Positions 1 through 64,000 of a stretch of DNA of 64,000 bases are shown piece by piece. The number at the start of each line of letters is the position of its first letter. Position 1 is the first letter of the stretch. Origin of the DNA: Gordonia sp. 'Campus' (GTDB taxonomy: Bacteria > Actinomycetota > Actinomycetes > Mycobacteriales > Mycobacteriaceae); assembly GCF_022206305.1 (NCBI RefSeq), contig NZ_JAKOIW010000011.1, positions 50,563 through 114,562 of the forward strand. The letters run 5' to 3'. The notes under the pieces are model-generated. The model was not told the DNA's origin, searched no databases, and saw only the letters and a list, made by a program, of their open reading frames with translations. The position numbers were made by a program, and so were the translations under genes.

Positions 1-607
<607 letters not shown>

Positions 608-705
608 TCACTCTACCGACGGAGCGAACCCGGCGTGCCGGGCCGCACACCCGCTGCAGCGAGCATGTCCCGGACGGACGGTGCGCGGGCACTAGGCTGA
701 TCGCC

Positions 706-1581
706 ATGCGAGGGATCATTCTGGCCGGTGGCACGGGCTCGCGGCTGCACCCGATCACGCAGGGGGTGAGCAAACAGCTCGTCCCGGTCTATGACAAGCC
801 GATGATCTACTACCCGCTGTCGACGCTGATGCTCGCCGGTATCCGCGATATCCTCATCATCACCACACCCCACGACGCCCCCGCGTTCGAGAACCTGCTC
901 GGCAACGGTGACCAGTTCGGCATCAACCTGACCTACAAGACCCAGCCCTCACCCGACGGGCTCGCCCAGGCCTTCGTCCTGGGTGCCGAGCACATCGGCA
1001 CCGAGTCGGTCGCACTGGTGCTGGGCGACAACATCTTCTACGGGCCGGGCCTGGGCAACCGCCTGCAGGGATTCGAGAACGTCGACGGCGGAGCGGTCTT
1101 CGCCTACTGGGTGGCCAACCCCGAGGCCTACGGCGTCGTCGACTTCGACGCCGACGGCACCGCCATCTCGCTGGAAGAAAAGCCTGCACAACCGAAGTCG
1201 AACTTCGCGGTGCCCGGCCTCTACTTCTACGAAAACGACGTCGTCGACATCGCCCGCAACCTCGAACCCAGCGCACGCGGCGAGTACGAGATCACCGACG
1301 TCAACGCGCACTACCTGCAGCAGGGCAAGCTGTCGGTCACCGTGTTGCCGCGCGGTACCGCCTGGCTCGACACCGGAACCTTCGACAGCCTCCTCGACGC
1401 AGGCAACTTCGTGCGCACCGTCGAACAACGCCAAGGACTCAAGATCGCCGTCCCGGAGGAGATCGCCTGGCGTCGCGGCTTCATCGACGACGACGGGCTG
1501 CGCACCCGCGCTGAGAAGTTACGCAAGTCCGGTTACGGTGACTACTTGCTGGAGCTCCTGCAGCGCGGCAAAGGCTTCTGA
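706..1581 (+). CDS. rmlA: Glucose-1-phosphate thymidylyltransferase
   Basis: This 291-residue enzyme makes dTDP-glucose from dTTP and glucose-1-phosphate, the entry step to dTDP-rhamnose. The N-terminus [18 protein letters not shown] carries the nucleotidyltransferase signature GGxGx[21 protein letters not shown] and [10 protein letters not shown] are also characteristic, and the length is normal for the family. The ATG lies seven bases after a TAGGCT (693-698) that could act as a -10 box, and no strong ribosome binding site is visible, so the message may be leaderless. rmlC follows after 15 bp, so the two are probably co-transcribed. Confidence 0.96.
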
Positions 1582-1596
1582 GGCGAAAGGCTCTCC

Positions 1597-2214
1597 ATGA
1601 AGATACGACCCCTCACCATCGACGGTGCCTGGGAGTTCACCCCGGTGCAGCACGGCGACGATCGGGGTCTGTTCGCGGAGGCGTTCAAGGCCGACGTGCT
1701 CAGCGACGTGATCGGCCACCGCTTCGACCTCGCCCAGGTCAACCTGTCCGTATCCGCGGCCGGCGTGCTGCGCGGTGTGCACTTCGCCGATGTGCCTCCG
1801 GGACAGGCCAAATACGTCACCTGCCCGGCGGGTGCCATCCTCGACGTCATCGTCGACATCCGGGTCGGTTCGCCGACCTTCGGGACCTACGACACCGTCT
1901 TGCTCGACGACGTCGATCGTCGTGCGGTCTATCTCTCCGAGGGGCTGGGTCATGCATTCTGTGCCCTCGCCGACAACTCGACCGTCACCTACCTGTGCTC
2001 CACCGGGTACAACCCGGCCGGTGAACACGGCATCAACCCGCTTGATCCGGAACTCGGCATCGACTGGCCGACGCGGGCCCGCGACGGTTCGGCGTTGGAG
2101 TACGAGCTGTCCCCGAAAGACACTGCGGCCCCAGGGTTGTCCGAAGCGCGGGATTCCGGTCTCTTGCCGGACCACGACGAGGTGTCCGCGTACCTGCGCT
2201 CGCTGGCCGACTAG
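1597..2214 (+). CDS. rmlC: dTDP-4-dehydrorhamnose 3,5-epimerase
   Basis: This 205-residue cupin-fold epimerase performs the third step to dTDP-rhamnose. The hallmark core VNLSVSAAGVLRGVHFADV is followed by QAKYVTCPAGAILDVIVDIR; the histidine in LRGVHF is the expected catalytic base. A GGCGAAAGG stretch lies close before the ATG. It follows rmlA by 15 bp and ends just before a strong hairpin, making rmlAC a two-gene unit. rmlD, the last pathway gene, is not in the window. Confidence 0.95.
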   Translation: MKIRPLTIDGAWEFTPVQHGDDRGLFAEAFKADVLSDVIGHRFDLAQVNLSVSAAGVLRGVHFADVPPGQAKYVTCPAGAILDVIVDIRVGSPTFGTYDTVLLDDVDRRAVYLSEGLGHAFCALADNSTVTYLCSTGYNPAGEHGINPLDPELGIDWPTRARDGSALEYELSPKDTAAPGLSEARDSGLLPDHDEVSAYLRSLAD

Positions 2215-2248
2215 CGAATCGTGCACGGCCGGAGCCGTACACGATTCG
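2215..2248 (+). terminator. Hairpin terminator after rmlC
   Basis: A 15-bp stem (2215-2229 with 2234-2248, one C/A mismatch) and a CGGA loop starts one base after the rmlC stop codon. No T-run follows, as is common in high-GC actinobacteria. Downstream (2258-2302) are two exact copies and one degenerate copy of a 15-bp unit (GAACTCGACCCGACT). Confidence 0.6.
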
Positions 2249-2291
2249 GACGCAGCCGAACTCGACCCGACTGAACTCGACCCGACTGGGC

Positions 2292-3086
2292 TCAACCCGA
2301 AGTGGACCGCCGGAACGAGCTGACCGCCCAGAAGTAGCCGCCGATCAGGAACACCAGGCTCCACCCGACAGCCCAGGGCCAGCGGTCGCTGATGTCGATA
2401 CCCATGAGGAGTCCGCGCAGCGTGTCGGCGATCGGACTGAAGGGCTGGTACTCGGCGAACTGACGGACGCCGTTCGGCATGCTGTCGGTGGGCACGAGTC
2501 CGCTGCCGAGGTAGGGCAGGAACAGCAGGGGCAGGGGCATGTTGCTGGCGCTCTCCGGATTCGGCGCGATGACGCCCATCGCGACGGCGATCCACACCAG
2601 GCCGGCTGTCAGCAGCAGGAGCAACCCGCCCGCCGCGCACCATCCGAGAAACCCTGCGTTGGAGCGGAATCCGAGTCCGAAGGCGACGGCCAGCAACAGG
2701 GCCACGGCGATGACACCCTGGATGAGCGCGCCGACGAAGTGTCCGGCCAGGATCGCCGTCGGCGGCGTCGCCAGCGAGCGTAGGCGGTTGACGATGCCCT
2801 CGGTGACGTCCTGGTTGACCGACACCGCGACGGCCACCGTCAGGAACGACGGGACGAACAGCAGCAGGCCGGGCAGCAGGTAGTTGATGTACTTCCCGTC
2901 GAGAGGGCCGTCGGCGGACAGTGCGCTCTCGATCGCCCCGCCGAAGAAGAAGGTCATCAACAGCAGGATGACGACCGGCATCGCGATGGTCGAGAACATC
3001 ATCGTGGGGTATCGCCGCAACCGGATGAGGTTGCGTCGCACCATCACAGCAGAATCGGCCAGGGTGTGTTCGACAGTGGTGGACAT
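2292..3086 (-). CDS. ABC-2 type transporter permease (DrrB-like)
   Basis: This 264-residue membrane protein has about six hydrophobic segments and the layout of ABC-2 export permeases related to daunorubicin DrrB. The N-terminus (VMVRRNLIRLRRYPTMMFS) and the central VSVNQDVTEGIVNRLRSLAT loop are typical of the family. AGGAGA lies before the ATG at 3086. The gene begins 8 bp after its ATPase partner, so the two form one exporter. The substrate cannot be told from sequence; drug or lipid export are both possible. Confidence 0.88.
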   Translation of the reverse strand: MSTTVEHTLADSAVMVRRNLIRLRRYPTMMFSTIAMPVVILLLMTFFFGGAIESALSADGPLDGKYINYLLPGLLLFVPSFLTVAVAVSVNQDVTEGIVNRLRSLATPPTAILAGHFVGALIQGVIAVALLLAVAFGLGFRSNAGFLGWCAAGGLLLLLTAGLVWIAVAMGVIAPNPESASNMPLPLLFLPYLGSGLVPTDSMPNGVRQFAEYQPFSPIADTLRGLLMGIDISDRWPWAVGWSLVFLIGGYFWAVSSFRRSTSG

Positions 3087-3094
3087 GGGATCTC

Positions 3095-4033
3095 CTAAGG
3101 GGTGGTGACGGCCGCACGGCCGGTGATGGTCAGGAACACGTCGTCGAGGTCGGGGGTGTGGACGGAGATACCGGCCGCCTCGATGCCGGCGTCGTCGAGG
3201 GTGGTGAGGATGTCGCGGATGGCGCTGATCCCGTCGCCGCCCGGGACGGCCAGCGTGTTCTCCTCCTGCGCATCCACCGCGGACGGGAAGTGCGCACGGG
3301 CACGGTCGAGTTCGCCGGCGTCGGGAAATGCGATCTTGATGTGCCCACCCGGCACGAGCCGTTTGAGCTCTGCGGCGGTGCCCTCGGCCACGATGCGACC
3401 CCGATCGAGGACTGCTATCCGATCGGCGAGGTGATCGGCCTCCTCCAGGTACTGGGTCGTGAGGAATATCGTCGTGCCACGTGCGACGAGGTCGCGAACC
3501 GTGTCCCAGACCGCCCGGCGTGATCGCGGGTCGAGGCCGGTGGTCGGTTCGTCGAGGAAGATGATCGACGGCTCACCCACGAGCGTCATGGCCAGATCCA
3601 GCCGTCGGGTCATGCCGCCCGAGTAGTCGCCGACCCGGCGGTCGGCCGCGTCGACGAGGTCGAAGTCGATCAGCAGCCTCTCGACCCGCTCGTGGGCCTC
3701 CGCCTTCGGCAGATGCCGCAGCCGGGCCATCATCATGAGGTTCTCGCGCCCGGTGAGCAGGGTGTCGACCGCAGCGAACTGTCCGGTGAGACCGATCTTG
3801 CCGCAGATGGCTTCGCGGTCGGTGCGGGTGTCGAGACCCGCTACCGACACCTCGCCGGCGTCGGCCCGCGACAGGGTCGAGAGGATCTTGACCGTTGTCG
3901 TCTTTCCCGATCCGTTGGGCCCCAGCAGCGCGAACACGGTGCCGGCGGGGACCGAGAGGTCGATGCCGTCGAGTACACGGTGATCGCCGAAGGACTTCGT
4001 GAGTCCTCGGGCGTCGATGGCCGGTGATGTCAT
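3095..4033 (-). CDS. ABC transporter ATP-binding protein (DrrA-like)
   Basis: This 312-residue ATPase powers the adjacent permease. It has Walker A GPNGSGKTTTVK, the ABC signature YSGGMTRRLDLA, and Walker B IIFLDEPTTGLDP. A C-terminal DrrA-type region ends in VHTPDLDDVFLTITG. The frame is open upstream to 4276, but that stretch overlaps the next gene and is not protein-like. ATG 4033 is preceded by an AGAGAAGAG purine tract and begins MTSPAIDARGLTKSFGDHRV, as in other family members. The gene lies downstream of the EXLDI gene on the same strand and may share its control. Confidence 0.93.
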   Translation of the reverse strand: MTSPAIDARGLTKSFGDHRVLDGIDLSVPAGTVFALLGPNGSGKTTTVKILSTLSRADAGEVSVAGLDTRTDREAICGKIGLTGQFAAVDTLLTGRENLMMMARLRHLPKAEAHERVERLLIDFDLVDAADRRVGDYSGGMTRRLDLAMTLVGEPSIIFLDEPTTGLDPRSRRAVWDTVRDLVARGTTIFLTTQYLEEADHLADRIAVLDRGRIVAEGTAAELKRLVPGGHIKIAFPDAGELDRARAHFPSAVDAQEENTLAVPGGDGISAIRDILTTLDDAGIEAAGISVHTPDLDDVFLTITGRAAVTTP

Positions 4034-4065
4034 GGTCTGCTCTTCTCTTTCGATGGGGTGTGGGC

Positions 4066-4096
4066 GTGCATTAATACATGCGCATATATGCATGAG
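4066..4096. promoter_or_regulatory. AT-rich palindromic patch before the ABC exporter genes
   Basis: In otherwise GC-rich DNA this short stretch is AT-rich and includes the perfect palindrome GCATATATGC (4082-4091), flanked by a second CATG-containing half. It lies between the EXLDI gene and the exporter ATPase and resembles in composition the promoter/operator before the EXLDI gene. It could be a second operator. This is inference only. Confidence 0.3.
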
Positions 4097-4157
4097 TTGG
4101 TAGACGAACGTCCCTGGTGGACGTCGTCGGGGTGGCGCTGTCGGGACCCGGTGCGGA

Positions 4158-4700
4158 CTACACGTCGAGGTCTTCGATCTCGGGCCGCAACGCCGCGGCC
4201 GTCCGCTCGAAGAAGCGTTCGGGGACAAGTGGTTTGAGCTGCTCGACGTCGTCGAGGATCTCGACCGAGTAGTCACCCCAGTCGGGAAGCTCCGCCGTGA
4301 ACAGGCTGCGAACGCTGGGAATTCCGGTGAGGTCCTTCAGCCAATTGCCGGTCTTCTGCTTGCGCGTCACCCCGTAGTTGACCCAGTCGACGTAGTGCAC
4401 CGCGAGGACCACCTTTCCGGTGCGGCCTTCGTAAGCGGTCAACTTGGTTGCGTTGCCGGTGTTCTCGTCGAACTCGGTCTCCTCGGCGAGCAGGCGACCG
4501 AAGAACCGCTTGCGCCGCACGCCGTCGGGACCGTCGCGGAGTACGACCTCCTCGTATCCGGCGTCGCGGTAGTCGGCTGCGCGGACATAGGCTCGCAGTG
4601 CTTCGACCACCGCGCCCGAGAGGTTGCCTCCGGACACCTGTTGGGCGCGCTCGAGGACTTTGATGTCGTCGTCGGAGACGTAGATGGTCTTGTTCGGCAT
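4158..4700 (-). CDS. EXLDI family protein with ribbon-helix-helix-like N-terminus
   Basis: This 180-residue protein starts MPNKTIYVSDDDIKVLERAQ, a pattern expected of ribbon-helix-helix DNA-binding folds (a beta strand, then a helix with NLSGAVVEALRAYV). It ends in PEIEDLDV, matching the conserved C-terminal EXLD(I/V) motif for which the family is named. The family often sits beside ABC transporters, as here, and its molecular function is not established. The N-terminus, the direct-repeat operator in its own promoter and the exporter downstream suggest an autoregulatory repressor of the transporter. That role is inference. Confidence 0.75.
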   Translation of the reverse strand: MPNKTIYVSDDDIKVLERAQQVSGGNLSGAVVEALRAYVRAADYRDAGYEEVVLRDGPDGVRRKRFFGRLLAEETEFDENTGNATKLTAYEGRTGKVVLAVHYVDWVNYGVTRKQKTGNWLKDLTGIPSVRSLFTAELPDWGDYSVEILDDVEQLKPLVPERFFERTAAALRPEIEDLDV

Positions 4701-4706
4701 GGACCA

Positions 4707-4735
4707 ACTATATGTAGATGTATACGTAGACGCAA
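4707..4735 (-). promoter_or_regulatory. Leaderless promoter of the EXLDI gene with direct-repeat operator
   Basis: On the minus strand there is a -35 TTGCGT (4730-4735), a 17-bp spacer and a -10 TATAGT (4707-4712), with only six bases from -10 to the ATG, so the message is probably leaderless. The spacer is filled by two direct repeats 12 bp apart, TCTACGTATA and TCTACATATA (nine of ten identical). Ribbon-helix-helix repressors commonly bind such tandem sites. Confidence 0.6.
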
Positions 4736-4824
4736 GGGTTGGCTCGACGGAGATCGTGGGCAGTCCGTCCTCGGTGTCCCTCCGAATTGATCAGTAGGCT
4801 GAGGAATTGGGAGGTTGTGAGCGG

Positions 4825-5547
4825 ATGCATTCAGAAGTGATGGGGAACTCGTCGATCATGGCCGCGATCGGTCTGGGGATGATCGCGCTGACGGTGTACG
4901 CGTTCCGCCTCAGACGGTCGTGCGGGGCGGTGACCTCGCTGGTGGTCGTTCTCGGTGTGGCGTTGTCGTTCGACAATGTCGCGGTCGCGGTCGGGCGCAT
5001 CGTCGGCTTCGGTGACGCCCTCTACGCGATCAACCTGCCCCGGTTCTGGATTCACGCGCTCATGACGCCGCTGATCGTGGTCGCCGCCGCGGTGCCGGCG
5101 CGGCGCCTGGGTGTGCGATGGAGCCGATCGGTCCTTGTTGCCGGGACGCTCCTGGTCACGGCCTTCGTGATCGTGGGGATCGTCGAATTGTTCGTCGCGC
5201 TGGAACTGACGCCGACGACCGACGGCGACGCGTTGCGATACTCGAACGCGGCGGTTGCCGGCCCTCCTCTCCCGGCTCTGGGCACGGTGCTGCTGCTCAT
5301 CGCGGCAGGCGTCCACCTGTGGCGATCCGCCGAGTCGCCCTGGCTCTGTCTCGGATCGCTGGTCATGCTCGTCACGGCAGCCGCCGGCACGTCGGTCTTC
5401 TGGCTCGGGAACTTCGGTGAGCTGGTGCTCTACGCGTCGATCGTCGCCACCATGTCTCAGGTGGCCGAGGCGGGAGATCCCGACCCGTCGGCGAGCGAGG
5501 CGGTCCCGCTCGACGCCGGTTACGAAACGTCGTCGGTGCCGCGTTGA
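4825..5547 (+). CDS. Polytopic membrane protein of unknown function
   Basis: I do not recognise this ~240-residue protein. It has about seven hydrophobic segments, beginning with SIMAAIGLGMIALTVYAFRL, and ends in a short acidic tail. The frame is open from TTG 4807, but ATG 4825 is better placed, ten bases after GGGAGG; ATG 4840 is also possible. It overlaps the DUF2304 gene tail to tail by 28 bp. A basic patch (RRSC, ARRLGVRWSR) between the first segments could be a cytoplasmic loop. No enzyme motif is visible. Confidence 0.6.
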   Translation: MHSEVMGNSSIMAAIGLGMIALTVYAFRLRRSCGAVTSLVVVLGVALSFDNVAVAVGRIVGFGDALYAINLPRFWIHALMTPLIVVAAAVPARRLGVRWSRSVLVAGTLLVTAFVIVGIVELFVALELTPTTDGDALRYSNAAVAGPPLPALGTVLLLIAAGVHLWRSAESPWLCLGSLVMLVTAAAGTSVFWLGNFGELVLYASIVATMSQVAEAGDPDPSASEAVPLDAGYETSSVPR

Positions 5548-5879
5548 TCGGCACTCTCGGCGTTCTGCAATGCGATGGCGCGGGCGAGTCGCGCGTACTT
5601 GACCTCCAGATCGCGGAACCTCAGGTAGGTCGAGACCGTGGTGAACGCGAAGGCGATGACCAGCAGGAACAGGACGAGGTCGAGACCGCGCTGGATGCCG
5701 ATCTTGTTGGCGACCCACGTGACGTCGTCCTGACGCAGCATCGCGTACAGGCCGAACCCGACGAACGCGACGAAGAGCAGCTTCACCCCGGCCGACGCCC
5801 GCGCCGTACCGCGGTTGACCACGAAGAACCCCACGAGGGCGACCAGGCCGAGGATCGCGAGGATCTGGAACCAGATCAT
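5520..5879 (-). CDS. DUF2304 small membrane protein (Rv3632-like)
   Basis: This 119-residue protein has three hydrophobic helices (ILAILGLVALVGFFVV, LLFVAFVGFGLYAML, LVLFLLVIAFAFTTVS), followed by a charged helix DLEVKYARLARAIALQNAE. This is the DUF2304 layout. Its gene starts four bases after the glycosyltransferase gene. In M. tuberculosis the equivalent pair is Rv3631 (PpgS) and Rv3632, where the small membrane protein assists the polyprenyl-phosphate sugar synthase. The same role is likely here by analogy. Confidence 0.82.
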   Translation of the reverse strand: MIWFQILAILGLVALVGFFVVNRGTARASAGVKLLFVAFVGFGLYAMLRQDDVTWVANKIGIQRGLDLVLFLLVIAFAFTTVSTYLRFRDLEVKYARLARAIALQNAESADQRGTDDVS

Positions 5880-5883
5880 GTGC

Positions 5884-6585
5884 TCACTTCCTCATCCGGG
5901 TGTGAAAGAGTCCGTCGGCGACGATGTTGACCCCGTTGATCAACGACTGCCCCTTGGCGCGCGAGTAGTCGGTGTAGAGGATCGTCACCGGTTGCTCGCT
6001 CACCCGCCAGCGATGATGGTCGATCAGCGCGATGAACTCCGATGCGTGACTCATCCCGCTCATCAGCAGATCGAGCTCCTCGGCGACGGTCCGGTTGAAC
6101 GCCCGAAGTCCGTTGTGCGCGTCGGACAATCCGAGTCGCCGCGTTCGCGGACTCAGGAACACGATGGTGCGCAACGCCATTCGACGCAGGAGCGGGACCG
6201 ACTCGCTGCGACCCTCGGCGAACCGGGTTCCGACGATGATGTCGACCGGTTCGGTACGCAGGCGTCCGATCATCGCGGAGACGTCCTCGACGCGGTGCTG
6301 ACCGTCGGCGTCGAACGTGACGAAGAATCGCGCTCCCGGCTGCCGACGCGCGTATTCGACGCCGGTCTGGATCGCGGCCCCCTGACCGAGGTTCACCGGA
6401 TGCCGCACGAGGTGTACGCCTGCGGCCCGGATCTCGGCGGCCGAGTTGTCCGAACTGCCGTCGTCGACGCACACGATGTTGGGGAACGTCTCACGCGCAC
6501 GGGCCGCGACGTCGCGGATGACCTGACCCTCGTTGAAAACGGGTACCACCAGCCACACGTCGGCATTGGTGATCGGATCGGCCAT
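5884..6585 (-). CDS. Family 2 glycosyltransferase, PpgS-like polyprenyl-phosphate sugar synthase
   Basis: This 233-residue GT-A enzyme resembles dolichol-phosphate-mannose synthases. It has VVPVFNEGQV and VDDGSSD at the N-terminus, the metal-binding FDADGQH, and a late TDYSRAKGQS motif. The frame is open to 6639, but ATG 6585 (MADPITNADVWLVVPVFNE) is the natural start. With the DUF2304 gene downstream it resembles Rv3631/PpgS, which makes a polyprenyl-phospho-N-acetylhexosamine used to decorate arabinogalactan. Substrate assignment rests on that pairing and is not proven by residues. Confidence 0.85.
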   Translation of the reverse strand: MADPITNADVWLVVPVFNEGQVIRDVAARARETFPNIVCVDDGSSDNSAAEIRAAGVHLVRHPVNLGQGAAIQTGVEYARRQPGARFFVTFDADGQHRVEDVSAMIGRLRTEPVDIIVGTRFAEGRSESVPLLRRMALRTIVFLSPRTRRLGLSDAHNGLRAFNRTVAEELDLLMSGMSHASEFIALIDHHRWRVSEQPVTILYTDYSRAKGQSLINGVNIVADGLFHTRMRK

Positions 6586-6676
6586 GGTGAACAACCCTAA
6601 CCCGGTCCGGCGTGGGCTTCCTCGCCCGGCACGCCTCATGCACGACGGGGTGTGTGCATCCGGTTAGTCTTGCCCG

Positions 6677-7531
6677 GTGACGATCGACGTGATGATGCCG
6701 TTCTATGGCGACGTCGACCAGTTCCGGCAGGCCGTGACCAGTGTCCTCGACCAGACCGACCCGGATCTGCGGCTGGTCGTCGTCGACGACTGCTTCCCGG
6801 ACCCCACACCTGCCGAGTGGCTCCTCGCGCTCGACGACGCCCGCGTCGAGTATCTGCGCAACGAGACCAACCTCGGGGTCAACGGCAACTTCCGGCGATG
6901 CGTCGACCTCGTCGTCGCCGACTGGTTCGTGGTGATGGGGTGCGACGACCTCATGCATCCGGACTACCTGTCGACCGTCCGGACGCTGGCGCGGCACCAT
7001 CCCGGCGCGGCCGTCATCGCGCCCGGCGTGGATGTCATCGACGAGAGTGGACGCCCGGTCGCACCACTCGGAGACCGGATCAAGTCGGTGTTGGCGCCGT
7101 CGCGCGCTGCCGAACTGTCGGGGGAACGTCTCGCGACGAGCCTGTATCACGGCAACTGGACGTATTTCCCGTCGCTGTTGTGGCGGACGAAGGCGGTGCG
7201 GGAGGTCGGATTCCGACCCGGGCTCGAGATCGTCCTCGACCTCGCCCTGCTCGTCGACCTCGCCAGTGCCGGTGGATCTCTCGTCCACGATCCCGAGGTG
7301 GTGTTCTCGTACCGCAGGCACCGTGCGTCGGTGAGTTCGGTCCAGGCCGTCGACGGCCGGCGCTTCGCCGAGGAGAACCAGTTCTTCGACGACGAGGCAC
7401 GGCGATGCGAAGCGCGCGGCTGGCCGAAGGCGGCACGCGCCGCGAGGTGGCATGCGACGTCGAGGCTGAACCATCTGCAGGCCCGGGTCGGGGCGGGGAT
7501 CGGGCGGTTGCGGGGCAGACCCGCTCACTAG
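6677..7531 (+). CDS. Family 2 glycosyltransferase
   Basis: This 284-residue GT-A glycosyltransferase begins MTIDVMMPFYGDVDQFRQAV, then VVVDDCFPD (nucleotide-binding DD region), LGVNGNFRRC and VMGCDDLMHPDY, in which the CDD stands for the DXD motif. The GTG start lies six bases after a TAGTCT hexamer that could be a -10, so it may be leaderless. It is divergent from the PpgS-like gene and shares a CTAG stop overlap with the flippase gene, placing it in a wall-polysaccharide neighbourhood. Acceptor and donor are unknown. Confidence 0.83.
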   Translation: MTIDVMMPFYGDVDQFRQAVTSVLDQTDPDLRLVVVDDCFPDPTPAEWLLALDDARVEYLRNETNLGVNGNFRRCVDLVVADWFVVMGCDDLMHPDYLSTVRTLARHHPGAAVIAPGVDVIDESGRPVAPLGDRIKSVLAPSRAAELSGERLATSLYHGNWTYFPSLLWRTKAVREVGFRPGLEIVLDLALLVDLASAGGSLVHDPEVVFSYRRHRASVSSVQAVDGRRFAEENQFFDDEARRCEARGWPKAARAARWHATSRLNHLQARVGAGIGRLRGRPAH

Positions 7532-8802
7532 GCCCGAAGAACGCCGATGAGGTGCACGCCCAACCCGACGACCGGCCCGACGACGAGCGCCGCACATGTT
7601 CGGGCCTCGACATCGAGTGGCAACAACAGCATCGCGACGGCGACGAGGGTCGCCACCCACCAGCCGGCCGCATACCAGCGGTGGGCGCCCGCGGCGATGG
7701 CGGCGGCACCGGTCACGGTCAGGAGTCCGAGGCAGGTGGCGCCTGCCGTCAGCATGGCGACCACGATGCCGGCGAGGTCGAAGTCGGCGCCGAAGACCGA
7801 CCGCAACAGCCACGGACCGACCAGCCACGCTCCGAGTACGCCGACGCCGCCGATGGCCGCGACCACCCCGAGTGGCGCGCCGAGTGACCGGACCCGACGA
7901 TCCCGTCGATCGACGAAGCGTGAGATCAACACACCCTGAAAGCTGTTGAGCGGCACGAGTAACGGTGCACGGGTGAGCGTCACCGCGAGAACGAGCGCGC
8001 CGATGATTCGTGTGTCGTCCGCGTCGGGGGTTCCGCGCAGGTTGGTGGTCAGGTTGATCAGCACCGGGAACCCCATCACCAGGACGGCGCTCGCGGCCGC
8101 GGCGGCCATGGCCGTCAAGGTGTTGACCGCGAGCCTGCCCGACGTCACGTCGCCGGAGATCCCGACGGTGCGCCGGGCCGTCGACGAGGTCGCCAGCACC
8201 ACGCACCATGAGACCGATCCGATGACGGTGATGACGAGGAAGGCGGTGGTGTCCCATCCGGCGGCGACGGCGACGACCGCTCCCACCAGCCGGATCAGCG
8301 CGTCGACCGACAACAACACCGCGAACGCCGCCCAGTTGAGCGTGCCCGAGAGCGCGCCGCACAGGTGCGCATAGACGGCGAAACTCGCGACGCCGACGGC
8401 CAACAGGGCAATGGACAGTCCGCGTTCGTCGGTGAACACCTTCCCGGCCCACAACGGCGACGACGCCGCGACGACGATCGCCAGACCGACGCCGATCACG
8501 GTGTTCACGACGAGCGGACGGGACCGGCCGACGCCCTCGGCCCCGGCGGTTCGCACGCTGCGCGTCGTCTCCTGCAGCTGGCCGTTCTGGGCGCCCGTCA
8601 CCAGTCCGTATGCGGCCCAGAACACGGCGAACACGCCGTACCCGACCGCCCCGAGATGGCGGGCGGCGAGCAGGAGGACCACGTACCCCGACGCCGCGGC
8701 GATGACCGTCGCGACGGTGACCCGTCCCAGGGACCGTCCGGTCGACTCACCCGGCAGGTCATGGGCAGCGGCCGGACCCGGCGGAGTCGGATCGGTGGTC
8801 AT
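7528..8802 (-). CDS. Polysaccharide flippase-like membrane protein (Wzx/MATE fold)
   Basis: This is a 424-residue protein with about 12 hydrophobic segments, starting RVTVATVIAAASGYVVLLLAARHLG, a pattern common to Wzx-type lipid-linked sugar flippases. A longer open frame to 9786 exists but runs through the M1 peptidase gene; ATG 8802 (MTTDPTPPGPAA) is the sensible start. Its position next to two glycosyltransferases and DUF2304 recalls Rv3630 beside Rv3631-Rv3632, where the membrane protein is thought to flip the polyprenyl-linked sugar. Transport of such a lipid is therefore likely but inferred. Confidence 0.78.
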   Translation of the reverse strand: MTTDPTPPGPAAAHDLPGESTGRSLGRVTVATVIAAASGYVVLLLAARHLGAVGYGVFAVFWAAYGLVTGAQNGQLQETTRSVRTAGAEGVGRSRPLVVNTVIGVGLAIVVAASSPLWAGKVFTDERGLSIALLAVGVASFAVYAHLCGALSGTLNWAAFAVLLSVDALIRLVGAVVAVAAGWDTTAFLVITVIGSVSWCVVLATSSTARRTVGISGDVTSGRLAVNTLTAMAAAAASAVLVMGFPVLINLTTNLRGTPDADDTRIIGALVLAVTLTRAPLLVPLNSFQGVLISRFVDRRDRRVRSLGAPLGVVAAIGGVGVLGAWLVGPWLLRSVFGADFDLAGIVVAMLTAGATCLGLLTVTGAAAIAAGAHRWYAAGWWVATLVAVAMLLLPLDVEARTCAALVVGPVVGLGVHLIGVLRA

Positions 8803-8810
8803 CGAACGGG

Positions 8811-10178
8811 TCAGGAAGGACCGGGGAACGGCGGCAGCTCGGGCGTGAACAGCCAGTCGTCCCACAGTTGCTTCAACGGCTTCGACGAGTGGGCCGCGGC
8901 GAGGGCCATGAAGTCCTCGGTCGTCACCGACCCGTAGCGGTATTTGTCTGTCCATCGCTGGAGCAGGGCGAAGAAGTCGCCGTCGCCGATCGTCAGGCGC
9001 AAGGCGTGCAGGGTGAGGGCACCGCGTTTGTAGACCCAGTCGTCGAACATCTTGCGGGGTCCGGGGTCCGCGAGAGGTACACGCACCGGCGATGATTCGA
9101 GCTTGTCGTAATAGTGGCGCGCCCACTCGTCGGCGCTGCGGCCACCGGAGTGCTGACTCCACAGCCATTCGGCGTAGCAGGCGAAACCTTCGTGCAGCCA
9201 GATGTCGCGCCAGCGGGCCGCGGTCACCGAGTTGCCGAACCACTGGTGTGCGAGTTCGTGGGCGATGAGCCGCTCGGCGTGCCGGCTGCCGTCGCAGTGA
9301 TTGGCGCCGAAGGTGGAGAAACTCTGTGCCTCGATGGGGATCTCGAGCTCGTCCTCCGTGACCACGACCGTGTACTGCGGGAACGGGTAGGGGCCGAACA
9401 TCTCGACGAATGCCGAGACCATCTCGGTCTGGGCGCCGAAGTCGATCGCGAAGTTGTCCTCGAGGTGCGACGGGATGAGACCCGCGACAGGAATCGGCTT
9501 GGACGCCAACGACACCTGCTTGTACTGGCCGATCTGGATCGATGCGAGGTAAGTGGGCATCGGCTCGACCTGCTCGTACACCCATGTGGTCTGCGCCGCC
9601 CGGACGCGCTTGGACTCGAGGACACCGTTCGCGAGCGCGTGGTACGGACTGTCGGTCGTGATCGAGATCCGGTACGGGGCTTTGGCACTCGGGTGGTCGT
9701 CGCAGGGGAACCACGACGCCGCGCCGTTCGGCTGGTTCGCGCACAGCGAGCCGTCGGTCAGTTCTTCCCAGCCGACCTCTCCCCACGGACCGCGGATGGG
9801 CCGCGGGGTGCCGTGATAGCGGACGGTGATGGTCATCGCGCCCCCGGGCGGCAGCGGCGTGTCCGGGGTGACGGTGAGCTTGTGGTGGCGGTGACTGTAA
9901 CGGGCGCGTTTGTCGTTGACCGAGACGCGTTGAACCGACAGCGAGCCGGCGAGGTCGAGGGTGAACCGCTTGAGTTCTGCGTACGAGGTCGCGGTCAGCA
10001 CCGCGGTGCCCTCCAGCCGGTTGCTCGCGACCTTGTACTCGAGATCGAGGTCGTAGCGCGAGATCCGGTAACCCAGATTGCCGTTGTCGGGGAGATAAGG
10101 ATCGAGGACGTCGTCAGGCGCACCCAACACGGGTTGCCCGGAGTTGCCTCGCGAACCCCAGCCAGACTTTCCGGGCAC
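8811..10178 (-). CDS. M1 family zinc metallopeptidase
   Basis: This 455-residue peptidase has the zinc motif HELAHQWFGNS followed 18 residues later by E in WLHEGFACYAEW, giving HEXXH-x18-E of the gluzincins. The N-terminal half is the beta-rich domain of M1 enzymes. The usual GAMEN exopeptidase motif is replaced by IPIEAQSFSTFG, as in short actinobacterial members, so substrate binding may differ. No signal peptide is visible, so it is probably cytoplasmic. The start is GTG 10178. It lies nine bases upstream of the flippase gene, on the same strand. Confidence 0.92.
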   Translation of the reverse strand: MPGKSGWGSRGNSGQPVLGAPDDVLDPYLPDNGNLGYRISRYDLDLEYKVASNRLEGTAVLTATSYAELKRFTLDLAGSLSVQRVSVNDKRARYSHRHHKLTVTPDTPLPPGGAMTITVRYHGTPRPIRGPWGEVGWEELTDGSLCANQPNGAASWFPCDDHPSAKAPYRISITTDSPYHALANGVLESKRVRAAQTTWVYEQVEPMPTYLASIQIGQYKQVSLASKPIPVAGLIPSHLEDNFAIDFGAQTEMVSAFVEMFGPYPFPQYTVVVTEDELEIPIEAQSFSTFGANHCDGSRHAERLIAHELAHQWFGNSVTAARWRDIWLHEGFACYAEWLWSQHSGGRSADEWARHYYDKLESSPVRVPLADPGPRKMFDDWVYKRGALTLHALRLTIGDGDFFALLQRWTDKYRYGSVTTEDFMALAAAHSSKPLKQLWDDWLFTPELPPFPGPS

Positions 10179-10399
10179 TCTCGACTCCTACTCCGTTCTG
10201 CCCTCGCGGGCCGACGTGCCGCCGCACGCCTCGTCGAACCGCGTCGGTGACGCTGCGACCGGTTACGAGGCGGTTGCGGTTGGGTGGCGATGTCTCGATT
10301 TCGGCGTATCGCCCGCGACGGGGCGATGCTGTCCCGGACACTGTGAGAGTACCTGGCGGCGGCAGAGCCGGCCCGCCCGATCGATGCGAGGAGTACGGA

Positions 10400-10825
10400 A
10401 TGAGCGGATTCGGCAGTGTGGCGCAGTTTCTCGCGCGCTTGATACTCGGCATCATCTTCATCGCCCACGGCTGGCAGAAGCTGGTGACCATGGGCATGGA
10501 TGCCACCAAGGCGGGATTCGGCCCCGCCGGGATGGACATCCCGTACCCGGAGCTCGCGGCCTACTACGCGACCTGGGTGGAGCTGGTGGGCGGCATCCTG
10601 CTGATCCTGGGGTTGCTGCTGCCGATCGTGTCGACGTTGCTGATCGCGGACATGATCGGCGCGATCGTGTTCGTGCACTGGGATGCCGGGTTCTGGAACT
10701 CCGACGGCGGGTACGAGTGGCCGCTCGCGTTGATCGCCGGTCTGCTGGCCGTCGGATACACCTCGGCGGGCCGGATGGGTGCCGACAGCTACATCATGCG
10801 GAGACGACGCCGCGACGTCGTCTGA
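10400..10825 (+). CDS. DoxX family membrane protein
   Basis: This 141-residue protein has four hydrophobic helices. It shows the DoxX opening LARLILGIIFIAHGWQKLV and later WVELVGGILLILGLLLP, and ends in the basic tail MRRRRRDVV. The frame is open from 10247, but GAGGAG just before ATG 10400 (MSGFGSVAQFL) fixes the start. Family members are linked to redox and oxidative-stress complexes in mycobacteria; a specific role here is not shown. It converges with the next gene with three bases between stops. Confidence 0.88.
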   Translation: MSGFGSVAQFLARLILGIIFIAHGWQKLVTMGMDATKAGFGPAGMDIPYPELAAYYATWVELVGGILLILGLLLPIVSTLLIADMIGAIVFVHWDAGFWNSDGGYEWPLALIAGLLAVGYTSAGRMGADSYIMRRRRRDVV

Positions 10826-10828
10826 GAC

Positions 10829-11401
10829 TCAGGCGAAAGCCAGGCCGTCGATGGTGGCCGTGCTCGTCGACACCGCATCGGTGTCGGTGAGGGCGGCCAC
10901 CAGTCGTGCGATCATCTCGCGTTCCTCGTCGGCATGCCGGAGACCGACCCCGTCGATCAGACCGGGCGTGATCAGCGCCAGCGGGTCGGTGTCGTGGCGA
11001 TGGATGACGGCGGCGCCGAGCAGACGTTGCGCCTGGCCCGGGTCGGAGTCCCACAGGGCATCAGCGGTCAGCAGGTAGAGGCGTACCGCGGGCGGATAGT
11101 CGTGCAGATGCACGAGCGCCCAGGCCCAGTGCTTCGCGACGTCGACGGTGTCGACCTCCCCCCGACCATGCGTGCGCACGTACTTGCCGTGGAGTTCGCG
11201 GCACAGGTGGCTGGCGTCCGACCACAGCATCAGGTGCGACATGCACCGGATGCAGTCGTGCACATTGGACAGGTACTTTGCCGAATACGGTCCTTCGCGC
11301 CGTGACCTGATCTCGCGGAGCACGGAGAACTCGGCCAGCGCGTGGTCGTATTCACCGGCCGAGAGCAGCGCCTGGGCCTCGGCCTGCATTTCCTCGATCA
11401 C
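10829..11401 (-). CDS. Hypothetical helical protein, possible TPR-like
   Basis: I do not recognise this 190-residue protein. It is predicted to be almost all helical, with repeated helix pairs such as ALLSAGEYDHALAEFSVLREI and HWAWALVHLHDYPPAVRLYLLT that resemble tetratricopeptide repeats. It carries a CIRC motif (DCIRCMSHL) and a third cysteine nearby (SHLCRELH). The start GTG 11401 is weakly supported; ATG 11389 is an alternative. No signal peptide or catalytic motif is visible. Confidence 0.6.
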   Translation of the reverse strand: MIEEMQAEAQALLSAGEYDHALAEFSVLREIRSRREGPYSAKYLSNVHDCIRCMSHLMLWSDASHLCRELHGKYVRTHGRGEVDTVDVAKHWAWALVHLHDYPPAVRLYLLTADALWDSDPGQAQRLLGAAVIHRHDTDPLALITPGLIDGVGLRHADEEREMIARLVAALTDTDAVSTSTATIDGLAFA

Positions 11402-11535
11402 CCTGGTGATTGTCGCCGATCAGAACTGTCACCGCCGGTTGTTTCACCGAACCGGGACCCGGGCGCGGGACGTGGGCTGCCCCGGCGCACCTGCGATCCT
11501 GGCGGACCGACCGGCGGGCTGGCATCGTGGCAGGA

Positions 11536-12033
11536 ATGAAGGACGACATCGGTAGCACCCCCGAGGGCTCGGACGGCGAGTACAGCCTCGACGAGGACGA
11601 TCAGCTGCAGCCGGAGGACACTCTTGACGACCGCGGGGTCGACGACGTCCTCGACGAGGGATACTCGCCGCCCGACTACGAGCCCAAGGGCGCGGTGCAC
11701 GGGCTGACGTCTCGCGAACAGGCCGAGGGGGAGACTCTCGACGAGAGGCTCGCCGAGGAGGAGCCCGACGTCGGGGCGGTGGACCCGCTGGACGAGATCA
11801 CCGCTGATGAGCGTGCTCGGACCGATTGGCGCGCACACGATTCCGATCGGAGCGATGAGTTCGAAGAGGACGACGAGGTCGGGGACACCCGGGCCGGTCG
11901 TCTGATCGCGCCGGATGCGGGCTCCGGCATCGACACCGAGTCCGAGGCGGTCGCCGAGGACGCCGGCATCGACGGTGCCGGAGCGTCCGCGGAAGAGGCT
12001 GCCGTGCACTACATCTCGGACGCTCCGGAGTAA
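11536..12033 (+). CDS. DUF5709-type acidic protein
   Basis: This 165-residue, strongly acidic protein resembles the DUF5709 family: DEGYSPPDYEPKGAVHG, then TLDERLAEEEPDV, AGRLIAPDAG and the C-terminal HYISDAP. It is probably largely disordered. The frame is open from 11410, but the natural start is ATG 11536 (MKDDIGSTPEGSDGEYSLDE), preceded by CAGGA. No membrane segment or enzyme motif is present and the function is unknown. A large inverted repeat follows. Confidence 0.7.
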   Translation: MKDDIGSTPEGSDGEYSLDEDDQLQPEDTLDDRGVDDVLDEGYSPPDYEPKGAVHGLTSREQAEGETLDERLAEEEPDVGAVDPLDEITADERARTDWRAHDSDRSDEFEEDDEVGDTRAGRLIAPDAGSGIDTESEAVAEDAGIDGAGASAEEAAVHYISDAPE

Positions 12034-12092
12034 GGGCGCCGGGTGGGTGGTGGCCGAGCCTGGCCCGACAACCGCCCCCCTGACCACCGCCC

Positions 12093-12187
12093 CGAAAACC
12101 GCCCCTGAAAACCGCCCTCTGGAGGGCGGTCAGAGGCGATATGCCCTCGACCGCCCTCCAGAGGGCGGTTTTCAGGGCGGTTTTCAG
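12093..12187. repeat. Large inverted repeat (29-bp perfect stem) between convergent genes
   Basis: A perfect 29-bp stem pairs 12103-12131 with 12149-12177 around a 17-base loop. With one bulge and one mismatch it extends another ~10 bp on each side. Each arm is itself nearly palindromic around CCGCCCTCTGGAGGGCGG, so cruciform and two-hairpin forms are both possible. Upstream, 12071-12102 carries further degenerate ACCGCCCC units. It lies between DUF5709 and the cupin gene, so it may serve as a bidirectional terminator, but it is larger than that needs. Confidence 0.85.
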
Positions 12188-12238
12188 CACATGAGGGCTG
12201 ACGGAGCGCCAGCCGTCGACCGTCCGGAACCCCTCTCC

Positions 12239-12586
12239 TCATCGCTGTTCGGCGCAGACGGCGATGACGGTCAGCCCGTCGGGCCCGGCGCGTAAGCGGC
12301 GGCGGGTCTGCAGATCGACGGAGATGAACTGGCCTGGCGCGATCGGCGTCGGTTCGTCGTCGATGACGACCCAGCCGCTGCCCGCGATGACGGCGTAGAC
12401 GTCATCGTTGCGATCGTCGATGTGATCGTGGTCGACCGTTTCGGCGCCCGGTGGGAGCTCCACCTGGTAGACCTCGAAAGCCGTGACGCCGAGGGCGTCG
12501 CTGATGCGCCGATCGAACGGGCTGGCTGCCGGATGCGGGCCGTGGCCGGCAGGTACCGAGGATGCGTGGACGATGACGTGACCCAT
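12239..12586 (-). CDS. Cupin domain protein
   Basis: This small (115-residue) single-domain cupin has motif 1 around PPGAETVDHDHIDDRNDDVYAV with two histidines and an acidic residue, and a second strand set YAVIAGSGWVVIDDEPTPIAPGQFISV. The usual motif-2 histidine is replaced, so metal binding may be incomplete. The start is ATG 12586 (MGHVIVHASSVPAGHG). No operon partner is close. The substrate is unknown. Confidence 0.72.
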   Translation of the reverse strand: MGHVIVHASSVPAGHGPHPAASPFDRRISDALGVTAFEVYQVELPPGAETVDHDHIDDRNDDVYAVIAGSGWVVIDDEPTPIAPGQFISVDLQTRRRLRAGPDGLTVIAVCAEQR

Positions 12587-12686
12587 GAATGCATGCTAGT
12601 TGCCGGCCGCTCGCCTGGTCTCGCCGAAGTCTCCCACACACCCATCGGCCCCCGACTCGGGTGGACGGAAAAACATTGCGGCGCAG

Positions 12687-13466
12687 TCATTCCTTCCGTC
12701 CGCGATCGATGCGCTGATCGGACGGCGGCGTCTGGTCCATGACCTGCTCGAGCGCCGCGACGATCTTCCCGCGAATAGCCTCGGGGGTCAGCCCCAATCC
12801 GCCGAGCGCTTCGGCCAGGCCGTCATCGGCGAACATGCCGAGGAGCAGATGTTCGGTGCCGATGTAGTTGTGGCCCATCTCGACCGCGACCCCCACGGTC
12901 GACTCGAGCACGGCCTTGGCCGCCTCGTCATAGGGCACCACGCTGGTGGCCTCCGCGTCGGGGATGTCCCGCGGACTCGGCACCAGCGGTGTGATCGCGG
13001 CCGTCCACGCGGCTGGGTCGACACCGAACTCGGACAGCACCACGAAGACGAGAGACGTCGGTTCGGCGGTCAGGGACCGCGCGATGTGCGCGGGGGTCAC
13101 GTGTTCGGCACGATCGGCCGCCGCGCCGGCGTTGGCGGCCATGAGGACGTTCGCCGCGCGTGGGGTGAAGCGCGAGAACGGGTTCTCGTCGGCGGCTGAC
13201 TCGTTGTCGCTCGGCGTCGACACCCGGTCGACGAACCGCTTCTGGGCGGCCTGTTTGCTCACCCCCATGCTGGCGCCGATCGAGGTCCAGGACGCGCCGG
13301 AGCGTCGTGCCTGGTCGACGAAATGGCCGATGAGGCTGTCGGCCACGTCGCCGAGATGCTGGGCGGCGAGGACGGCGTCCGACAGCTGATCGAGCGGGTC
13401 GTCGTGGACTTTTCGGATCGCGGTGATGAGGTCGTCGAGACGGATGGTGACGGGTGTATCAGGCAT
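12687..13466 (-). CDS. Helix-turn-helix protein with Clp N-terminal domains
   Basis: This 259-residue protein combines an N-terminal DNA-binding segment (ASWTSIGASMGVSKQAAQKRF, a recognisable helix-turn-helix at about residues 58-78) with two ClpN-type repeats. The first starts FSRFTPRAANVLMAANAGAA and the second contains MGHNYIGTEHLLLGMF, the ClpA/C substrate-adaptor fold. There is no AAA domain, so it is not a chaperone ATPase. The likely role is a regulator sensing a peptide or phospho-residue through ClpN. Twin operators over its own promoter support autoregulation. Start ATG 13466 appears leaderless. Confidence 0.8.
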   Translation of the reverse strand: MPDTPVTIRLDDLITAIRKVHDDPLDQLSDAVLAAQHLGDVADSLIGHFVDQARRSGASWTSIGASMGVSKQAAQKRFVDRVSTPSDNESAADENPFSRFTPRAANVLMAANAGAAADRAEHVTPAHIARSLTAEPTSLVFVVLSEFGVDPAAWTAAITPLVPSPRDIPDAEATSVVPYDEAAKAVLESTVGVAVEMGHNYIGTEHLLLGMFADDGLAEALGGLGLTPEAIRGKIVAALEQVMDQTPPSDQRIDRGRKE

Positions 13467-13467
13467 G

Positions 13468-13514
13468 CGTCAACCATAGGTTGACGACGGGTGTGCGTCA
13501 ACCCTCGGTTGACG
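13468..13514 (-). promoter_or_regulatory. Leaderless promoter overlapped by two 19-bp inverted-repeat operators
   Basis: Two near-identical palindromes, CGTCAACCATAGGTTGACG (13468-13486) and CGTCAACCCTCGGTTGACG (13496-13514), have centres 28 bp apart. The minus-strand promoter is built inside them: -35 TTGACG (13496-13501), a 17-bp spacer, -10 TATGGT (13473-13478), then six bases to the ATG. A protein bound at either site would block RNA polymerase. The divergent egtB gene starts 123 bp away and could also be affected. Confidence 0.75.
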
Positions 13515-13636
13515 AACTGTGCTGACCGGGGTGTTCGGCCGGGTTCGTTGACAGGATCGGAAACCGTCGTGACGATGGATGCGGAGATCGGCGAAGACGT
13601 CGCCGGCGACTCCCTTTCTTGCCACGGAGGATTCCA

Positions 13637-14959
13637 GTGAGCATCACCGAACCGTCGATCCGTCCCCAGTCGCCGCATGACGTGCCTGTGAACGGCGGGG
13701 CCACACCGGCGCAGAACTCCCATGCCGACGCCGCCCAGCGGTTCGTCGACGTCCGTGCGCTGACCGACACGCTGGCGGCCAGGCTGTCGGCCGAAGACCA
13801 GACGCCGCAGTCGATGACCGAGGCCAGTCCCGCGAAATGGCATCGGGCACATGTCACCTGGTTCTTCGAGGAGTTCATCCTCCGGCGGGATCCCGGCTAC
13901 CGGGTCTACGACGAGTCCTTCCGCTACCTGTTCAACAGCTACTACGAGGCTGTCGGAGAACGACATCCGCGCCCCGATCGAGGCCTGGTCACCAGGCCGG
14001 GGGTGCGCGACGTGACCCGCTACCGCGAGCACGTCGACGCCGCCATGGTCGACCGGCTGGAGCGCGGGAGTCTCGACGACGCGACCCTCGAACTCGTCGA
14101 ACTGGGGTGCAATCACGAACAGCAGCACCAAGAGCTTCTGCTCATGGACATCAAGCACCTGTTCTCCACGAACGTGTTCGCCCCGGTGTACATCGATCGC
14201 GAACCGGACGAACCGGGCACCCCGAAACCGCTGGGCTGGCGGCGATTCGACGGCGGTGTCCATGAGATCGGGGCTCTGGGCAACGGATTCTCCTACGACA
14301 ACGAGGGGCCCCGGCACCGCGTCTACCTGGAGGACTTCGAGATCGCCGACCGTGCCGTGACAAACGCGGACTGGCTGGAGTTCATGGCCGACGACGGTTA
14401 CCGCCGTGCCGAGTTCTGGTTGTCCGACGGCTGGGCGAAGATCCGCGAGACCGGCTGGGACGCCCCGGGTTACTGGCGGAACGAGGCCGGGGTCGGGTCC
14501 ACCGACACGGACACCGAGTGGACGACCTACACATTGTCGGGACGACGCCCCATCGTCCTCGACGAGCCCGTGTTGCATGTCTCGTTCTACGAGGCCGACG
14601 CGTACGCGCGATGGGCCGGCGCGCGATTGCCCACCGAATTCGAATGGGAGATCGCCGCGGCATCGTTGGGCGACGAGCGCGGGATGCTCCTCGATCCGCA
14701 GCGGTGTCACCCCGGCCGCGCGGGTGCGGCCATGGTCGGCGATGTCTGGGAGTGGACCGCCAGCGCGTACCTCCCGTATCCGGGTTTCGTGCCGGCCAAC
14801 GGTGCGGTGGGGGAGTACAACGGCAAGTTCATGTCCGATCAGCACGTTCTGCGGGGCGCCGGTGCGGTGACCCCAGCCGGCCACGAGCGCATCACCTACC
14901 GGAACTTCTTCCCGGCACAGTCGCGCTGGGTCTTTTCGGGGCTGCGACTCGCCCGATGA
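13637..14959 (+). CDS. egtB: Ergothioneine biosynthesis sulfoxide synthase EgtB
   Basis: This 440-residue non-haem iron enzyme joins a thiol donor to hercynine by oxidative C-S bond formation. It has an N-terminal DinB-type helical domain with iron-ligand histidines in KWHRAHVTWFFEEF and CNHEQQHQELLLM, and a C-terminal formylglycine-enzyme-like domain ending PAQSRWVFSGLRLAR. GTG 13637 is preceded by CACGGAGGA. It overlaps egtD by four bases (ATGA). Actinobacterial EgtB usually takes gamma-glutamylcysteine supplied by EgtA, but egtA, egtC and egtE are not adjacent. Confidence 0.93.
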   Translation: MSITEPSIRPQSPHDVPVNGGATPAQNSHADAAQRFVDVRALTDTLAARLSAEDQTPQSMTEASPAKWHRAHVTWFFEEFILRRDPGYRVYDESFRYLFNSYYEAVGERHPRPDRGLVTRPGVRDVTRYREHVDAAMVDRLERGSLDDATLELVELGCNHEQQHQELLLMDIKHLFSTNVFAPVYIDREPDEPGTPKPLGWRRFDGGVHEIGALGNGFSYDNEGPRHRVYLEDFEIADRAVTNADWLEFMADDGYRRAEFWLSDGWAKIRETGWDAPGYWRNEAGVGSTDTDTEWTTYTLSGRRPIVLDEPVLHVSFYEADAYARWAGARLPTEFEWEIAAASLGDERGMLLDPQRCHPGRAGAAMVGDVWEWTASAYLPYPGFVPANGAVGEYNGKFMSDQHVLRGAGAVTPAGHERITYRNFFPAQSRWVFSGLRLAR

Positions 14960-15936
14960 CCCTCGACAGCGACCCGAGCGTCGATTCCGAGACCACCACC
15001 AGCGGTCTTGCCGCCGACGCGTTGTCCGGCCTGTGGCAGACCCCGCCGACCCTGCCGACCAAGTGGCTCTACGACGAGCGCGGCAGCAAGCTGTTCGACG
15101 AGATCACGCGGCTGGACGAGTACTACCCGACGCGCCGCGAGACCGCCATCCTCCGTGCACGATCCGCGGAGATCGCGGCGACGACCGGGGCGGCGGTCAT
15201 CGTCGAACTCGGATCGGGTACGTCGACGAAGACGCGCCTGTTGCTCGACGCGTTCAGCGCGGCGATGGGCACCGAGCGGCGCCTGACCTACGTACCGGTC
15301 GATGTGAGCACCGAGATGCTCACCACCACTGCGGAAGTGCTCTCGGCCGACTACCCCGAGATCGACGTCGTGCCGGTCGTCGCCGATTTCACCGAACCGG
15401 ATCTCGAGCTGCCCGCGGCCGACGGGCCTCGGCTGGCGGTGTTCCTCGGGGGCACCATCGGGAACTTCGTACCCGACGAACGCGCCGGGTTCTACCGACG
15501 GCTCGCGGCGTCACTCGCACCCGGTGACTACTTCCTGCTCGGCACCGACCTCATCAAGGACACCGGGCGTCTGGTGGCCGCGTACGACGACAGGGCGGGT
15601 GTCACAGCGGATTTCAACCGCAACATGATCGAGGTGCTGCGCACGGGCTTGGATGCGCGCGGGCTCTACGTCGACGACTTCGAGCACATCGCGCGCTGGA
15701 ATCCCGACGAGCACCGCATCGAGATGTGGTTGCGCGCCCGACGTGACGTCGATGCCTACTTCGGAGTGCTCGGCCGGTCATGGCGGGTGCCCGCGGGGAC
15801 GGAGATCCACACCGAGATCAGCACCAAGTTCGAACCCGGTGCGCTGCAGAGCGAACTCGAGGCGTCGGGCCTGACCGTCGAGGCGACCTGGACCGACCCG
15901 GCCGGGGATTTTCAGCTCACCCTGACTCGGCGCTGA
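14956..15936 (+). CDS. egtD: L-histidine N-alpha-methyltransferase EgtD
   Basis: This 326-residue SAM-dependent enzyme trimethylates histidine to hercynine, the first committed step of ergothioneine synthesis. It shows the family opening LPTKWLYDERGSKLFDEITRLDEYYPTR with the SAM motif IVELGSGTSTKT, then FLGGTIGNF and LLGTDLIKD. Its ATG overlaps the egtB stop, so translation is coupled. The last 20 bases overlap the convergent oxidoreductase gene. Length is as expected for EgtD. Confidence 0.95.
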   Translation: MTLDSDPSVDSETTTSGLAADALSGLWQTPPTLPTKWLYDERGSKLFDEITRLDEYYPTRRETAILRARSAEIAATTGAAVIVELGSGTSTKTRLLLDAFSAAMGTERRLTYVPVDVSTEMLTTTAEVLSADYPEIDVVPVVADFTEPDLELPAADGPRLAVFLGGTIGNFVPDERAGFYRRLAASLAPGDYFLLGTDLIKDTGRLVAAYDDRAGVTADFNRNMIEVLRTGLDARGLYVDDFEHIARWNPDEHRIEMWLRARRDVDAYFGVLGRSWRVPAGTEIHTEISTKFEPGALQSELEASGLTVEATWTDPAGDFQLTLTRR

Positions 15937-16978
15937 GCAGTTCCCGCACGCGCGGGATGACCTGCGTACCGTACAACTCGATGCTCCGCATCAGTTCGGC
16001 ATGGCCGAGTGTCCCGTGCGAGTACTTCAGATCGAAGCGGCTCACACCCAGTGCGCGGACGGTGGATGCGATCTTGCGCGCGACCGTCTCGGGTGACCCG
16101 ACGTGGAGCGAGCCCCCCGGTCCGGTCGAGCGTTCGAACTCGATGTGCGTGGGCGGCGGCCACCCGCGCTCGCGGCCGATGCGACCGACGTATTCGCGGT
16201 AATGCGGCCACAACTCGTCGCGTGCCTGGGCGTCGGTCTCGGCGACGTGCCCGGGTGAATGCACCCCGATGGGCAGCGTCTGCTTGCCCATCTCCTTGAT
16301 CGCTCGGTGATAGAGATCGACGTAGGGACGGAACCGCAGCGGGTCGCCACCGATGATGGCCAGCATCAAGGGCAGCCCGTACGACGCCGCGCGGACCACC
16401 GACTCCGGGCTGCCACCCACCGCGATCCACGTGGGCAGTGGGGGATTCGCCAGCTCGGGATAGACCCTCTGCGCCTGCAGCGGCGGACGGGTCGAACCCG
16501 ACCACGAGACCGGCTCGCCGGTGCGGAGCTCGGCGAACAGGGCGAGCTTGTCGCTGAACAATTCCTCGTAGTCGGAGAGGTCGAATCCGAACAGCGGAAA
16601 CGACTCGGTGAACGAACCGCGTCCGAGGATCACCTCCGCGCGCCCCGACGACAGGGCGTCGACGGTGGAGAAGCGCTGGAACACGCGGATCGGGTCGTCG
16701 GAACTGAGTACCGTCACCGCCGAACCCAGGCGCATCCGGGTGGTGCGTGCCGCGATGGCACCCAGCACCACCTCGGGTGCCGAGACGGCGTAATCGTCAC
16801 GGTGGTGTTCACCGACACCGAGGAAGTCGACGCCCACCTCGTCGGCGAGGACGGCTTGGTCGAGGAGGTCGCGGAGCGTCTGGGCTCCTGTGCGCAGCGA
16901 GCCGTCGGGATCGGCGGTGATGTCACCGAACGTGTCGAGTCCGAGTTCCACCTCGGTCGGTGCAGCCTGAGAGTCCAT
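15917..16978 (-). CDS. Luciferase-like (LLM class) flavin-dependent oxidoreductase
   Basis: This 353-residue protein has the bacterial luciferase-like TIM-barrel fold: ELGLDTFGDITAD, VDFLGVGEHHRDDYAVSAPEV, then TRMRLGSAVTVLSSDDPIRVFQRF, ending with FDLKYSHGTLGHAELMRSIELYG. The frame is open to 17062, but ATG 16978 (MDSQAAPTEVELGLDTF), after an AAAGGG tract, matches related proteins. It probably uses FMN or F420; the sequence does not settle which. The substrate is unknown. Confidence 0.88.
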   Translation of the reverse strand: MDSQAAPTEVELGLDTFGDITADPDGSLRTGAQTLRDLLDQAVLADEVGVDFLGVGEHHRDDYAVSAPEVVLGAIAARTTRMRLGSAVTVLSSDDPIRVFQRFSTVDALSSGRAEVILGRGSFTESFPLFGFDLSDYEELFSDKLALFAELRTGEPVSWSGSTRPPLQAQRVYPELANPPLPTWIAVGGSPESVVRAASYGLPLMLAIIGGDPLRFRPYVDLYHRAIKEMGKQTLPIGVHSPGHVAETDAQARDELWPHYREYVGRIGRERGWPPPTHIEFERSTGPGGSLHVGSPETVARKIASTVRALGVSRFDLKYSHGTLGHAELMRSIELYGTQVIPRVRELLSAESG

Positions 16979-17167
16979 GTCGCCCTTTGTGAGTGTCGTG
17001 CTGGGGTGGTCCGTGTCGGTTTGTGTGTACGTCACGTCACGATGCCACGATTTCACGGACAACTTTCGCTGTGGTCGTTATGCCGAGCCTATTGCTGTGA
17101 CATGCTCTTACCGGTTCAGGGGTCGACTACGAACGATCCCACTTCTTCTAGACCAAGGAGACATCCC

Positions 17168-17560
17168 ATGTGGGACTCGTTCTGGGACTTCATCTGGTAC
17201 ACCATCGTCATCTTCGCGTTCGTCGCGTACCTGATCGTCCTCTGGCACATCATCGCCGACCTCTTCCGTGACAAGGCGGCGTCGGGTTGGCAGAAGGCGG
17301 CATGGGTGATCTTCCTGATCGTCTTCCCGTACCTCACGGCCATCGTGTACCTCCTTGCCAAGGGCAAGGGCATGGCCGAGCGTCAGCGCGAGGCGTACAG
17401 CGAGGCAAAGCAGGCCTCCGATGAGTACATCAAGTCCGTCGCCGGCACCTCGCCGACACAGCAGATCACCGAGGCGAAGGCGCTCCTCGACTCCGGGGCC
17501 ATCACGCCGCAGGAGTTCGAACACCTGAAGTCCAAGGCGCTGGGCACCACAGCGGTCTGA
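17168..17560 (+). CDS. SHOCT domain membrane protein
   Basis: This 130-residue protein has an N-terminal phospholipase-D-nuclease-N-like membrane region (FIWYTIVIFAFVAYLIVLWHII, then VIFLIVFPYLTAIVYLL) and a C-terminal SHOCT helix pair (QITEAKALLDSGAITPQEFEHLKSKAL). ACCAAGGAG lies 8 bp before ATG 17168, fixing the start within a much longer open frame that begins at 16259. SHOCT motifs are short oligomerisation elements in actinobacterial stress and envelope proteins; the role here is unknown. Confidence 0.88.
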   Translation: MWDSFWDFIWYTIVIFAFVAYLIVLWHIIADLFRDKAASGWQKAAWVIFLIVFPYLTAIVYLLAKGKGMAERQREAYSEAKQASDEYIKSVAGTSPTQQITEAKALLDSGAITPQEFEHLKSKALGTTAV

Positions 17561-17574
17561 CGCGTCGAGACCAC

Positions 17575-17605
17575 CGCGCCTGACCGGTTGCCCCGGTCAG
17601 GCGCG
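17575..17605. terminator. Bidirectional hairpin between the SHOCT gene and thiD
   Basis: A perfect 13-bp stem, CGCGCCTGACCGG (17575-17587) with its complement at 17593-17605 and a five-base loop, lies between two convergent genes. The thiD stop codon (17597-17599) is inside the right arm, so the hairpin includes the end of that gene. Confidence 0.7.
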
Positions 17606-18484
17606 TCCGGTCGCGGGCCCGCTGACCCGCCACAACGGGTTCACGGGACCGTGCCCGCCGCCGAGCGGGTACGCCGCGGCCAGGCACCTCGTCACCCATT
17701 TCTTGCCGAACGACACTGCGTCGGGCACTGAGTATCCGTGCGCCAGTGCACACGTGATGGCGGCGGCGAGGGTGTCCCCGGCCCCGTGGTCGTGCACGGT
17801 GTCGATGCGCTCGTGATCGAGTTCGACGAACTCCGTGCCGTCGTAGAGCAGATCGGGCGAGTGATCCGACGAACGCAGATGACCGCCCTTGACCAGCGCC
17901 CACCGGGGTCCCAGATCGAGAAGTGCCCGTGCGGCATCACGCTGGGACGCGGTGTCGGTGACGTCGATCCCGGTGATGAGCCGCACCTCGTCGAGGTTGG
18001 GTGTCACCACCGTTGCGAGCGGGAACAGTCTGTCGCGCAACGTGCCGAGGGCGGAGTCGGCGAGCAGCTGATTGCCGTGCATGGACGCGCAGACCGGGTC
18101 GACGACGAGCGGAACCGAAGTGTCCCGCCCGATTCCACTCGCCCCGCACTGGTCGACGATGGCGTCGATGATGGGCGCCGACGCCAGCATCCCGGTCTTG
18201 GCCGCACCGGCGCCGATGTCGCTCATCACCGAGTCGATCTGCGCCGCAACGGTGCTCGGGGCGATCTCCTGGAAACCGGTCACGCCGAGGGAGTTCTGGA
18301 CGGTCACCGCGGTCACGGCGACGCTCCCGTGCACGCCCAGCATCGCGAAGGTGCGCATGTCGGCCTGGATGCCGGCGCCTCCGCCGGAGTCCGATCCGGC
18401 GATGGTCAGCACCCGCTTCGGGACCGAACCCGGTGCCGCGCAAGGCAACAACTCGACACCGTCCACGACGGTCCCGCCGGTCAC
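17597..18484 (-). CDS. thiD: Hydroxymethylpyrimidine/phosphomethylpyrimidine kinase
   Basis: This 295-residue ribokinase-family enzyme phosphorylates HMP and HMP-P for thiamine synthesis. It contains RVLTIAGSDSGGGAGIQADMRT at the start of the core, TAVTVQNSLGV, VVDPVCASMHG, and the catalytic DHGAGDTLAAAI. The GTG start at 18484 gives an extension of about 22 residues before the core. It overlaps the stop of an 18-codon leader ORF (GTGA). A TPP riboswitch upstream shows that the gene is repressed by thiamine pyrophosphate. Confidence 0.93.
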   Translation of the reverse strand: MTGGTVVDGVELLPCAAPGSVPKRVLTIAGSDSGGGAGIQADMRTFAMLGVHGSVAVTAVTVQNSLGVTGFQEIAPSTVAAQIDSVMSDIGAGAAKTGMLASAPIIDAIVDQCGASGIGRDTSVPLVVDPVCASMHGNQLLADSALGTLRDRLFPLATVVTPNLDEVRLITGIDVTDTASQRDAARALLDLGPRWALVKGGHLRSSDHSPDLLYDGTEFVELDHERIDTVHDHGAGDTLAAAITCALAHGYSVPDAVSFGKKWVTRCLAAAYPLGGGHGPVNPLWRVSGPATGRA

Positions 18485-18537
18485 GACGGATTCCCGGCGG
18501 CGCTGCTCATACGGGTGCGGGATACAGGTCTGCCCAT
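18481..18537 (-). CDS. Possible 18-codon leader peptide before thiD
   Basis: An ATG at 18537 lies seven bases after the GGGAG that ends the TPP riboswitch. It opens an 18-residue frame, MGRPVSRTRMSSAAGNPS, whose TGA overlaps the thiD GTG as GTGA. The best ribosome binding site in the region therefore serves this frame, not thiD. thiD may be translated by coupling to it. The peptide resembles nothing known to me, and a different thiD start is an alternative. Confidence 0.4.
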   Translation of the reverse strand: MGRPVSRTRMSSAAGNPS

Positions 18538-18544
18538 GGCCGAT

Positions 18545-18635
18545 CTCCCTACGCCGGCATTACCCGGACAGGTTCGAGCGGTCGGCGACCGCCCGTCGCC
18601 ATCTCAGCCCTCGGTGATCGTGAGAGCCCCCGCGG
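18545..18635 (-). ncRNA. TPP riboswitch (THI element)
   Basis: On the minus strand the thi-box order is complete: GGGGGCTC, then CCGAGGGCTGAGATGG, a variable hairpin, GAACCTGTCCGGGTAATG and CCGGCGTAGGGAG. CTGAGA, ACCTG and the GGGTAATGCCGGCGTAGGGA-type 3' end are the conserved TPP-binding parts. The final GTAGGGAG also contains the ribosome binding sequence, so control is probably at translation start. The rest of the thiD-GNAT gap (18636-18850) holds the Crp-type site and nothing else I recognise. Confidence 0.93.
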
Positions 18636-18759
18636 TGTGGTTGTGATGCGTTCGCCACCCTACAACGGGTCACCGGGTGGGTCGCGCATGGAGGTGGATG
18701 CGTATCGATCTGAGACGGCGAGGCGTGCCTCTCGGCAGTTACGGTTCCGTAAGGTACTG

Positions 18760-18775
18760 TGTGACCCGAATCACA
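18760..18775. promoter_or_regulatory. Perfect Crp/GlxR-type operator
   Basis: TGTGACCCGAATCACA matches the Crp-family consensus TGTGA-N6-TCACA at every fixed position. It lies 75 bp before the GNAT gene. A second palindrome, TTACGG-TT-CCGTAA (18739-18752), is immediately upstream. Confidence 0.65.
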
Positions 18776-18850
18776 GGACGTCTGATCGGTGCCGGACGCC
18801 GACCGACGTCCGGTGGCGCGGTGAACGGATCTCGGAGTGAGGAGGGAAAG

Positions 18851-19198
18851 GTGCGACGCAAGTATCGCCAGCGGCCACCGCAGTCGGCGAAATCGATCCT
18901 GCAGCAGATCTCGCAGGTGGTGCACAATCCCGACCGGGACCGGTTCGAACTCTGGGTCGCGGGCGACCTCGTGGGCGTGGTCGGTTACTCGACGGAGACC
19001 GTCGACGGCCAGACCACGATCACTGTCCTGCACACCGTGCTCTACGACGAATACAGTGGTCACGGGCTCGCCACCCGGCTCACCCGCACCGTCATCCACT
19101 ACACCCGGGATCAAGGGGCGCGATTGCGTCCCGTGTGTTCCTTCACCAAGCACTACATCGACGCCCACCCGGGCGTCGTGACGCTCGCGCCTGTCTGA
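18851..19198 (+). CDS. Small GNAT family protein (Acetyltransf_CG type)
   Basis: This 115-residue protein has the compact Gcn5-related fold: RDRFELWVAGDLVGVVGYST, TITVLHTVLYDEYSGHGLATRLTRTVI, and RLRPVCSFTKHYIDAHP. The LHTVL...YSGHGLA stretch is the acetyl-CoA binding strand and loop, and CSFTKHYIDAHP is the typical C-terminal signature. The frame is open from 18677, but GTG 18851, after GGAGGGAAAG, gives the right length. The acceptor is unknown. A perfect Crp-type site upstream suggests control by a Crp homologue. The stop codon lies inside the first unit of a tandem repeat. Confidence 0.82.
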   Translation: MRRKYRQRPPQSAKSILQQISQVVHNPDRDRFELWVAGDLVGVVGYSTETVDGQTTITVLHTVLYDEYSGHGLATRLTRTVIHYTRDQGARLRPVCSFTKHYIDAHPGVVTLAPV

Positions 19199-19279
19199 CG
19201 GCGCCGGGAGCGGAGCGAGCGGGCCGCGAGTGACGGCGCCGGGAGCGGAGCGAGCGGGCCGCGAGTGACGGCGCCGGGA
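19196..19279. repeat. 35-bp tandem repeat filling a convergent intergenic gap
   Basis: Two identical 35-bp units (19196-19230 and 19231-19265) and a 14-bp partial third (19266-19279) run from the stop codon of the GNAT gene to the base before the end of the adenylation gene. Each unit begins TGACGGCGCCGGGAGCGGAG. Exact identity points to recent duplication. Confidence 0.9.
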
Positions 19280-20941
19280 TCAGCCGGCGGACAGCAAGGT
19301 CTCGCGGAGCACCTTCTTGTCGATCTTCCCGACGGCGGTGACCGGCAGCGTCGTCACGATGCGGACCACGTCGGGGAGCTTGAACGACGCGAGTCCACGC
19401 TCGGCGAGGAACGTGCGCAGTGTCGCGAGTTCGAGCGGCTGGGCCGGCGGGTGCTCGTGGGACAGGACGACCGCGGCGCAGATCTTCTCGCCGAGGGCGT
19501 CGTCGGGGAGGCCGACCACGGCGACCTGCCGAATCGAGGTATGGGCGAGCAGGTTCTCCTCGACGTCGTCGGCCGCGACGTTCTCACCCGCCCGCACGAT
19601 GGTGTCCTTGATGCGGCCGGTCACCGCCAGATGGCCCGACGCCAGACGGGTGACCTTGTCGCCGGAGCGGTAGAAGCCCTCGGGAGTGAAGGACTTCTCG
19701 TTGTGTGCATCGGCCCGGTAGTACCCGCGAATCGTGTACGGGCCGCGAACGAGCAGCTCGCCCTCCTCGCCGTCGGGAACGTCGGCGCCGTTCTCGTCGA
19801 CGACGCGTACCTCGTCGAGCTCCGACATCGGCGCGCCCTGCACCTCGTGGATCAGCTCACGTGGGTCGTCCAGGCGGGTGTAGCAGATGAGTCCCTCGGC
19901 CATGCCGAACACCTGCTGGACGACGTCGCCGAGCGCGGCGTCGAGGGCCTCCGCGTCGGGCTGCGCCAGCTTGGCTCCGCCGACCTGCAGCAGCCGGAGC
20001 GAACTGATGTCCGCGGGCTCCCACTCGGTTGCGGCGCACCACAGCTGGGCGAGCGCAGGCACCAGGGCGGTCACGGTGATCCGATGTCGCTCGATGAGGT
20101 CGAAGGTGTTGTCCGGGCTGGGATTGTCGGCGAAGACCACGTGTCCGCCGGCGCCGAACGTTCCCAGGAGGCCGGGGCAGCAGAGTGGGAAGTTGTGGGC
20201 GGCCGGTAGCGCCACGAGGTAGGTGTCGTCCGGGCCGAGCTCCGCGATCTCCGCCGACAAACGGGCGTTGAGGTCGTAGTCGTTGTGCGTGCGCGCGATG
20301 AGTTTCGGGAGTCCGGTGGTGCCGCCGGAGACCAGGAACAGTGCGGGTAGGTCGGGGTCCGGGTCGGTCGGGAGATCGACGACGGCGGGGTCGGCGTCGG
20401 GGAGCGGGCGAAAAGCCCCGGGGTCGCCCGCCACGAACACCTGGGCGATTCCGGGCACGCGTGTCTGCAGTTCGGTTGCGAGATCGCGGAAGTCGTATCC
20501 CCGGCGGCCGTCTTCGGTGATGTACGCGACGGCGTCCGCACCGGCTGCGAGATGTGCGATCTCGGTGATCCGATGGGCGGGCAGCGTCATCACCGGGACG
20601 ATGCCCGCGCGGAGCAGTCCGAACAGCGTCACGGCGAAGTCGAGCGAATTGTTCTGCTGCAGGACGACGCGCTGTCCGGGCAGCAGCCCCGCGTCGACGA
20701 AACCGGCGGCCCGACGAGCTGTTTCCGTACGGAACTCCGCGTAGGTGAGCGTGCGAGGGCCGTCGACGGAGGCATCGGTGACGGCGGGGGCGTCCGGTGT
20801 CCGTTCGGCCACGAGATCGAGTGCGGCGAACAGGGGGCGGTCACGGAAGATGTTCGCGTCTCGGTAGAGCTGCGCCTGGGCATCGGTGTGCGGTGCGAAG
20901 CCGTCGAGCAGGTCGGTCACGGGGTCGAGGTGCGTCGGCAT
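19280..20941 (-). CDS. mbtA: Salicylate-AMP ligase (MbtA/DhbE family)
   Basis: This 553-residue stand-alone adenylation enzyme activates an aryl acid and loads it onto an aryl carrier domain. It has LVSGGTTGLPKLIARTHNDY, the aryl-acid pocket AAHNFPLCCPG, VFGMAEGLICYTRLDDP and the C-terminal lysine in TAVGKIDKK. In DhbE numbering, Asn235 is present and position 240 is Cys, the residue typical of salicylate rather than 2,3-dihydroxybenzoate enzymes. The divergent salicylate synthase agrees. ATG 20941 (MPTHLDPVTDLLDGF) is preferred over TTG 20953. An iron box lies directly upstream. Confidence 0.9.
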   Translation of the reverse strand: MPTHLDPVTDLLDGFAPHTDAQAQLYRDANIFRDRPLFAALDLVAERTPDAPAVTDASVDGPRTLTYAEFRTETARRAAGFVDAGLLPGQRVVLQQNNSLDFAVTLFGLLRAGIVPVMTLPAHRITEIAHLAAGADAVAYITEDGRRGYDFRDLATELQTRVPGIAQVFVAGDPGAFRPLPDADPAVVDLPTDPDPDLPALFLVSGGTTGLPKLIARTHNDYDLNARLSAEIAELGPDDTYLVALPAAHNFPLCCPGLLGTFGAGGHVVFADNPSPDNTFDLIERHRITVTALVPALAQLWCAATEWEPADISSLRLLQVGGAKLAQPDAEALDAALGDVVQQVFGMAEGLICYTRLDDPRELIHEVQGAPMSELDEVRVVDENGADVPDGEEGELLVRGPYTIRGYYRADAHNEKSFTPEGFYRSGDKVTRLASGHLAVTGRIKDTIVRAGENVAADDVEENLLAHTSIRQVAVVGLPDDALGEKICAAVVLSHEHPPAQPLELATLRTFLAERGLASFKLPDVVRIVTTLPVTAVGKIDKKVLRETLLSAG

Positions 20942-20959
20942 GATGCCATTCAAACACAG

Positions 20960-20978
20960 CCAGGATAGGGTAACCTTA
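20960..20978 (-). promoter_or_regulatory. Candidate IdeR box before mbtA
   Basis: On the minus strand TAAGGTTACCCTATCCTGG matches the IdeR/DmdR consensus TTAGGTTAGSCTAACCTAA at about 13 of 19 positions, with the inner GGTTA and CCT halves kept. It lies 19 bp before the mbtA ATG. Iron repression is expected. Confidence 0.6.
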
Positions 20979-21026
20979 CCGGTCGGAGCGTGTGCGTGGG
21001 GCCCGCTCTCGACCCCGGGGGGTTGG

Positions 21027-21045
21027 TTTGATTAGGCTGCCCTAA
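21027..21045 (+). promoter_or_regulatory. IdeR box before the salicylate synthase operon
   Basis: TTTGATTAGGCTGCCCTAA matches the IdeR consensus at about 15 of 19 positions. It is followed by CCTAAGATTCCCTAAGAT (21041-21058), two further half-sites in tandem. It lies 54 bp before the start codon. Confidence 0.75.
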
Positions 21046-21099
21046 GATTCCCTAAGATCATCGGTGCTCGAGTGCATCACGACCGGAGGAACGAAGGAC

Positions 21100-22440
21100 A
21101 TGTCGCTGACAACCGAATCGCACACCGCGGAGTTCGTCGACCTGCTGGCGCCGGCGTCGCCGCTCAGCGAGTCCGACGCGGCGCGCATCACCGCCGCCTG
21201 GGCGGCCTCGGGTGAATTCGGTGATCACGTCGTCTACGAGCGCGACCGTCGCTGGACCTTTGCGGCCGGTGTCCGGGCTCGCGTCGTGATCACCCGCGGT
21301 GAGGTCATCGTCGACGACCAGGGCAACCGGACGACCACTGCTTGGCAGGGCGATCCCGCCGATGCGCTCGCCGAGGCGACCGCGTCCCTCTCGATCCCGG
21401 ACTGGCGGGTGTACGGCTGGGTGGGGTTCGATTTCTGTGCGCCCTACCACGGCATCCTCGACCGGGTTCCCGAGGACACCGTGCTCGCCCACCTCATCGT
21501 TCCCGAGTTCGAGGCCTTCGTCGACGCCGATGGCGTCGACACCGGGTCGGCCCCGTCCGATCAGGGTCGTCGACTCCTCGAGATCGCCTCCACCGCAACG
21601 GTGTCCACCCAGTCGCGACCGGTCGATGTGGGCGCCGACCCCGATGACTATCGCGGACGTGTGGCCACCGCGGTCGCCGAGATCCACGCGGGCCGGTATC
21701 AGAAGGTCATCCTCTCGCGGGCCGTGGACATCCCGTTCGAGGTCGACATCCCGGCCACCTATGTCCGCGGTCGCGCCGACAACAACCCCGCACGCAGCTA
21801 TCTGCTGTCTCTCGGCGACCTCCAGGCCGCCGGATTCAGTCCCGAACTCGTCGTCGCGGTGCATGACGACCGGACGGTCGTCACCGAACCGCTCGCCGGC
21901 ACACGCGCTTTCGGGGTCTCGGCCGAACAGGACGCGGCCGCGCGGGCAGAGCTGCTGTCGGACTCCAAGGAGATCGCCGAGCACGCGATGTCGGTGCGCG
22001 CCTGCTTCGACGAGATCGCCTCCATCGCCGCCGCGGACACCACGGCGGTCAGCGAGTTCATGGAGGTCCGCGAGCGCGGCAGCGTCCAGCACCTGGCATC
22101 GACGGTCCGTGGTGTTCTCGCCGACGACGAGACGCCCTGGCGTGCACTCGAAGTCGTGTTCCCGTCGATCACCGCCTCCGGCATCCCGAAGACGCCGGCC
22201 GTCGAGGCCATCGACCGCCTCGAGCCGCGACGTCGTGGCCTCTACTCGGGCGCCATCCTCACCGTGTCCTCCACGGGCGAACTCGAGGCAACCCTCGCGC
22301 TGCGCACGATCTTCTCCTCCGGTGCGGGCGCGTGGCTGCGTGCCGGGGCGGGGATCGTCGCGGAGTCCACGCCCGAGCGCGAGTTCACCGAGACGTGCGA
22401 GAAGCTGGGCAGCGTCGCCCCGTACGTGGTCCCGCGCTGA
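21100..22440 (+). CDS. mbtI: Salicylate synthase (MbtI type)
   Basis: This 446-residue chorismate-binding enzyme converts chorismate through isochorismate to salicylate. The family core reads KVILSRAVDIPFEVD, then FSPELVVAVHDDRTVVTEPLAGTRAFG, VQHLASTVRG and YSGAILTVSS; the EPLAGTRA and GAGIVAES parts are the magnesium and catalytic regions. GGAGGA upstream supports ATG 21100 (MSLTTESHTAEF), not the longer frame from 21064. It heads a plus-strand operon with ACP, acyl-CoA dehydrogenase and acyltransferase genes, behind an iron box. Confidence 0.94.
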   Translation: MSLTTESHTAEFVDLLAPASPLSESDAARITAAWAASGEFGDHVVYERDRRWTFAAGVRARVVITRGEVIVDDQGNRTTTAWQGDPADALAEATASLSIPDWRVYGWVGFDFCAPYHGILDRVPEDTVLAHLIVPEFEAFVDADGVDTGSAPSDQGRRLLEIASTATVSTQSRPVDVGADPDDYRGRVATAVAEIHAGRYQKVILSRAVDIPFEVDIPATYVRGRADNNPARSYLLSLGDLQAAGFSPELVVAVHDDRTVVTEPLAGTRAFGVSAEQDAAARAELLSDSKEIAEHAMSVRACFDEIASIAAADTTAVSEFMEVRERGSVQHLASTVRGVLADDETPWRALEVVFPSITASGIPKTPAVEAIDRLEPRRRGLYSGAILTVSSTGELEATLALRTIFSSGAGAWLRAGAGIVAESTPEREFTETCEKLGSVAPYVVPR

Positions 22441-22486
22441 TCACCCGATACTTTCGACCGAACACCACCATCTCAGGAGTCACCAC

Positions 22487-22735
22487 ATGTCCGACCACAT
22501 CACCGAAGCCCTGCGCGGCATCCTCGAAGAGGACCTCGACCTCGCGCTCGGCGACGTCAGCCGTGACTCGCGGCTGATCGACGACCTCGGTCTGGACTCG
22601 GTGGCCTTCGCCATCGGCGTCGTGGCCATCGAGGAACGTCTCGGTGTGAAGCTGTCCGAACGCGAACTGTTCGAGTCCAAGACCGTCGGCGATCTCGAGG
22701 ACCTGATTCGTCTGAAGGCCGGCACCCCGGCCTGA
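22487..22735 (+). CDS. Acyl carrier protein (MbtL-like)
   Basis: This 82-residue carrier protein has the phosphopantetheine serine in [21 protein letters not shown]. It lies between the salicylate synthase and acyl-CoA dehydrogenase genes. In the mycobactin system MbtL carries the fatty acyl chain loaded by MbtM, desaturated by MbtN and transferred by MbtK; all three kinds of partner are encoded in this locus. CAGGAG precedes the ATG, and the next gene starts one base after the stop. Confidence 0.9.
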
Positions 22736-22736
22736 G

Positions 22737-23933
22737 ATGACCCGAACCGACATGAGCCTCGACACCGCACTGCAGTCCTACACCGAACTGCTCGACGCCG
22801 CCTTCGACGAGAAGGTCACCGCCTGGACCGAGCAGGCCGAGCGCGATCACCACTTCCCGCGCCCGCTCCTGGAACACCTGGGCGAGGCCGGTGTCTTCAC
22901 CCGCAAGTGGGAGGACCGCAAGCTCACCGATCTGCACGATCACTTCGCCCTCGGCCGCCGGCTGGGTTCGCTGGGGTCGGCGGCGATGGGTGTCGGTGTC
23001 AGCCTGCATGATTCGGCGATCGCCATCCTCCGGCGCTTCGGACGCAACGACCACCTCAAGGATCTCGCCCAGCGCGCGATGACCGCCGAGGTCGTGCTGT
23101 GCATCGGTGCCTCCGAGGAGCAGGGCGGGTCGGACCTGCAGAACTCCGAGACGCGGATCATGTCGGAGAACGGGGGCTACCGCGTCGTCGGGCACAAGAA
23201 GTTCGTGTCGCTCTCGCCGATCGCAGACCACGTGTTCGTGGTCTGCCGTGGCGTCGAGGACGGACCCGAGACCGGCGGCAACGTCGCTCTGGCCGCCGTG
23301 CCGATCGAGTCGGTGCGGGTGGGCGAGCCCTACCGGAAACTCGGCGCCGGCCCGCTGGACACCGCACCCGTCACGATCGACGCGTGGATTCCGGAGGAAG
23401 CGCTGATCGCCCGTCCCGGAACCGGATTGGCGGTCATCAGCTGGGGACTGGCGCACGAGCGGTACTCGGTGGCCGCCCAGATCGCCGCAGCCTGCGACGT
23501 CATGATCGGGGTGACGCTGGCCCGGATGATGGACCGCACACAGTTCGGTAAGCGGCTCTACGACCACCAGGCCCTCCGGCTGCGTCTCGCGGACCTGCAG
23601 GCGCGTGTGGACGTGCTGAGCTACTCACTCGACGGTGTCGCCGCCGCGGGCAAGATCAACCTCCGGACCGCGGCGGCCCTCAAGGCCACCGCGGCCAATC
23701 TCGGCGAAGAGGTCGCGTCGGAGTGCCTGCACATCTTCGGCGGGATCGGATACCTCGACACCGGTGTACCCATCGAGCGCTGGTGGCGGGACATGAAACT
23801 CGCACGGGTCGGTGGCGGCACCGACGAGGTGCTGTGGGAGCTCGTCGCGGCCGCGATGAAGCCCGACACCGAGCGCTACCAGGCCATGTTCGTCCCGACC
23901 GGGTCCACCGGTTCCGACACCCCGACGCTGTGA
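22737..23933 (+). CDS. Acyl-CoA dehydrogenase family protein (MbtN-like acyl-ACP desaturase)
   Basis: This 398-residue flavoprotein has the acyl-CoA dehydrogenase fold, with [19 protein letters not shown], the middle beta domain, and [21 protein letters not shown] in the C-terminal helical domain. The segment [14 protein letters not shown] ends the fold. Coupling to the ACP gene suggests it introduces a double bond into an ACP-bound fatty acid, as MbtN does for the mycobactin tail. The start at ATG 22737 is taken from TGAGATG; ATG 22752 is possible. Confidence 0.87.
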
Positions 23934-23961
23934 CGCGTCGTCTCTTCCCAGGCGGTCATCC

Positions 23962-25266
23962 ATGAACAGTCCAGTCAGCGCTCCGGTCGATTCTCGCGTG
24001 ACCGAACTCGCCCGGCCCGACCACACCTACCTGCACATGGACAAAGACAGTGCGCCGATGCACTGGTCGATGATCCTGCAGCTCGACACCGAGGGCGAGT
24101 TGCTCGGTCTCGACGAGGTGCGCGCACGTGTCCGGGAGCGCGCCGGACTGTTCGACATCTTCCGCATGGGCGTGCGCAACGGGCGGTGGCGCAAACCCGA
24201 GGTCGTGCTCGCCGACGACGGGTGGGACGCAGGCCTTCACGTCACCGAGACGGGGTTCATGGATCGGGCCCACCTGCAGCGACGGGTGTCGGCGCTCCTC
24301 GAGAGCCCCTTGCCCCGCCCGCGCCCCTTCTGGGACATCACCGTGTTCACCCCGTCGGCGGGCGCGGAGGGCGTCGGCCAGTGGCTGTTGCTGCGCGTGC
24401 ACCACAGCATCTCCGACGGCATCGCGGGAGCGGCCTTCGCGGCACTGCTCGCCGACGGCGGGCCCGAGGACCTCGCCGAGTTCGAGCGGTTCGCGACGAG
24501 CCCGCGCTTCCGCATCAGCGGGATCGACCCGGAGAAGCTGACCGAGGCCAAGGCCGCCTACGGAGACCAGCACGCGGCCGGGGGAGGCAAGAAGCGTGCC
24601 TGGCCGGCGCTCACGAAGTCGGGCAAGCGCGAACACGCCCTGTACACCGCATCGACGCGAACGCTGCGCAAGGCGGCCAAGCGCAACGACGCGACGGTCC
24701 ACGAGTTCCTGCTCGCCGCCATCGGCCGTGCCATCAGCCTCAACCCGCCCGCTTCCCCCCAGGCCGATGTCGTCCGCGTGACGCTGCCCGTCACCCTCGA
24801 CGAGGAGTTCCGGCACACGGGTAACGCGGTGTCGGTCGCGCTCCTCAACCTACTCGGCAACGAACCCGACCTGTCCCGTCAGATCGACCGTGCGCGAAGC
24901 GAATTGGCGACAATCGCCGAGCGGAGGCCGGAGCTGTTCCTGGCCGCCGCCGACGACCTGCCGCGCGCGCCGGTGTGGGGCCTGCAGCGCGCCATCGTGA
25001 ACGCGTCGATGTCGCACATGCACCCCGACATCCACATCGGGATCAACCCGGGATTCTCCCGGGTGCGGTCGGTGCTGGGGAAGTCCATCGTCACCCTGAC
25101 GCCACTGTCGCCGCTGGCCGGTTACTCGCTGTCGGTGACCACCCTGATCCTCGGACACACCACCACGTTCGGCGTCGTGACCGACTCGCAGGCCCTTCCC
25201 GGTTATGCCGAGCGGTTCGTGGCGACGCTCGACGAGGTGCTTCAGGAGGCCCTCCCGTCGACCTGA
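23962..25266 (+). CDS. WS/DGAT-type acyltransferase in the siderophore operon
   Basis: This 434-residue protein belongs to the wax ester synthase/diacylglycerol acyltransferase superfamily. The active-site motif is HHSISDG (HHxxxDG), with RPFWDITVF before it and NAVSVALLNLL (the N-terminal part of the ND-type motif) after it. Such enzymes normally esterify acyl-CoA to long alcohols or diacylglycerol. Its place after ACP and acyl-ACP desaturase genes suggests a role in attaching or moving the fatty acyl chain of the siderophore, related in chemistry to condensation domains. That is inference. Start ATG 23962. Confidence 0.83.
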   Translation: MNSPVSAPVDSRVTELARPDHTYLHMDKDSAPMHWSMILQLDTEGELLGLDEVRARVRERAGLFDIFRMGVRNGRWRKPEVVLADDGWDAGLHVTETGFMDRAHLQRRVSALLESPLPRPRPFWDITVFTPSAGAEGVGQWLLLRVHHSISDGIAGAAFAALLADGGPEDLAEFERFATSPRFRISGIDPEKLTEAKAAYGDQHAAGGGKKRAWPALTKSGKREHALYTASTRTLRKAAKRNDATVHEFLLAAIGRAISLNPPASPQADVVRVTLPVTLDEEFRHTGNAVSVALLNLLGNEPDLSRQIDRARSELATIAERRPELFLAAADDLPRAPVWGLQRAIVNASMSHMHPDIHIGINPGFSRVRSVLGKSIVTLTPLSPLAGYSLSVTTLILGHTTTFGVVTDSQALPGYAERFVATLDEVLQEALPST

Positions 25267-25274
25267 CGGGGGAG

Positions 25275-25293
25275 CGAGCTTAGGCTTGCCTTG
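25275..25293 (+). promoter_or_regulatory. Possible weak IdeR box before the secreted-protein gene
   Basis: CGAGCTTAGGCTTGCCTTG keeps the central TTAGGCT and CCT elements and matches the IdeR consensus at about 12 of 19 positions. A TATACA hexamer (25317-25322) lies downstream at a plausible -10 place. The match is modest. Confidence 0.4.
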
Positions 25294-25373
25294 TAATCCG
25301 AGGTCGGGGGCCGCAATATACAGGGTGGCCGTCGGCTCGGCGGGGGCGAACACATACACGGAGAAAGAGCAAC

Positions 25374-26177
25374 ATGAGCAACGACGTCAACTACCAGGAC
25401 CCGTACGTGGGCGAACACCACGAACCTGACACGGGTTCGTCGCGCCGGTCGGGCGGGATCAGCATTCCCACCGTGCTTGCGTCGGCAGGCGTCGCCGCCA
25501 TCATCTCCGCGATCGTCGTCACCATCGGTGTGGTGGGCATCGTCGTGAGTGAGCGCAACGACTCCGCGAACGCCGCGCAACCGACCGTCGTCAACCTGGG
25601 TTCCGCGCAGTCAGCGCTGCCGCAGCAGGCCGTCGCCGGCCAGCAGCCGGCCGCCGCGCCGGGACAGCCCGCGCCTGCTGGTGCACCGGCACCGGCTGCG
25701 GCACCCGCCGCCGAGAACGTCCCCGAGAGCGGCGGCACCGTCGGAGCCGGACCCGCGCCCGCTCCCGCACCTGCGCCGGGCGCCACCACTGCGCCCCCGC
25801 AACAGACCGCCGCCGCGGCCGGACCGACCGCGCTGACGCCGGGACAGCTCAACACCAAGGTCAACACCGTCATGAACTCACGGGGCAGTCGCGCCGCGCG
25901 CGCCTCCGAGCTCGAGGGCGGCGAGCGGGCCCTGCGCCAGATCGACGCGGTCGCAGCGGCGATCACCACCTACGGCAACGTGGGGCTCAGCTACCAGATG
26001 GTCAACCCGGTGCAGCTCAACGGCACCACGATGACCGCACCGCTGCAGATCAGCATCGTCGGCCGCGGTAGCCAGAACCGGGCGCTCACCTGGGTCTGGA
26101 CCGGCGACAAGTGGAAGCTGTCCAACAAGAGCGTCTGCACCATCGCCGGCTTCCTCCTGCTGCCCTGCTCGCTCTGA
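25374..26177 (+). CDS. Membrane-anchored Ala/Pro-rich exported protein
   Basis: This 267-residue protein has a cytoplasmic N-tail, one membrane helix (about residues 36-60: ASAGVAAIISAIVVTIGVVG), a long Ala/Pro/Gln linker (about 78-150) and a folded C-terminal domain (NTKVNTVMNSRGSRA ... LTWVWTGDKWKLSNKSVCTI). The last part loosely resembles the domain of the mycobacterial low-molecular-weight antigen MTB12 family. GGAGAAAGAGC precedes the ATG. It lies between the siderophore operon and the binding lipoprotein, with a possible iron box, and might act in the envelope in iron uptake. That link is inference. Confidence 0.7.
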   Translation: MSNDVNYQDPYVGEHHEPDTGSSRRSGGISIPTVLASAGVAAIISAIVVTIGVVGIVVSERNDSANAAQPTVVNLGSAQSALPQQAVAGQQPAAAPGQPAPAGAPAPAAAPAAENVPESGGTVGAGPAPAPAPAPGATTAPPQQTAAAAGPTALTPGQLNTKVNTVMNSRGSRAARASELEGGERALRQIDAVAAAITTYGNVGLSYQMVNPVQLNGTTMTAPLQISIVGRGSQNRALTWVWTGDKWKLSNKSVCTIAGFLLLPCSL

Positions 26178-26204
26178 CCACCTGACTCCATCCGTCTCGT
26201 TCCC

Positions 26205-26226
26205 GGCCGGTCGTCGACGACCGGCC
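26205..26226. terminator. Palindromic hairpin after the exported-protein gene
   Basis: A perfect 22-bp palindrome, GGCCGGTCG with its complement around TCGA, lies 27 bp after the stop codon and before the next gene. It can form a stem of about nine pairs and may end transcription from the operon upstream. Confidence 0.5.
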
Positions 26227-26280
26227 GTGGTTCGGGCATCTCTGACATCGAACGACACCGACAACCTGGGAGATCTTCAC

Positions 26281-27252
26281 GTGACTTCACGACATCGCCT
26301 CGGCGCGCTCATCGCGAGCGTGCTCCTGTTCGCGGGCCTGGTGGCCGGTTGTTCGAGTTCGGACGACTCGAAGGGTGGCTCGGTCCAGCTGAACCTGCCC
26401 GACGGCCGATCGGTCACCATCCCGGACACCCCGGAGCGGATCGTCACACTGGGCGATCAGTGGACCGACGTGGCGCTGTCGTTCGGCGTGACCCCGGCCG
26501 GCTACTACGACTACTCGAAGTCGGCCACCGGTGAACTGCAGCCCTGGTACGGCGAGAAGCTCGCCGACGCCACCTTCGTCGACCCGACCAAGGGCGACGA
26601 TGCGACGACCATCGCCAAGCTGAACCCGGATCTGATCTTCGCCCCGGGCTTCGCTTCCGACAGTCCCGAGTTCCAGCAGATCTCCAAGCTCGCCCCGACG
26701 GTGAACTCCGTCAGCGGACAGGAGATCGATCCCTGGCAGGACATGGTCACCGTGATGGGAACCGTGTTGCACGAGCCGGAGAAGGCGACCGAGATCATCG
26801 ACGGGACCAAGGCCAAGGTCGCCGCCGTGGGCGAGGAGTTCCCCGGGCTGAAGGGCAAGACCTACGCTTTCGCGTTCATGTACGGCAACGATCAGATCTC
26901 CGTCCTCGGTGACGAGAACGACGGTGCGGCAAAGCTGTTCACCGATCTGGGGATGAAGATGGCGCCCAAGCTGGTCGCGGAGTACCAGCGCACCGGCCAG
27001 CCGCGATTCGCGCTGAGCACCGAGAACGTCCCGATGCTCGACGCCGACGTGCTGATCATCGCGACGGCCACCCCGCAGCAGGCGGACACCCTGCGCAACC
27101 TTCCGGGTTACAAGAACCTGAAGGCCGTGCAGGACAACGCCGTCACGTTCATGACCCAGTCGCAGATCACCGGCCTCAACTCGCCGTCGCCGAACTCGAT
27201 CCCGTACGTCCTGGACCTGCTGAAGCCGTCGTTCGCGGCCGCCACCAGCTGA
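26281..27252 (+). CDS. Iron-siderophore ABC transporter substrate-binding lipoprotein
   Basis: This is a 323-residue FecB/FhuD-type periplasmic binding protein anchored by a lipobox (LLFAGLVAGC, Cys about residue 21). The mature part has TPERIVTLGDQWTDVALSFGV and IAKLNPDLIFAPG, typical of class III siderophore receptors, and ends with NSIPYVLDLLKPSF. GTG 26281 begins VTSRHRLGALIASVLLFAGL, matching the signal, rather than the longer frame from 26227. No permease or ATPase genes follow, so import must use components coded elsewhere. No clear iron box was seen directly before it. Confidence 0.9.
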   Translation: MTSRHRLGALIASVLLFAGLVAGCSSSDDSKGGSVQLNLPDGRSVTIPDTPERIVTLGDQWTDVALSFGVTPAGYYDYSKSATGELQPWYGEKLADATFVDPTKGDDATTIAKLNPDLIFAPGFASDSPEFQQISKLAPTVNSVSGQEIDPWQDMVTVMGTVLHEPEKATEIIDGTKAKVAAVGEEFPGLKGKTYAFAFMYGNDQISVLGDENDGAAKLFTDLGMKMAPKLVAEYQRTGQPRFALSTENVPMLDADVLIIATATPQQADTLRNLPGYKNLKAVQDNAVTFMTQSQITGLNSPSPNSIPYVLDLLKPSFAAATS

Positions 27253-27266
27253 TCCCGCTCCACCCG

Positions 27267-27297
27267 ACTCGCCCTCCGTGGATTACGGAGGGCGAGT
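27267..27297. terminator. Hairpin terminator after the siderophore-binding lipoprotein
   Basis: A perfect 13-bp stem (27267-27279 with 27285-27297; ACTCGCCCTCCGT) and a five-base GGATT loop lies 15 bp after the stop codon. A short TTCGTGTTC stretch follows. Confidence 0.7.
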
Positions 27298-27325
27298 TCG
27301 TGTTCGGGACCCTTCGAGGCTCGTC

Positions 27326-27446
27326 GCTTGCGCTCCTCGCACCTCAGGGAGCGGGATGGCGTTGCTTGCGCTCCTCGCACCTCAGGGAGCGGAGTAGTGC
27401 GCCTGCGGGGCCGGTCGACCTCTGCTCCCTGAGGTGTGAGCGCAGC
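27326..27446. repeat. 29-bp repeat in two direct copies and one inverted copy
   Basis: Identical 29-bp copies lie at 27326-27354 and 27364-27392, beginning GCTTGCGCTCCTCGCACCTC. A diverged inverted copy is at about 27424-27446 (GCTCCCTGAGGTG). The second direct copy and the inverted one can pair. The element lies between convergent siderophore genes; the rest of the 27253-27534 gap holds only the hairpin before it. Confidence 0.8.
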
Positions 27447-27534
27447 GAGCCACGAAGGGCTCCTTGGTGCCTCGACGAACGCCGTCGGCCCGACCCGCAA
27501 GGCGGATCGGGCCGTGGTGGACCGGACTGGGGTG

Positions 27535-28854
27535 CTACGAGGTGACGATGTCGTCGTCGTCCGAGGCGCCGAAGCTGGTGAAGGCGGTGTGCTTCGGCAC
27601 GCGGTAGGCCTCGCGGCCGAGGACGGTGTTGAGGATGCGGGCGTTGCGTACCGCACCGATGTCGAGGTTCGGGGCCGAGACGCCGTGCGCGTGCTCCTCC
27701 GCGTTGGCCACGAAGATGCGGTTGGTCAGCGCGTCGTCGGTCTCGATCTCGTGATTGGCGCCGATGATCAGGCGTCCACGCGAATCACGGTGCAACAGTG
27801 AATCGATCGGAGCGAGGAAGTCGGCCCGACGGGCCTGGTAGCCGGTACTGGCGATGACCATGTCGGTGGTGTGGGCGAGTTCCGTACCGGTGTCGAGGTG
27901 GCGTCCGCGCACGCGCAGCTTGCCGTCGGCCAGGGTGTCGATGCCCTCGACCTCGACCGAGATCCGCAGCTGCACCGGGTTCAGCTTCTCCTGCAGTTGT
28001 CGGCGGTACAGCAGGTCGTGCAACCGCTCGAGGGTGTCGGTCGAGACGCCCTTGTGGAACTGCCAGTGCTGCGGTCGAATACGATCGCGCGCGGCCTCGG
28101 GCAGGCTGTGGAAGTACTCCATGTACGCCGGCGTGGTCATCTCCAAGGACAACTTGGTGAAGTCCAGCGGCGCGAACCACGGGGTGCGTGTCCACCAGCG
28201 AACCGCCGGCCCTCCGCGCAGGTTCGACTCGAGCAGGTCGATGACGATCTCGGCGCCCGACTGACCGGAGCCGACGACGGTCACGGTGTCGGCGGCGAGT
28301 GCCTTCTCCTGAACGAACAGGTATTCGGAACTGTGGACCACCGCGGGCGAATCCGACGAGAGCGCCTGCGGTACGAAGGGTTCGGTGCCGATGCCGACCA
28401 CCACGTGCTCGGCGATCACCGTCGAGACGACGTCTCCGGACCGGGTGGTCACGCGGAAGGCGTCGGCGTCGGCATCCCACACGACTTCGTCGACCGTGGT
28501 CCCGAAGCGCAGCGAGTCCAACCGGTCGACGCACCACCGCAGGTACGCCTCGTACTCGATGCGGGTGGGGAAGAAGTCCTCCCGCACCAGGAATCGGTAC
28601 ATGCGGTCGATGTCGGCCATGTAGTTCAGGAACGACAGCGGGTGAGTGGGATCGACCAGCGTCACCAGGTCCGACAGGAAACTCACCTGCAGGGTGGCGT
28701 CGTCGAACATCAGACCCGGGTGCCACCGGAACTCGTCACGCGAGTCGACGACGAGCAGGTTCACGTCGTCCAGCGTCGAGGCGAGCGCGGCCAGGCCCAG
28801 ATTGAAAGGGCCGCAACCGATCGCCAGTACATCTACGGTCTCAACACGGGTCAT
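27535..28854 (-). CDS. Diamine/amino-acid N-hydroxylase (MbtG/IucD/DesB family)
   Basis: This 439-residue flavin-dependent N-monooxygenase makes the hydroxylamine needed for a hydroxamate ligand. It has FAD motif IGCGPFNLGLAAL, the family helix HPGLMFDDATLQVSFLSDL, NADPH motif VVGSGQSGAE and the C-terminal DMVIASTGYQ. ATG 28854 overlaps the stop of the PLP decarboxylase gene as ATGA. That coupling suggests that the decarboxylated diamine (cadaverine or putrescine) is the substrate, as for DesB, rather than lysine as for MbtG. Substrate choice cannot be read from the sequence. Confidence 0.87.
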   Translation of the reverse strand: MTRVETVDVLAIGCGPFNLGLAALASTLDDVNLLVVDSRDEFRWHPGLMFDDATLQVSFLSDLVTLVDPTHPLSFLNYMADIDRMYRFLVREDFFPTRIEYEAYLRWCVDRLDSLRFGTTVDEVVWDADADAFRVTTRSGDVVSTVIAEHVVVGIGTEPFVPQALSSDSPAVVHSSEYLFVQEKALAADTVTVVGSGQSGAEIVIDLLESNLRGGPAVRWWTRTPWFAPLDFTKLSLEMTTPAYMEYFHSLPEAARDRIRPQHWQFHKGVSTDTLERLHDLLYRRQLQEKLNPVQLRISVEVEGIDTLADGKLRVRGRHLDTGTELAHTTDMVIASTGYQARRADFLAPIDSLLHRDSRGRLIIGANHEIETDDALTNRIFVANAEEHAHGVSAPNLDIGAVRNARILNTVLGREAYRVPKHTAFTSFGASDDDDIVTS

Positions 28855-30416
28855 TCGGGTACTCTCACCATTTCTTCTGTGTGGGAACGAGCGCCGCCGG
28901 CTGGGGCTGATCCGCCGGGTGCGGCGCTGCCTTCGGACTCGACCTCGAGCGCCACACGGAGGAGCTCGTCGAACAGGTCGTCGATGTCGCTCTCGGCGGT
29001 CTCGGGATTGAGCAGGGTCAGCTTCAGGCACGTCTGGGGTTCGTCCTCGCCGGGAACCCGGACCTGGGTGCGCCCGATGAGCGCCTTGCCGTCGGTGATG
29101 AGCCTGCGGCGCAGCTCGCCGTTGACCGCGTCGAGGTCGCTGCACCGGTACCGGAACACCACGGTGGTGAGGGTGACCGGGGCGATGAGCTCGAGCTGCA
29201 GTTCGGTTGCGACACGCTGCTCGGCGTACACGGCGAGGTCGTTGCACTTCTCCAGCATCTCGCCGAGCGTGCGGCGGCCGTAGGCCATGAGGGTGGCCGC
29301 GACCTTCAGCACATCCGGTCGGCGCGTGGTCTGCAGGGTCTGGCCCAGGAGCCCGCTGTAACCGGCCTCGACGTCGTCGTCGGGGTTCAGGTAGGCGACC
29401 GAACGGTTGAGGGACACGAAGCGGTTGGCATCCGAGAGGAGCATGAGGCTCGCCGCCGCGGGCTGCCATCCCACCTTGTGCAGGTCGAGCGTGACCGAGT
29501 CGGCGCGCTCGACGCCGGTGAGCAGGCCGGCGAGCCGGTCGGAGAACAGGGAGCCGAAACCATATGCGGCGTCGACGTGCATCCAGATCTCATGGCGTTC
29601 GGCGATGTCGGCGATCTCCGTCAGCGGGTCGACGGTGCCGAAGTCGGTGGTGCCCGCGGTCGCGATGATCGCCAATGGCGTGACGGCACCGGCGGCGCGG
29701 ATCGCTGCCTCCAGGGCCTCCGGGATCATGCGGTGGTGCGAGTCGACCTCGACCGGGATGACCGCGGACTCGCCGAGACCCAGTGCCGCGCAGGCACGGT
29801 GAACCGAGAAGTGGGCGACACGTGAACAGAACACGACCGGCCGGGGCAGTGCGCCCACACCGTCCTGTCGGACGTCGATTCCGCGTCGTGCCGCGGTGTG
29901 ATCACGAGCGATCATGAGCGCCAGCAGATTCGAGATCGACCCGCCGGGACTGAAGACGCCGCCGGCATGTTCGCCGAAACCGGCCAGGCGGGCGAGTGAT
30001 TGCACGGTCCAGGTCTCCAGCGCGAGTGTGGCCGGGCCGGAGTCGTAGGTGTCCAGCGAGGCATTCGTCGCACTGGCCAGGGCATCGGCCGCGACCGCAA
30101 CCGACAGCGGCGCCGGTTGCAGGTGGGCGGCCGCCATGGGATGGGTGAGGTCGAGTCCGTACTCGGCGACGAGCCGTGCCAACCGCTCGAGGGCCTCGGA
30201 CTCGCCGATCCCGTTCTCGGGGATGCCGTGCGGGCCCAGCAGCGCGGTGACGCCGGCCAGGACCGCGACGGGGTCGCCGCCGGGGAGAGGCGCACCGTGG
30301 TGGTGTTCACTCACGGCGGCGGCGACCTCGGCGAGGCCGCGGCCGACGCCGGCCCAGCCGTCGCCCGGCCGGGCGAATCGCGAGGCACCCCACACGGACT
30401 GGCGGTCTTCGGACAC
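28851..30416 (-). CDS. PLP-dependent amino-acid decarboxylase (DesA/diaminobutyrate decarboxylase type)
   Basis: This 521-residue group II decarboxylase has FSPGGSISNLLALMIARD, the cofactor-binding IATAGTTDFGTVDP and MHVDAAYGFG, and the Schiff-base lysine in LDLHKVGWQPAAASLM. In siderophore clusters such enzymes supply cadaverine from lysine (DesA) or a related diamine. It is coupled to the N-hydroxylase by a four-base overlap. The frame is open far upstream, but GTG 30416 (VSEDRQSVWGASRF), after an AGGGGGGAA ribosome site, is the correct start. Confidence 0.87.
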   Translation of the reverse strand: MSEDRQSVWGASRFARPGDGWAGVGRGLAEVAAAVSEHHHGAPLPGGDPVAVLAGVTALLGPHGIPENGIGESEALERLARLVAEYGLDLTHPMAAAHLQPAPLSVAVAADALASATNASLDTYDSGPATLALETWTVQSLARLAGFGEHAGGVFSPGGSISNLLALMIARDHTAARRGIDVRQDGVGALPRPVVFCSRVAHFSVHRACAALGLGESAVIPVEVDSHHRMIPEALEAAIRAAGAVTPLAIIATAGTTDFGTVDPLTEIADIAERHEIWMHVDAAYGFGSLFSDRLAGLLTGVERADSVTLDLHKVGWQPAAASLMLLSDANRFVSLNRSVAYLNPDDDVEAGYSGLLGQTLQTTRRPDVLKVAATLMAYGRRTLGEMLEKCNDLAVYAEQRVATELQLELIAPVTLTTVVFRYRCSDLDAVNGELRRRLITDGKALIGRTQVRVPGEDEPQTCLKLTLLNPETAESDIDDLFDELLRVALEVESEGSAAPGGSAPAGGARSHTEEMVRVPE

Positions 30417-30466
30417 TGAGTTCCCCCCTGTTGGATCTGGTGCGGTGTGATGCGGCGGGTGGCCGG

Positions 30467-31930
30467 TCATCGGACGATGAGTTTCTGTGCGACGCGCTCG
30501 TCGAGTGCGTTCAGCAATTCCGAGACGGTGAGGTCCAGCGAATCGGGGACCAGGTCGACGAGGGTCGTCAGCACCTCGGTGCTCCGCGACGCGATCTCGT
30601 CGGGAACGACGCCGGGTTGATGGTCGACCTCGACGTGCGTGGCGTCGTCGTCGGCCTCGAAGGCGATGGAGAGCGGATAGTTCGCGATCCCGTGGAACAC
30701 CGACCGGCAGGTGACGGGCGCATCGGCGGGTTGCGGGATACCGCGCAGCGGAGCCGGGCGAACGGAGGCCATGATCTCCATGACCGGGAATCTGCCGCCC
30801 CCCTGCCGCAGTGCGGTCAGGACGGGACCGAAGTCGGTGCCGGAGTGCTCCATCGACCGGTAGATCTCCGCTGCCGCGCTGCGTAGCGACTGTTCGACGG
30901 TCGCCGCCGGGTCGACGCGGAACCGCATTGGAATGATGTTGCCGCAGTATCCGATGTACTGCGGTGACTGTTCGCGTCTGCGGTTGTCGGCGGGGACGAC
31001 GAGAACGTGATCGGCCGCACCGGTCAGTGCGAACGCCGCCAGCGAACAGATCCCGATCAACAACGCGTTCGGGGTGGCGCCGACGGTCTGCGACACGCGG
31101 TCGAAGGCGGCGAGCGAGTCGCCGGCAACCGGAGCCGCGACCTTGACGCCCGCCCGGTCGTCCATCGGCGACAGCCAGCTCTCGGCGGCACTCTCGGTGG
31201 GAAGTGCACCCGTGAACGGGTGGCGGACATCGTCGGCTGCCCAGGTGTCGAGCGCGTGACGCACCGCGCGTTCGGCGGCGTCCGTCGCGGCCTCGGCGTC
31301 GGGGGTCTCCGGCCGGTTCTCGGCGGCGGTGTCGCCGGGCCACGAGCCCGAGACCAGGGTGCCCAGGAGCAATGGCCACGACGTGTCGTCGACCGCCAGG
31401 TGATGCACCACCAGGATCATGGTGACGTTGCCGTCCGATCCCGAGACACGCATGCGGACAGGAGGTTCGGCGGTGAGGTCGAACGCGGCCCGGGTGAGGC
31501 CCGTGGCGATCGCATCGATGCCCGCCGCTTCGGTGGCCGCTGCGTCGGCAGCGGGCGTGCCCCACGTCCACACCGATTCGGTGGCGTCCCAGGACCCCGC
31601 GCGGTCCACGGCGCGGCGCCGCGGCACACCCGCGGCGTCCACCTCGACGACCGAGCGCAGCACGTCGCATCGTTCGACCAGCAGTTCGGCGGAGTCCACC
31701 ACCGAACGCACGGAACGGTTGCCGCTGAACTCCAGCACCAGACCGATGTTGTGCGACAACGATTCCGGATCGAGCTCGTAGATCCGCCACATCCGGCGCT
31801 CGGCGATGCCGAACTCCCCGAACGGCATGTCGGCGGTGCGGGGCCCGTTGTCGGCGGCGGTGTCGGTGTCGGTACTCGCCGCGATCCGGCGGCGCAGCAA
31901 CGTCAGTCGCGCTTCGGTCAGCGCAGGCAT
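30467..31930 (-). CDS. Stand-alone NRPS condensation-domain protein
   Basis: This 487-residue protein is a single condensation domain with the active-site motif HHLAVDD (HHxxxD) near residue 180 and late motifs such as [15 protein letters not shown]. No adenylation or carrier domain is fused. As the NRPS ends in a carrier domain with no thioesterase, this protein could release the salicyl-oxazoline (or thiazoline) chain by condensing it with an amine. ATG 31930 lies 13 bp inside the end of the penicillin-acylase gene, so translation is coupled. Confidence 0.83.
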
Positions 31931-34248
31931 GGCTCTCCCTCGGTCGATGTGGCGATGGAATCCGCTGCGGCGCGCAGTGCGTCCCAGTCCCGGACGACGG
32001 TGACGAGCTCGCCCCGGGCCCACAGCGGGGCCTGATCCTGGAAGTGTTCGGACCGCGGGTCGCCGCTGACCCCGAGCGGAACGATCCACCTGCTCGCACC
32101 ACGGTCGGCGAGATCCCACACGAATCGTGCGGCGGCACCGGTGATGCACATGTGGGTACCGACCGCCGCGGCGTTGGCGAAGACGCATTCGGCGTCGCCG
32201 GCCAGCGGGAGCGGTGTGGGTCGGAGGCCGGCGAACAGTTCCGGGTACTGCGGCGAGGCGCCGACGAGGTCGAACCCGTGGATCGGCGCGAGGAGGTGGA
32301 CACTGCCCCAGGTCGGCGTCGCCCCGAACGCCGCGATCCGGGCGACGACGGCGTCCAGGGCGGTGACCGCCACGGATTCGATGTCGATGCCGATCCCAGC
32401 GGTGTTGGCGACCACCGATGTCAGGGCGGTCGCGAGGCGCGGCTCCGGGACGAACCAGGGCTGGAAGACCGCGGGGAACCCGTGGGGCCCGCGGAGCGGG
32501 GCGAGCACATCGGTGCTCGCGACCCCCAGTACGAGCTGGGTGCGGAACTCGGCGTACAGGTACGCGTCGGTGCTCTCGACATCCATCGTGCGGTCCCAGG
32601 CGACGAGACGTCGTCGGATGTCCTCGGCCTCCGGTGTCTGCGCGCGGATGCGGGAGAGCAACTGCTGGACCGACTCGGCCTGTTCGAGACGGATGTCGCC
32701 CTGGATGTCGCCGCAGTCGGCGGGGCTGACGGAATCGAGTTCGTCGAGGCGGGTCGTGATCCGGTCGGCGCGGAACGGTTCCACACACTCGCTGGTGACG
32801 GGTTGCAGGGGCAGCACATCCGACAACCGCTGATTGGCCGTGACGGTGACGCCGCCGTGGAGGGTCGCGTCGAAATCGGGGTCGCCCAGCGAACCGGTGT
32901 CGTAACCCCGCCACTGATAACGGTCGTCCCAACCGGGAACCGGCAGCCAGTAGTTCTCCGGTGCACGCACGGGCACCCGGCCCGCGACGTGGGTGGCGAC
33001 CGTTCCGTCGGCCGAGGCGATGACGGCTCGGTTGACCGGTTCGACCCAGTTGGTCAGCGCGGCTTCGACATCGGCGATCGTCCGCGCGAACAGCAGGTCG
33101 ATCGGCGCGTCGAAGGTGACCTCTTCGGAGAGCAGCGGCGAGCGCAGGCTCATCGCGAACGCCTCGTCCGGGCCGCCGAAGACGACTGCGCCGTTCGGCG
33201 TCGTGATCACCTGCACGGGCACGGCTTCGGCGTCTCGGACGGCGATCGACTCGATCTGGACCGTCGCGTGGACGCGGTCCCCGCCGGGGGTCTCGACGAG
33301 CACCTCGCCGGAGGAGTTCCGAGTCAACCGTTCGATGAACAGGTCCTGGTAGTCACCCATGGCATTGGTGATGCCCCAGGCGATGTCGTCCCCCTGGCAG
33401 AAGTGGGGGACACCCGGGACGCCGGCGAAGGCGAAACCCGCCATGTCGAACGGCGCGGCGGGATCCGTCGACGCCAGGTGGAACTGCTGGTAGATGCCCG
33501 GCAGTTCGAGGAAGCGATGGGGGTCCCCGGCCACGATGGGCGAGCCGGTGGAACTCCGCTCGGCCGACACTCCCCACGCGTTGCTGCCGGACATCGGGTC
33601 GCCGAGATCGATGGCGGGGGCGGGTCGGTCGGGTGCCGCGGGCCGGGTGAGGTCCAGGATCTGGTCCAGGAACGCCTGGTCGGGCATCGCCGGCACGGTC
33701 GGGTCCACTTCGCGGGTCTCGAAGTCCCAGAACCGCAGAGCGTCCAGACCGAGGGTGCGACAGGCGTGGAGACGGAACAGTTTGGTGGTGAACCGGCCGA
33801 ACAAGACGTGATGCATGATGAAGACCGAGATCGGGGTCCACGGTTGCCACGGCCGAGCCCGGTGGTCGAGTGCTTCGAGTTCCGGTGCTGCACAGTCGGG
33901 ATCGATGTCGTCGAGGGTGCTGTTCACGCCGTCGACGTAGGCGCTGATGAGACTTCGGGTCCGATCGGACGACGCCTCGAAGATCCGTTTCGCCGCGGCG
34001 TCGAGCCGGGCGCGGCGCGCGAAGGTGTCCCATTCGACGCAGGACTCGCCGAAGACCTCGGCGGTGCGACCCTCGGCGCGGAGCCGCATGAACTCGATCT
34101 GCCAGCGGCGGTCCTGCCCGCAGGCGCGGCCCTGTCCGTAGAGTGCGCCGATCGCACTCGAGGACAGGACATGCGGGATGCCGTGCGTGTCGCGCAGGAT
34201 CTCGACGTCCGGTCGGTCGTTCAGCTGGGTGGAACTCACTTCGATCAC
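31918..34248 (-). CDS. Penicillin acylase family N-terminal nucleophile hydrolase
   Basis: This 776-residue protein has the penicillin acylase layout: an A-chain region starting [30 protein letters not shown], then [25 protein letters not shown], where Ser of SNAW is the expected autocatalytic nucleophile. PvdQ-like members of this family deacylate siderophore precursors. No signal peptide is seen, unlike PvdQ, so it may work in the cytoplasm. GTG 34248 overlaps the NIS synthetase stop (GTGA). Its place inside the operon points to acyl removal or transfer on a siderophore intermediate, which is inference. Confidence 0.87.
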
Positions 34249-36044
34249 CGACCGCCTTGAACAACAATGGGATTGGCCAACCGGTGGCCGGCGTCGATCA
34301 GGGACGCGTAGGAGTCCTCGATGTCGACCATGCGCTTGTTGTTGCGCAACTGCAGACCGTTCATGTGCACGGCGCCGAAGTCCGGCGCGAACAGATCCCA
34401 GCGGGCGAACCGGTCCTCGAGCTCGGGATGAGCGGCGACGAATTCTCGCAGGCTCTCGCCCACAAGAGACCAGAACTCGGTGTCGTCGACGATGCCGTGC
34501 GTGTGCAGGATCTCGGCCAGCGGGCGGAGGAAGTCGTCGAAGACGTCCGACAGGACCCCGAGATTGCGGATCTCGTCGGGCTCGGTGGTGCGCACCCGCG
34601 CACAGTTCTCGGGCAGACCCGCCGCCTCGCCGAAGACCGACACCTCCTCGCCGATGTCCTTGAGGATGGCGCGTACCGGGATGCCCTCGGCGAGAACGAG
34701 GATCAGGTTCTCGCCGTGCGGGCTGAACTTGAGTTCGTACCGGTAGAGCAGGTAGGCGATGGGGTGCAGGTAGGTGCGGAGGTACCGGCGGAGCCACTCG
34801 GAGGCCGGGACCCCGGACCTCTCGATGAAGGCGCCGACGAGCGGATCACCGAGGTGGTCGACGTGCAGCAGCGCCGCCATCGTCGACAACTGCTCGTCCG
34901 CGGCGACCATGGGCACCGGACTCTGACGCCAGAGCGCGGACAGGATCTTGCGATATTCCGAGCCGGGCTGGGTGATCGGGGTGAACGTCGGGCTGCGGTA
35001 ACCGATGGCCGCGACCTCGAAGATCATCTCGAACCCGATCGCGGCGAGGTACTGGTCGTCGGCGACGAGCCCTCGGACCCAGTTGTTGATCAGCGGCGTC
35101 GTCCGCATGTAGTCGGCCGACATTCCCCGCGTGAAGCCCATGTTCACGATCGACAGGGCGACCTTCACGTAGTTGCGCGACGGCGTGGTGGCGTTGAACA
35201 CCGTGCGGATCGACTGTTGAGCCTGGTACAGGTCGGGGCTCTCACCGACCTCGACGATCCGCAGGTCGGCGATGTCGGCCGAGTACAACTTCTGGACCTT
35301 CTCCGCCCACTGCCACGGATGAACCGGCAGGTACCGGTAGTCGCCGGGATCACAACCCTTGTCGCGCAGCACGTCCGCGAAAGCTTCGAGGGTGTCGACG
35401 CCCAGCTCTGCGACGAGCATGGCGTCGTAGTCGACGTCGCTGACGGTTGCGACGTCACAGTCCTCACGACGTGCGGCCAGCCATACGAGCCGGAAGTGGT
35501 TGCCGACCTCGGGGGCGTAACGCTCGATGTCGGTGGCGCTGAAGCCGAGCCGCCCGGCGTTGGCGACGATGCAGGGGTGGCCCTCGGTCATGGTCTTCTC
35601 GATGGTCTGGAAGTCCGACCGGGCGAGATCGGCAGCGGCGACGCGTCGTTCGTCGGGACGCTCGGTACTGATGGCGAGGGTGTTGATGAACTCCTCGAGA
35701 TACTCGGGCAGCGCTTGCGGACCGATGCCCAGGAGGGGGGCCAGGTCGACGATGAGTGCGATCGCGTCGAGCGGGAGGTCTTCGCCGTTCCGGACGCGGC
35801 GCAGCGACGATTCGTCGATGGCCCAGCTGTCCAACGCCAATCGCTCGGCACGGAAGCGGTACTCGGTGTGGCCGTCGACGGAGCGGACGGTATAGGTGCC
35901 GGCGCCGGTCTCGACCGGTGTGAGCGCGCGCTCGTGGGAGAACTCGGCGAGGATCTTCTTGGCGATGCGGGTGTGGTACGCCTGGCGGTACGTCGGGGGA
36001 CCCGATGCGCCGGCGGTGCGCACGGCGAATTCCTGGATGGTCAA
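34245..36044 (-). CDS. IucA/IucC family (NIS) siderophore synthetase
   Basis: This 599-residue NRPS-independent siderophore synthetase adenylates a carboxylate and joins it to an amine or hydroxylamine. Conserved parts include [52 protein letters not shown], and [16 protein letters not shown] in the ferric-iron-reductase-like C-terminal region. DesD is a relative that joins succinyl-hydroxycadaverine units. The start appears to be TTG 36044 with a GGGGGCG tract nine bases before it. Presence of an NIS enzyme within a mycobactin-type cluster is the main sign of a hybrid product. Confidence 0.92.
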
Positions 36045-36049
36045 CGGAA

Positions 36050-36658
36050 TTACGCCCCCAGGTCCGTGACCTCGACGGCGCCGACGGTGCTGCCGTTGTC
36101 GGTCACTTCGAGGAAGTCGGCGCGCGTGCAGTAGCTGAGGTGTGCGGTCTTGTTGCCGACCGGGTAGTCGCCGTCGACGCGGAATCCGACACTCGCGTTC
36201 AGGCGGTGCACGGCCTTGTTGCGGACGTCGGGTTCGACGACCACGCGCGCCGCGCCGACCTCGAGGATCGCGGTCCGCATGATGTGGAGCATGACGGCGC
36301 CGGTGAAACCGGGCAGGGATTGTTCGGCATGTGCGACGAGCAGATGCATGCCGATGTCGCCGTCGGCGGGGACGTATCCGCTCGAGGGGTCGGCCAGCTC
36401 ACTCGCGGCGGGGTCGTAGAGCTCGAACAGGAACTGCGGAGCTCCGTCGTGATAGCCCAGGCGCATCCCGTACGGGGTGCCGGCGGTGGCCTCGGCGCTG
36501 TCGCGGATCATCTTCTCCACGTCGGCCACCGAGCTCTCCAGCATGTCCCAGTACTTGGCCTTGGGATGGGTGAGCCATCCGTGGACGGTCGCGGCGTGCG
36601 ACACGTCGTCGAGATCGACCGAGTGCAGGTCGTAGGTCGGGGCGGAGGAAATGGTCAT
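36050..36658 (-). CDS. GNAT acyltransferase for siderophore hydroxamate (MbtK/AlcB type)
   Basis: This 202-residue protein belongs to the siderophore acyltransferase family: [55 protein letters not shown], and [23 protein letters not shown]. It would acylate the hydroxylamine made by the N-hydroxylase, using succinyl-CoA (as in desferrioxamine synthesis) or a long acyl-ACP (as MbtK does). ATG 36658 is chosen over a longer frame that runs into the NRPS. The next gene starts within five bases. Confidence 0.87.
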
Positions 36659-36716
36659 GATGCCTTTGCTCTGGGAGATGATTCGCTGTGCTGATGGCCG
36701 GCGGAGTCCGGACGCG

Positions 36717-39700
36717 TTAGCCGCGCCCGATTTCGGCTTCCACCTGTTCGTCACTGAGTTGCATGATCTCGAGGAAGGTCTCGGCGACGAAGGTCGCTCG
36801 CGTGCCGTCGAATTCGACGATCCGCTCGGCGAGGCCGGCGATGGTGCGGCGGGTGAAGACGTCGGCGACGGACAACCCGGGGGTGTCGAGCCATTGTCGC
36901 GACAGGGCGACCACCCGTGTCGCCTGTACGGAGTCGCCACCGAGGGAGATGAAGTCCTCGGTGACACTGCGCGGGGGAACCGCCAGGACCTCGCCGAAGA
37001 TCAGCGCGAGCGCCTGCTCCACCGGGGTCCGCGGCGCCACGGCATCGGCCTCGTCGTCCGTGGTGTCCGCACCGGCGGCGATCGCCTTGCGGTCGTACTT
37101 GCCGTTGGAGGTGAGCGGGAAGGCGTCCAGGATGCCGACCGATCGCGGAACCATGTGCGGCGGTAGCGCTTCGGCGACCGCATCGCGGAGTCCGGCCTCG
37201 TCAACGGTCGCTGCTTCCGTCAGGACCACGGCCGCGCGGAGGTCTCGTCCGTCCGACCAGGCCACCGCGGCGCCGACCTGGGCCAGCCCCAGCAGCGCGG
37301 CTTCGACCTCGCCGAGTTCGACACGGTAACCCCGTACCTTGACCATGTGGTCGGCCCGGCCGAGGAAGTCCAGGAATCCGCCCGGCAGGTATCGGGCCAG
37401 ATCGCCGGTGCGATACCACCTCTCGCCGTCGTGGAGTACGAAGCGGTCGGCGGTGCGGTCGGGGTCGGCCCGGTAGCCGTCGGCGACCCCCGCACCGCCG
37501 ATCCACAACTCGCCGGGGACGAGATCGGGACGGTCGCGGCCGAGGTCGTCGACCACCCGGCAGCGCACCCCGCGCAGCGGAATGCCATAGGGCACGAAGG
37601 CCATCCCGGAGGGGACGTCCGGTGCCTCGCAGATGGTGGAGTGGATCGCCGTCTCGGTGGTGCCGCCGAGACCGGCGACCCGGCAGTCCGGCAACTGCGC
37701 GGCGACGCGGTCGAGCAACGACACCTCGACCTTGTCCCCGCCCATGATGATCATGCGGAGGGAGTCGGGCAGGGGAGCGATGTCGAGGAGCATGCCGAGG
37801 ATCGACGGCACGCAGTTCAGGACACTCACCGATTGTCCGGTCAGCAGACGTGCCCAGTCGTCGACCTTGGTCCGCTCGTCGTCGCCGGGCACGACCACGG
37901 CCCCGCCGGCTGCGAGTAGTCCGAAGATGTCGAACACCGACAGGTCGAACTCCAGCGACGACACCTGCAGGCTTCGGTCGTCGGCGCCGATGGCGTACCG
38001 GTCGACCAGATCGGTGATGGTGGCCACGGCGGCGCGATGCGGGACCTCCACGCCCTTGGGCAAGCCCGTCGAACCAGAGGTGAACAGCACGTAGGCGAGC
38101 GCGTCGCTCGCCAGCTCGACGGGCTCGACGGGCTCGGATTCCCGCGCCTTGTCGAGAGTGAGAACTGTTGTGCCACTAGAGGTCTGAGTGGTGTCTCCGC
38201 TCAGGTCCCAGGCGCCGGGGGAGTCGGTGATCACCGCCGCCGGGGTCGCCACCTCGACGATGCGGTCGCGTCGTGCCTGCGGCTGGGTCGGTGCGATCGG
38301 GACGTAGGCGGCTCCGGCGGCCAGCACGCCGAGCGCTGCGACGACCTGTTCCCCGCCCTTGGGCAGGTTCACGATCACCGTGTCGCCGACGCGCACCCCT
38401 GCGGCGATGAGCGCACCGGCCACGCGACGTGCGTCGTCGGCGAGGTCGCCGTGACTCCATGTGCGGCTGTCGGTGATCACCGCCGGGTCGGCGGCACGAT
38501 CGGCGGCGTGTGCGAAGACGGTGCCGTGCAGGGTTCCGTCGAAGAGCCCGGTGGCGGGCAGCGGTGTCTCGACCGAGAGTCGTTGCGCGCGCAGGTCAGC
38601 AGACACCGGATCCGGCGCCGGTACATCCCAATCGCCGTCCACCAGCAGGCCGAGCAGGCGCACGTAGTAATCGAACATCGAACGCGCGGTACCCAATTCG
38701 AGATCGGAGGCGCGGACGTCCCAGTTGAGGAGGAGACCGCCGGCGACTTCGGTGACCTGCGCGTCGAGCAGGACCTGCGGGCCCTGCGAGACGATCCATG
38801 CGGGATCGCCGAGAACGTCGGTCGCCTGCTGCGAGAACAGATCACCGAGTCCGAGCGCACTCGTGAAGACGATCGGGGACACCACCGGTTCGCCGCGTTC
38901 GCGACTCAGCTCGCGCAGGACGTCGAGGCCGCTCATCGAGCCATGGGCCGCGGCCTCGTGCATCGACGTCCGCATCTGGCGGGCGCGTTCGGCGAGGGTC
39001 GCCCGTTCGGTCAGGTCCACGCCGATGACGAGAGAGGAGGTGAAGTCGCCGACCACCTGCTCGACGTCCGGATGGACCTGCGGGCGGTCGAACAGCGGAA
39101 CGGTGAGGAGGAAGCGTGGACTCGCCGAATGCGTGCCGACGGCCTCGGCGAACACCGCGGCGACAGCCGCTGCCGGGGTCACACCTCGACGATGTGCGTG
39201 CTCCTCGAGTCGCTTCCAGTCCGACGCTGACAGCGAGTGATGCAGACGGACGGTGTGCGGCTCGGCCTCGCCGCGCGCGGCCTTGTCGTCCAGCGGTAGT
39301 TCGGGAGGCCCGGGCATCGACGGAATCCGCTCACGCCACCAGGCGCGGTCGTCGGCGGCGACCTCGCGCGCGGTGCGATCGGCGGTGACCGCCGCGAAGG
39401 TGATTCCCAGATCGGGGAGTGTCTCACCGCGATAGAGGCGCGCGAAGTCGTCGACGAGGACGCGGTAGCTCATGGCGTCGGCGGCGATCATGTCGACGTC
39501 GAGGTGGGCCCGCGCCGAACCACCTGGCAGCAGACTCAGTTCGGCGCGGATGACCGCGCCCTCCTCGACCGGGAGGGTGCGGTGCGTACCGTGGTTGCGC
39601 TTCTCGCCCAGGATCTGCTCGACCATCTCCGGCGACTGCGTGCGGAGGTCGTGCACGGCAATGGCTTCCGGGTGTGCGGGCCCGACCTCCTGGGTGCCGT

Positions 39701-40436
39701 CGGGCAGCACCCGCACGCGTAGCATGGGGTGGCGCTCGATGAGGGCGGCCATCGCCGCCCTGAAACGGTCCGGGTCGATGTCGCGACCGTCGAACTCGAT
39801 GTAGAGGTGGGCGGCGACGTTGCCGAACGCGTGCGTGCCCGACCGGCCGATCCAGTAGGCGTGCTGCATGGGCGCGAGCGGGAAAGGCCCGTCGGGAGCG
39901 GGGGATTCGGCCCCAGGGCCGGTGGGGGCGGTTGTCTCGGTCGGGGTGCCGGTGACGATGCTCGTCCAGGCCGTGATGGTGGGTTGTGCGGCGAGACGGG
40001 CGAAGTCGACGTCGATGCCCCGTTTACGCCAGGTGCCGGCCAGTCGCATCATCCGGAGAGAGTCGAGTCCCTGGGCGATGAGGTCCGCGTCGACGTCGAC
40101 GGATTCGGGGTCGACCCCGAGGGTGGCGGCGACTTCGACGCGGACATCGGGGCCGGGGTCACCCGTGGCAGCGGTGGTCGTCTCCGTCGGGGTGCCGGTG
40201 ACGATGCTCGTCCAGGCCGTGATGGTGGGTTGTGCGGCGAGACGGGCGAAGTCGACGTCGATGCCCCGTTTACGCCATGTCCCCGCAAGTCGCATCATCC
40301 GCAGGGAGTCGAGTCCCTGGGCGATGAGGTCCTGATCCGGGTCGATCGATTCCGGCGCCACGCCTAGGACCGTGGCGACCTCGGCGACGACATCTGCCGA
40401 GGAGGTGAGGACCGTGGTCTGGGAATTCGTGGCCAT
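36717..40436 (-). CDS. mbtB: MbtB-like NRPS with tandem aryl carrier domains: ArCP-ArCP-Cy-A-PCP
   Basis: This 1239-residue synthetase starts with two nearly identical aryl carrier domains (serines of GLDSLRMM at residues 44 and 126). A cyclisation domain follows, with DMIAADAMS (DxxxxDxxS, replacing HHxxxDG). An adenylation domain has [17 protein letters not shown] and [10 protein letters not shown], and a carrier domain has LGGDSVQA near residue 1170. No thioesterase is fused. It would make a 2-hydroxyphenyl-oxazoline or thiazoline from salicylate and Ser, Thr or Cys. ATG 40436 is downstream of the iron boxes, which excludes the longer frame to 40565. Confidence 0.92.
39940..40277 (-). repeat. 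92-bp exact repeat within the duplicated aryl carrier domains
   Basis: The 92-bp stretches 39940-40031 and 40186-40277 are identical and lie 246 bp (82 codons) apart in the same frame. They encode the C-terminal half of each aryl carrier domain. Flanking parts of the two domains differ by synonymous and conservative changes, so the exact block suggests recent duplication or gene conversion. Confidence 0.93.
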
Positions 40437-40499
40437 CAGCCGGCGTGCCTCTCGCAGTTCGGGGACATTCTTACTCAGGCTGGGGAACCCGCATTTAGG

Positions 40500-40518
40500 G
40501 TAGGTTATACTAACTACC
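40500..40518. promoter_or_regulatory. IdeR box, NRPS side of the divergent promoter region
   Basis: GTAGGTTATACTAACTACC matches about 12 of 19 consensus positions and is itself symmetrical (GTAGGTTA/TAACTAC). It is 64 bp before the NRPS start. The region 40437-40812 between NRPS and acyl-AMP ligase genes holds this and two more iron boxes. Confidence 0.65.
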
Positions 40519-40571
40519 CGCTCCGCCCAATCCTTGGGCATCGCCGTCAGGCTTCCCCCTCGCAACGAAAA

Positions 40572-40590
40572 TTAGGTTAGCCTAAGTTCT
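40572..40590. promoter_or_regulatory. IdeR box, middle of the divergent promoter region
   Basis: TTAGGTTAGCCTAAGTTCT matches the IdeR consensus at about 15 of 19 positions, with the first 14 bases identical to it. It could serve either divergent operon. Confidence 0.78.
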
Positions 40591-40659
40591 CGCGAGTGGT
40601 CTCATCGGATGACATGAATCACGCACGCTCCTCGACGGGCGTCGGGTCTTGTGCCCGAG

Positions 40660-40678
40660 AAAGATTAGGCTACCCTAC
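40660..40678 (+). promoter_or_regulatory. IdeR box, acyl-AMP ligase side
   Basis: AAAGATTAGGCTACCCTAC matches about 14 of 19 consensus positions, keeping the TTAGGCTA core. It lies about 135 bp before the acyl-AMP ligase start. Confidence 0.7.
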
Positions 40679-40812
40679 CCAAATAGAGCGAACGCTTCTG
40701 TTCGCGATACCGGCGGTCGGGGACGGCACGCGGTATGACCCATCCGGTCTCGACCCAGACCGGACATCAACCAGTAGACCGACGCCACGGGTTGGCGAAG
40801 ACGGGAACGAGA

Positions 40813-42462
40813 ATGTCGCAGAACAGCGTGATCCTGGAGGAAGCGGGCTCGACCAATGCATTGGCGGCCACCGTGCGTGAGGCGATGCTGGCCGGAGACA
40901 CCAGCCTCTCCGTCCTGGATTCCGACACGGGCGAATGGGTGACGGCGCCCTGGCGTGAGGTGCATGCACGCGCCGAGCAGATCGCGGTCCAGTTGCTCGC
41001 CGACAGCGAGCTGCACGAGCCCCAGGCGCTGGGACTGATCGGGGACCCCACCGTCGACCTGATCGCCGCGATCCAGGGAGCCTGGCTCGCCGGGGTGCCC
41101 GTCAGCATCCTTCCCGGTCCGATCCGCGGCGCCGATGAGGAGCGTTGGGCGCAGAACACCTACACCCGCTTCATCTCCATCGGGGTGGGGACGGTGTTGG
41201 GCAGCGGCACGCAACTCGACCTGTTGTCGAAGGTCGAGGACCGCCTGCGCATCGCACGCGTCGGTGAATACGGTCTCGGCGCCGACACCACCGACTTCGT
41301 CGCCCGTAACGTCAACGGCAACACCGTCGCCGTCCTGCAGGGCACGGCCGGTTCCACCGGCGACCCGAAGACCGCCGTGCTGCCCGCCTCCGCCGTCTAC
41401 TCCAACGCCATCGAACTGGTCAGTCGCCTCGGCCTGCACCGCACGCGCGACACCGGGTTCAGCTGGCTGCCGCTTTACCACGACATGGGCCTCATGTTCC
41501 TGTTGGCCGGGATGACGACGGGTATCTCGACCTACATCGTTCCGAACACCGCGTTCGCGGCTGCGCCGTTCAAGTGGATGCAGTGGCTCACCGAGACCAA
41601 GACGACCGTCACCGCTGCACCCAACTTCGCCTACGACATCCTCGGTCGATACGGAAAGTTGTTGCGCGACATCGACCTGTCGCATCTGCGGGTCGCCATC
41701 AGCGGCGGTGAGCCGATCGACGCCGACGCGTTCGACAAGTTCCTCGAGGCGACCGCCCCGTTCGGTTTCGAGCGCGCGGCCGCGGCCCCCGCGTACGGCA
41801 TGGCCGAGTCCGCCTGTGCGGTCACGATGCCCGCGGTCGGCGAGGGCGCACACTACGACGAGGTCAGTGTCACCCCGCCCGGTGGCGGTGAGCCCATCCG
41901 TCGTCGCTACGCGATTCTCGGAAAGCCGCTGGGCGGCATGCAGGTTCGCATCGTCGAACCCAACGTCGACGTGCCGGTGATCGACGGGCGCAACGTCGGT
42001 CACGTGGAGATCCGCGGCACCTCGATGATGCGCGGTTACCTCGGCAACGCCGACCTCGGTCCGGGTGAATGGTTCTCGACCGGCGACCTCGGTTACCTCG
42101 TGGACGACCGTCTCGTGATCTGTGGCCGGGCCAAGGAGGTCATCATCGTCGCGGGACGCAACCTGTTCCCGATCGAGATCGAGCGCGCCGCGGCCGAGGT
42201 CGCCGGTGTGCGACGCGGCGGCGTCGTCGCCATGGCGCGCGGCGAGGGGTCGGCTCGTCCGGGCCTGGTCATCCTCGCCGAGTACAAGGGCGCCGATCCC
42301 GACAAGGCCCGCGCAGAGGTCAATTCGGAGGTCGCCTCCGCGTGCGGGATCATGCCGGCCGAGGTCATCTTCGTCGCGCCAGATTCTGTCCCGCGCACCA
42401 CATCGGGGAAGATCCGTCGCCTCGAGACCCGGCAGATGGTCGAGAACGGCACCTTCGCATAG
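40813..42462 (+). CDS. Fatty acyl-AMP ligase (MbtM-like)
   Basis: This 549-residue ligase of the FAAL type has VAVLQGTAGSTGDPKTAV, FSWLPLYHDMGLMFLLAGM, YGMAESACAVTMPA, the hinge WFSTGDLGYLVDDRLVICGRAKE and the C-terminal lysine in RTTSGKIRRLE. It would activate a fatty acid and load it on the acyl carrier protein in the plus-strand operon, as MbtM loads MbtL. ATG 40813 (MSQNSVILEEAGS) follows a GGGAACGAG tract; the longer frame from 40735 is less likely. Iron boxes upstream indicate iron repression. Confidence 0.9.
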   Translation: MSQNSVILEEAGSTNALAATVREAMLAGDTSLSVLDSDTGEWVTAPWREVHARAEQIAVQLLADSELHEPQALGLIGDPTVDLIAAIQGAWLAGVPVSILPGPIRGADEERWAQNTYTRFISIGVGTVLGSGTQLDLLSKVEDRLRIARVGEYGLGADTTDFVARNVNGNTVAVLQGTAGSTGDPKTAVLPASAVYSNAIELVSRLGLHRTRDTGFSWLPLYHDMGLMFLLAGMTTGISTYIVPNTAFAAAPFKWMQWLTETKTTVTAAPNFAYDILGRYGKLLRDIDLSHLRVAISGGEPIDADAFDKFLEATAPFGFERAAAAPAYGMAESACAVTMPAVGEGAHYDEVSVTPPGGGEPIRRRYAILGKPLGGMQVRIVEPNVDVPVIDGRNVGHVEIRGTSMMRGYLGNADLGPGEWFSTGDLGYLVDDRLVICGRAKEVIIVAGRNLFPIEIERAAAEVAGVRRGGVVAMARGEGSARPGLVILAEYKGADPDKARAEVNSEVASACGIMPAEVIFVAPDSVPRTTSGKIRRLETRQMVENGTFA

Positions 42463-42512
42463 GTCCGAATTTTTCCGTGGTGCATCGTGTCCTGCCGATG
42501 GCCACGAGAATG

Positions 42513-42555
42513 ACAGTGCCTCTTCGGCCCGGTCGCCGGGCCGGAGAGGCACTGT
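42513..42555. terminator. 20-bp hairpin between acyl-AMP ligase and SIP genes
   Basis: A near-perfect stem pairs 42513-42532 (ACAGTGCCTCTTCGGCCCGG) with 42536-42555, one G-U pair and a three-base loop. It ends seven bases before the ribosome site of the next gene. It may be a terminator, or an attenuator separating the SIP gene from the iron-controlled operon. Confidence 0.65.
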
Positions 42556-42572
42556 AGAGAGAGGAAGTGCAC

Positions 42573-43319
42573 ATGAGCGACACGTCGACGAAGGGCCGCG
42601 GCTGGCAGGGCGCGGTCATGAAGCTGATGGGCGCCGACGACTACACGTTCACGGTGACCGGAACCGAGTCCGTGACGGATCACTATCTGCGCCTTCGCTT
42701 CAACGGTGGCGGACTGCTCACCGATCGTGCCCCGCACCCGACGATGTGGGTGCGGCTCTGGTTCGCCGACGGCGGCAAGATGCACCAGCGCGGATACACC
42801 CTCGTCGACCCGGACCCAGCATCGGACTCGTTCGACATCGAGTTCGCCATCCACGACGGTACGGCGGCACGGTGGGCCCAGCGGGCGCAGGCGGGAGACA
42901 CCGTCGGCGCAACCCTGATGGGCTCCAAGTTCGCGGTGCCCGATCCGGCGCCTGCCGGCTGGCTCATCGCCGGGGACACCGCGTCGCTGCCCGCCATCAA
43001 CTCACTCCTCGACTCCCTGGGTCCGGCGTCGCCCGCGGCGACCGTCTGGTTCGAGTACCAGCACGAGAGCGACAAGTCGTTGCCGCTGCGCGCCCGCGAA
43101 CAGGACACCGTCCACTGGATCCCGCGCGAGCGCAACGGTGCGGCGCTGGTCGACGCAGTCCGCGACGGGGTCTTCGACGCCTCGGACCACTTCGGCTGGG
43201 TCGCACTGGATTCGGCGAGCACCCGCGCTGTCGCCGGGCTGTTCAAGGGTGAGTACAGGCTGCCGAAGAAGTCGGTCAAGTCCCAGGCGTACTGGATCGA
43301 GGGCAAGTCGTTCGCCTGA
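42573..43319 (+). CDS. Siderophore-interacting protein (SIP), ferric-siderophore reductase
   Basis: This 248-residue flavoprotein of the ViuB/SIP family releases iron from ferric siderophores by reduction in the cytoplasm. The FAD-binding domain has VTDHYLRLRFNGGGLL and HQRGYTLVDPDP (RxYT). The C-terminal NAD(P)H domain starts WLIAGDTASLPAINSLLDSL and ends VKSQAYWIEGKS. GAGAGGAAG precedes ATG 42573. It closes the siderophore locus and has no iron box of its own, only a strong hairpin upstream, so its control may differ from that of the biosynthetic genes. Confidence 0.92.
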   Translation: MSDTSTKGRGWQGAVMKLMGADDYTFTVTGTESVTDHYLRLRFNGGGLLTDRAPHPTMWVRLWFADGGKMHQRGYTLVDPDPASDSFDIEFAIHDGTAARWAQRAQAGDTVGATLMGSKFAVPDPAPAGWLIAGDTASLPAINSLLDSLGPASPAATVWFEYQHESDKSLPLRAREQDTVHWIPRERNGAALVDAVRDGVFDASDHFGWVALDSASTRAVAGLFKGEYRLPKKSVKSQAYWIEGKSFA

Positions 43320-43326
43320 GCATGTC

Positions 43327-44115
43327 TCAGTCGAGGATGTCGAACACCACCGGCGCGTGATCGCTGGCGCCCTTGGCTTTCCGGGCGTCCCGATCGACTC
43401 GCGCACCGACGATGCGGGTGTCGAGAGCCGGAGAGCAGAACGCATAGTCGATGCGCATGCCCTCGTTGCGGGGGAACCGTAGCTGGGTGTAGTCCCAGAA
43501 GGTGTAACCCGGCGCATATGGCAGCGCCGAGTCGACGAGACCGCCGTCCAGGAAGCCCTGGACCGCAGCACGTTCGGGCGTAGTGACGTGGGTCCGACCC
43601 TCGAAGTACGCACGGTCCCAGACGTCGTCGTCGGTCTGTGCCACGTTCCAGTCACCCGCGAGCATCATCTCGGCCGCCGGGTCGTGCGCGAGACGAAGGC
43701 CGATGTGGTCGCGCAGGGCGTCGAGCCACGCCAGCTTGTATGTGTAGTGCGGGTCGTCGGGGGTGCGACCGTTGGGTACGTACAGACTCCACACGCGGAT
43801 TCCGTTGCAACGCGCGGAGATCGAACGCGCCTCGCGGATCGGTTGACCGTCGACGGGATGGGTGGGTACGCCGTCGAAGGCGACCTCCACCTCGTCGAGC
43901 CCCACCCGTGAGGCGATCGCGACGCCGTTGTAGGCGCCCTGTCCGACATGGGCGACGTCGTAACCGGCGGCGAGGAAACTCATCAGCGGGAACGCGTCAT
44001 CGTGACACTTGGTCTCCTGCAGCGCCAGGACGTCGACCTCGGCACTCTCGGCCCAGGCGACCACGGCCTCCGATCGGGCACGGACGGAGTTGACGTTCCA
44101 GGTGGCGATCCGCAT
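43327..44115 (-). CDS. xthA: Exodeoxyribonuclease III
   Basis: This 262-residue AP endonuclease/3'-exonuclease repairs abasic DNA. The catalytic sequence is intact: MRIATWNVNSVRAR, LALQETKCHD (metal-binding Glu), SLYVPNGR, AGDWNVAQTDDDVWD, RIDYAFCSPAL and GASDHAPVVFDI. ATG 44115 overlaps the upstream GNAT stop (TGATG); the longer frame to 44352 reads into that gene. It starts the block syntenic with Rv0427c-Rv0433. Confidence 0.95.
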   Translation of the reverse strand: MRIATWNVNSVRARSEAVVAWAESAEVDVLALQETKCHDDAFPLMSFLAAGYDVAHVGQGAYNGVAIASRVGLDEVEVAFDGVPTHPVDGQPIREARSISARCNGIRVWSLYVPNGRTPDDPHYTYKLAWLDALRDHIGLRLAHDPAAEMMLAGDWNVAQTDDDVWDRAYFEGRTHVTTPERAAVQGFLDGGLVDSALPYAPGYTFWDYTQLRFPRNEGMRIDYAFCSPALDTRIVGARVDRDARKAKGASDHAPVVFDILD

Positions 44116-45113
44116 CAGAGGGCCTCGGTGTCGGGCGGGATGTCGGGGGTCAGATACCGGTAGGTGTGGTGCAGTCCGAAACCCAGGCGGCGATACCACG
44201 ATCCGGCGGTCCGATTGGTCGCCTCGACCTGGAGATAGGCCGCGTCGACGCCGTGCCGGACACCCCAGGCCACGAGCTCGGCCGCGACCGCGGAGGACAG
44301 CCCGGAGCGGCGTCGCGCGGGATCGGTCCACATCGCGGACAGACCCAACCACTGTGTCCCGTCCGGGGATTCGGTGATCGCGCCGCGTCCGATCGCGCTC
44401 GCATCCGCTGTGCAGGCGAAGGAGAGCAGACGCTCACCTGCCTCGACGACCTCACGAGCGGCGTCGACATGTCGATCATCCGCGGGGCGCGCATCCGCGT
44501 ACGCCGCCAGCCAGGAATCGCCGGGGGTGTCACCGAGTTCTACTGCGGCGCAGCGCCGCCCGTCGAGGGACTCGACGAGTCGGGAGATCGGGCACGTCAG
44601 CATCTGGACCTCGACGCCCTCGACACCGCCGATGGCCGCCGGGCGGATGAGTCGCTCCGGCAAAGCGAGCAGTGGGGGCAGACCTCGATCTGCATACCAG
44701 CGGGCGATCCGGCGGAGCGTCGAACCGTCCGGGTGGGCATGGCGGTCGAGGGGGACGGCCGAGTTGGCACGCCGACTGAACCCGTACCCGGAACGCACGA
44801 ACCAACCGTCGATCCAGTCGGAGTCCACTCCGGGCCAGGAGCGCGCCGCGACGTGTTCGAGGGTGCGGATCTCACTGTTGCGCACCGGCTTCGCCGACAG
44901 GAGGCGCACCGAGGTGATGGCGGTCGACGGAATGGTGAGTTCCTCGCCGTCGCGCCGCAACCGCAACGGGTCGGCGTCGTCGATCAGGATGCCGGTGACA
45001 TCGGACTGGGCGGCACCGGGATCACCGCGCCAGTCCGCCGGGGTCGACTCGCCGAGCAGGTAACGCACGACGACGCGATCGCCGACGACCGCACCCGACC
45101 GGAAGACCTTCAC
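44115..45113 (-). CDS. GNAT family acetyltransferase (Rv0428c-like)
   Basis: This 332-residue protein has a C-terminal Gcn5 domain (LGLSAMWTDPARRRSGLSSAVAAELVAWGV ... AYLQVEATNRTAGSWYRRLGFG). Its N-terminal half has no recognised domain and contains RVVVRYLLGESTPADWRGD. Between def and xthA it matches Rv0428c in length and position. The substrate is unknown. It starts at ATG 45113 and is seven bases after def. Confidence 0.87.
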   Translation of the reverse strand: MKVFRSGAVVGDRVVVRYLLGESTPADWRGDPGAAQSDVTGILIDDADPLRLRRDGEELTIPSTAITSVRLLSAKPVRNSEIRTLEHVAARSWPGVDSDWIDGWFVRSGYGFSRRANSAVPLDRHAHPDGSTLRRIARWYADRGLPPLLALPERLIRPAAIGGVEGVEVQMLTCPISRLVESLDGRRCAAVELGDTPGDSWLAAYADARPADDRHVDAAREVVEAGERLLSFACTADASAIGRGAITESPDGTQWLGLSAMWTDPARRRSGLSSAVAAELVAWGVRHGVDAAYLQVEATNRTAGSWYRRLGFGLHHTYRYLTPDIPPDTEAL

Positions 45114-45120
45114 GCGACGA

Positions 45121-45720
45121 TCAGTCGTCGTGACCGAACGGGTCCTCGACCTCGCCCGGCACCCAGGTCAGTCCGGGCACGCCCCACTTGTTGCGCTTGA
45201 TGGCCTTCTTCGCCGCCCTGGCGTTGCGACCGACGAGCACGTCGACGTAGAGGAAGCCGTCGAGATGGCCTACCTCGTGCTGCAGCATGCGGGCGAAGAA
45301 CCCGGTGCCCTCGATGTCGACGGCGGCGCCCGTCCGGTCCACGCCCGTGACGCGGGCCCAATCGGCCCGGCCGGTGGGGAACTGCTCACCCGGGACCGAC
45401 AGGCAGCCCTCGTCATTGTCGTCGGGATCCGGCATCGTCTCCGGGATCTCGGAGGTCTCGAGCACAGGGTTGATGACCTCGCCGCGACGACGGGTCGCCG
45501 AGCGATCGCCATCGGGGCAGTCGTAGACGAACATGCGCGAACCCACCCCGACCTGATTGGCCGCCAGGCCCACGCCGTGCGCGGCGTCCATCGTCTCGTA
45601 CATGTCGTCGAGCAGGTTTATGACCTCATCCGACGGACGGCCGTCGGCGTCCAGAGGGATCGGCGTGGTCGGCTGGTGGAGTACCGGCTCGCCCACGATG
45701 CAGATCGGGAGAATCGCCAT
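45121..45720 (-). CDS. def: Peptide deformylase
   Basis: This 199-residue iron/zinc enzyme removes the N-formyl group from new proteins. All three motifs are present: [18 protein letters not shown] and QHEVGHLDG (HEXXH). ATG 45720 has AAGG eight bases before it and is preferred over GTG 45729. The C-terminal tail [20 protein letters not shown] is typical of actinobacterial type I enzymes. It is the first gene of a def-GNAT-xthA operon. Confidence 0.96.
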
Positions 45721-45740
45721 GGCGCTCACCTTAGCGCTGC

Positions 45741-46607
45741 TCAGGGCGCAGGAACGACGCCGGGTACGGCGTCGCGGATGGCCTCACCCGCCGGCCCGGG
45801 GATGCCCGGGAACAGCGTCGACTGCCAGTCGAACGAGTCGACCGGGTCCGTGACGACGTCACCCGCGCAGGAGCCCCGCAACGAGGTCAGGACGTTGGCG
45901 ATGACGGTCGGGTCACGCATCTCGATCGTGTGGTCGAAGCCGGTGTTCGCGAGCGGGACGGGCGAGTACGCACGGCACTGCGCCGTGCCGTCGAGACGTC
46001 CGTCGGTCCATTCGCCGTCGCTCTGCACGACCGAGTACCGGGTGGGTCCAGGGGCGTCGGCGCCGCGATTCAGCTCGGTGATCGCATCGGCGTACATGCA
46101 TGTGTCGTAACCGCCGTCGCGCGGTTGTGAGCAGCCGCCGGGGGAACCGTACTGGGCGGTGCCGATGGCGATGTACTCGTCGACGATGTCGGAGCCGCCG
46201 AGGAACTTGAGATAGGAACGGGCACCCAACCCGCCCGCGCTGTGCGCGACGATGCCGACCGACCGGGCGGTGCCCGCGAACGGGGCGATCGTCGTGGCGA
46301 TGAGTCGGGCGTCGGCGTCGACCTCGCGCCCCGCGGCATGTGCGAAGACCACCGTGTGACCCGCGGCGCGTACGGCGTCGGCGAGTGGACGGAAGGCCTC
46401 TTCGTTCTGCTGGGCGTCGGCATACAGCTGCTGGCCCGGGACGATGACGACAACGCGGTCACCAGGCGACACCTCCGACGGCGCGGCGGACGCCGTACCC
46501 GCGGCGCCGAGGCCGGCGATCGAGAGGGCCGCCGTCGTCAGCGCGGCGGCAGCCGTCCGACGGAGTGCCCGGTGAGACCCGCTGTTCCGGAACGTTGATG
46601 AAGTCAT
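45741..46607 (-). CDS. Secreted alpha/beta-hydrolase (lipase-like)
   Basis: This 288-residue protein has a Sec signal peptide ([26 protein letters not shown], cleavage about residue 41). A serine-hydrolase fold follows, with the nucleophile elbow [13 protein letters not shown] (GxSxG-like AHSAGG) and a probable catalytic His in GFDHTIEM. The C-terminal region holds several cysteines that may form disulphides (GCSQ, TCMY, QCRAY, GSCAG). It is exported and may act on lipids in the envelope or surroundings. It has no equivalent in the syntenic mycobacterial block. Confidence 0.82.
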
Positions 46608-46851
46608 GATGTCCCCCGATGGCGAATGTAGTGAGGGCAGCCTAACAGCGGGTCCCGGCCCGGTGTCGCGGATAGTTCCGGACGTGGCGAGTCACAGCGC
46701 GAACCGACCGCCGGGCCGTGGTTAGATTGTCTGCGAACCACACCGCTGTCATTCGCCTCCACCGCGGAGGTCGTCTGGCCGCATTGATCACGAATCGATG
46801 CACGTCAGCGGCGGTGTGAGGATCGTCGACCGTTATCGGTGAGGGAGTGAG

Positions 46852-47223
46852 ATGGACGGCGCAGCTGCGCGTAGCCAGAAGCAGGGCGATCAACCCACCC
46901 CCGACAGGAACGCGGACTCAGGGGCTGACGCCGCTGGGCAGACTCTCGATCCGCACGAGGTCGGCTCGGACGGTCTGAGCCGGCGCGAGCACGACATCCT
47001 CGCCTTCGAGCGCCAGTGGTGGAAGTACGCCGGTGCCAAAGAAGAGGCGATCAAGGAATTGTTCGGGCTGTCGGCGACGCGGTACTACCAGGTGCTCAAC
47101 GCGCTCGTCGACCGGCCGGAGGCGCTCGCCGCGGATCCGATGCTCGTCAAGCGACTCCGACGGCTTCGTGCTTCACGCCAGAAGGCCCGCGCCGCGCGCC
47201 GGCTCGGCTTCGAGATCACCTGA
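46852..47223 (+). CDS. DUF3263 protein (Rv0430-like)
   Basis: This 123-residue protein has the DUF3263 core LSRREHDILAFERQWWKYAGAKEEAIKELFGLSATRYYQVLNALVD, predicted to be a helix-turn-helix-like bundle. A disordered N-terminus and a basic C-terminus (RRLRASRQKARAARRLGFEI) flank it. DNA binding is plausible but unproven. GTGAGGGAG precedes ATG 46852. It is followed by a LytR_C protein and sodC as in the Rv0430-Rv0432 order. Confidence 0.9.
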   Translation: MDGAAARSQKQGDQPTPDRNADSGADAAGQTLDPHEVGSDGLSRREHDILAFERQWWKYAGAKEEAIKELFGLSATRYYQVLNALVDRPEALAADPMLVKRLRRLRASRQKARAARRLGFEIT

Positions 47224-47270
47224 GACGCTGAGCCCGGTCGCCTTCGCGATGTGCGTTAAGGTCGTCGGTG

Positions 47271-47756
47271 ATGAATGCAGACCGTGAGCCCAATCGCCTG
47301 CCGCTGCGCGCGGGGGCGATGATGCTCTTCGCAGTCGCCGTCGTCTTCATCGGCCTCGGCTGGCATTCCGCGGCGACCGCGGGCAACGACTCGCCGGACG
47401 AGGCCGCGTCCACGCTGACGTCGACGCCCACCACCTCCGCGACTCCGTCGACCACCGCGGTGTCCACCGACAAGCGGTTGTGCGTGATCAACGCCGGACA
47501 GGTCGCGGGACTCGCCTCCGATGTGTCCGAACTGCTCGAGGGCAAGGGCTATCAGATGGCTCAGCCCGGCAATTACACCGCGGGCGGGTTCAGCGAGAAC
47601 ACCGTGTTCCACGACGACGATGCCGACAAGGCCCAGGCCGACGAGGTCGCGAAGGCACTCGGCGGGGAGGTCGCGGTAGAGGAACGCCCCACGTCGTTCA
47701 CCCGCTGCCGCGGCGGCATACCGGTCATCGTGGTGACCTCGGTCAGTGGTGCCTGA
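47271..47756 (+). CDS. LytR C-terminal domain protein (Rv0431-like)
   Basis: This 161-residue single-pass membrane protein has a helix at about residues 15-32 (AGAMMLFAVAVVFIGLGWH), a Thr/Ser-rich stretch and a LytR_C domain (RLCVINAGQVAGLASDVSELLEGKGYQMAQPGN ... RPTSFTRCRGGIPVIVVTS). The matching mycobacterial gene is Rv0431, whose product affects vesicle release (VirR). The same role is possible here by synteny and domain, but not shown. ATG 47271 is chosen; GTG 47268 is possible. Confidence 0.85.
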   Translation: MNADREPNRLPLRAGAMMLFAVAVVFIGLGWHSAATAGNDSPDEAASTLTSTPTTSATPSTTAVSTDKRLCVINAGQVAGLASDVSELLEGKGYQMAQPGNYTAGGFSENTVFHDDDADKAQADEVAKALGGEVAVEERPTSFTRCRGGIPVIVVTSVSGA

Positions 47757-47790
47757 CCGCTCGTAGAGTTGCAAATGACTGTCTGTCAGT

Positions 47791-47824
47791 GATCGTCAGT
47801 GAAACAAGATCGTCAGTGAAACAA
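47791..47824. repeat. 17-bp tandem direct repeat in the sodC leader
   Basis: GATCGTCAGTGAAACAA occurs twice in a row (47791-47807 and 47808-47824), just before the sodC ribosome site AAGGAG. A partial third GTCAGTGA precedes. It may be a binding site or a simple duplication. Confidence 0.75.
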
Positions 47825-47832
47825 GGAGTGAC

Positions 47833-48513
47833 ATGTCCGGACGTTCCACACTCGCCGCCCCGCGCGCCCTCGCCGCGTTGGTCTCCGCGGGCCTGATCGG
47901 CGTGGCACTGGCCGGGTGCAGCCCCGATCAGGAGCCCACGGACGTGCCCGGCACGACACCGTCGGTGGTCACCGACCAGCCACTGCCCCCGGGCGCCGAG
48001 GACGATGTCGACGGCGAGCCCAACGGCCAGATCGCGGTCGCCGAGATCAAGGACACCTCCGGCAAGGTCGTCGGCAAGGCCACGATCTCCGCAGCCACCG
48101 AGAGCGAGAAGCCGGTCACCATCAGCGTGCAGGTCAACGCCGGTGACCTGCCCGCCGGGTTCCACGGCATGCACATCCACGAGAACGGCAGCTGCGACGC
48201 CGGCTCGGGCGGATCGCAGGCATTCACCTCCGCGGGCGGTCACCTGCAGGTCGACGGCAACACGAGCCATCCCTCGAGCGGTGATCTCGTCTCCATCAAC
48301 ATCCTCGAGGATCACACCGGCCGTACCGTCACCACGACCGACGCGGTGACGCTGGAACAGCTGATCGGCAAGTCGATCATGATCCACGAGAAGCCGGACA
48401 ACTTCGGCAACATCCCCGCCGACAAGTACCCGGGCGGGCCCAACCCCGACACCCTGAAGACCGGCGACGCGGGCCCCCGCATCGCGTGCGGTGTCATCGA
48501 AGAGCAGAGCTAG
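47833..48513 (+). CDS. sodC: Copper (Cu,Zn-type) superoxide dismutase lipoprotein
   Basis: This 226-residue exported superoxide dismutase has a lipoprotein signal (SAGLIGVALAGC). Copper ligands are in GFHGMHIHENG and GGHLQV, with a late SIMIHEKPDN. The zinc loop is altered (DGNTSHPSSGD), as in M. tuberculosis SodC, so zinc binding is doubtful. The C-terminal GPRIACGVIEE carries the active-site arginine. GTG-like starts are unnecessary: ATG 47833 follows AAGGAG. It would detoxify superoxide at the cell surface. It precedes ybdK by 30 bp, as in Rv0432-Rv0433. Confidence 0.93.
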   Translation: MSGRSTLAAPRALAALVSAGLIGVALAGCSPDQEPTDVPGTTPSVVTDQPLPPGAEDDVDGEPNGQIAVAEIKDTSGKVVGKATISAATESEKPVTISVQVNAGDLPAGFHGMHIHENGSCDAGSGGSQAFTSAGGHLQVDGNTSHPSSGDLVSINILEDHTGRTVTTTDAVTLEQLIGKSIMIHEKPDNFGNIPADKYPGGPNPDTLKTGDAGPRIACGVIEEQS

Positions 48514-48543
48514 GCACCCGAACCGCCGACGATCACGGCACGC

Positions 48544-49671
48544 ATGGCATCGATCGAGTTCGACGGGTCGCCGACCCCCACTCTCGGGGTCGAATGGGAG
48601 TTCGCCCTCACCGACAAGGTGACCGGCGACCTGTCGAACTCGGCGGCGGCGCTGTTCGCCGCAGTCGGTGAGCACCATCCCGATCGAGCGGGGAAGATCC
48701 ACAAAGAACTGCTGCGCAACACCGTCGAACTGGTGACCGGGATCTGCCGCACCACCGGCGAGGCGATCGCCGATCTGACCGACACACTCGGCGTCGTGCG
48801 CGTGCTCACCGAGGACCTCGGCGTCGACCTGTACGGCGCGGGAACCCATCCGTTCGCCGAGTACTCCACCCAGTTGCTCACCGAGGGTCACCGGTACGCC
48901 GAACTCATCGAACGGACCCAGTGGTGGGGACGGCAGATGCTGATCTGGGGCGTACACGTCCACGTCGGTATCAGTCACCGCGACAAGGTGTTACCCGTTC
49001 TCGACGCGCTGCTCAACTACTATCCGCATCTGCTGGCGCTCTCCTCGTCGTCGCCCATGTGGGCGGGACAGGACACCGGTTACGCCAGCAACCGCGCCAT
49101 GATGTTCCAGCAACTCCCCACCGCCGGACTGCCGTTCCAGTTCGAGACGTGGGCGCAGTTCGAGGCGTTCGTCACCGACCAGATGACGACCGGCATCATC
49201 GACCATCTCAACGAGATCCGCTGGGACATCCGGCCTTCGCCGCACCTGGGCACCATCGAGGTCCGCGTGTGCGACGGCATGACGAACCTCGGCGAGCTCT
49301 CCGCCGTCGTCGCGCTCATCCATTGCCTCGTCGTCGACCTCGACCGTCGGTTCACCGCAGGCGAGACGTTGCCGACCATGGCTCCCTGGCTCGTTCAGGA
49401 GAACAAGTGGCGCGCCGCGAGATACGGGCTCGACGCCATCGTCATCCTCGACGCCGACTGCCGCGAGAAGCTCGTCACCGACGATCTGCGGGTCCTGCTC
49501 GAACGGCTCGAACCCATTGCCCGCGAACTGGATTGCGTCGCCGAACTCTCCGGCGTCGAGCGGATCATCGCGCGGGGTGCCAGCTACCAGCGCCAGCGTG
49601 CGGTGCACCGGCGGACGCAGTCGATGCGTGACGTCGTGGCCTCGGTGGTCGCCGAGCTCGACGGTCCGTGA
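48544..49671 (+). CDS. ybdK: Carboxylate-amine ligase YbdK (glutamate-cysteine ligase family 2)
   Basis: This 375-residue ATP-grasp-like ligase has PTLGVEWEFALTDKVTGDLS at its N-terminus, HVHVGISHRDKVLP and LSSSSPMWAGQDTGYASNRAMMFQQLPTAG, all typical of YbdK. The family resembles EgtA-type gamma-glutamylcysteine ligases in fold but forms a separate branch, and its physiological substrate in actinobacteria is unclear. Position after sodC matches Rv0433. Whether it can supply gamma-glutamylcysteine for the EgtB at 13.6 kb is open. Confidence 0.9.
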   Translation: MASIEFDGSPTPTLGVEWEFALTDKVTGDLSNSAAALFAAVGEHHPDRAGKIHKELLRNTVELVTGICRTTGEAIADLTDTLGVVRVLTEDLGVDLYGAGTHPFAEYSTQLLTEGHRYAELIERTQWWGRQMLIWGVHVHVGISHRDKVLPVLDALLNYYPHLLALSSSSPMWAGQDTGYASNRAMMFQQLPTAGLPFQFETWAQFEAFVTDQMTTGIIDHLNEIRWDIRPSPHLGTIEVRVCDGMTNLGELSAVVALIHCLVVDLDRRFTAGETLPTMAPWLVQENKWRAARYGLDAIVILDADCREKLVTDDLRVLLERLEPIARELDCVAELSGVERIIARGASYQRQRAVHRRTQSMRDVVASVVAELDGP

Positions 49672-49674
49672 GGA

Positions 49675-50064
49675 TCAGAGGCCGACTCCGAGTGCGAGGG
49701 CGATGATCGCCAGCGCGGGAATCACCCCTTGTTTGAGCGCCGCCGCCGTCTTGTCCCGGCTGGTGACCAACAGCACCAGCGCGGCGGCGGTCATCGAGCC
49801 GATGCCGGTGAAGACCAACGTCAGCCCGACGGTCTCCTGTCCCGCCGCGTACACACCGATCCCGATGCCGACCGCGATTGCCAAGAACAGGTTGTAGAAG
49901 CCCTGGTTGAACGCGAGTTCTTTCTGCGCGGAGGCCTGCTCGACCGTTCCCGTGCCGAACGTCGCACGAGCACGTTCGCTCGTCCACGCTATGGATTCGA
50001 GATAGAAGATGAACACGTGGACCAGGGCCGCGATCGCGGCGAGAACCAGACCTGCGATGACCAC
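49675..50064 (-). CDS. DUF1304-type membrane protein
   Basis: This 129-residue protein has four hydrophobic helices and the DUF1304 features ALVHVFIFYLESIAWTS and KELAFNQGFYNLFLAIAVGIG. GAGGAGACGTC lies just before GTG 50064, which is preferred over the ATG at 50112. Function is unknown. It is convergent with ybdK with three bases between, and lies 120 bp from the mrp operon. Confidence 0.82.
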   Translation of the reverse strand: MVIAGLVLAAIAALVHVFIFYLESIAWTSERARATFGTGTVEQASAQKELAFNQGFYNLFLAIAVGIGIGVYAAGQETVGLTLVFTGIGSMTAAALVLLVTSRDKTAAALKQGVIPALAIIALALGVGL

Positions 50065-50183
50065 GACGTCTCCTCGAATCTCCTCGGACGCGATCCCGGG
50101 CAGAATCGCCACCTCAGCCTAGACGCGCGGATCGGGAGTGGCGTCGCGCGGCCAGGGGCGAGTCCGCGCACACCTCCGCCCGC

Positions 50184-50516
50184 TCAATCCCGGTCGGGTG
50201 CCTCCATGTCGCGTTCGTCCATGAGACCGTCGCGAGCGCGCTGCTCCTGATAGGCGAGACGACCGATGCGATGGGCCACCACGGGAGCGGTGATGAGGGC
50301 GAAGAGTCCGGCGAGCACGAGCATCCCGCTGTCGACGTTGTCGCCGAGGCGCAACACCGCGCCGAGCAGGATCAGCAGCAAGCCGAAGGTCTGCGGCTTG
50401 GTGGCGGCATGCATCCGGCTCAGGGTGTCCGGGAAACGGACGAGGCCGATGGCTGCAGTGACCGCCAGCAGACAGCCGGTGAGGAGCAGCGTTGCGCTGA
50501 TGACGTTGATGATCAT
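50184..50516 (-). CDS. mrpG: Mrp/Mnh Na+/H+ antiporter subunit G
   Basis: This 110-residue protein has three membrane helices. The conserved stretch is AAIGLVRFPDTLSRMHAATKPQTFGLLLILLGAV, characteristic of MnhG. It overlaps mrpF by four bases (ATGA) and is the last gene of the antiporter operon. The complex exchanges sodium for protons and supports pH and sodium tolerance. Confidence 0.93.
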   Translation of the reverse strand: MIINVISATLLLTGCLLAVTAAIGLVRFPDTLSRMHAATKPQTFGLLLILLGAVLRLGDNVDSGMLVLAGLFALITAPVVAHRIGRLAYQEQRARDGLMDERDMEAPDRD

Positions 50517-50776
50517 GTCTGGTCGTCCCGGACTCGGAAGCGTGCGATGGAGACCGAGCCCACGAAACTCAGCAGCGACAGGGCCACGATCGCCGGCACG
50601 ACCGTCGAGTCACGACTGAACGCCGCCCACGTCCCCAGGCCGCACATGCACAGCGCGATGAGGACGTCGAGGGCGACGAGTCGGTCGAGCGTCGTCGGGC
50701 CGCGCAGGATGCGGACCATCGTCAGGACCGCGGCGATCAACAGCATCGCCGCCGCGATCGTCCACACGTAATTCAA
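50513..50776 (-). CDS. mrpF: Mrp/Mnh Na+/H+ antiporter subunit F
   Basis: This 87-residue subunit has three helices and the signature MVRILRGPTTLDRLVALDVLIA. The start is TTG 50776, which overlaps the mrpE stop as TTGA and is preceded by a run of G in place of a normal ribosome site. The longer frame to 50953 is the out-of-frame reading of the mrpE tail and not protein. Translation is probably coupled to mrpE. Confidence 0.9.
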   Translation of the reverse strand: MNYVWTIAAAMLLIAAVLTMVRILRGPTTLDRLVALDVLIALCMCGLGTWAAFSRDSTVVPAIVALSLLSFVGSVSIARFRVRDDQT

Positions 50777-51654
50777 GCGTCCCCCCGTTCCGGCTCGGTG
50801 CCGCCTGGCCGCCGTTCCGGCTCGGTGCCGCCTGGCCGCCGTTCCGGCTCGGTGCCGCCAGGCCGCCGTTCCGGCTCGGTGTCCACCGAGCGGTCCACAT
50901 CGCGGACATGGTGGAATTCCTCGTCGATGCCGTGGAACGGGCTCGGATGCCATTCGCTGTCACGCTCGAACGCCTGGATGAACATGCGCTCGACGTAGGC
51001 GACCTGATCATAGAAGGCCCGCACCTGCTTCTCGGACCGGACGTCGAAGACGTGCACGTACAACATGCGCCGACGATGATCGATCTCCAGCACCATCGTG
51101 CCGGGCACGAGGTTGAGGTAATCGACGGCGAGCGTCAGCACCATGTCGGACTTGATCGCGACGCGGACACGGACCACCGCGCCCAGGGGAGGGCGGCCCG
51201 GGCGGATCGCCATCCACGCCATCTGCACGCTCGACCGGAAGAAGTCGACGATCAGCCGGCCGATCAGTCGCACGACCGTCAGCGGGTGGATCCGCCCCTC
51301 GACCGGAACCCTGGGCAGCGGCAGCACGGTCAGCACGAGAGTCGCCAGCAGGACCCCGCCGAGGACGTTGGCCCAGGACACGGTGCCCCACAACAGAACC
51401 CAGACGAAGGTGAGCCAGGCGATGGTCCACAAGCGGACCGCGACCTCGCGACCGTCGCTGCCGAGCCACTTCGGCAGCCGGATGCGCGAGCGCAGCCACA
51501 CCAGTCCGCCGACGAAGTGCCAGAAGACGAAGAGCAGCGATACCCGCCACACGTTGATGACCACCGACAGGACAGGTCCCTTGGTCGACACCACGGGTGC
51601 GCGACGCTTCCGCGATTCGAGTGGGTGCTGCTCCGAGCGATCGGGTGCGCTCAT
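50773..51654 (-). CDS. mrpE: Mrp/Mnh Na+/H+ antiporter subunit E with repeat tail
   Basis: This 293-residue subunit has the MnhE core: LWTIAWLTFVWVLLWGTVSWANVLGG, then IVDFFRSSVQMAWMAIRP and LTLAVDYLNLVPGTMVLEI. It is longer than usual (about 160-190 residues) because of an N-terminal cytoplasmic segment and a C-terminal tail of TEPERRPGG repeats. ATG 51654 overlaps the mrpD stop. The repeat tail comes from a 27-bp tandem repeat and may vary between strains. Confidence 0.92.
   Translation of the reverse strand: MSAPDRSEQHPLESRKRRAPVVSTKGPVLSVVINVWRVSLLFVFWHFVGGLVWLRSRIRLPKWLGSDGREVAVRLWTIAWLTFVWVLLWGTVSWANVLGGVLLATLVLTVLPLPRVPVEGRIHPLTVVRLIGRLIVDFFRSSVQMAWMAIRPGRPPLGAVVRVRVAIKSDMVLTLAVDYLNLVPGTMVLEIDHRRRMLYVHVFDVRSEKQVRAFYDQVAYVERMFIQAFERDSEWHPSPFHGIDEEFHHVRDVDRSVDTEPERRPGGTEPERRPGGTEPERRPGGTEPERGDA
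50786..50881 (-). repeat. 27-bp tandem repeat encoding the MrpE tail
   Basis: Three units of 27 bp (50786-50812, 50813-50839, 50840-50866) and a partial fourth encode TEPERRPGG in the mrpE frame. The first two are identical; the third has one change. The array abuts the mrpF TTG start, so its length also sets the spacing before that start. Confidence 0.92.
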
Positions 51655-53267
51655 CGGACACCTCCCGCACCGAGAACCGCGTCGACGTACACCGAGCGGT
51701 CGACGACGTCGGTCGCCGCGCTGTCGGTGAAGTCGAAGATCGGGCCGGCCCACAGGGTGAGGACAAGACCAGCGGCGACCATCGCCATCGTCGGCAGGAC
51801 CATCATCACCGGCATCCGGCCGACGTCCTCACGGTCGGAGAACGCCGCGTCGTCGGAGCTCTCGTCGATGAGCGCCGAAGGACCCTTGTCGGCCAGATCG
51901 CCCTCGGGCGCGTCGGCGCGGGGGCGCCAGAAACCCTTGGTCCAGATGCGGGCCATGACGTAGAGGGTGAGCAGGCTGGTGATCACCGATCCGGCGACGA
52001 GGATCCAGGCCAGCACCGAACCGTCCTGCGTACCGGCCTCGAGGAGCGCGACCTTGCCGATGAAGCCGGAGAACGGCGGAATACCACCGAGATTCAGTGC
52101 CGGTACCAGGAACAGCACCGCCAGCAGGGGGCTGGCGATCAGCCCACCCAGGCGACGGAGCGATGCCGAACCGGCCTGGCGTTCGATCAGTCCGACGACC
52201 AGGAACAGCGTCGTCTGGACGAGGATGTGGTGCGCGACGTAGTAGATCGCCGCCGACATCCCCAGGTCGGAGGACAGGGCGATGCCGAAGATCATGTACC
52301 CGATGTGGCTGACGAGCGTGAACGACAGCAGACGCTTGATGTCTGACTGGGCGATCGCGCCGAAGATGCCCACGAGCATCGTCAGCAGGCCCGCCACCAG
52401 CATGATCGTGTCCAGCGACCCGCCCGGGAACAGCAGCGAATGCGCCCGGACGATCGCGTACACACCGACCTTGGTGAGCAGGCCGGCGAACACCGCGGTG
52501 ACCGGTGCGGGTGCGGTGGGGTACGAGTCGGGCAGCCACGTCGACAGCGGGAAGACCGCCGCCTTGATCCCGAAGGCCACGAGCAGCACCGCGAACAGGG
52601 CGTTGCGCGTGCCGTCGGGCACATCGTCGAGGCGGACGGCCATCTCCGCGAGGTTCAACGTGCCGGTCGTCGCATAGGCGAAGGCGATGCCGGCCAGGAA
52701 GATCAGCGACGACACCATCGAGACCATCACATACGACGCGCCGGCCCGGACGCGTTCGGCGCTCGCCCCGAGGGTCAGCAGCACATAGCTCGCGGTCAGC
52801 AGGATCTCGAAGGAGACATACAGGTTGAACAGGTCCCCGGCGAGGAACGCATTGCACACGCCCGCGGTCAGGATGAGATAGGTCGGCAGGAAGATCGACG
52901 TCGGCTGCTGCGCCGTGCCGTCCCGGATACCCTGGCCGATCGCGTACACGACGACGCACAGCAGCACGATCGTCGACACCACGAGCATCAGCGCGGCCAG
53001 CTGGTCGACCACCAGCGTGATCCCGAGGGGCCCGTTGCCGAAACCCTTGTCGCCCCATCCGCCGATCGCGACCGCGAACGTGCCATGGCGCTCGGTCAGG
53101 TACAGCAGCAGGCACGACGCGATGAACGCCACGGAGATCGCCGCGATCGACACCGTGCGCTGGAACCGCGGGCTGCGTCCGAGCAGCAGAGACAATGCTG
53201 CGGCGCCGAGGGGTACGAGCGTCGGCAAGGTGATCAACACGGGGATCCATGACTCGTCGGGCGTCAT
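51651..53267 (-). CDS. mrpD: Mrp/Mnh Na+/H+ antiporter subunit D
   Basis: This 538-residue, about 14-helix proton-pumping subunit is related to NuoN/NuoM. It contains LFNLYVSFEILLTASYVLLTLG, the key lysine region FGIKAAVFPLSTWLPDSYPTAPAPVTAVFAGLLTKVGVYAI, and SHIGYMIFGIAL. ATG 53267 overlaps the mrpC stop and its own stop overlaps mrpE. The C-terminal region after the last core helix has an acidic loop (DSSDDAAFSDREDVG). Confidence 0.95.
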   Translation of the reverse strand: MTPDESWIPVLITLPTLVPLGAAALSLLLGRSPRFQRTVSIAAISVAFIASCLLLYLTERHGTFAVAIGGWGDKGFGNGPLGITLVVDQLAALMLVVSTIVLLCVVVYAIGQGIRDGTAQQPTSIFLPTYLILTAGVCNAFLAGDLFNLYVSFEILLTASYVLLTLGASAERVRAGASYVMVSMVSSLIFLAGIAFAYATTGTLNLAEMAVRLDDVPDGTRNALFAVLLVAFGIKAAVFPLSTWLPDSYPTAPAPVTAVFAGLLTKVGVYAIVRAHSLLFPGGSLDTIMLVAGLLTMLVGIFGAIAQSDIKRLLSFTLVSHIGYMIFGIALSSDLGMSAAIYYVAHHILVQTTLFLVVGLIERQAGSASLRRLGGLIASPLLAVLFLVPALNLGGIPPFSGFIGKVALLEAGTQDGSVLAWILVAGSVITSLLTLYVMARIWTKGFWRPRADAPEGDLADKGPSALIDESSDDAAFSDREDVGRMPVMMVLPTMAMVAAGLVLTLWAGPIFDFTDSAATDVVDRSVYVDAVLGAGGVR

Positions 53268-54058
53268 CGGTCACCCCCGTTCCGGTCGGTTTCGTGCGTG
53301 TCGGGGATGCCGGGGTCCGGCATCTCCGGTTCGGTCGTGTCGTTCTGGCCGGTCTCGGTCGGGGCGGGCGCGTCGTCGCCCTTGGGTCCCACTTCCTCCG
53401 GCCCGAGCTCGCCGGGGCCGTGTACCTCGGGAGTCGCTCCTCCGGGGCCGGCCTCCTCCTCCCGTGCCTCGCTCTGCGCGGGGGTGTCGGTGTCGGGCTC
53501 CTCGTCCTGGGCGCCGATCTCGTCGACGACGTCGGAGTCGGTCGGCATCAGGTCGGTCTCGTGGAGCGCCGCGTGCCGGGCGGCGGCCTGTTCCGGGGTC
53601 AGCGGGTTGCCCTCGTCGTCGAAGTGGTCGCCCGTCGGGGTGTCGGAGTAGGTCACCGGGTCGTCGCTGCGATCACGGTCGGGTGCGGTGCCCAGCGATC
53701 CGCTGAGGATCTTGACGTCCTCGACGTCGTCCTCGACGTCGTCGTCGTCGCGGTTGATCACGAACAGGCGATACACCAGCGCCAGCACGAAGGCCGCGAC
53801 ACCCATCATGATCACGATCGCGGTGAGCACCATGCCCTGCGCGAGCGGATCGGCGTCGGCCGCCCGGTTCTCCGACGAACGACCCATGATCGGCGGGTTT
53901 CCCATCCCGCCGGACACGACGATGATCATCAGGTTGAGCGCGTTGCCGACCAGCAGCAGACCGAACAGCATGCGGACGAGGCTGCGTTCCATCAGCAGGT
54001 ACACGCCGCATGCGGCCATGACGCCGACGACCAGCATCAGCGAGAGGTTGGTGGTCAT
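53264..54058 (-). CDS. mrpC: Mrp/Mnh Na+/H+ antiporter subunit C with long acidic tail
   Basis: This 264-residue subunit has the three-helix MnhC/NuoK core in its first ~110 residues (LMERSLVRMLFGLLLVGNALNLMIIV ... DPLAQGMVLTAIVIMMGVAAFVLALVYR). A cytoplasmic tail of about 150 residues rich in Asp, Glu and Pro follows. MnhC proteins are normally about 110-130 residues, so the tail is unusual in length. It begins DDDDVEDDVEDVKIL. It overlaps mrpA and mrpD by four bases each. Confidence 0.93.
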   Translation of the reverse strand: MTTNLSLMLVVGVMAACGVYLLMERSLVRMLFGLLLVGNALNLMIIVVSGGMGNPPIMGRSSENRAADADPLAQGMVLTAIVIMMGVAAFVLALVYRLFVINRDDDDVEDDVEDVKILSGSLGTAPDRDRSDDPVTYSDTPTGDHFDDEGNPLTPEQAAARHAALHETDLMPTDSDVVDEIGAQDEEPDTDTPAQSEAREEEAGPGGATPEVHGPGELGPEEVGPKGDDAPAPTETGQNDTTEPEMPDPGIPDTHETDRNGGDR

Positions 54059-56985
54059 CGGCCCACCTGCTCGCCGGTCGCAGTGTGTGCGTCGCCGCGT
54101 GACGCCTCGATCCGGGCGGTGTCTCGCGCGATCGTCGTCTCCACGTCGAGGCGGGCGCCGAGACTGCGCAACACGTCGAGGACGAGGCCCACCACGATCA
54201 GGTAGATGCCGAGGTCGAAGAACAGGGCGGTCACGAACTTGATGTCACCGAGGACCGGGACGGTGATCTCGAAGACCGCCGACGAGAGGGCGGGCGCCCC
54301 CATGAACATCGAGACGATGGCCGTCGTCGCCGAGACGGCGAGGCCGGCGCCGAGGATCCGGCCGGGCTCGATGGGCAGGGCTTCGCCGAGTTCGTAGCGT
54401 CCGCCCGCGAGGTAGCGAAGCACGAGGGCGAGACCCATCGTCAGGCCGCCGGCGAAGCCGCCGCCCGGCGCGTTGTGGCCGGCGTAGAAGAAGTAGATCG
54501 ACAGCACGACCATGGTCGGGAACAGCAGGCGGGTGGTCGCCTCGAGAACCATCGACCGGTGTCGTGGATCGCGCAGGCCGGAACCGAGCAGCCAGGTGGT
54601 GCGGTCCGGTGGGACGAGATCGTCATCGTCGTCGCCGTCCCCGGACTGCAGGCGAGCCGCGTCCGCGACACGCGGCGCTGCACCGAACCGGCGGTTGCGG
54701 AAGACCATCGACGCGACGCCCGTGGCGGCCGCGATCAGAACCGACACCTCGCCGAGGGTGTCCCAGGCGCGGATGTCGACGAGCAGCACGTTGACCGCGT
54801 TCGCCCCGTGTCCGTACTCGTAGGCGGCCTCGGGCAGGTCGACGTGGAGCGGTTCGGTCGAACGGGCCGACGCCGCGAAGAGCCCGATGAGGACCAGCAT
54901 CGCGCCGAACGCGATGCCGATGAGTGCTCGCAGGGGTTTGAAGCCGGTCGCATGACGCTTCTCGGGTTCGGCCGGCAGCTTGCGCAGCACGAGCACGAAG
55001 ATGACCAGGGTCAGCGTCTCGACCAGGAACTGGGTGAGCGCGAGGTCGGGGGCGCCGTAGAGGGCGAACAGCATGGCGCAGCCGTAACCGGTGATGCCGA
55101 CGACGAGCGTCGCCGCGAGCCGGTTGCGCAGCAGTACCGCGGCCAGCGACGCGGCCACGATGCATCCGCCGATGACCAGTTGCACGGCGGTCGCGGTGTA
55201 GTCGATGCTCAACCGGTCGCGCGCTCCGGCGAACAGCACGATCGTGGGCAGCAGGATCGCGGTGCAGAGGATGACGCCCTGCGTGTAGGGGAGCGAACCG
55301 CGCTGGGTGTTGCGGGTCAGCATCAGCGAGATGGTGTCCGCGCCGCGCAGGGTCGCGTCGTAGATCCGGTCGGCGTTGATCAGCGGTCGGAAACCGAAGA
55401 TGCGATCGCGCACCCGACGGACGCCGAGGAACAGCAGTGCGCCGCCGATGACGACGATCACGGAGAAAACGACCGGCAGGCCGAAACCGTGCCACAGGGC
55501 GAGGTGCTCGAGCGGGTGTCCGTAACTGTCGAGGGTCTCGGCGTACGGCTCGAAGAGGTCGCCGAGCTGCGGACTGAACACGCCCGCCGCGACGCCCGCC
55601 GCGGCGAGCACCACCGGGGACACGTAGAACGCCCACGACGGCGGGTGCATCTTGGCGACCGCGGGACTCGGGGTGCTGCGGACCTTGCGGCCGAAGGCGC
55701 CCCACAGGAAGCGCAGCGTGTACGCGCAGGTGATGATCGACCCGACCAGCAGCACGATGTCGATGGTGTGGGCCTGCCAGGAGACGAATGCCCCGGTCTC
55801 CCACACCGACGCGAACGCCGTCTCCTTGCCGACGAAACCGAGTGTCAGCGGGATGCCGGCCATGCTCGCCCCGGCTACGGCAGCGGTGATCGCCAGCCCC
55901 GGGAGTCGCTGACCGAGCCGGGCGAGCTTACGGATGTCGCGGGTGCCGGTCGCATGGTCGATGATGCCGACCACCATGAACAGCGACGCCTTGAACAGCG
56001 CGTGCGCGACGAGCATGGCGATGCCGGCCATGGCGACGTTCGCGTCACCGATACCGACCAGGACGGCCATGAAGCCGAGTTGGGACACGGTGCCGAACGC
56101 CAGGATCAGCTTGAGGTCGAGTTCGCGCAGCGAACGCCAGCCGCCGAGCACCATCGTCAGCATGCCCAGACCGACCACGGCGACCTGCCAGGTGATCGTC
56201 ACCGAGAAGGCGGGCGCCAGCCGCGCGATGAGGTAGATACCGGCCTTCACCATCGCCGCGGCGTGCAGGTACGCGCTGACGGGGGTGGGGGCGGCCATGG
56301 CGCCGGGGAGCCAGAAGTGGAACGGGACGATGGCGGACTTCGTGAGTGCACCGATGAGCAGCAGGACGACCGCGATGTCGACGTAGAGGCCGGTCGGCGG
56401 TGACGCGATGATCTCCGAGAGGAGATAGGTGCCCGTCCGCTCGCCGAGCATGATGATGCCGACGAGCATCGCCAACCCGCCGAACGTGGTCACCAGCAGC
56501 GCCTGGGTCGCGGACCTGCGCGCGGTGGCGCGCACCCCGTAGAAACCGACCAACATGAACGACAGGACGGTGGTGAGCTCCCAGAACACGTAGAGCACCA
56601 GCATGTTGTCGGAGATGACGAGACCGAACATCGCCGCTGCGAAGGCGACCATCTCGCCGCCGAACAGCGCGACACGGGGTCGGGCGTCGTCGAAGTACTG
56701 GGCGCAGTAGCAGAGCACGAGGGCGCCGACACCGAGGATCAACACGGCGAGGATGGCCGTCAGCGTGTCGAAGCGGGTGACGATGTCCATCTGGAGCGAC
56801 GGCACCCAGGTGAGGGTCTCGACGCGCGCGGCCGACGCCTCCGGGGGCGGCCAGTTGAGGATGACCCAGATCAGACCACCGAGAGGTGCCAGGGCGAGTA
56901 CGTAGAAACCCCGGGTACCCATCCAGTGGATGACTGCGGGCGCGAACAGTGCGCACACTGCCAACGCAGCCAACACAGTGATCAA
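54055..56985 (-). CDS. mrpA: Mrp/Mnh Na+/H+ antiporter fused subunits A and B
   Basis: This 976-residue protein joins the NuoL-like MnhA (about residues 1-770) to an MnhB domain at the C-terminus (ATTRLLFPTMVVLSIYFFYAGHNAPGGGFAGGL). The A part has VFWELTTVLSFMLVGFYG and ALTKSAIVPFHFWLPGAMAAPTPVSAYLHAAAMVKAGIYL, the proton-channel lysine region. The fused A-B form is common in actinobacteria. The start is TTG 56985 with GGAG seven bases upstream. It is the first gene of mrpA-C-D-E-F-G, in which every junction overlaps. Confidence 0.95.
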   Translation of the reverse strand: MITVLAALAVCALFAPAVIHWMGTRGFYVLALAPLGGLIWVILNWPPPEASAARVETLTWVPSLQMDIVTRFDTLTAILAVLILGVGALVLCYCAQYFDDARPRVALFGGEMVAFAAAMFGLVISDNMLVLYVFWELTTVLSFMLVGFYGVRATARRSATQALLVTTFGGLAMLVGIIMLGERTGTYLLSEIIASPPTGLYVDIAVVLLLIGALTKSAIVPFHFWLPGAMAAPTPVSAYLHAAAMVKAGIYLIARLAPAFSVTITWQVAVVGLGMLTMVLGGWRSLRELDLKLILAFGTVSQLGFMAVLVGIGDANVAMAGIAMLVAHALFKASLFMVVGIIDHATGTRDIRKLARLGQRLPGLAITAAVAGASMAGIPLTLGFVGKETAFASVWETGAFVSWQAHTIDIVLLVGSIITCAYTLRFLWGAFGRKVRSTPSPAVAKMHPPSWAFYVSPVVLAAAGVAAGVFSPQLGDLFEPYAETLDSYGHPLEHLALWHGFGLPVVFSVIVVIGGALLFLGVRRVRDRIFGFRPLINADRIYDATLRGADTISLMLTRNTQRGSLPYTQGVILCTAILLPTIVLFAGARDRLSIDYTATAVQLVIGGCIVAASLAAVLLRNRLAATLVVGITGYGCAMLFALYGAPDLALTQFLVETLTLVIFVLVLRKLPAEPEKRHATGFKPLRALIGIAFGAMLVLIGLFAASARSTEPLHVDLPEAAYEYGHGANAVNVLLVDIRAWDTLGEVSVLIAAATGVASMVFRNRRFGAAPRVADAARLQSGDGDDDDDLVPPDRTTWLLGSGLRDPRHRSMVLEATTRLLFPTMVVLSIYFFYAGHNAPGGGFAGGLTMGLALVLRYLAGGRYELGEALPIEPGRILGAGLAVSATTAIVSMFMGAPALSSAVFEITVPVLGDIKFVTALFFDLGIYLIVVGLVLDVLRSLGARLDVETTIARDTARIEASRGDAHTATGEQVGR

Positions 56986-57058
56986 AAGGGCACTCCGTCT
57001 TTCTCCCGGCGGGGTGTCACGGGCGACCGCCCGCGCTAGCTACTTTACCGTTGCCCGT

Positions 57059-57487
57059 ATGTTCCGGTTCGACTGGCTCCGGCGTCCCGCCGTGATGATC
57101 GCTGCCGTCCTGCTGCTCGTCGGCCTCGTCGCCGGGTGCAGTGACGAGGAACACGCGGGGCCCGAGGGCGTTCCGCTTCCCTCCGACTTCCCGGTAACAC
57201 AGGTGCCGCTCATCGACGGCCACGTGCTCTCGGCCAGTGGCAGCCGGGCGGACGGCTGGGAGGTCACCGTGCAGGGACCCGTCAACGCGGGCAACCAACT
57301 CGACGCCGCCACCGACACACTCACCGACGCCGGTTTCGCCGAGTCGCATCGTTCCACCGAAGGCGGACAGTCGGTCGTCGTGCTGTCGGCGACCAAGGAC
57401 GGCACGACCTACTGGGTTCAGATCGGCGCGTCTCCGCAAGCGGCCGGCGGAGGGTCCTCGGTGTTCTATCTGGTGAACGTCGAATGA
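57059..57487 (+). CDS. Small lipoprotein of unknown function
   Basis: This 142-residue protein has a lipoprotein signal (RRPAVMIAAVLLLVGLVAGC). A globular part follows, with EGVPLPSDFPVTQVPLIDGHVLSASG and YWVQIGASPQA. I do not recognise the family. It is divergent from mrpA with 73 bp between and could share regulation. ATG 57059 gives the signal peptide; the frame is open further upstream to 56930 without a sensible start. Confidence 0.75.
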   Translation: MFRFDWLRRPAVMIAAVLLLVGLVAGCSDEEHAGPEGVPLPSDFPVTQVPLIDGHVLSASGSRADGWEVTVQGPVNAGNQLDAATDTLTDAGFAESHRSTEGGQSVVVLSATKDGTTYWVQIGASPQAAGGGSSVFYLVNVE

Positions 57488-57513
57488 GCTGACCGGCTGA
57501 CTCCTGACGGACG

Positions 57514-58344
57514 TCACCGGCCGCTGTGGTCGACGATCGCGATCGGGCAACGCGTGTGATGTTGCGCCGCGCGGGCCACCGACCCGGCCCAGGTCGCGAG
57601 ACTTCCACCGGCTCGGGGTCGGGTGAAGACGAGCAACGATGCCTGCGGCACGGCGTCGGTGATCGCACGGGACGGGTTCCCGTTGACCAGCTGGAGTGTG
57701 GCGTGACACTCGGGGAAGCGCTCGCGCCACGGGGCGAGAACGGCCTCACTTCGAGCGAAGACCGCCTCGATCAGTGCCGGTTCGGCCGCATCCGGGATTG
57801 CGCTGATTACCGCGACGGAACTGTGCGTGGCCTGCGCGTATCGAAAGGCGGTGGCGAGCGCGAGATCCGATGGCGCGTCGGCGTCGATGGCCGCAACGAC
57901 GGGCCCACCGGTCGCCAGGTTGCCGTAGGGGACGGTCACCACCGGGCACTGCGAGCGTGCCGACAGCGCCGAGCTGATGCTCCCCGTCGTGAGGCGTTCG
58001 ATGAGGCCCGGCCGATGGTGGCCGAGAACCAGCAGGTCGACGTCGCGGGACAGTCTGGTGAGCAGGGGGATCGGGAACTCGTGCTCGACAAGAGTTCTGA
58101 CGTCGATGTCGGGGTGGCCGGCCCGGAGGTCGTCGGCGAGCCTCGCGACGTGGGCGACCGCGGTGTCGCGGGTGGACGCGACGTCGAAGTCGAGTTCGAA
58201 CTCGCTCAATGGCTGTAGTGCGGCGGCTGCGGCGAAACCGTGCACCAGCAGCAGACGGTCACCGACGCGCGCCGAGGCGGCCGCCCAGCGGGCGGCCGCC
58301 TCGGATTCGGGACTGAGATCAACCCCGGCCGCGATGGTGGTCAT
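57514..58344 (-). CDS. Universal stress protein with two Usp domains
   Basis: This 276-residue protein has tandem Usp folds. The first starts MTTIAAGVDLSPESEAAARWAAASA, with LLVLGHHRPGLIERLTTGSISSAL as the ATP-binding-like loop. The second starts GGPVVAAIDADAPSDLALATAFRYA and has a less complete loop (RAGGSLATWAGSVARAAQ). Two-domain proteins of this kind are common in mycobacteria and respond to hypoxia or stress. It overlaps the exporter gene by four bases and is probably co-transcribed with it. Confidence 0.9.
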   Translation of the reverse strand: MTTIAAGVDLSPESEAAARWAAASARVGDRLLLVHGFAAAAALQPLSEFELDFDVASTRDTAVAHVARLADDLRAGHPDIDVRTLVEHEFPIPLLTRLSRDVDLLVLGHHRPGLIERLTTGSISSALSARSQCPVVTVPYGNLATGGPVVAAIDADAPSDLALATAFRYAQATHSSVAVISAIPDAAEPALIEAVFARSEAVLAPWRERFPECHATLQLVNGNPSRAITDAVPQASLLVFTRPRAGGSLATWAGSVARAAQHHTRCPIAIVDHSGR

Positions 58345-60017
58345 CGCGTGCTGGTGGGGTCGCCCGTTCGCGTCCGGTCGGCGGCGGCGACGGCATCAGC
58401 CGTTGCGTCGACACCGGGTGCGACGGCAACCGCGGCGGGCTCGACGACCTCCGTCGCCTGTGCGCGACGTTCTTCGTCACTGCTCATCGTCTTCAGCGCG
58501 ACCTCCTTGATCAGGGTGATGGCGATGAAGCTCAGGGCCGCCATGACCGCCGCCACGAGGAAGATCCGTGCGGTGCCGTCACCATAGGCGCCCCGCACGA
58601 TGGCCGCGATCGGAGCGGGCAGCTCGTTCAGGTTCGCGAGCCCGGCGTTGCCGCCGCCGGTCTGCCCGGAGCCGATGCCGAGTGCGCCGAGGGCCTTGGC
58701 GATGAGGTCGGTGACGTGGTTGGACAGGACCGCTCCCAGGACCGACACGCCGGCCGCACCGCCGAGTGAACGGAAGAACGTGACCGTCGATGTCGCCGCA
58801 CCCAGGATGTCCGGGGTGACGTTGTTCTGGACCGCGAGGACCAGGTTCTGCATCGTCATGCCCATACCGCAGCCGAGGACGAACAGGTAGACGCCGACCA
58901 GGGCCATGTCGGTGTGCGCGTCGATGGTCGACAGCAGGCCGAAGCCGATGGTCATCATCGCGGCACCGGCGACGAGGAATCGCTTCCAGCGTCCGTAGCG
59001 GGTGATGAGGTTGCCCGAGATGGTCGCCGAGATCATCGACCCGATGACCATCGGCAGGGTGAGCAGACCCGCCGCGGTGGGCGAGTAACCACGTGCGATC
59101 TGGAAGTACTGGCCGAGGAACACGGCGCCGCCGAAGAGGGCGACACCGACGCCGACGCTGGCGAGCGTGGCCAGTGTGGTGGTGCGGTCCCGGAAGATGT
59201 GCAGCGGGATGATCGGGCTGGACACCTTCGACTCCACGTAGACCGCCACGAGCAGCAGCACGACGCCGAGCGCGACGAGTCCGTACGAGGTCGGCGACGC
59301 CCAGGCGAAGTTCTTGCCGGCCAGGGTGACCCAGATCAGCAGGGTGCTGACGCCGGAGGCGATCAGCAGCGCGCCGCCGTAGTCGATGCTGACCTTGTTG
59401 CGGACGACCGGGACGTTCAGGGTGCGCTGGATGACGAGCAGCGCGATGATCGCGAGCGGGACGCAGACATAGAAGGTCCAGCGCCAGCCGAGCCAACTGG
59501 TGTCGACGATCACGCCGCCGATGAGCGGGCCGGCCACGGTCGCGACCGACATGACGGCGGCCATCGGACCCTGGTAGCGGCCGCGTTCACGCGGGCTGAA
59601 CATCGTCGCGACGACGATGACGACCAGTGCCTGCAGGCCGCCGAGGCCCAGACCCTGGATCACGCGGAACCCGATCAGCATGTCGACCGAGGTGGACAGT
59701 CCGGCGAGTACCGAACCCAGCGTGAACAGGACAAGTGCGCCCTGGACCAGCAGCTTCTTGCTGACGATGTCGGCGAACTTGCCCCAGATCGGCGTCGTGG
59801 CGGTCGAGGCCAGCAGGGTGGCGACGACGACCCAGGTGTACTGGTCCTGCGTGCCGTGCAGGTCGGTGATGATCGTGGGAAGAGCGTTGGACACCACGGT
59901 CGAGGACAGGAATGCGACGAACATGCCCAGAAGGAGGCCGACGAGGGCCTCGATCTTCTGGCGATGTGTCATCGGTACGTCTTTGACCGGCGCCACCGCT
60001 GAAGCGGGTGCACTCAT
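58341..60017 (-). CDS. DHA2 family MFS drug exporter (EmrB/QacA type)
   Basis: This 558-residue transporter has 14 predicted helices. VSNALPTIITDLHGTQDQYTWVVVATLLASTATTPIWGKFADIVSKK and FRVIQGLGLGGLQALVVIVVATMFSPRERGRYQGPM include the MFS motifs A and C region. GGAGG precedes ATG 60017 (MSAPASAVAPVKDV). Such proteins export drugs or lipids with proton exchange. A promoter with palindromic operators lies upstream, suggesting control by a TetR or MarR-type repressor not coded nearby. Confidence 0.92.
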   Translation of the reverse strand: MSAPASAVAPVKDVPMTHRQKIEALVGLLLGMFVAFLSSTVVSNALPTIITDLHGTQDQYTWVVVATLLASTATTPIWGKFADIVSKKLLVQGALVLFTLGSVLAGLSTSVDMLIGFRVIQGLGLGGLQALVVIVVATMFSPRERGRYQGPMAAVMSVATVAGPLIGGVIVDTSWLGWRWTFYVCVPLAIIALLVIQRTLNVPVVRNKVSIDYGGALLIASGVSTLLIWVTLAGKNFAWASPTSYGLVALGVVLLLVAVYVESKVSSPIIPLHIFRDRTTTLATLASVGVGVALFGGAVFLGQYFQIARGYSPTAAGLLTLPMVIGSMISATISGNLITRYGRWKRFLVAGAAMMTIGFGLLSTIDAHTDMALVGVYLFVLGCGMGMTMQNLVLAVQNNVTPDILGAATSTVTFFRSLGGAAGVSVLGAVLSNHVTDLIAKALGALGIGSGQTGGGNAGLANLNELPAPIAAIVRGAYGDGTARIFLVAAVMAALSFIAITLIKEVALKTMSSDEERRAQATEVVEPAAVAVAPGVDATADAVAAADRTRTGDPTSTR

Positions 60018-60099
60018 ATGAAGAAACCTCCGAGAAAGAAAGCTGCCCGCGACGACAGGGGACGGGCGGGCTGCGAATCGGCGCGCACGGTGGCACACA

Positions 60100-60154
60100 C
60101 GATTGGTTGATTGATGCAACTATAAAGCGTGATGGTTGCAACCAACAACTATCT
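60100..60154 (-). promoter_or_regulatory. Exporter promoter with palindromic operators
   Basis: On the minus strand a TATAGT -10 (60119-60124) has TTGTTG 18 bp upstream (60143-60148). The perfect palindrome TGGTTGCAACCA (60133-60144) overlaps the -35 side, and a related GTTGATTGATGCAAC (60106-60120) follows the -10. Both share GTTG...CAAC halves, as expected for a dimeric repressor. Confidence 0.5.
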
Positions 60155-60212
60155 GAGGTTATTCCGGGTGTGTTCCTGGACTCATCGGCTCATCGGTGAC
60201 CCGGCCGGTTCC

Positions 60213-60365
60213 GTCGACCGGGCGGCTGATCTCGTCGACCGGGTAGGCAAATCCGTCGACTGTGCGTCCGAATCCGTCGACTGGGTGGGGAAATCCGTCG
60301 ACCGGGTGGGGAAACCCATCGACTGTGCGTCGTTTCTCGTCGACTGGCCCGATCTGACGTGGCAC
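60213..60365 (+). repeat. 21-bp repeat array A (seven units)
   Basis: Seven units lie exactly 21 bp apart. The GTCGAC core is at 60213, 60234, 60255, 60276, 60297, (ATCGAC at) 60318 and 60339. Typical units read CCGTCGACTGTGCG or CCGTCGACTGGGTGGGGAAA. No unique spacers exist, so it is not a CRISPR array. It is non-coding: the overlapping frames are only the 7-residue periodicity of the repeat. Array A is the inverted partner of array B. Confidence 0.9.
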
Positions 60366-60409
60366 CGGCCTCGTGGGCCCGACTTCGAAGTTGCCGCCTG
60401 CATCAGTTG

Positions 60410-60551
60410 TGCACGGTCGACGGGAACTGATGCACGGTCGACGAGAATCGGTACCCGGTCGACGGGAACTGATGCACGGTCGACGAGAAACGACGCCCAG
60501 TCGACGAGATCTGATGCACAGTCGACGGGAATCGACGCCCAGTCGACCCCG
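60410..60551 (-). repeat. 21-bp repeat array B (seven units, inverted relative to A)
   Basis: GTCGAC cores lie at 60416, 60437, 60458, 60479, 60500, 60521 and 60542, again every 21 bp. Read on the minus strand the units begin GTCGACYGKGY, like array A. The last core ends five bases before the stop codon of the AAA ATPase gene (60553). The 77-bp gap between the arrays holds no repeat. The rest of the 60018-60552 intergenic region is the exporter promoter. Confidence 0.9.
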
Positions 60552-60552
60552 C

Positions 60553-62838
60553 TCAGTCCAGACGCCGCTCGGCGTAGGCCTTCAGGTTCTCGACCTGCGC
60601 GGGGTCGAGCGACGGTCGGACCCGACTGCGGGCCTCGTCCACGTCGGCGGCGGTGACGGCCGCGGCGTCGATGTCGCGACGCATCGCCGACAACGCGGCT
60701 TCGCGCAGCAGCGCCGAGCAGTCGGCCGCCGAATACCCGTCGAGATCCGCGGCGAGCTCGTCGAGGTCGACGCCGTCGAGCGGCACGTCGCGGCCGGTGG
60801 CGCGCAGGATGTCGCCACGCGCGGCGGCGTCGGGCGGCGGCACGAAGACGAGGCGTTCGAGTCGTCCCGGCCGCAGCAGCGCCGGGTCGATCAGGTCTGG
60901 ACGGTTGGTGGCACCGAGCACCACGACGTCCTGCAGCGGCTCGACACCGTCGAGTTCGGTGAGCAGCGATGCGACGACGCGGTCGCCGACGCCGGAATCG
61001 GTGGACTGGCCGCGCCGAGGGGCCAGCGCGTCGACCTCGTCGAGGAAGATCAACGACGGCGCCGACTCGCGGGCTCGGGCGAACAGGTCACGGACCGCCT
61101 TCTCCGACGACCCGACCCACTTGTCCATCAACTCCGCGCCCTTGACGGTGTGCACCGACAACTGGCCCGACGCCGCGAGTGCTCGCACCACGAACGTCTT
61201 GCCGCACCCGGGTGGGCCGAACAGCAGAACCCCACGCGGCGGGGCGACGCCCAATCGCGCGAAGGTGTCCGGATGCTGGAGCGGCCACAGGACGGCCTCG
61301 GTCAGCGCCTGTTTCGTCTCGACCATGTCCCCGACGTCGGCCAGGGTGATCGAACCGAGCGCGACCTCGGGGGAGTCGGATCGCGACACCGGCCGGATGA
61401 CGTCGAGGGCCCCGACGAGATCGTCGGTGCGCAGTGCGGGCGAGGACTTCTCGCTGCTGGCGCGGGTGGCTGCGCGCAGTGCCGCTTCACGTGCGAGCGC
61501 GGCCAGGTCACCGGCGACGAAACCGGGCGTGCGCGCCGAGACCGCGGTCAGGTCGAGGTCACCCTCGGTGGGCACGTCGGACAGGATCGCCGACAGCAGC
61601 CGGCCGCGCGTCGCCGCGTCGGGCAGACCGATCACGAGCTCGCGATCGCACAGGGACGGATCACGCAGGCGCGCGTCGAGCCGGACGGGCTCGGCGGTCG
61701 TGGCGATGAGCGCGATCCGCCCGTCGGCGATGCCGGACCGCAGTTCGTCCAGGATGAGAGCCGACACCGGTTCGGGCTCCGACGGGAGCAGCGCGTCGAT
61801 GTCGGTGATCAGCAGGACGCCGCCGCCGGACCGTGCGCGGGCCACGGCATCGGTGACCAGTCGCAGGCGGGCGTTGGCCTCGGTCGCGCCGGCCGTGGGG
61901 CCGTCGACGGTCACCAGCGTCCGGTGCGCGCACACCGACCGCACCAGGGTGGCCTTGCCGCCGCCCGCGGGTCCGGTGACCAGGACACCGAGCCGCGGGG
62001 TGGCGCCGAGTGTGCGGAGGACGTCGGGCTCGTCGAGCGTGATCGTCAGCCATTCGGTCAGCTTGGTGATCTGCGAGTCGACACCGACCAGCTCCGACAC
62101 CGGGCGGACGGGCACGTCGGGTTCACGGGCCTGCGGCGGTGCGGCTGCCGTCGGCTGCCTGGGAGACTCGGTCTCCGCGACCATCCCGAGGGCGCCCGGG
62201 ATGCGGGGTGTCGTCGGTCCGGCCCGGTCGACGAGTGGCGCCACCTCGCCCGACGACGTCGACCACAGCACCGCGGTGTTCGTCTGCACGCTGACCGGAG
62301 CCGACACCTGGCCGTTCACCGGCGGACCCGGCTCGACACCCGTGACGGTGAGCAGTTCGGTGGTCCACGTGATGCCCACCGAGCGGGCCAGTGCGCGCGT
62401 CGCCTCGGTGGCCGCCAGCTCGGGTCCGAGGTCGCGGGGGAGCAGCGAGACCGCGTCACCCACCGAGAGCACCTTCCCGAGCAGTGCCCGGCGCAGCGTC
62501 GACTCGGTGATCGACTGGGTGGCCAGCACCGAACCACTCACCACCACACGGCTCGCGCCCTGTACGACGACCGGGGCGAGTACGACCGCCGAGTTCTCGC
62601 GGACACCGGCGTTGGAGAACGCGATCTCGTCGAGGAGCACGACGCCGGTGGGCGCAGACGCCTCGGTGGCCGCGACGACCGCGGCGGTGACGCGCGCGCC
62701 GGTGATCGACACCGCGTCCCACTCGCGTAGGGACAGCGCCGTCAACACCTCGGGGTGCACCCGGATGATGCCGCGCCGTGCCTCTGCCGCGGACGGATTG
62801 AGTCGTGCCGTCAGGGTGAGAGAGGCCGGTGTGGTCAT
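60553..62838 (-). CDS. Tandem AAA+ ATPase of the Cdc48/p97-like type (Rv0435c-like)
   Basis: This 761-residue protein has an N-terminal double-psi-barrel-like domain (about 1-190) and two AAA modules. D1 (from about residue 270) has Walker A GPAGGGKAT but a weak Walker B LLITDID with no Glu. D2 has GPPGCGKTF, LIFLDEVDALAPRRG and GATNRPDLIDPALLRPGRLER with full catalytic residues. It is likely an unfoldase with ATP hydrolysis mainly in D2. ATG 62838 overlaps the pssA stop. The order AAA-pssA-psd matches Rv0435c-Rv0437c. Confidence 0.92.
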   Translation of the reverse strand: MTTPASLTLTARLNPSAAEARRGIIRVHPEVLTALSLREWDAVSITGARVTAAVVAATEASAPTGVVLLDEIAFSNAGVRENSAVVLAPVVVQGASRVVVSGSVLATQSITESTLRRALLGKVLSVGDAVSLLPRDLGPELAATEATRALARSVGITWTTELLTVTGVEPGPPVNGQVSAPVSVQTNTAVLWSTSSGEVAPLVDRAGPTTPRIPGALGMVAETESPRQPTAAAPPQAREPDVPVRPVSELVGVDSQITKLTEWLTITLDEPDVLRTLGATPRLGVLVTGPAGGGKATLVRSVCAHRTLVTVDGPTAGATEANARLRLVTDAVARARSGGGVLLITDIDALLPSEPEPVSALILDELRSGIADGRIALIATTAEPVRLDARLRDPSLCDRELVIGLPDAATRGRLLSAILSDVPTEGDLDLTAVSARTPGFVAGDLAALAREAALRAATRASSEKSSPALRTDDLVGALDVIRPVSRSDSPEVALGSITLADVGDMVETKQALTEAVLWPLQHPDTFARLGVAPPRGVLLFGPPGCGKTFVVRALAASGQLSVHTVKGAELMDKWVGSSEKAVRDLFARARESAPSLIFLDEVDALAPRRGQSTDSGVGDRVVASLLTELDGVEPLQDVVVLGATNRPDLIDPALLRPGRLERLVFVPPPDAAARGDILRATGRDVPLDGVDLDELAADLDGYSAADCSALLREAALSAMRRDIDAAAVTAADVDEARSRVRPSLDPAQVENLKAYAERRLD

Positions 62839-63977
62839 TCGGGCTCGCTTTCGGTCGGACGCGGCCCCACGGTGGTCGTCCCCGTCGTGGCTGTCCCGGT
62901 GGTGGCTGTCCCGGTGGTGGCCGTCTCGGTCGTACCGGTCCCGGGAGCGGCGACCACGGGCGCCGGTCCCGTCGGACGGTTCAGGCCCAGTCGGCCGAGC
63001 GAGTTGAGCACCGGCCGGCGACGCCGACCGTTCGGCGACGAGGTTCGCAGCGCACGTCGTTGCGCCCGCCGGACCGCGGGCTTGTCGTCCCAGTGCTCGG
63101 GACGCGACGCCACCCACCGCCGGGCGCGCCATGCGAACGGGATGTGCAGCGCGTATCCCGCGATCATGATCATCATCAGCACGTACGGGAACGTGACCAG
63201 CAGCGCCGCGGCCGCGGCCACGAGCACCAGCAGGCCCGCGACGGCACGGGCCGGGATCGACACCGTCTTCAACGACGAGGTCGGGATGCGGCTGACCGCC
63301 AGGAACGCCACGACGACCAGCCAGCCCCCGACGACGGGCAGCGACGTCCACCATCCCTCACCGAACTGTTGTTCCAGCCCGATCGGCAGCAGCACGACGA
63401 TCGCGGCGGCCGGCGCCGGGACCCCGACGAAGAAGTCCCGGGTGTAGGCGGGGGCCTCGTCGTCGTCGAGCAGGGTGTTGAAGCGGGCCAGCCGCAGCAC
63501 GACCGCGCAACAGTAGACGAGTGCCAGCACCCAGCCGAGGTCTTGGCCGTCGAGCAGGTGGAAGTAGATGATCATCGCCGGGACGACCCCGAAGTTGATC
63601 GCGTCGGCGAGGGAGTCGATCTCCGCGCCGATGCGGCTCGTCGCGCCCATCATCCGCGCCACGCGACCGTCGATGCCGTCGAGGAAGGCCGCCGCGACCA
63701 CGAGTCCCATCGCGGCGTTGATGTCGCCGTTGGTGGCAGCACGCATCGCGGTGAGTCCGGCGCAGATCGCGAGGATCGTCAACGACGACGGGATGACGAT
63801 GCGGCTCGCCTGCGCCTGTCGACGCAGCCGGCGGCGTTCGGGCGGTGGCTGCGGAACGGTGTGCGTGGACTTCGCGTGCCGTCTGGCGGATCGGGCGGTC
63901 GGGGTGCGGGAGGTCCGCGAGCCCGATCGGCGCCCACTGGGTTTCGGGCCGGACGAGTTCATCTCGGTCGGGTTCAC
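62835..63977 (-). CDS. pssA: CDP-diacylglycerol-serine O-phosphatidyltransferase
   Basis: This 380-residue membrane enzyme makes phosphatidylserine from CDP-diacylglycerol and serine. The CDP-alcohol phosphotransferase motif DGIDGRVARMMGATSRIGAEIDSLAD is complete (shown at residues ~100-125), followed by several helices. A basic N-terminal tail and a Thr/Gly-rich C-terminus extend it beyond the usual 250-290 residues. GTG 63977 overlaps the upstream stop (GTGA); ATG 63962 is an alternative. With psd it forms the phosphatidylethanolamine pathway. Confidence 0.93.
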   Translation of the reverse strand: MNPTEMNSSGPKPSGRRSGSRTSRTPTARSARRHAKSTHTVPQPPPERRRLRRQAQASRIVIPSSLTILAICAGLTAMRAATNGDINAAMGLVVAAAFLDGIDGRVARMMGATSRIGAEIDSLADAINFGVVPAMIIYFHLLDGQDLGWVLALVYCCAVVLRLARFNTLLDDDEAPAYTRDFFVGVPAPAAAIVVLLPIGLEQQFGEGWWTSLPVVGGWLVVVAFLAVSRIPTSSLKTVSIPARAVAGLLVLVAAAAALLVTFPYVLMMIMIAGYALHIPFAWRARRWVASRPEHWDDKPAVRRAQRRALRTSSPNGRRRRPVLNSLGRLGLNRPTGPAPVVAAPGTGTTETATTGTATTGTATTGTTTVGPRPTESEPE

Positions 63978-64000
63978 CGGGCGGCTCGGGTCACTGGTCC
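63974..64000 (-). CDS. Possible C-terminal end of phosphatidylserine decarboxylase
   Basis: The last 27 bases hold eight codons (GPVTRAAR) and a TGA that overlaps the pssA GTG as GTGA. In mycobacteria psd (Rv0437c) lies directly upstream of pssA in this orientation. The identification rests on synteny and on the coupled stop/start; the fragment is too short for homology. Confidence 0.35.
   Translation of the reverse strand, partial: GPVTRAAR

Follow-up and report, generated by a model that had tools for sequence, protein, structure and literature searches.

Sequence analysis points to a nocardichelin-type hybrid siderophore gene cluster in Gordonia sp. 'Campus'

Introduction

What does a locus produce when the genes of two siderophore pathways stand side by side? 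In the 64,000-nucleotide stretch of Gordonia sp. 'Campus' DNA analyzed here (the window), 16 genes at positions 19280-43319 combine a mycobactin-type set for salicylate and lipid with a desferrioxamine-type set (Table 1). An initial annotation had read them as one hybrid salicyl/hydroxamate, nocardichelin-like pathway. We find that, judged from its sequence, the cluster most likely directs an iron-repressed nocardichelin-type NRPS-NIS hybrid siderophore in this Gordonia. The product is very probably a lipid iron scavenger, namely half a mycobactin joined to half a desferrioxamine, in which a phenol-oxazoline and two hydroxamates would serve as the iron ligands.

Results

Gene starts were refined, and several mechanical ORF starts turned out to be spurious 5' extensions. 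The desferrioxamine-type parts of the initial annotation (PLP decarboxylase, N-hydroxylase, IucA/IucC synthetase, and GNAT) were recovered by their Pfam families, and the mycobactin-type parts are present as well, namely salicylate synthase (TIGR03494), aryl-AMP ligase (Cys240), ACP, FAAL, and dehydrogenase. Its list had lacked a penicillin-amidase acylase, a stand-alone condensation (C) protein, and a WS/DGAT-like protein, and also a periplasmic binding protein, a membrane/lipoprotein, and a siderophore-interacting protein. The proteins scanned between 13.6 and 49.7 kb included neither a polyketide synthase nor a second multidomain NRPS, and the claim that mbtC-F are missing therefore holds for that stretch. 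The NRPS and the desferrioxamine-type genes form an apparent seven-gene operon with overlaps at four of its six junctions. The decarboxylase and the NIS synthetase, whose assignment to another pathway would have spoken against the hybrid, both lie in this operon together with the hydroxylase and the GNAT, which argues against a separate pathway.

Table 1. Features of the cluster and its promoters (positions in the window)
Feature	Position	Strand	Evidence
Salicyl-AMP ligase, MbtA-like, Asn235/Cys240 (DhbE numbering)	19280..20941	-	PF00501; PDB 5kei 552, 5wm2 539 bits
Divergent promoter, two iron-box-like sites (20960, 5 mismatches; 21027, 4 mismatches)	20960..21045	.	19-base IdeR/DmdR consensus
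Salicylate synthase	21100..22440	+	TIGR03494 486 bits, cut-off 325; alternative start GTG 21064
Stand-alone acyl carrier protein, MbtL-like	22487..22735	+	PF00550
Acyl-ACP dehydrogenase, MbtN-like	22737..23933	+	PF00441; NF037942 583 bits, below cut-off 700
WS/DGAT-fold acyltransferase, HHSISDG	23962..25266	+	PF03007 43.8 bits; TIGR02946 88 bits, below cut-off 310
Membrane/lipoprotein-like protein	25374..26177	+	no Pfam family; NF053527 55 bits, below cut-off 105
Iron-siderophore periplasmic binding lipoprotein	26227..27252	+	PF01497
Diamine N-hydroxylase, DesB-like	27535..28854	-	PF13434
PLP diamine-forming decarboxylase, DesA-like	28851..30470	-	PF00282; PDB 2qma 241, 5o5c (desferrioxamine) 236 bits
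Stand-alone condensation-domain protein, HHLAVDD	30467..31930	-	PF00668 77.9 bits
DesG-type penicillin-amidase acylase, Ntn serine motif GSNAW	31918..34248	-	PF01804 482 bits
NIS siderophore synthetase (IucA/IucC), NcdF-like	34245..36044	-	PF04183; PDB 9nom NcdF 865 bits
GNAT hydroxylamine acyltransferase, DesC-like, proposed succinyl transfer	36050..36658	-	PF13523
NRPS ArCP-ArCP-Cy-A-PCP	36717..40436	-	PF00550 x3, PF00668, PF00501, PF13193; alternative start 40541
Tandem ArCP segments	39906..40421	-	205/270 bases alike; identical run of 92 bases
Divergent promoter, four iron-box-like sites (40495, 40572, 40660, 40665), two overlapping	40495..40683	.	19-base IdeR/DmdR consensus
Fatty acyl-ACP ligase, MbtM type	40735..42462	+	NF004510 713 bits, cut-off 621
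Siderophore-interacting protein, ferric reductase-like	42567..43319	+	PF04954, PF08021

For the aryl head group, salicylate supply and a Cy-containing NRPS are found within one cluster. The ligase motif HNFPLCCPG, set beside HNFPMSSPG of a DHB ligase (6e8o) and HNFALACPG of a salicylate ligase (5wm2), places Cys at the DhbE-240 position, i.e., a pocket of the salicylate type; 5kei, labeled DHB ligase by its depositors and presumably an MbtA, also has Cys there. The TIGR02275 match in the cluster fell below the cut-off of that model. Residue positions follow DhbE and GrsA numbering. In the NRPS, the Cy domain carries the DxxxxDxxS motif, and the ArCP-Cy-A-PCP order proposed initially was right as to Cy, A, and PCP but not as to the number of ArCPs: there are three PP-binding stretches, and two ArCPs stand in tandem. 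The A-domain signature D-L-F-N-I-G-L-I-H differs at three aligned positions from the cysteine-specific PchE, and its I, G, and H are shared with a Thr code; by such specificity codes, the domain is predicted to load Ser or, less likely, Thr. Of the oxazoline or thiazoline first envisaged, the oxazoline is supported, while the thiazoline is disfavored because of the A-domain signature and the sulfur-free formulas in PMC6467163.

As for the hydroxamate half, the N-hydroxylase matches 6xbb (328 bits), 5o8p of desferrioxamine (309), the putrescine N-hydroxylase 7us3 (299), and MbtG (168). A hydroxylase of Gordonia rubripertincta CWB2 is reportedly called a putrescine N-hydroxylase in the title of one study. 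The NIS synthetase, to which a genome-wide search (E <= 1e-3) added no second, is not closest to DesD, its next-best match at 573 bits, but to NcdF (9nom), where Ncd would stand for nocardichelin; against plasmid records it gave 1822 matches, each below 60% identity.

The formulas calculated with Ser and the 14:1, 16:1, and 18:1 acids equal the three sulfur-free formulas of nocardichelins from Gordonia sp. Berg02-22.2, as given in PMC6467163. The calculated series is C38H61N5O8, C40H65N5O8, and C42H69N5O8, with [M+H]+ at 716.459, 744.491, and 772.522; Thr would add one CH2, and each putrescine would remove one. The nocardichelin reading is supported by NcdF as the top PDB match, by this agreement of formulas, and by the co-occurrence of genes in the same 22 genomes described below; the initial proposal is borne out, furthermore, by the assignment of the CWB2 locus to nocardichelins in PMC12161575.

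The set for fatty acyl activation is present as FAAL, ACP, and dehydrogenase, the last having MbtN as its best model, yet below the cut-off. Among the proteins that could join the parts, the catalytic motifs are intact in the C, WS/DGAT, and acylase sequences. The predicted model of the C protein (pLDDT 83.3) has NRPS C domains as its best folds, and this protein is a likely candidate for the aryl-to-diamine amide, releasing the aryl-oxazoline onto the diamine. For the WS/DGAT-fold protein (pLDDT 83.6; best folds 6chj and 7nxg), attachment of the fatty acyl cap to the hydroxylamine is a somewhat favored role. The initial scheme, all of whose named parts are present, had left the amide-forming enzyme unnamed and had missed the acylase.

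The acylase matches 35sz (658 bits), 4hsr (222), and a D-succinylase (127), and it could well recycle succinyl-hydroxydiamine (HSC) for lipid capping, a role to which we give about an even chance. In six loci fetched for relatives outside the host family, a GNAT adjoins in five, as for desG/desH, and a desABCD-like set is present too in three; the remaining locus, L111, has neither GNAT nor des genes nearby. The DesG and DesH roles, including de-succinylation of HSC by DesG, are a proposal in PMC12161575. An enzyme of the penicillin-amidase family with a weak match to the PvdQ model (22 bits, cut-off 950) might instead trim the lipid off a finished precursor, as in PvdQ-like maturation, or break the ferri-siderophore as a degrading hydrolase, but this is unlikely: the hydropathy scan revealed no export signal (highest N-terminal 15-residue mean 1.0, versus 2.6 for the binding lipoprotein), the best solved relatives after 35sz are named glutaryl-7-ACA acylase and D-succinylase, and the chain is kept in the reported nocardichelins. 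Periplasmic maturation of the PvdQ kind is disfavored in particular by the missing signal-like stretch and the GNAT/des neighbors of the relatives.

Iron-box-like sites were scored against the 19-base IdeR/DmdR consensus. At three or fewer mismatches, no match occurred in the window; a looser scan of the top strand, compared with 20 mononucleotide shuffles, revealed the promoter sites, and the six best sites of the window all fall within the two divergent promoters. Such sites are present in 22 of the 23 loci compared, the exception being the G055 locus.

Orthologs of the locus occur in three named species of the genus, Gordonia lacunae, G. amicalis, and G. paraffinivorans, which bears out the initial guess of Gordonia as the source. 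Of 251 sampled host-family genomes, 22 carry an NcdF-like synthetase, and these 22 are also the ones with the acylase and the C protein; synteny is kept in the 20 loci fetched. At the cut-offs used, the 17 host-family genomes with only a 39-46% identical synthetase have neither the C protein nor the acylase. A sister class of clusters has an NRPS of only 44-47% identity, a second stand-alone C protein, and an aryl ligase pocket altered from His234 to Phe, and a salicylate synthase match is absent in four of its five genomes; this class has a different NRPS and probably a different head group.

Discussion

From the gene content, a pathway of seven steps can be proposed. Salicylate synthase and the ligase would supply salicylate and attach it to one ArCP in the NRPS (step 1), the A domain would load Ser (less likely Thr), and Cy would form a 2-hydroxyphenyl-oxazoline (step 2). 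The decarboxylase and hydroxylase would supply N-hydroxycadaverine, or less probably the putrescine analogue, for succinylation by the GNAT to HSC (step 3), part of which the DesG-type acylase would return to free N-hydroxycadaverine (step 4). The FAAL would activate a fatty acyl group and the ACP would carry it; the MbtN-like enzyme would desaturate it, and the WS/DGAT-fold protein would place it on the hydroxylamine of the freed N-hydroxycadaverine (step 5). The NcdF-like synthetase would couple HSC, through its carboxylate, to the lipid-capped unit at the free amine of the latter (step 6), and the C protein would take the aryl-oxazoline off the PCP and attach it to the free amine still left (step 7), the last two in either order.

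The same architecture might use another building block, a Thr-derived methyl-oxazoline and/or N-hydroxyputrescine, and give a congener in place of nocardichelin A or B itself. This would agree with the I, G, and H of the A-domain signature and with the score of 7us3 near that of the desferrioxamine hydroxylase, but Ser, two cadaverines, and even-chain acids account for the formulas reported from Gordonia, and we regard a congener as rather improbable. Still less probable are two adjoining pathways, in which the NIS genes yield only desferrioxamines or bisucaberin and the salicylate, NRPS, and lipid genes a separate small salicyl product: desferrioxamines E, B, and G1 as well as bisucaberins have been reported from CWB2 (PMC7262544), and decarboxylase, hydroxylase, GNAT, and synthetase would suffice for desferrioxamine E (pathway in PMC12161575), but the NIS genes here share an operon with the NRPS, the synthetase is far nearer NcdF than DesD, and the 17 genomes with the less similar synthetase lack the C protein and acylase. 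The ions listed for CWB2, whose locus is described as homologous, in the available part of PMC7262544 do not include 716, 744, or 772, nor does the word nocardichelin appear there. Desferrioxamines as side products are compatible with the nocardichelin reading.

The locus shares with mycobactin/nocobactin systems the salicylate synthase, salicyl-AMP ligase, carrier-Cy-A-PCP NRPS, ACP, MbtM-type FAAL, and MbtN-like dehydrogenase, whereas it lacks mbtC-F, makes the hydroxamate half by an NIS synthetase, and has a DesB-like, not MbtG-like, hydroxylase. With desferrioxamine desABCD and desGH, it has in common the decarboxylase, hydroxylase, GNAT, NIS synthetase, and DesG-type acylase; however, the second GNAT (desH) was not found in the locus, and a WS/DGAT-fold protein, ACP, FAAL, and NRPS are added. 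The CWB2/ncd systems resemble the present locus in the NcdF-like synthetase, in the pairing of two mycobactin-like parts (salicylate synthase and NRPS) with desferrioxamine-type genes, and in the predicted product formulas. The CWB2 locus, as described in PMC12161575, likewise has desG and no desH.

Since the 2025 literature already covers both nocardichelins and a gene cluster assigned to their synthesis, the present cluster is a well-formed further example of a described system and not a new kind. Nocardichelin biosynthesis was reportedly the subject of Fisk et al. in that year. What is added here is the conserved core, the likely role of the acylase, the tandem ArCPs, and the sister cluster class.

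In conclusion, Gordonia sp. 'Campus' has a complete and contiguous NRPS-NIS hybrid siderophore cluster in which every step can be given a candidate enzyme. Two points can be tested: the reason for a hydrolytic acylase beside this biosynthetic pathway in every host-family genome found with an NcdF-like synthetase, and the identity of the enzyme attaching the fatty acid. Tentatively, and with somewhat less than even confidence, a fixed lipid-hydroxamate chassis of the host family (GNAT, NcdF-like synthetase, DesG-type acylase, C protein, decarboxylase, hydroxylase, ACP, and WS/DGAT) may carry exchangeable aryl/NRPS heads, with at least one further class of hybrid siderophores and with the acylase and WS/DGAT as a capping pair, the latter enzyme taking the place of the acetyltransferase DesH. 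The compared clusters suggest that these lipid hydroxamate siderophores form a modular group in which the head group can be exchanged.

Gene content and layout

GC-frame analysis combined with Pfam and NCBIfam scans placed 16 genes at window positions 19280-43319. The genome measures 5.1 Mb, of which the contig with this window makes up 221 kb; the named species with orthologous loci are Gordonia lacunae, Gordonia amicalis, and Gordonia paraffinivorans. The siderophore genes listed in the initial annotation were all present, but three enzymes had been overlooked: namely, the DesG-type acylase, a stand-alone condensation-domain protein (C protein), and a WS/DGAT-fold protein. Seven genes run off the NRPS promoter (NRPS, GNAT, IucA/IucC synthetase, acylase, C protein, decarboxylase, and N-hydroxylase); with refined starts, four of the six junctions overlap and the first two are gaps of 58 and 5 bases, and we infer that the set is co-transcribed. 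The siderophore cluster is an apparent insertion into a conserved backbone, and one flanking block resembles the Rv0427c-Rv0433 gene order of Mycobacterium tuberculosis. Elsewhere in the window, an ARAGORN tRNA-Ala (cgc) call opposite the frame of a CDC48-like AAA ATPase is possibly a false positive.

Features of the locus and related loci (window positions unless a fetched locus, L, is named)
Feature	Strand	Positions	Remark
thiD-like gene		17597-18643, riboswitch included	cluster flank
TPP riboswitch		18529-18643	with thiD-like gene
Salicyl-AMP ligase	minus		left arm; divergent from salicylate synthase
Salicylate synthase, ACP, MbtN-like dehydrogenase	plus		left arm
WS/DGAT-like protein	plus	23962-25266	left arm
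Membrane protein, periplasmic binding protein	plus		left arm
C protein		30467-31930
Acylase		31918-34248
IucA/IucC synthetase		34245-36044
NRPS	minus		right arm; divergent from MbtM-type ligase
Tandem ArCP segments		39906-40421	in NRPS
MbtM-type fatty acyl-ACP ligase, siderophore-interacting protein	plus		right arm
Iron-box-like sites		20960, 21027, 40495, 40572, 40660, 40665	40660 and 40665 overlap
Exo_endo_phos/Rv0428c-like/deformylase/DUF3263/LytR_C/SodC/GCS2 block		43327-49671	other cluster flank
CDC48-like AAA ATPase frame		60553-63354
tRNA-Ala call		60790-60875
Type 2 loci		L063 793-16272 (G038); L061; L065/L066; L069/L070; L071/L072	sister class
Carrier-Cy piece		L058 8779-10929 (G048)	no A-PCP

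When the top strand of the 64-kb window was scanned with the 19-base IdeR/DmdR consensus, six iron-box-like sites with at most five mismatches were found, all six in the two divergent promoters; none in the window had three or fewer, and 20 mononucleotide shuffles gave means of 0.0 sites at four mismatches and 0.15 at five. The site at 40495 is upstream of the NRPS only with the start at 40436, not at 40541. At least one site with five or fewer mismatches was found in 22 of 23 loci (the window, 20 family genomes, and two named Gordonia contigs), genome G055 having none, and in none of the loci did a site fall more than 60 bases deep into the best match to any of the 16 query genes.

Predicted product and enzyme roles

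The Cys at DhbE position 240, named for the ligase in the initial annotation, was indeed seen; together with Asn at 235, it is the same as in the salicylate ligase 5wm2, unlike the DHB ligase 6e8o. The A-domain signature, D-L-F-N-I-G-L-I-H, has three changes from that of PchE (D-L-F-N-L-S-L-I-W; alignment to PchE, GrsA positions), which point away from Cys and would fit a hydroxy amino acid. Calculated for a product of salicylate, Ser, two N-hydroxycadaverines, succinate, and a 14:1, 16:1, or 18:1 acid with six waters taken off, the formulas are C38H61N5O8, C40H65N5O8, and C42H69N5O8, exactly the three that PMC6467163 assigns to nocardichelin B, nocardichelin A, and a congener not yet described in Gordonia sp. 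Berg02-22.2. The diamine is probably cadaverine but may be putrescine: the N-hydroxylase scores 309 bits to a desferrioxamine hydroxylase and 299 to a putrescine hydroxylase.

According to the excerpt of PMC12161575, DesG is proposed to de-succinylate succinylated N-hydroxycadaverine and DesH to acetylate the freed N-hydroxycadaverine, and Gordonia rubripertincta CWB2 has desG without desH. In our acylase, the GSNAW motif is kept in all 23 rows, no signal-like stretch was found in the sequence, and the closest solved relatives after 35sz are glutaryl-7-ACA acylase and D-succinylase. The most economical capping partner would be the WS/DGAT-fold protein, which has HHxxxDG in 20/20 rows and is encoded near the ACP gene; its structure model (pLDDT 83.6) is most similar to bacterial wax synthase/DGATs, among them one with myristic acid in the crystal, and also resembles NRPS C domains, because the fold is common to both. 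The C protein (HHxxxD in 23/23 rows; modelled fold of an NRPS C domain) would move the aryl-oxazoline from the PCP to a diamine, a step for which the cluster offers no other candidate. Fisk et al. 2025, which reportedly describes nocardichelin biosynthesis, may already have established the roles that we infer for these three proteins.

Distribution of the cluster

The synthetase has 9nom "NcdF" as its best PDB match (865 bits; DesD, 573), and a search of the genome at E <= 1e-3 gave no second gene of this kind. The same 22 of 251 sampled family genomes, our own included, hold the C protein (E <= 1e-36), acylase (>500 bits), and synthetase (at least 58% identity), while 17 further family genomes have a synthetase at 39-46% only and neither of the other two at those cut-offs. 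Outside the 22, weak C-protein matches occur in eight genomes (E 1e-20 to 1e-30, 26-29% identity, long frames) and a distant acylase (29%) in one, G166. Loci were fetched for 20 of the 22, leaving out our own and the fragmented G200; all 20 keep GNAT, synthetase, acylase, C protein, decarboxylase, and hydroxylase side by side in one locus, and 19 have ACP and WS/DGAT there as well, the exception (G117) stopping at a contig edge.

Among 394 class genomes, the C protein at E <= 1e-36 was confined to four, all of this family, and the acylase at E <= 1e-100 was found in 12, eight of them outside the family. In six of these eight for which loci were fetched, GNAT adjoins the acylase in five and a desABCD-like set is also there in three; neither is beside it in L111. 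Of 59 genomes examined in Gordonia, 22 gave an acylase match at E <= 1e-80; in one Gordonia locus (L098, genome G272), the match is split in two pieces, one with an in-frame TGA.

Tandem ArCPs and a sister class of clusters

The initial reading of the NRPS as ArCP-Cy-A-PCP holds for Cy, A, and PCP, but two tandem ArCPs, not one, precede Cy. In the window, 205 of 270 bases agree between the two segments, and one uninterrupted stretch of 92 bases is identical. In four genomes, 56-65 of 85 residues match when the two copies of one genome are compared, and 48-63 of 85 when the same copy is compared across genomes; the ranges overlap. Two motifs occur in G000, G117, G192, and L034 (G. paraffinivorans), and a single motif in L033 (G. 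amicalis) and the other NRPSs with an N-terminal site found by motif search, in which six NRPSs gave no match at all. Either gene conversion or repeated duplication would account for such a pattern.

The NRPS is of type 1 (61-80% identity) in 12 of the 20 fetched loci and of type 2 (44-46%) in five (G012, G038, G129, G172, and G074); G048 and G144 have an NRPS at 46-47% plus a carrier-Cy piece at 59-60%, and G031, where the fetched stretch ends, was left unassigned. The piece in G048 is in one open frame with GNAT, and the second NRPS (46%) is nearby. G038 has an extra stand-alone C protein after the NRPS, and G129 and G012 have ORFs alike in size and start at the same place. In the C protein, HHxxxDE stands in place of DD or DG throughout the seven loci whose NRPS is at 44-47%.

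Prior reports and the sister clusters

In the excerpt of PMC12161575, the CWB2 cluster is described as consistent with nocardichelin biosynthesis. For CWB2, the PMC7262544 excerpt lists desferrioxamines E, B, and G1 together with bisucaberins and leaves most of the desferrioxamine-like ions without a name; the cluster may therefore yield desferrioxamines too. Nocardichelin masses are absent among the ions given there, and thus it does not demonstrate that CWB2 makes nocardichelins. Nocardichelin-type clusters are already known, and our locus is a further example.

The sister clusters likely specify a different head group, as far as their genes indicate. No salicylate synthase was found at E <= 1e-40 in four of the five type 2 genomes, G074 having one, and G038 has a PigA/RedW-like dehydrogenase (186 bits, below the cut-off of 500) and an A domain. 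In the aryl ligases of G012, G038, G172, and G031, His234 is replaced by Phe; a salicylate-related aryl acid is nonetheless possible, because Asn235 and Cys240 are kept. The type 2 clusters in this family are possibly an undescribed class of siderophore.
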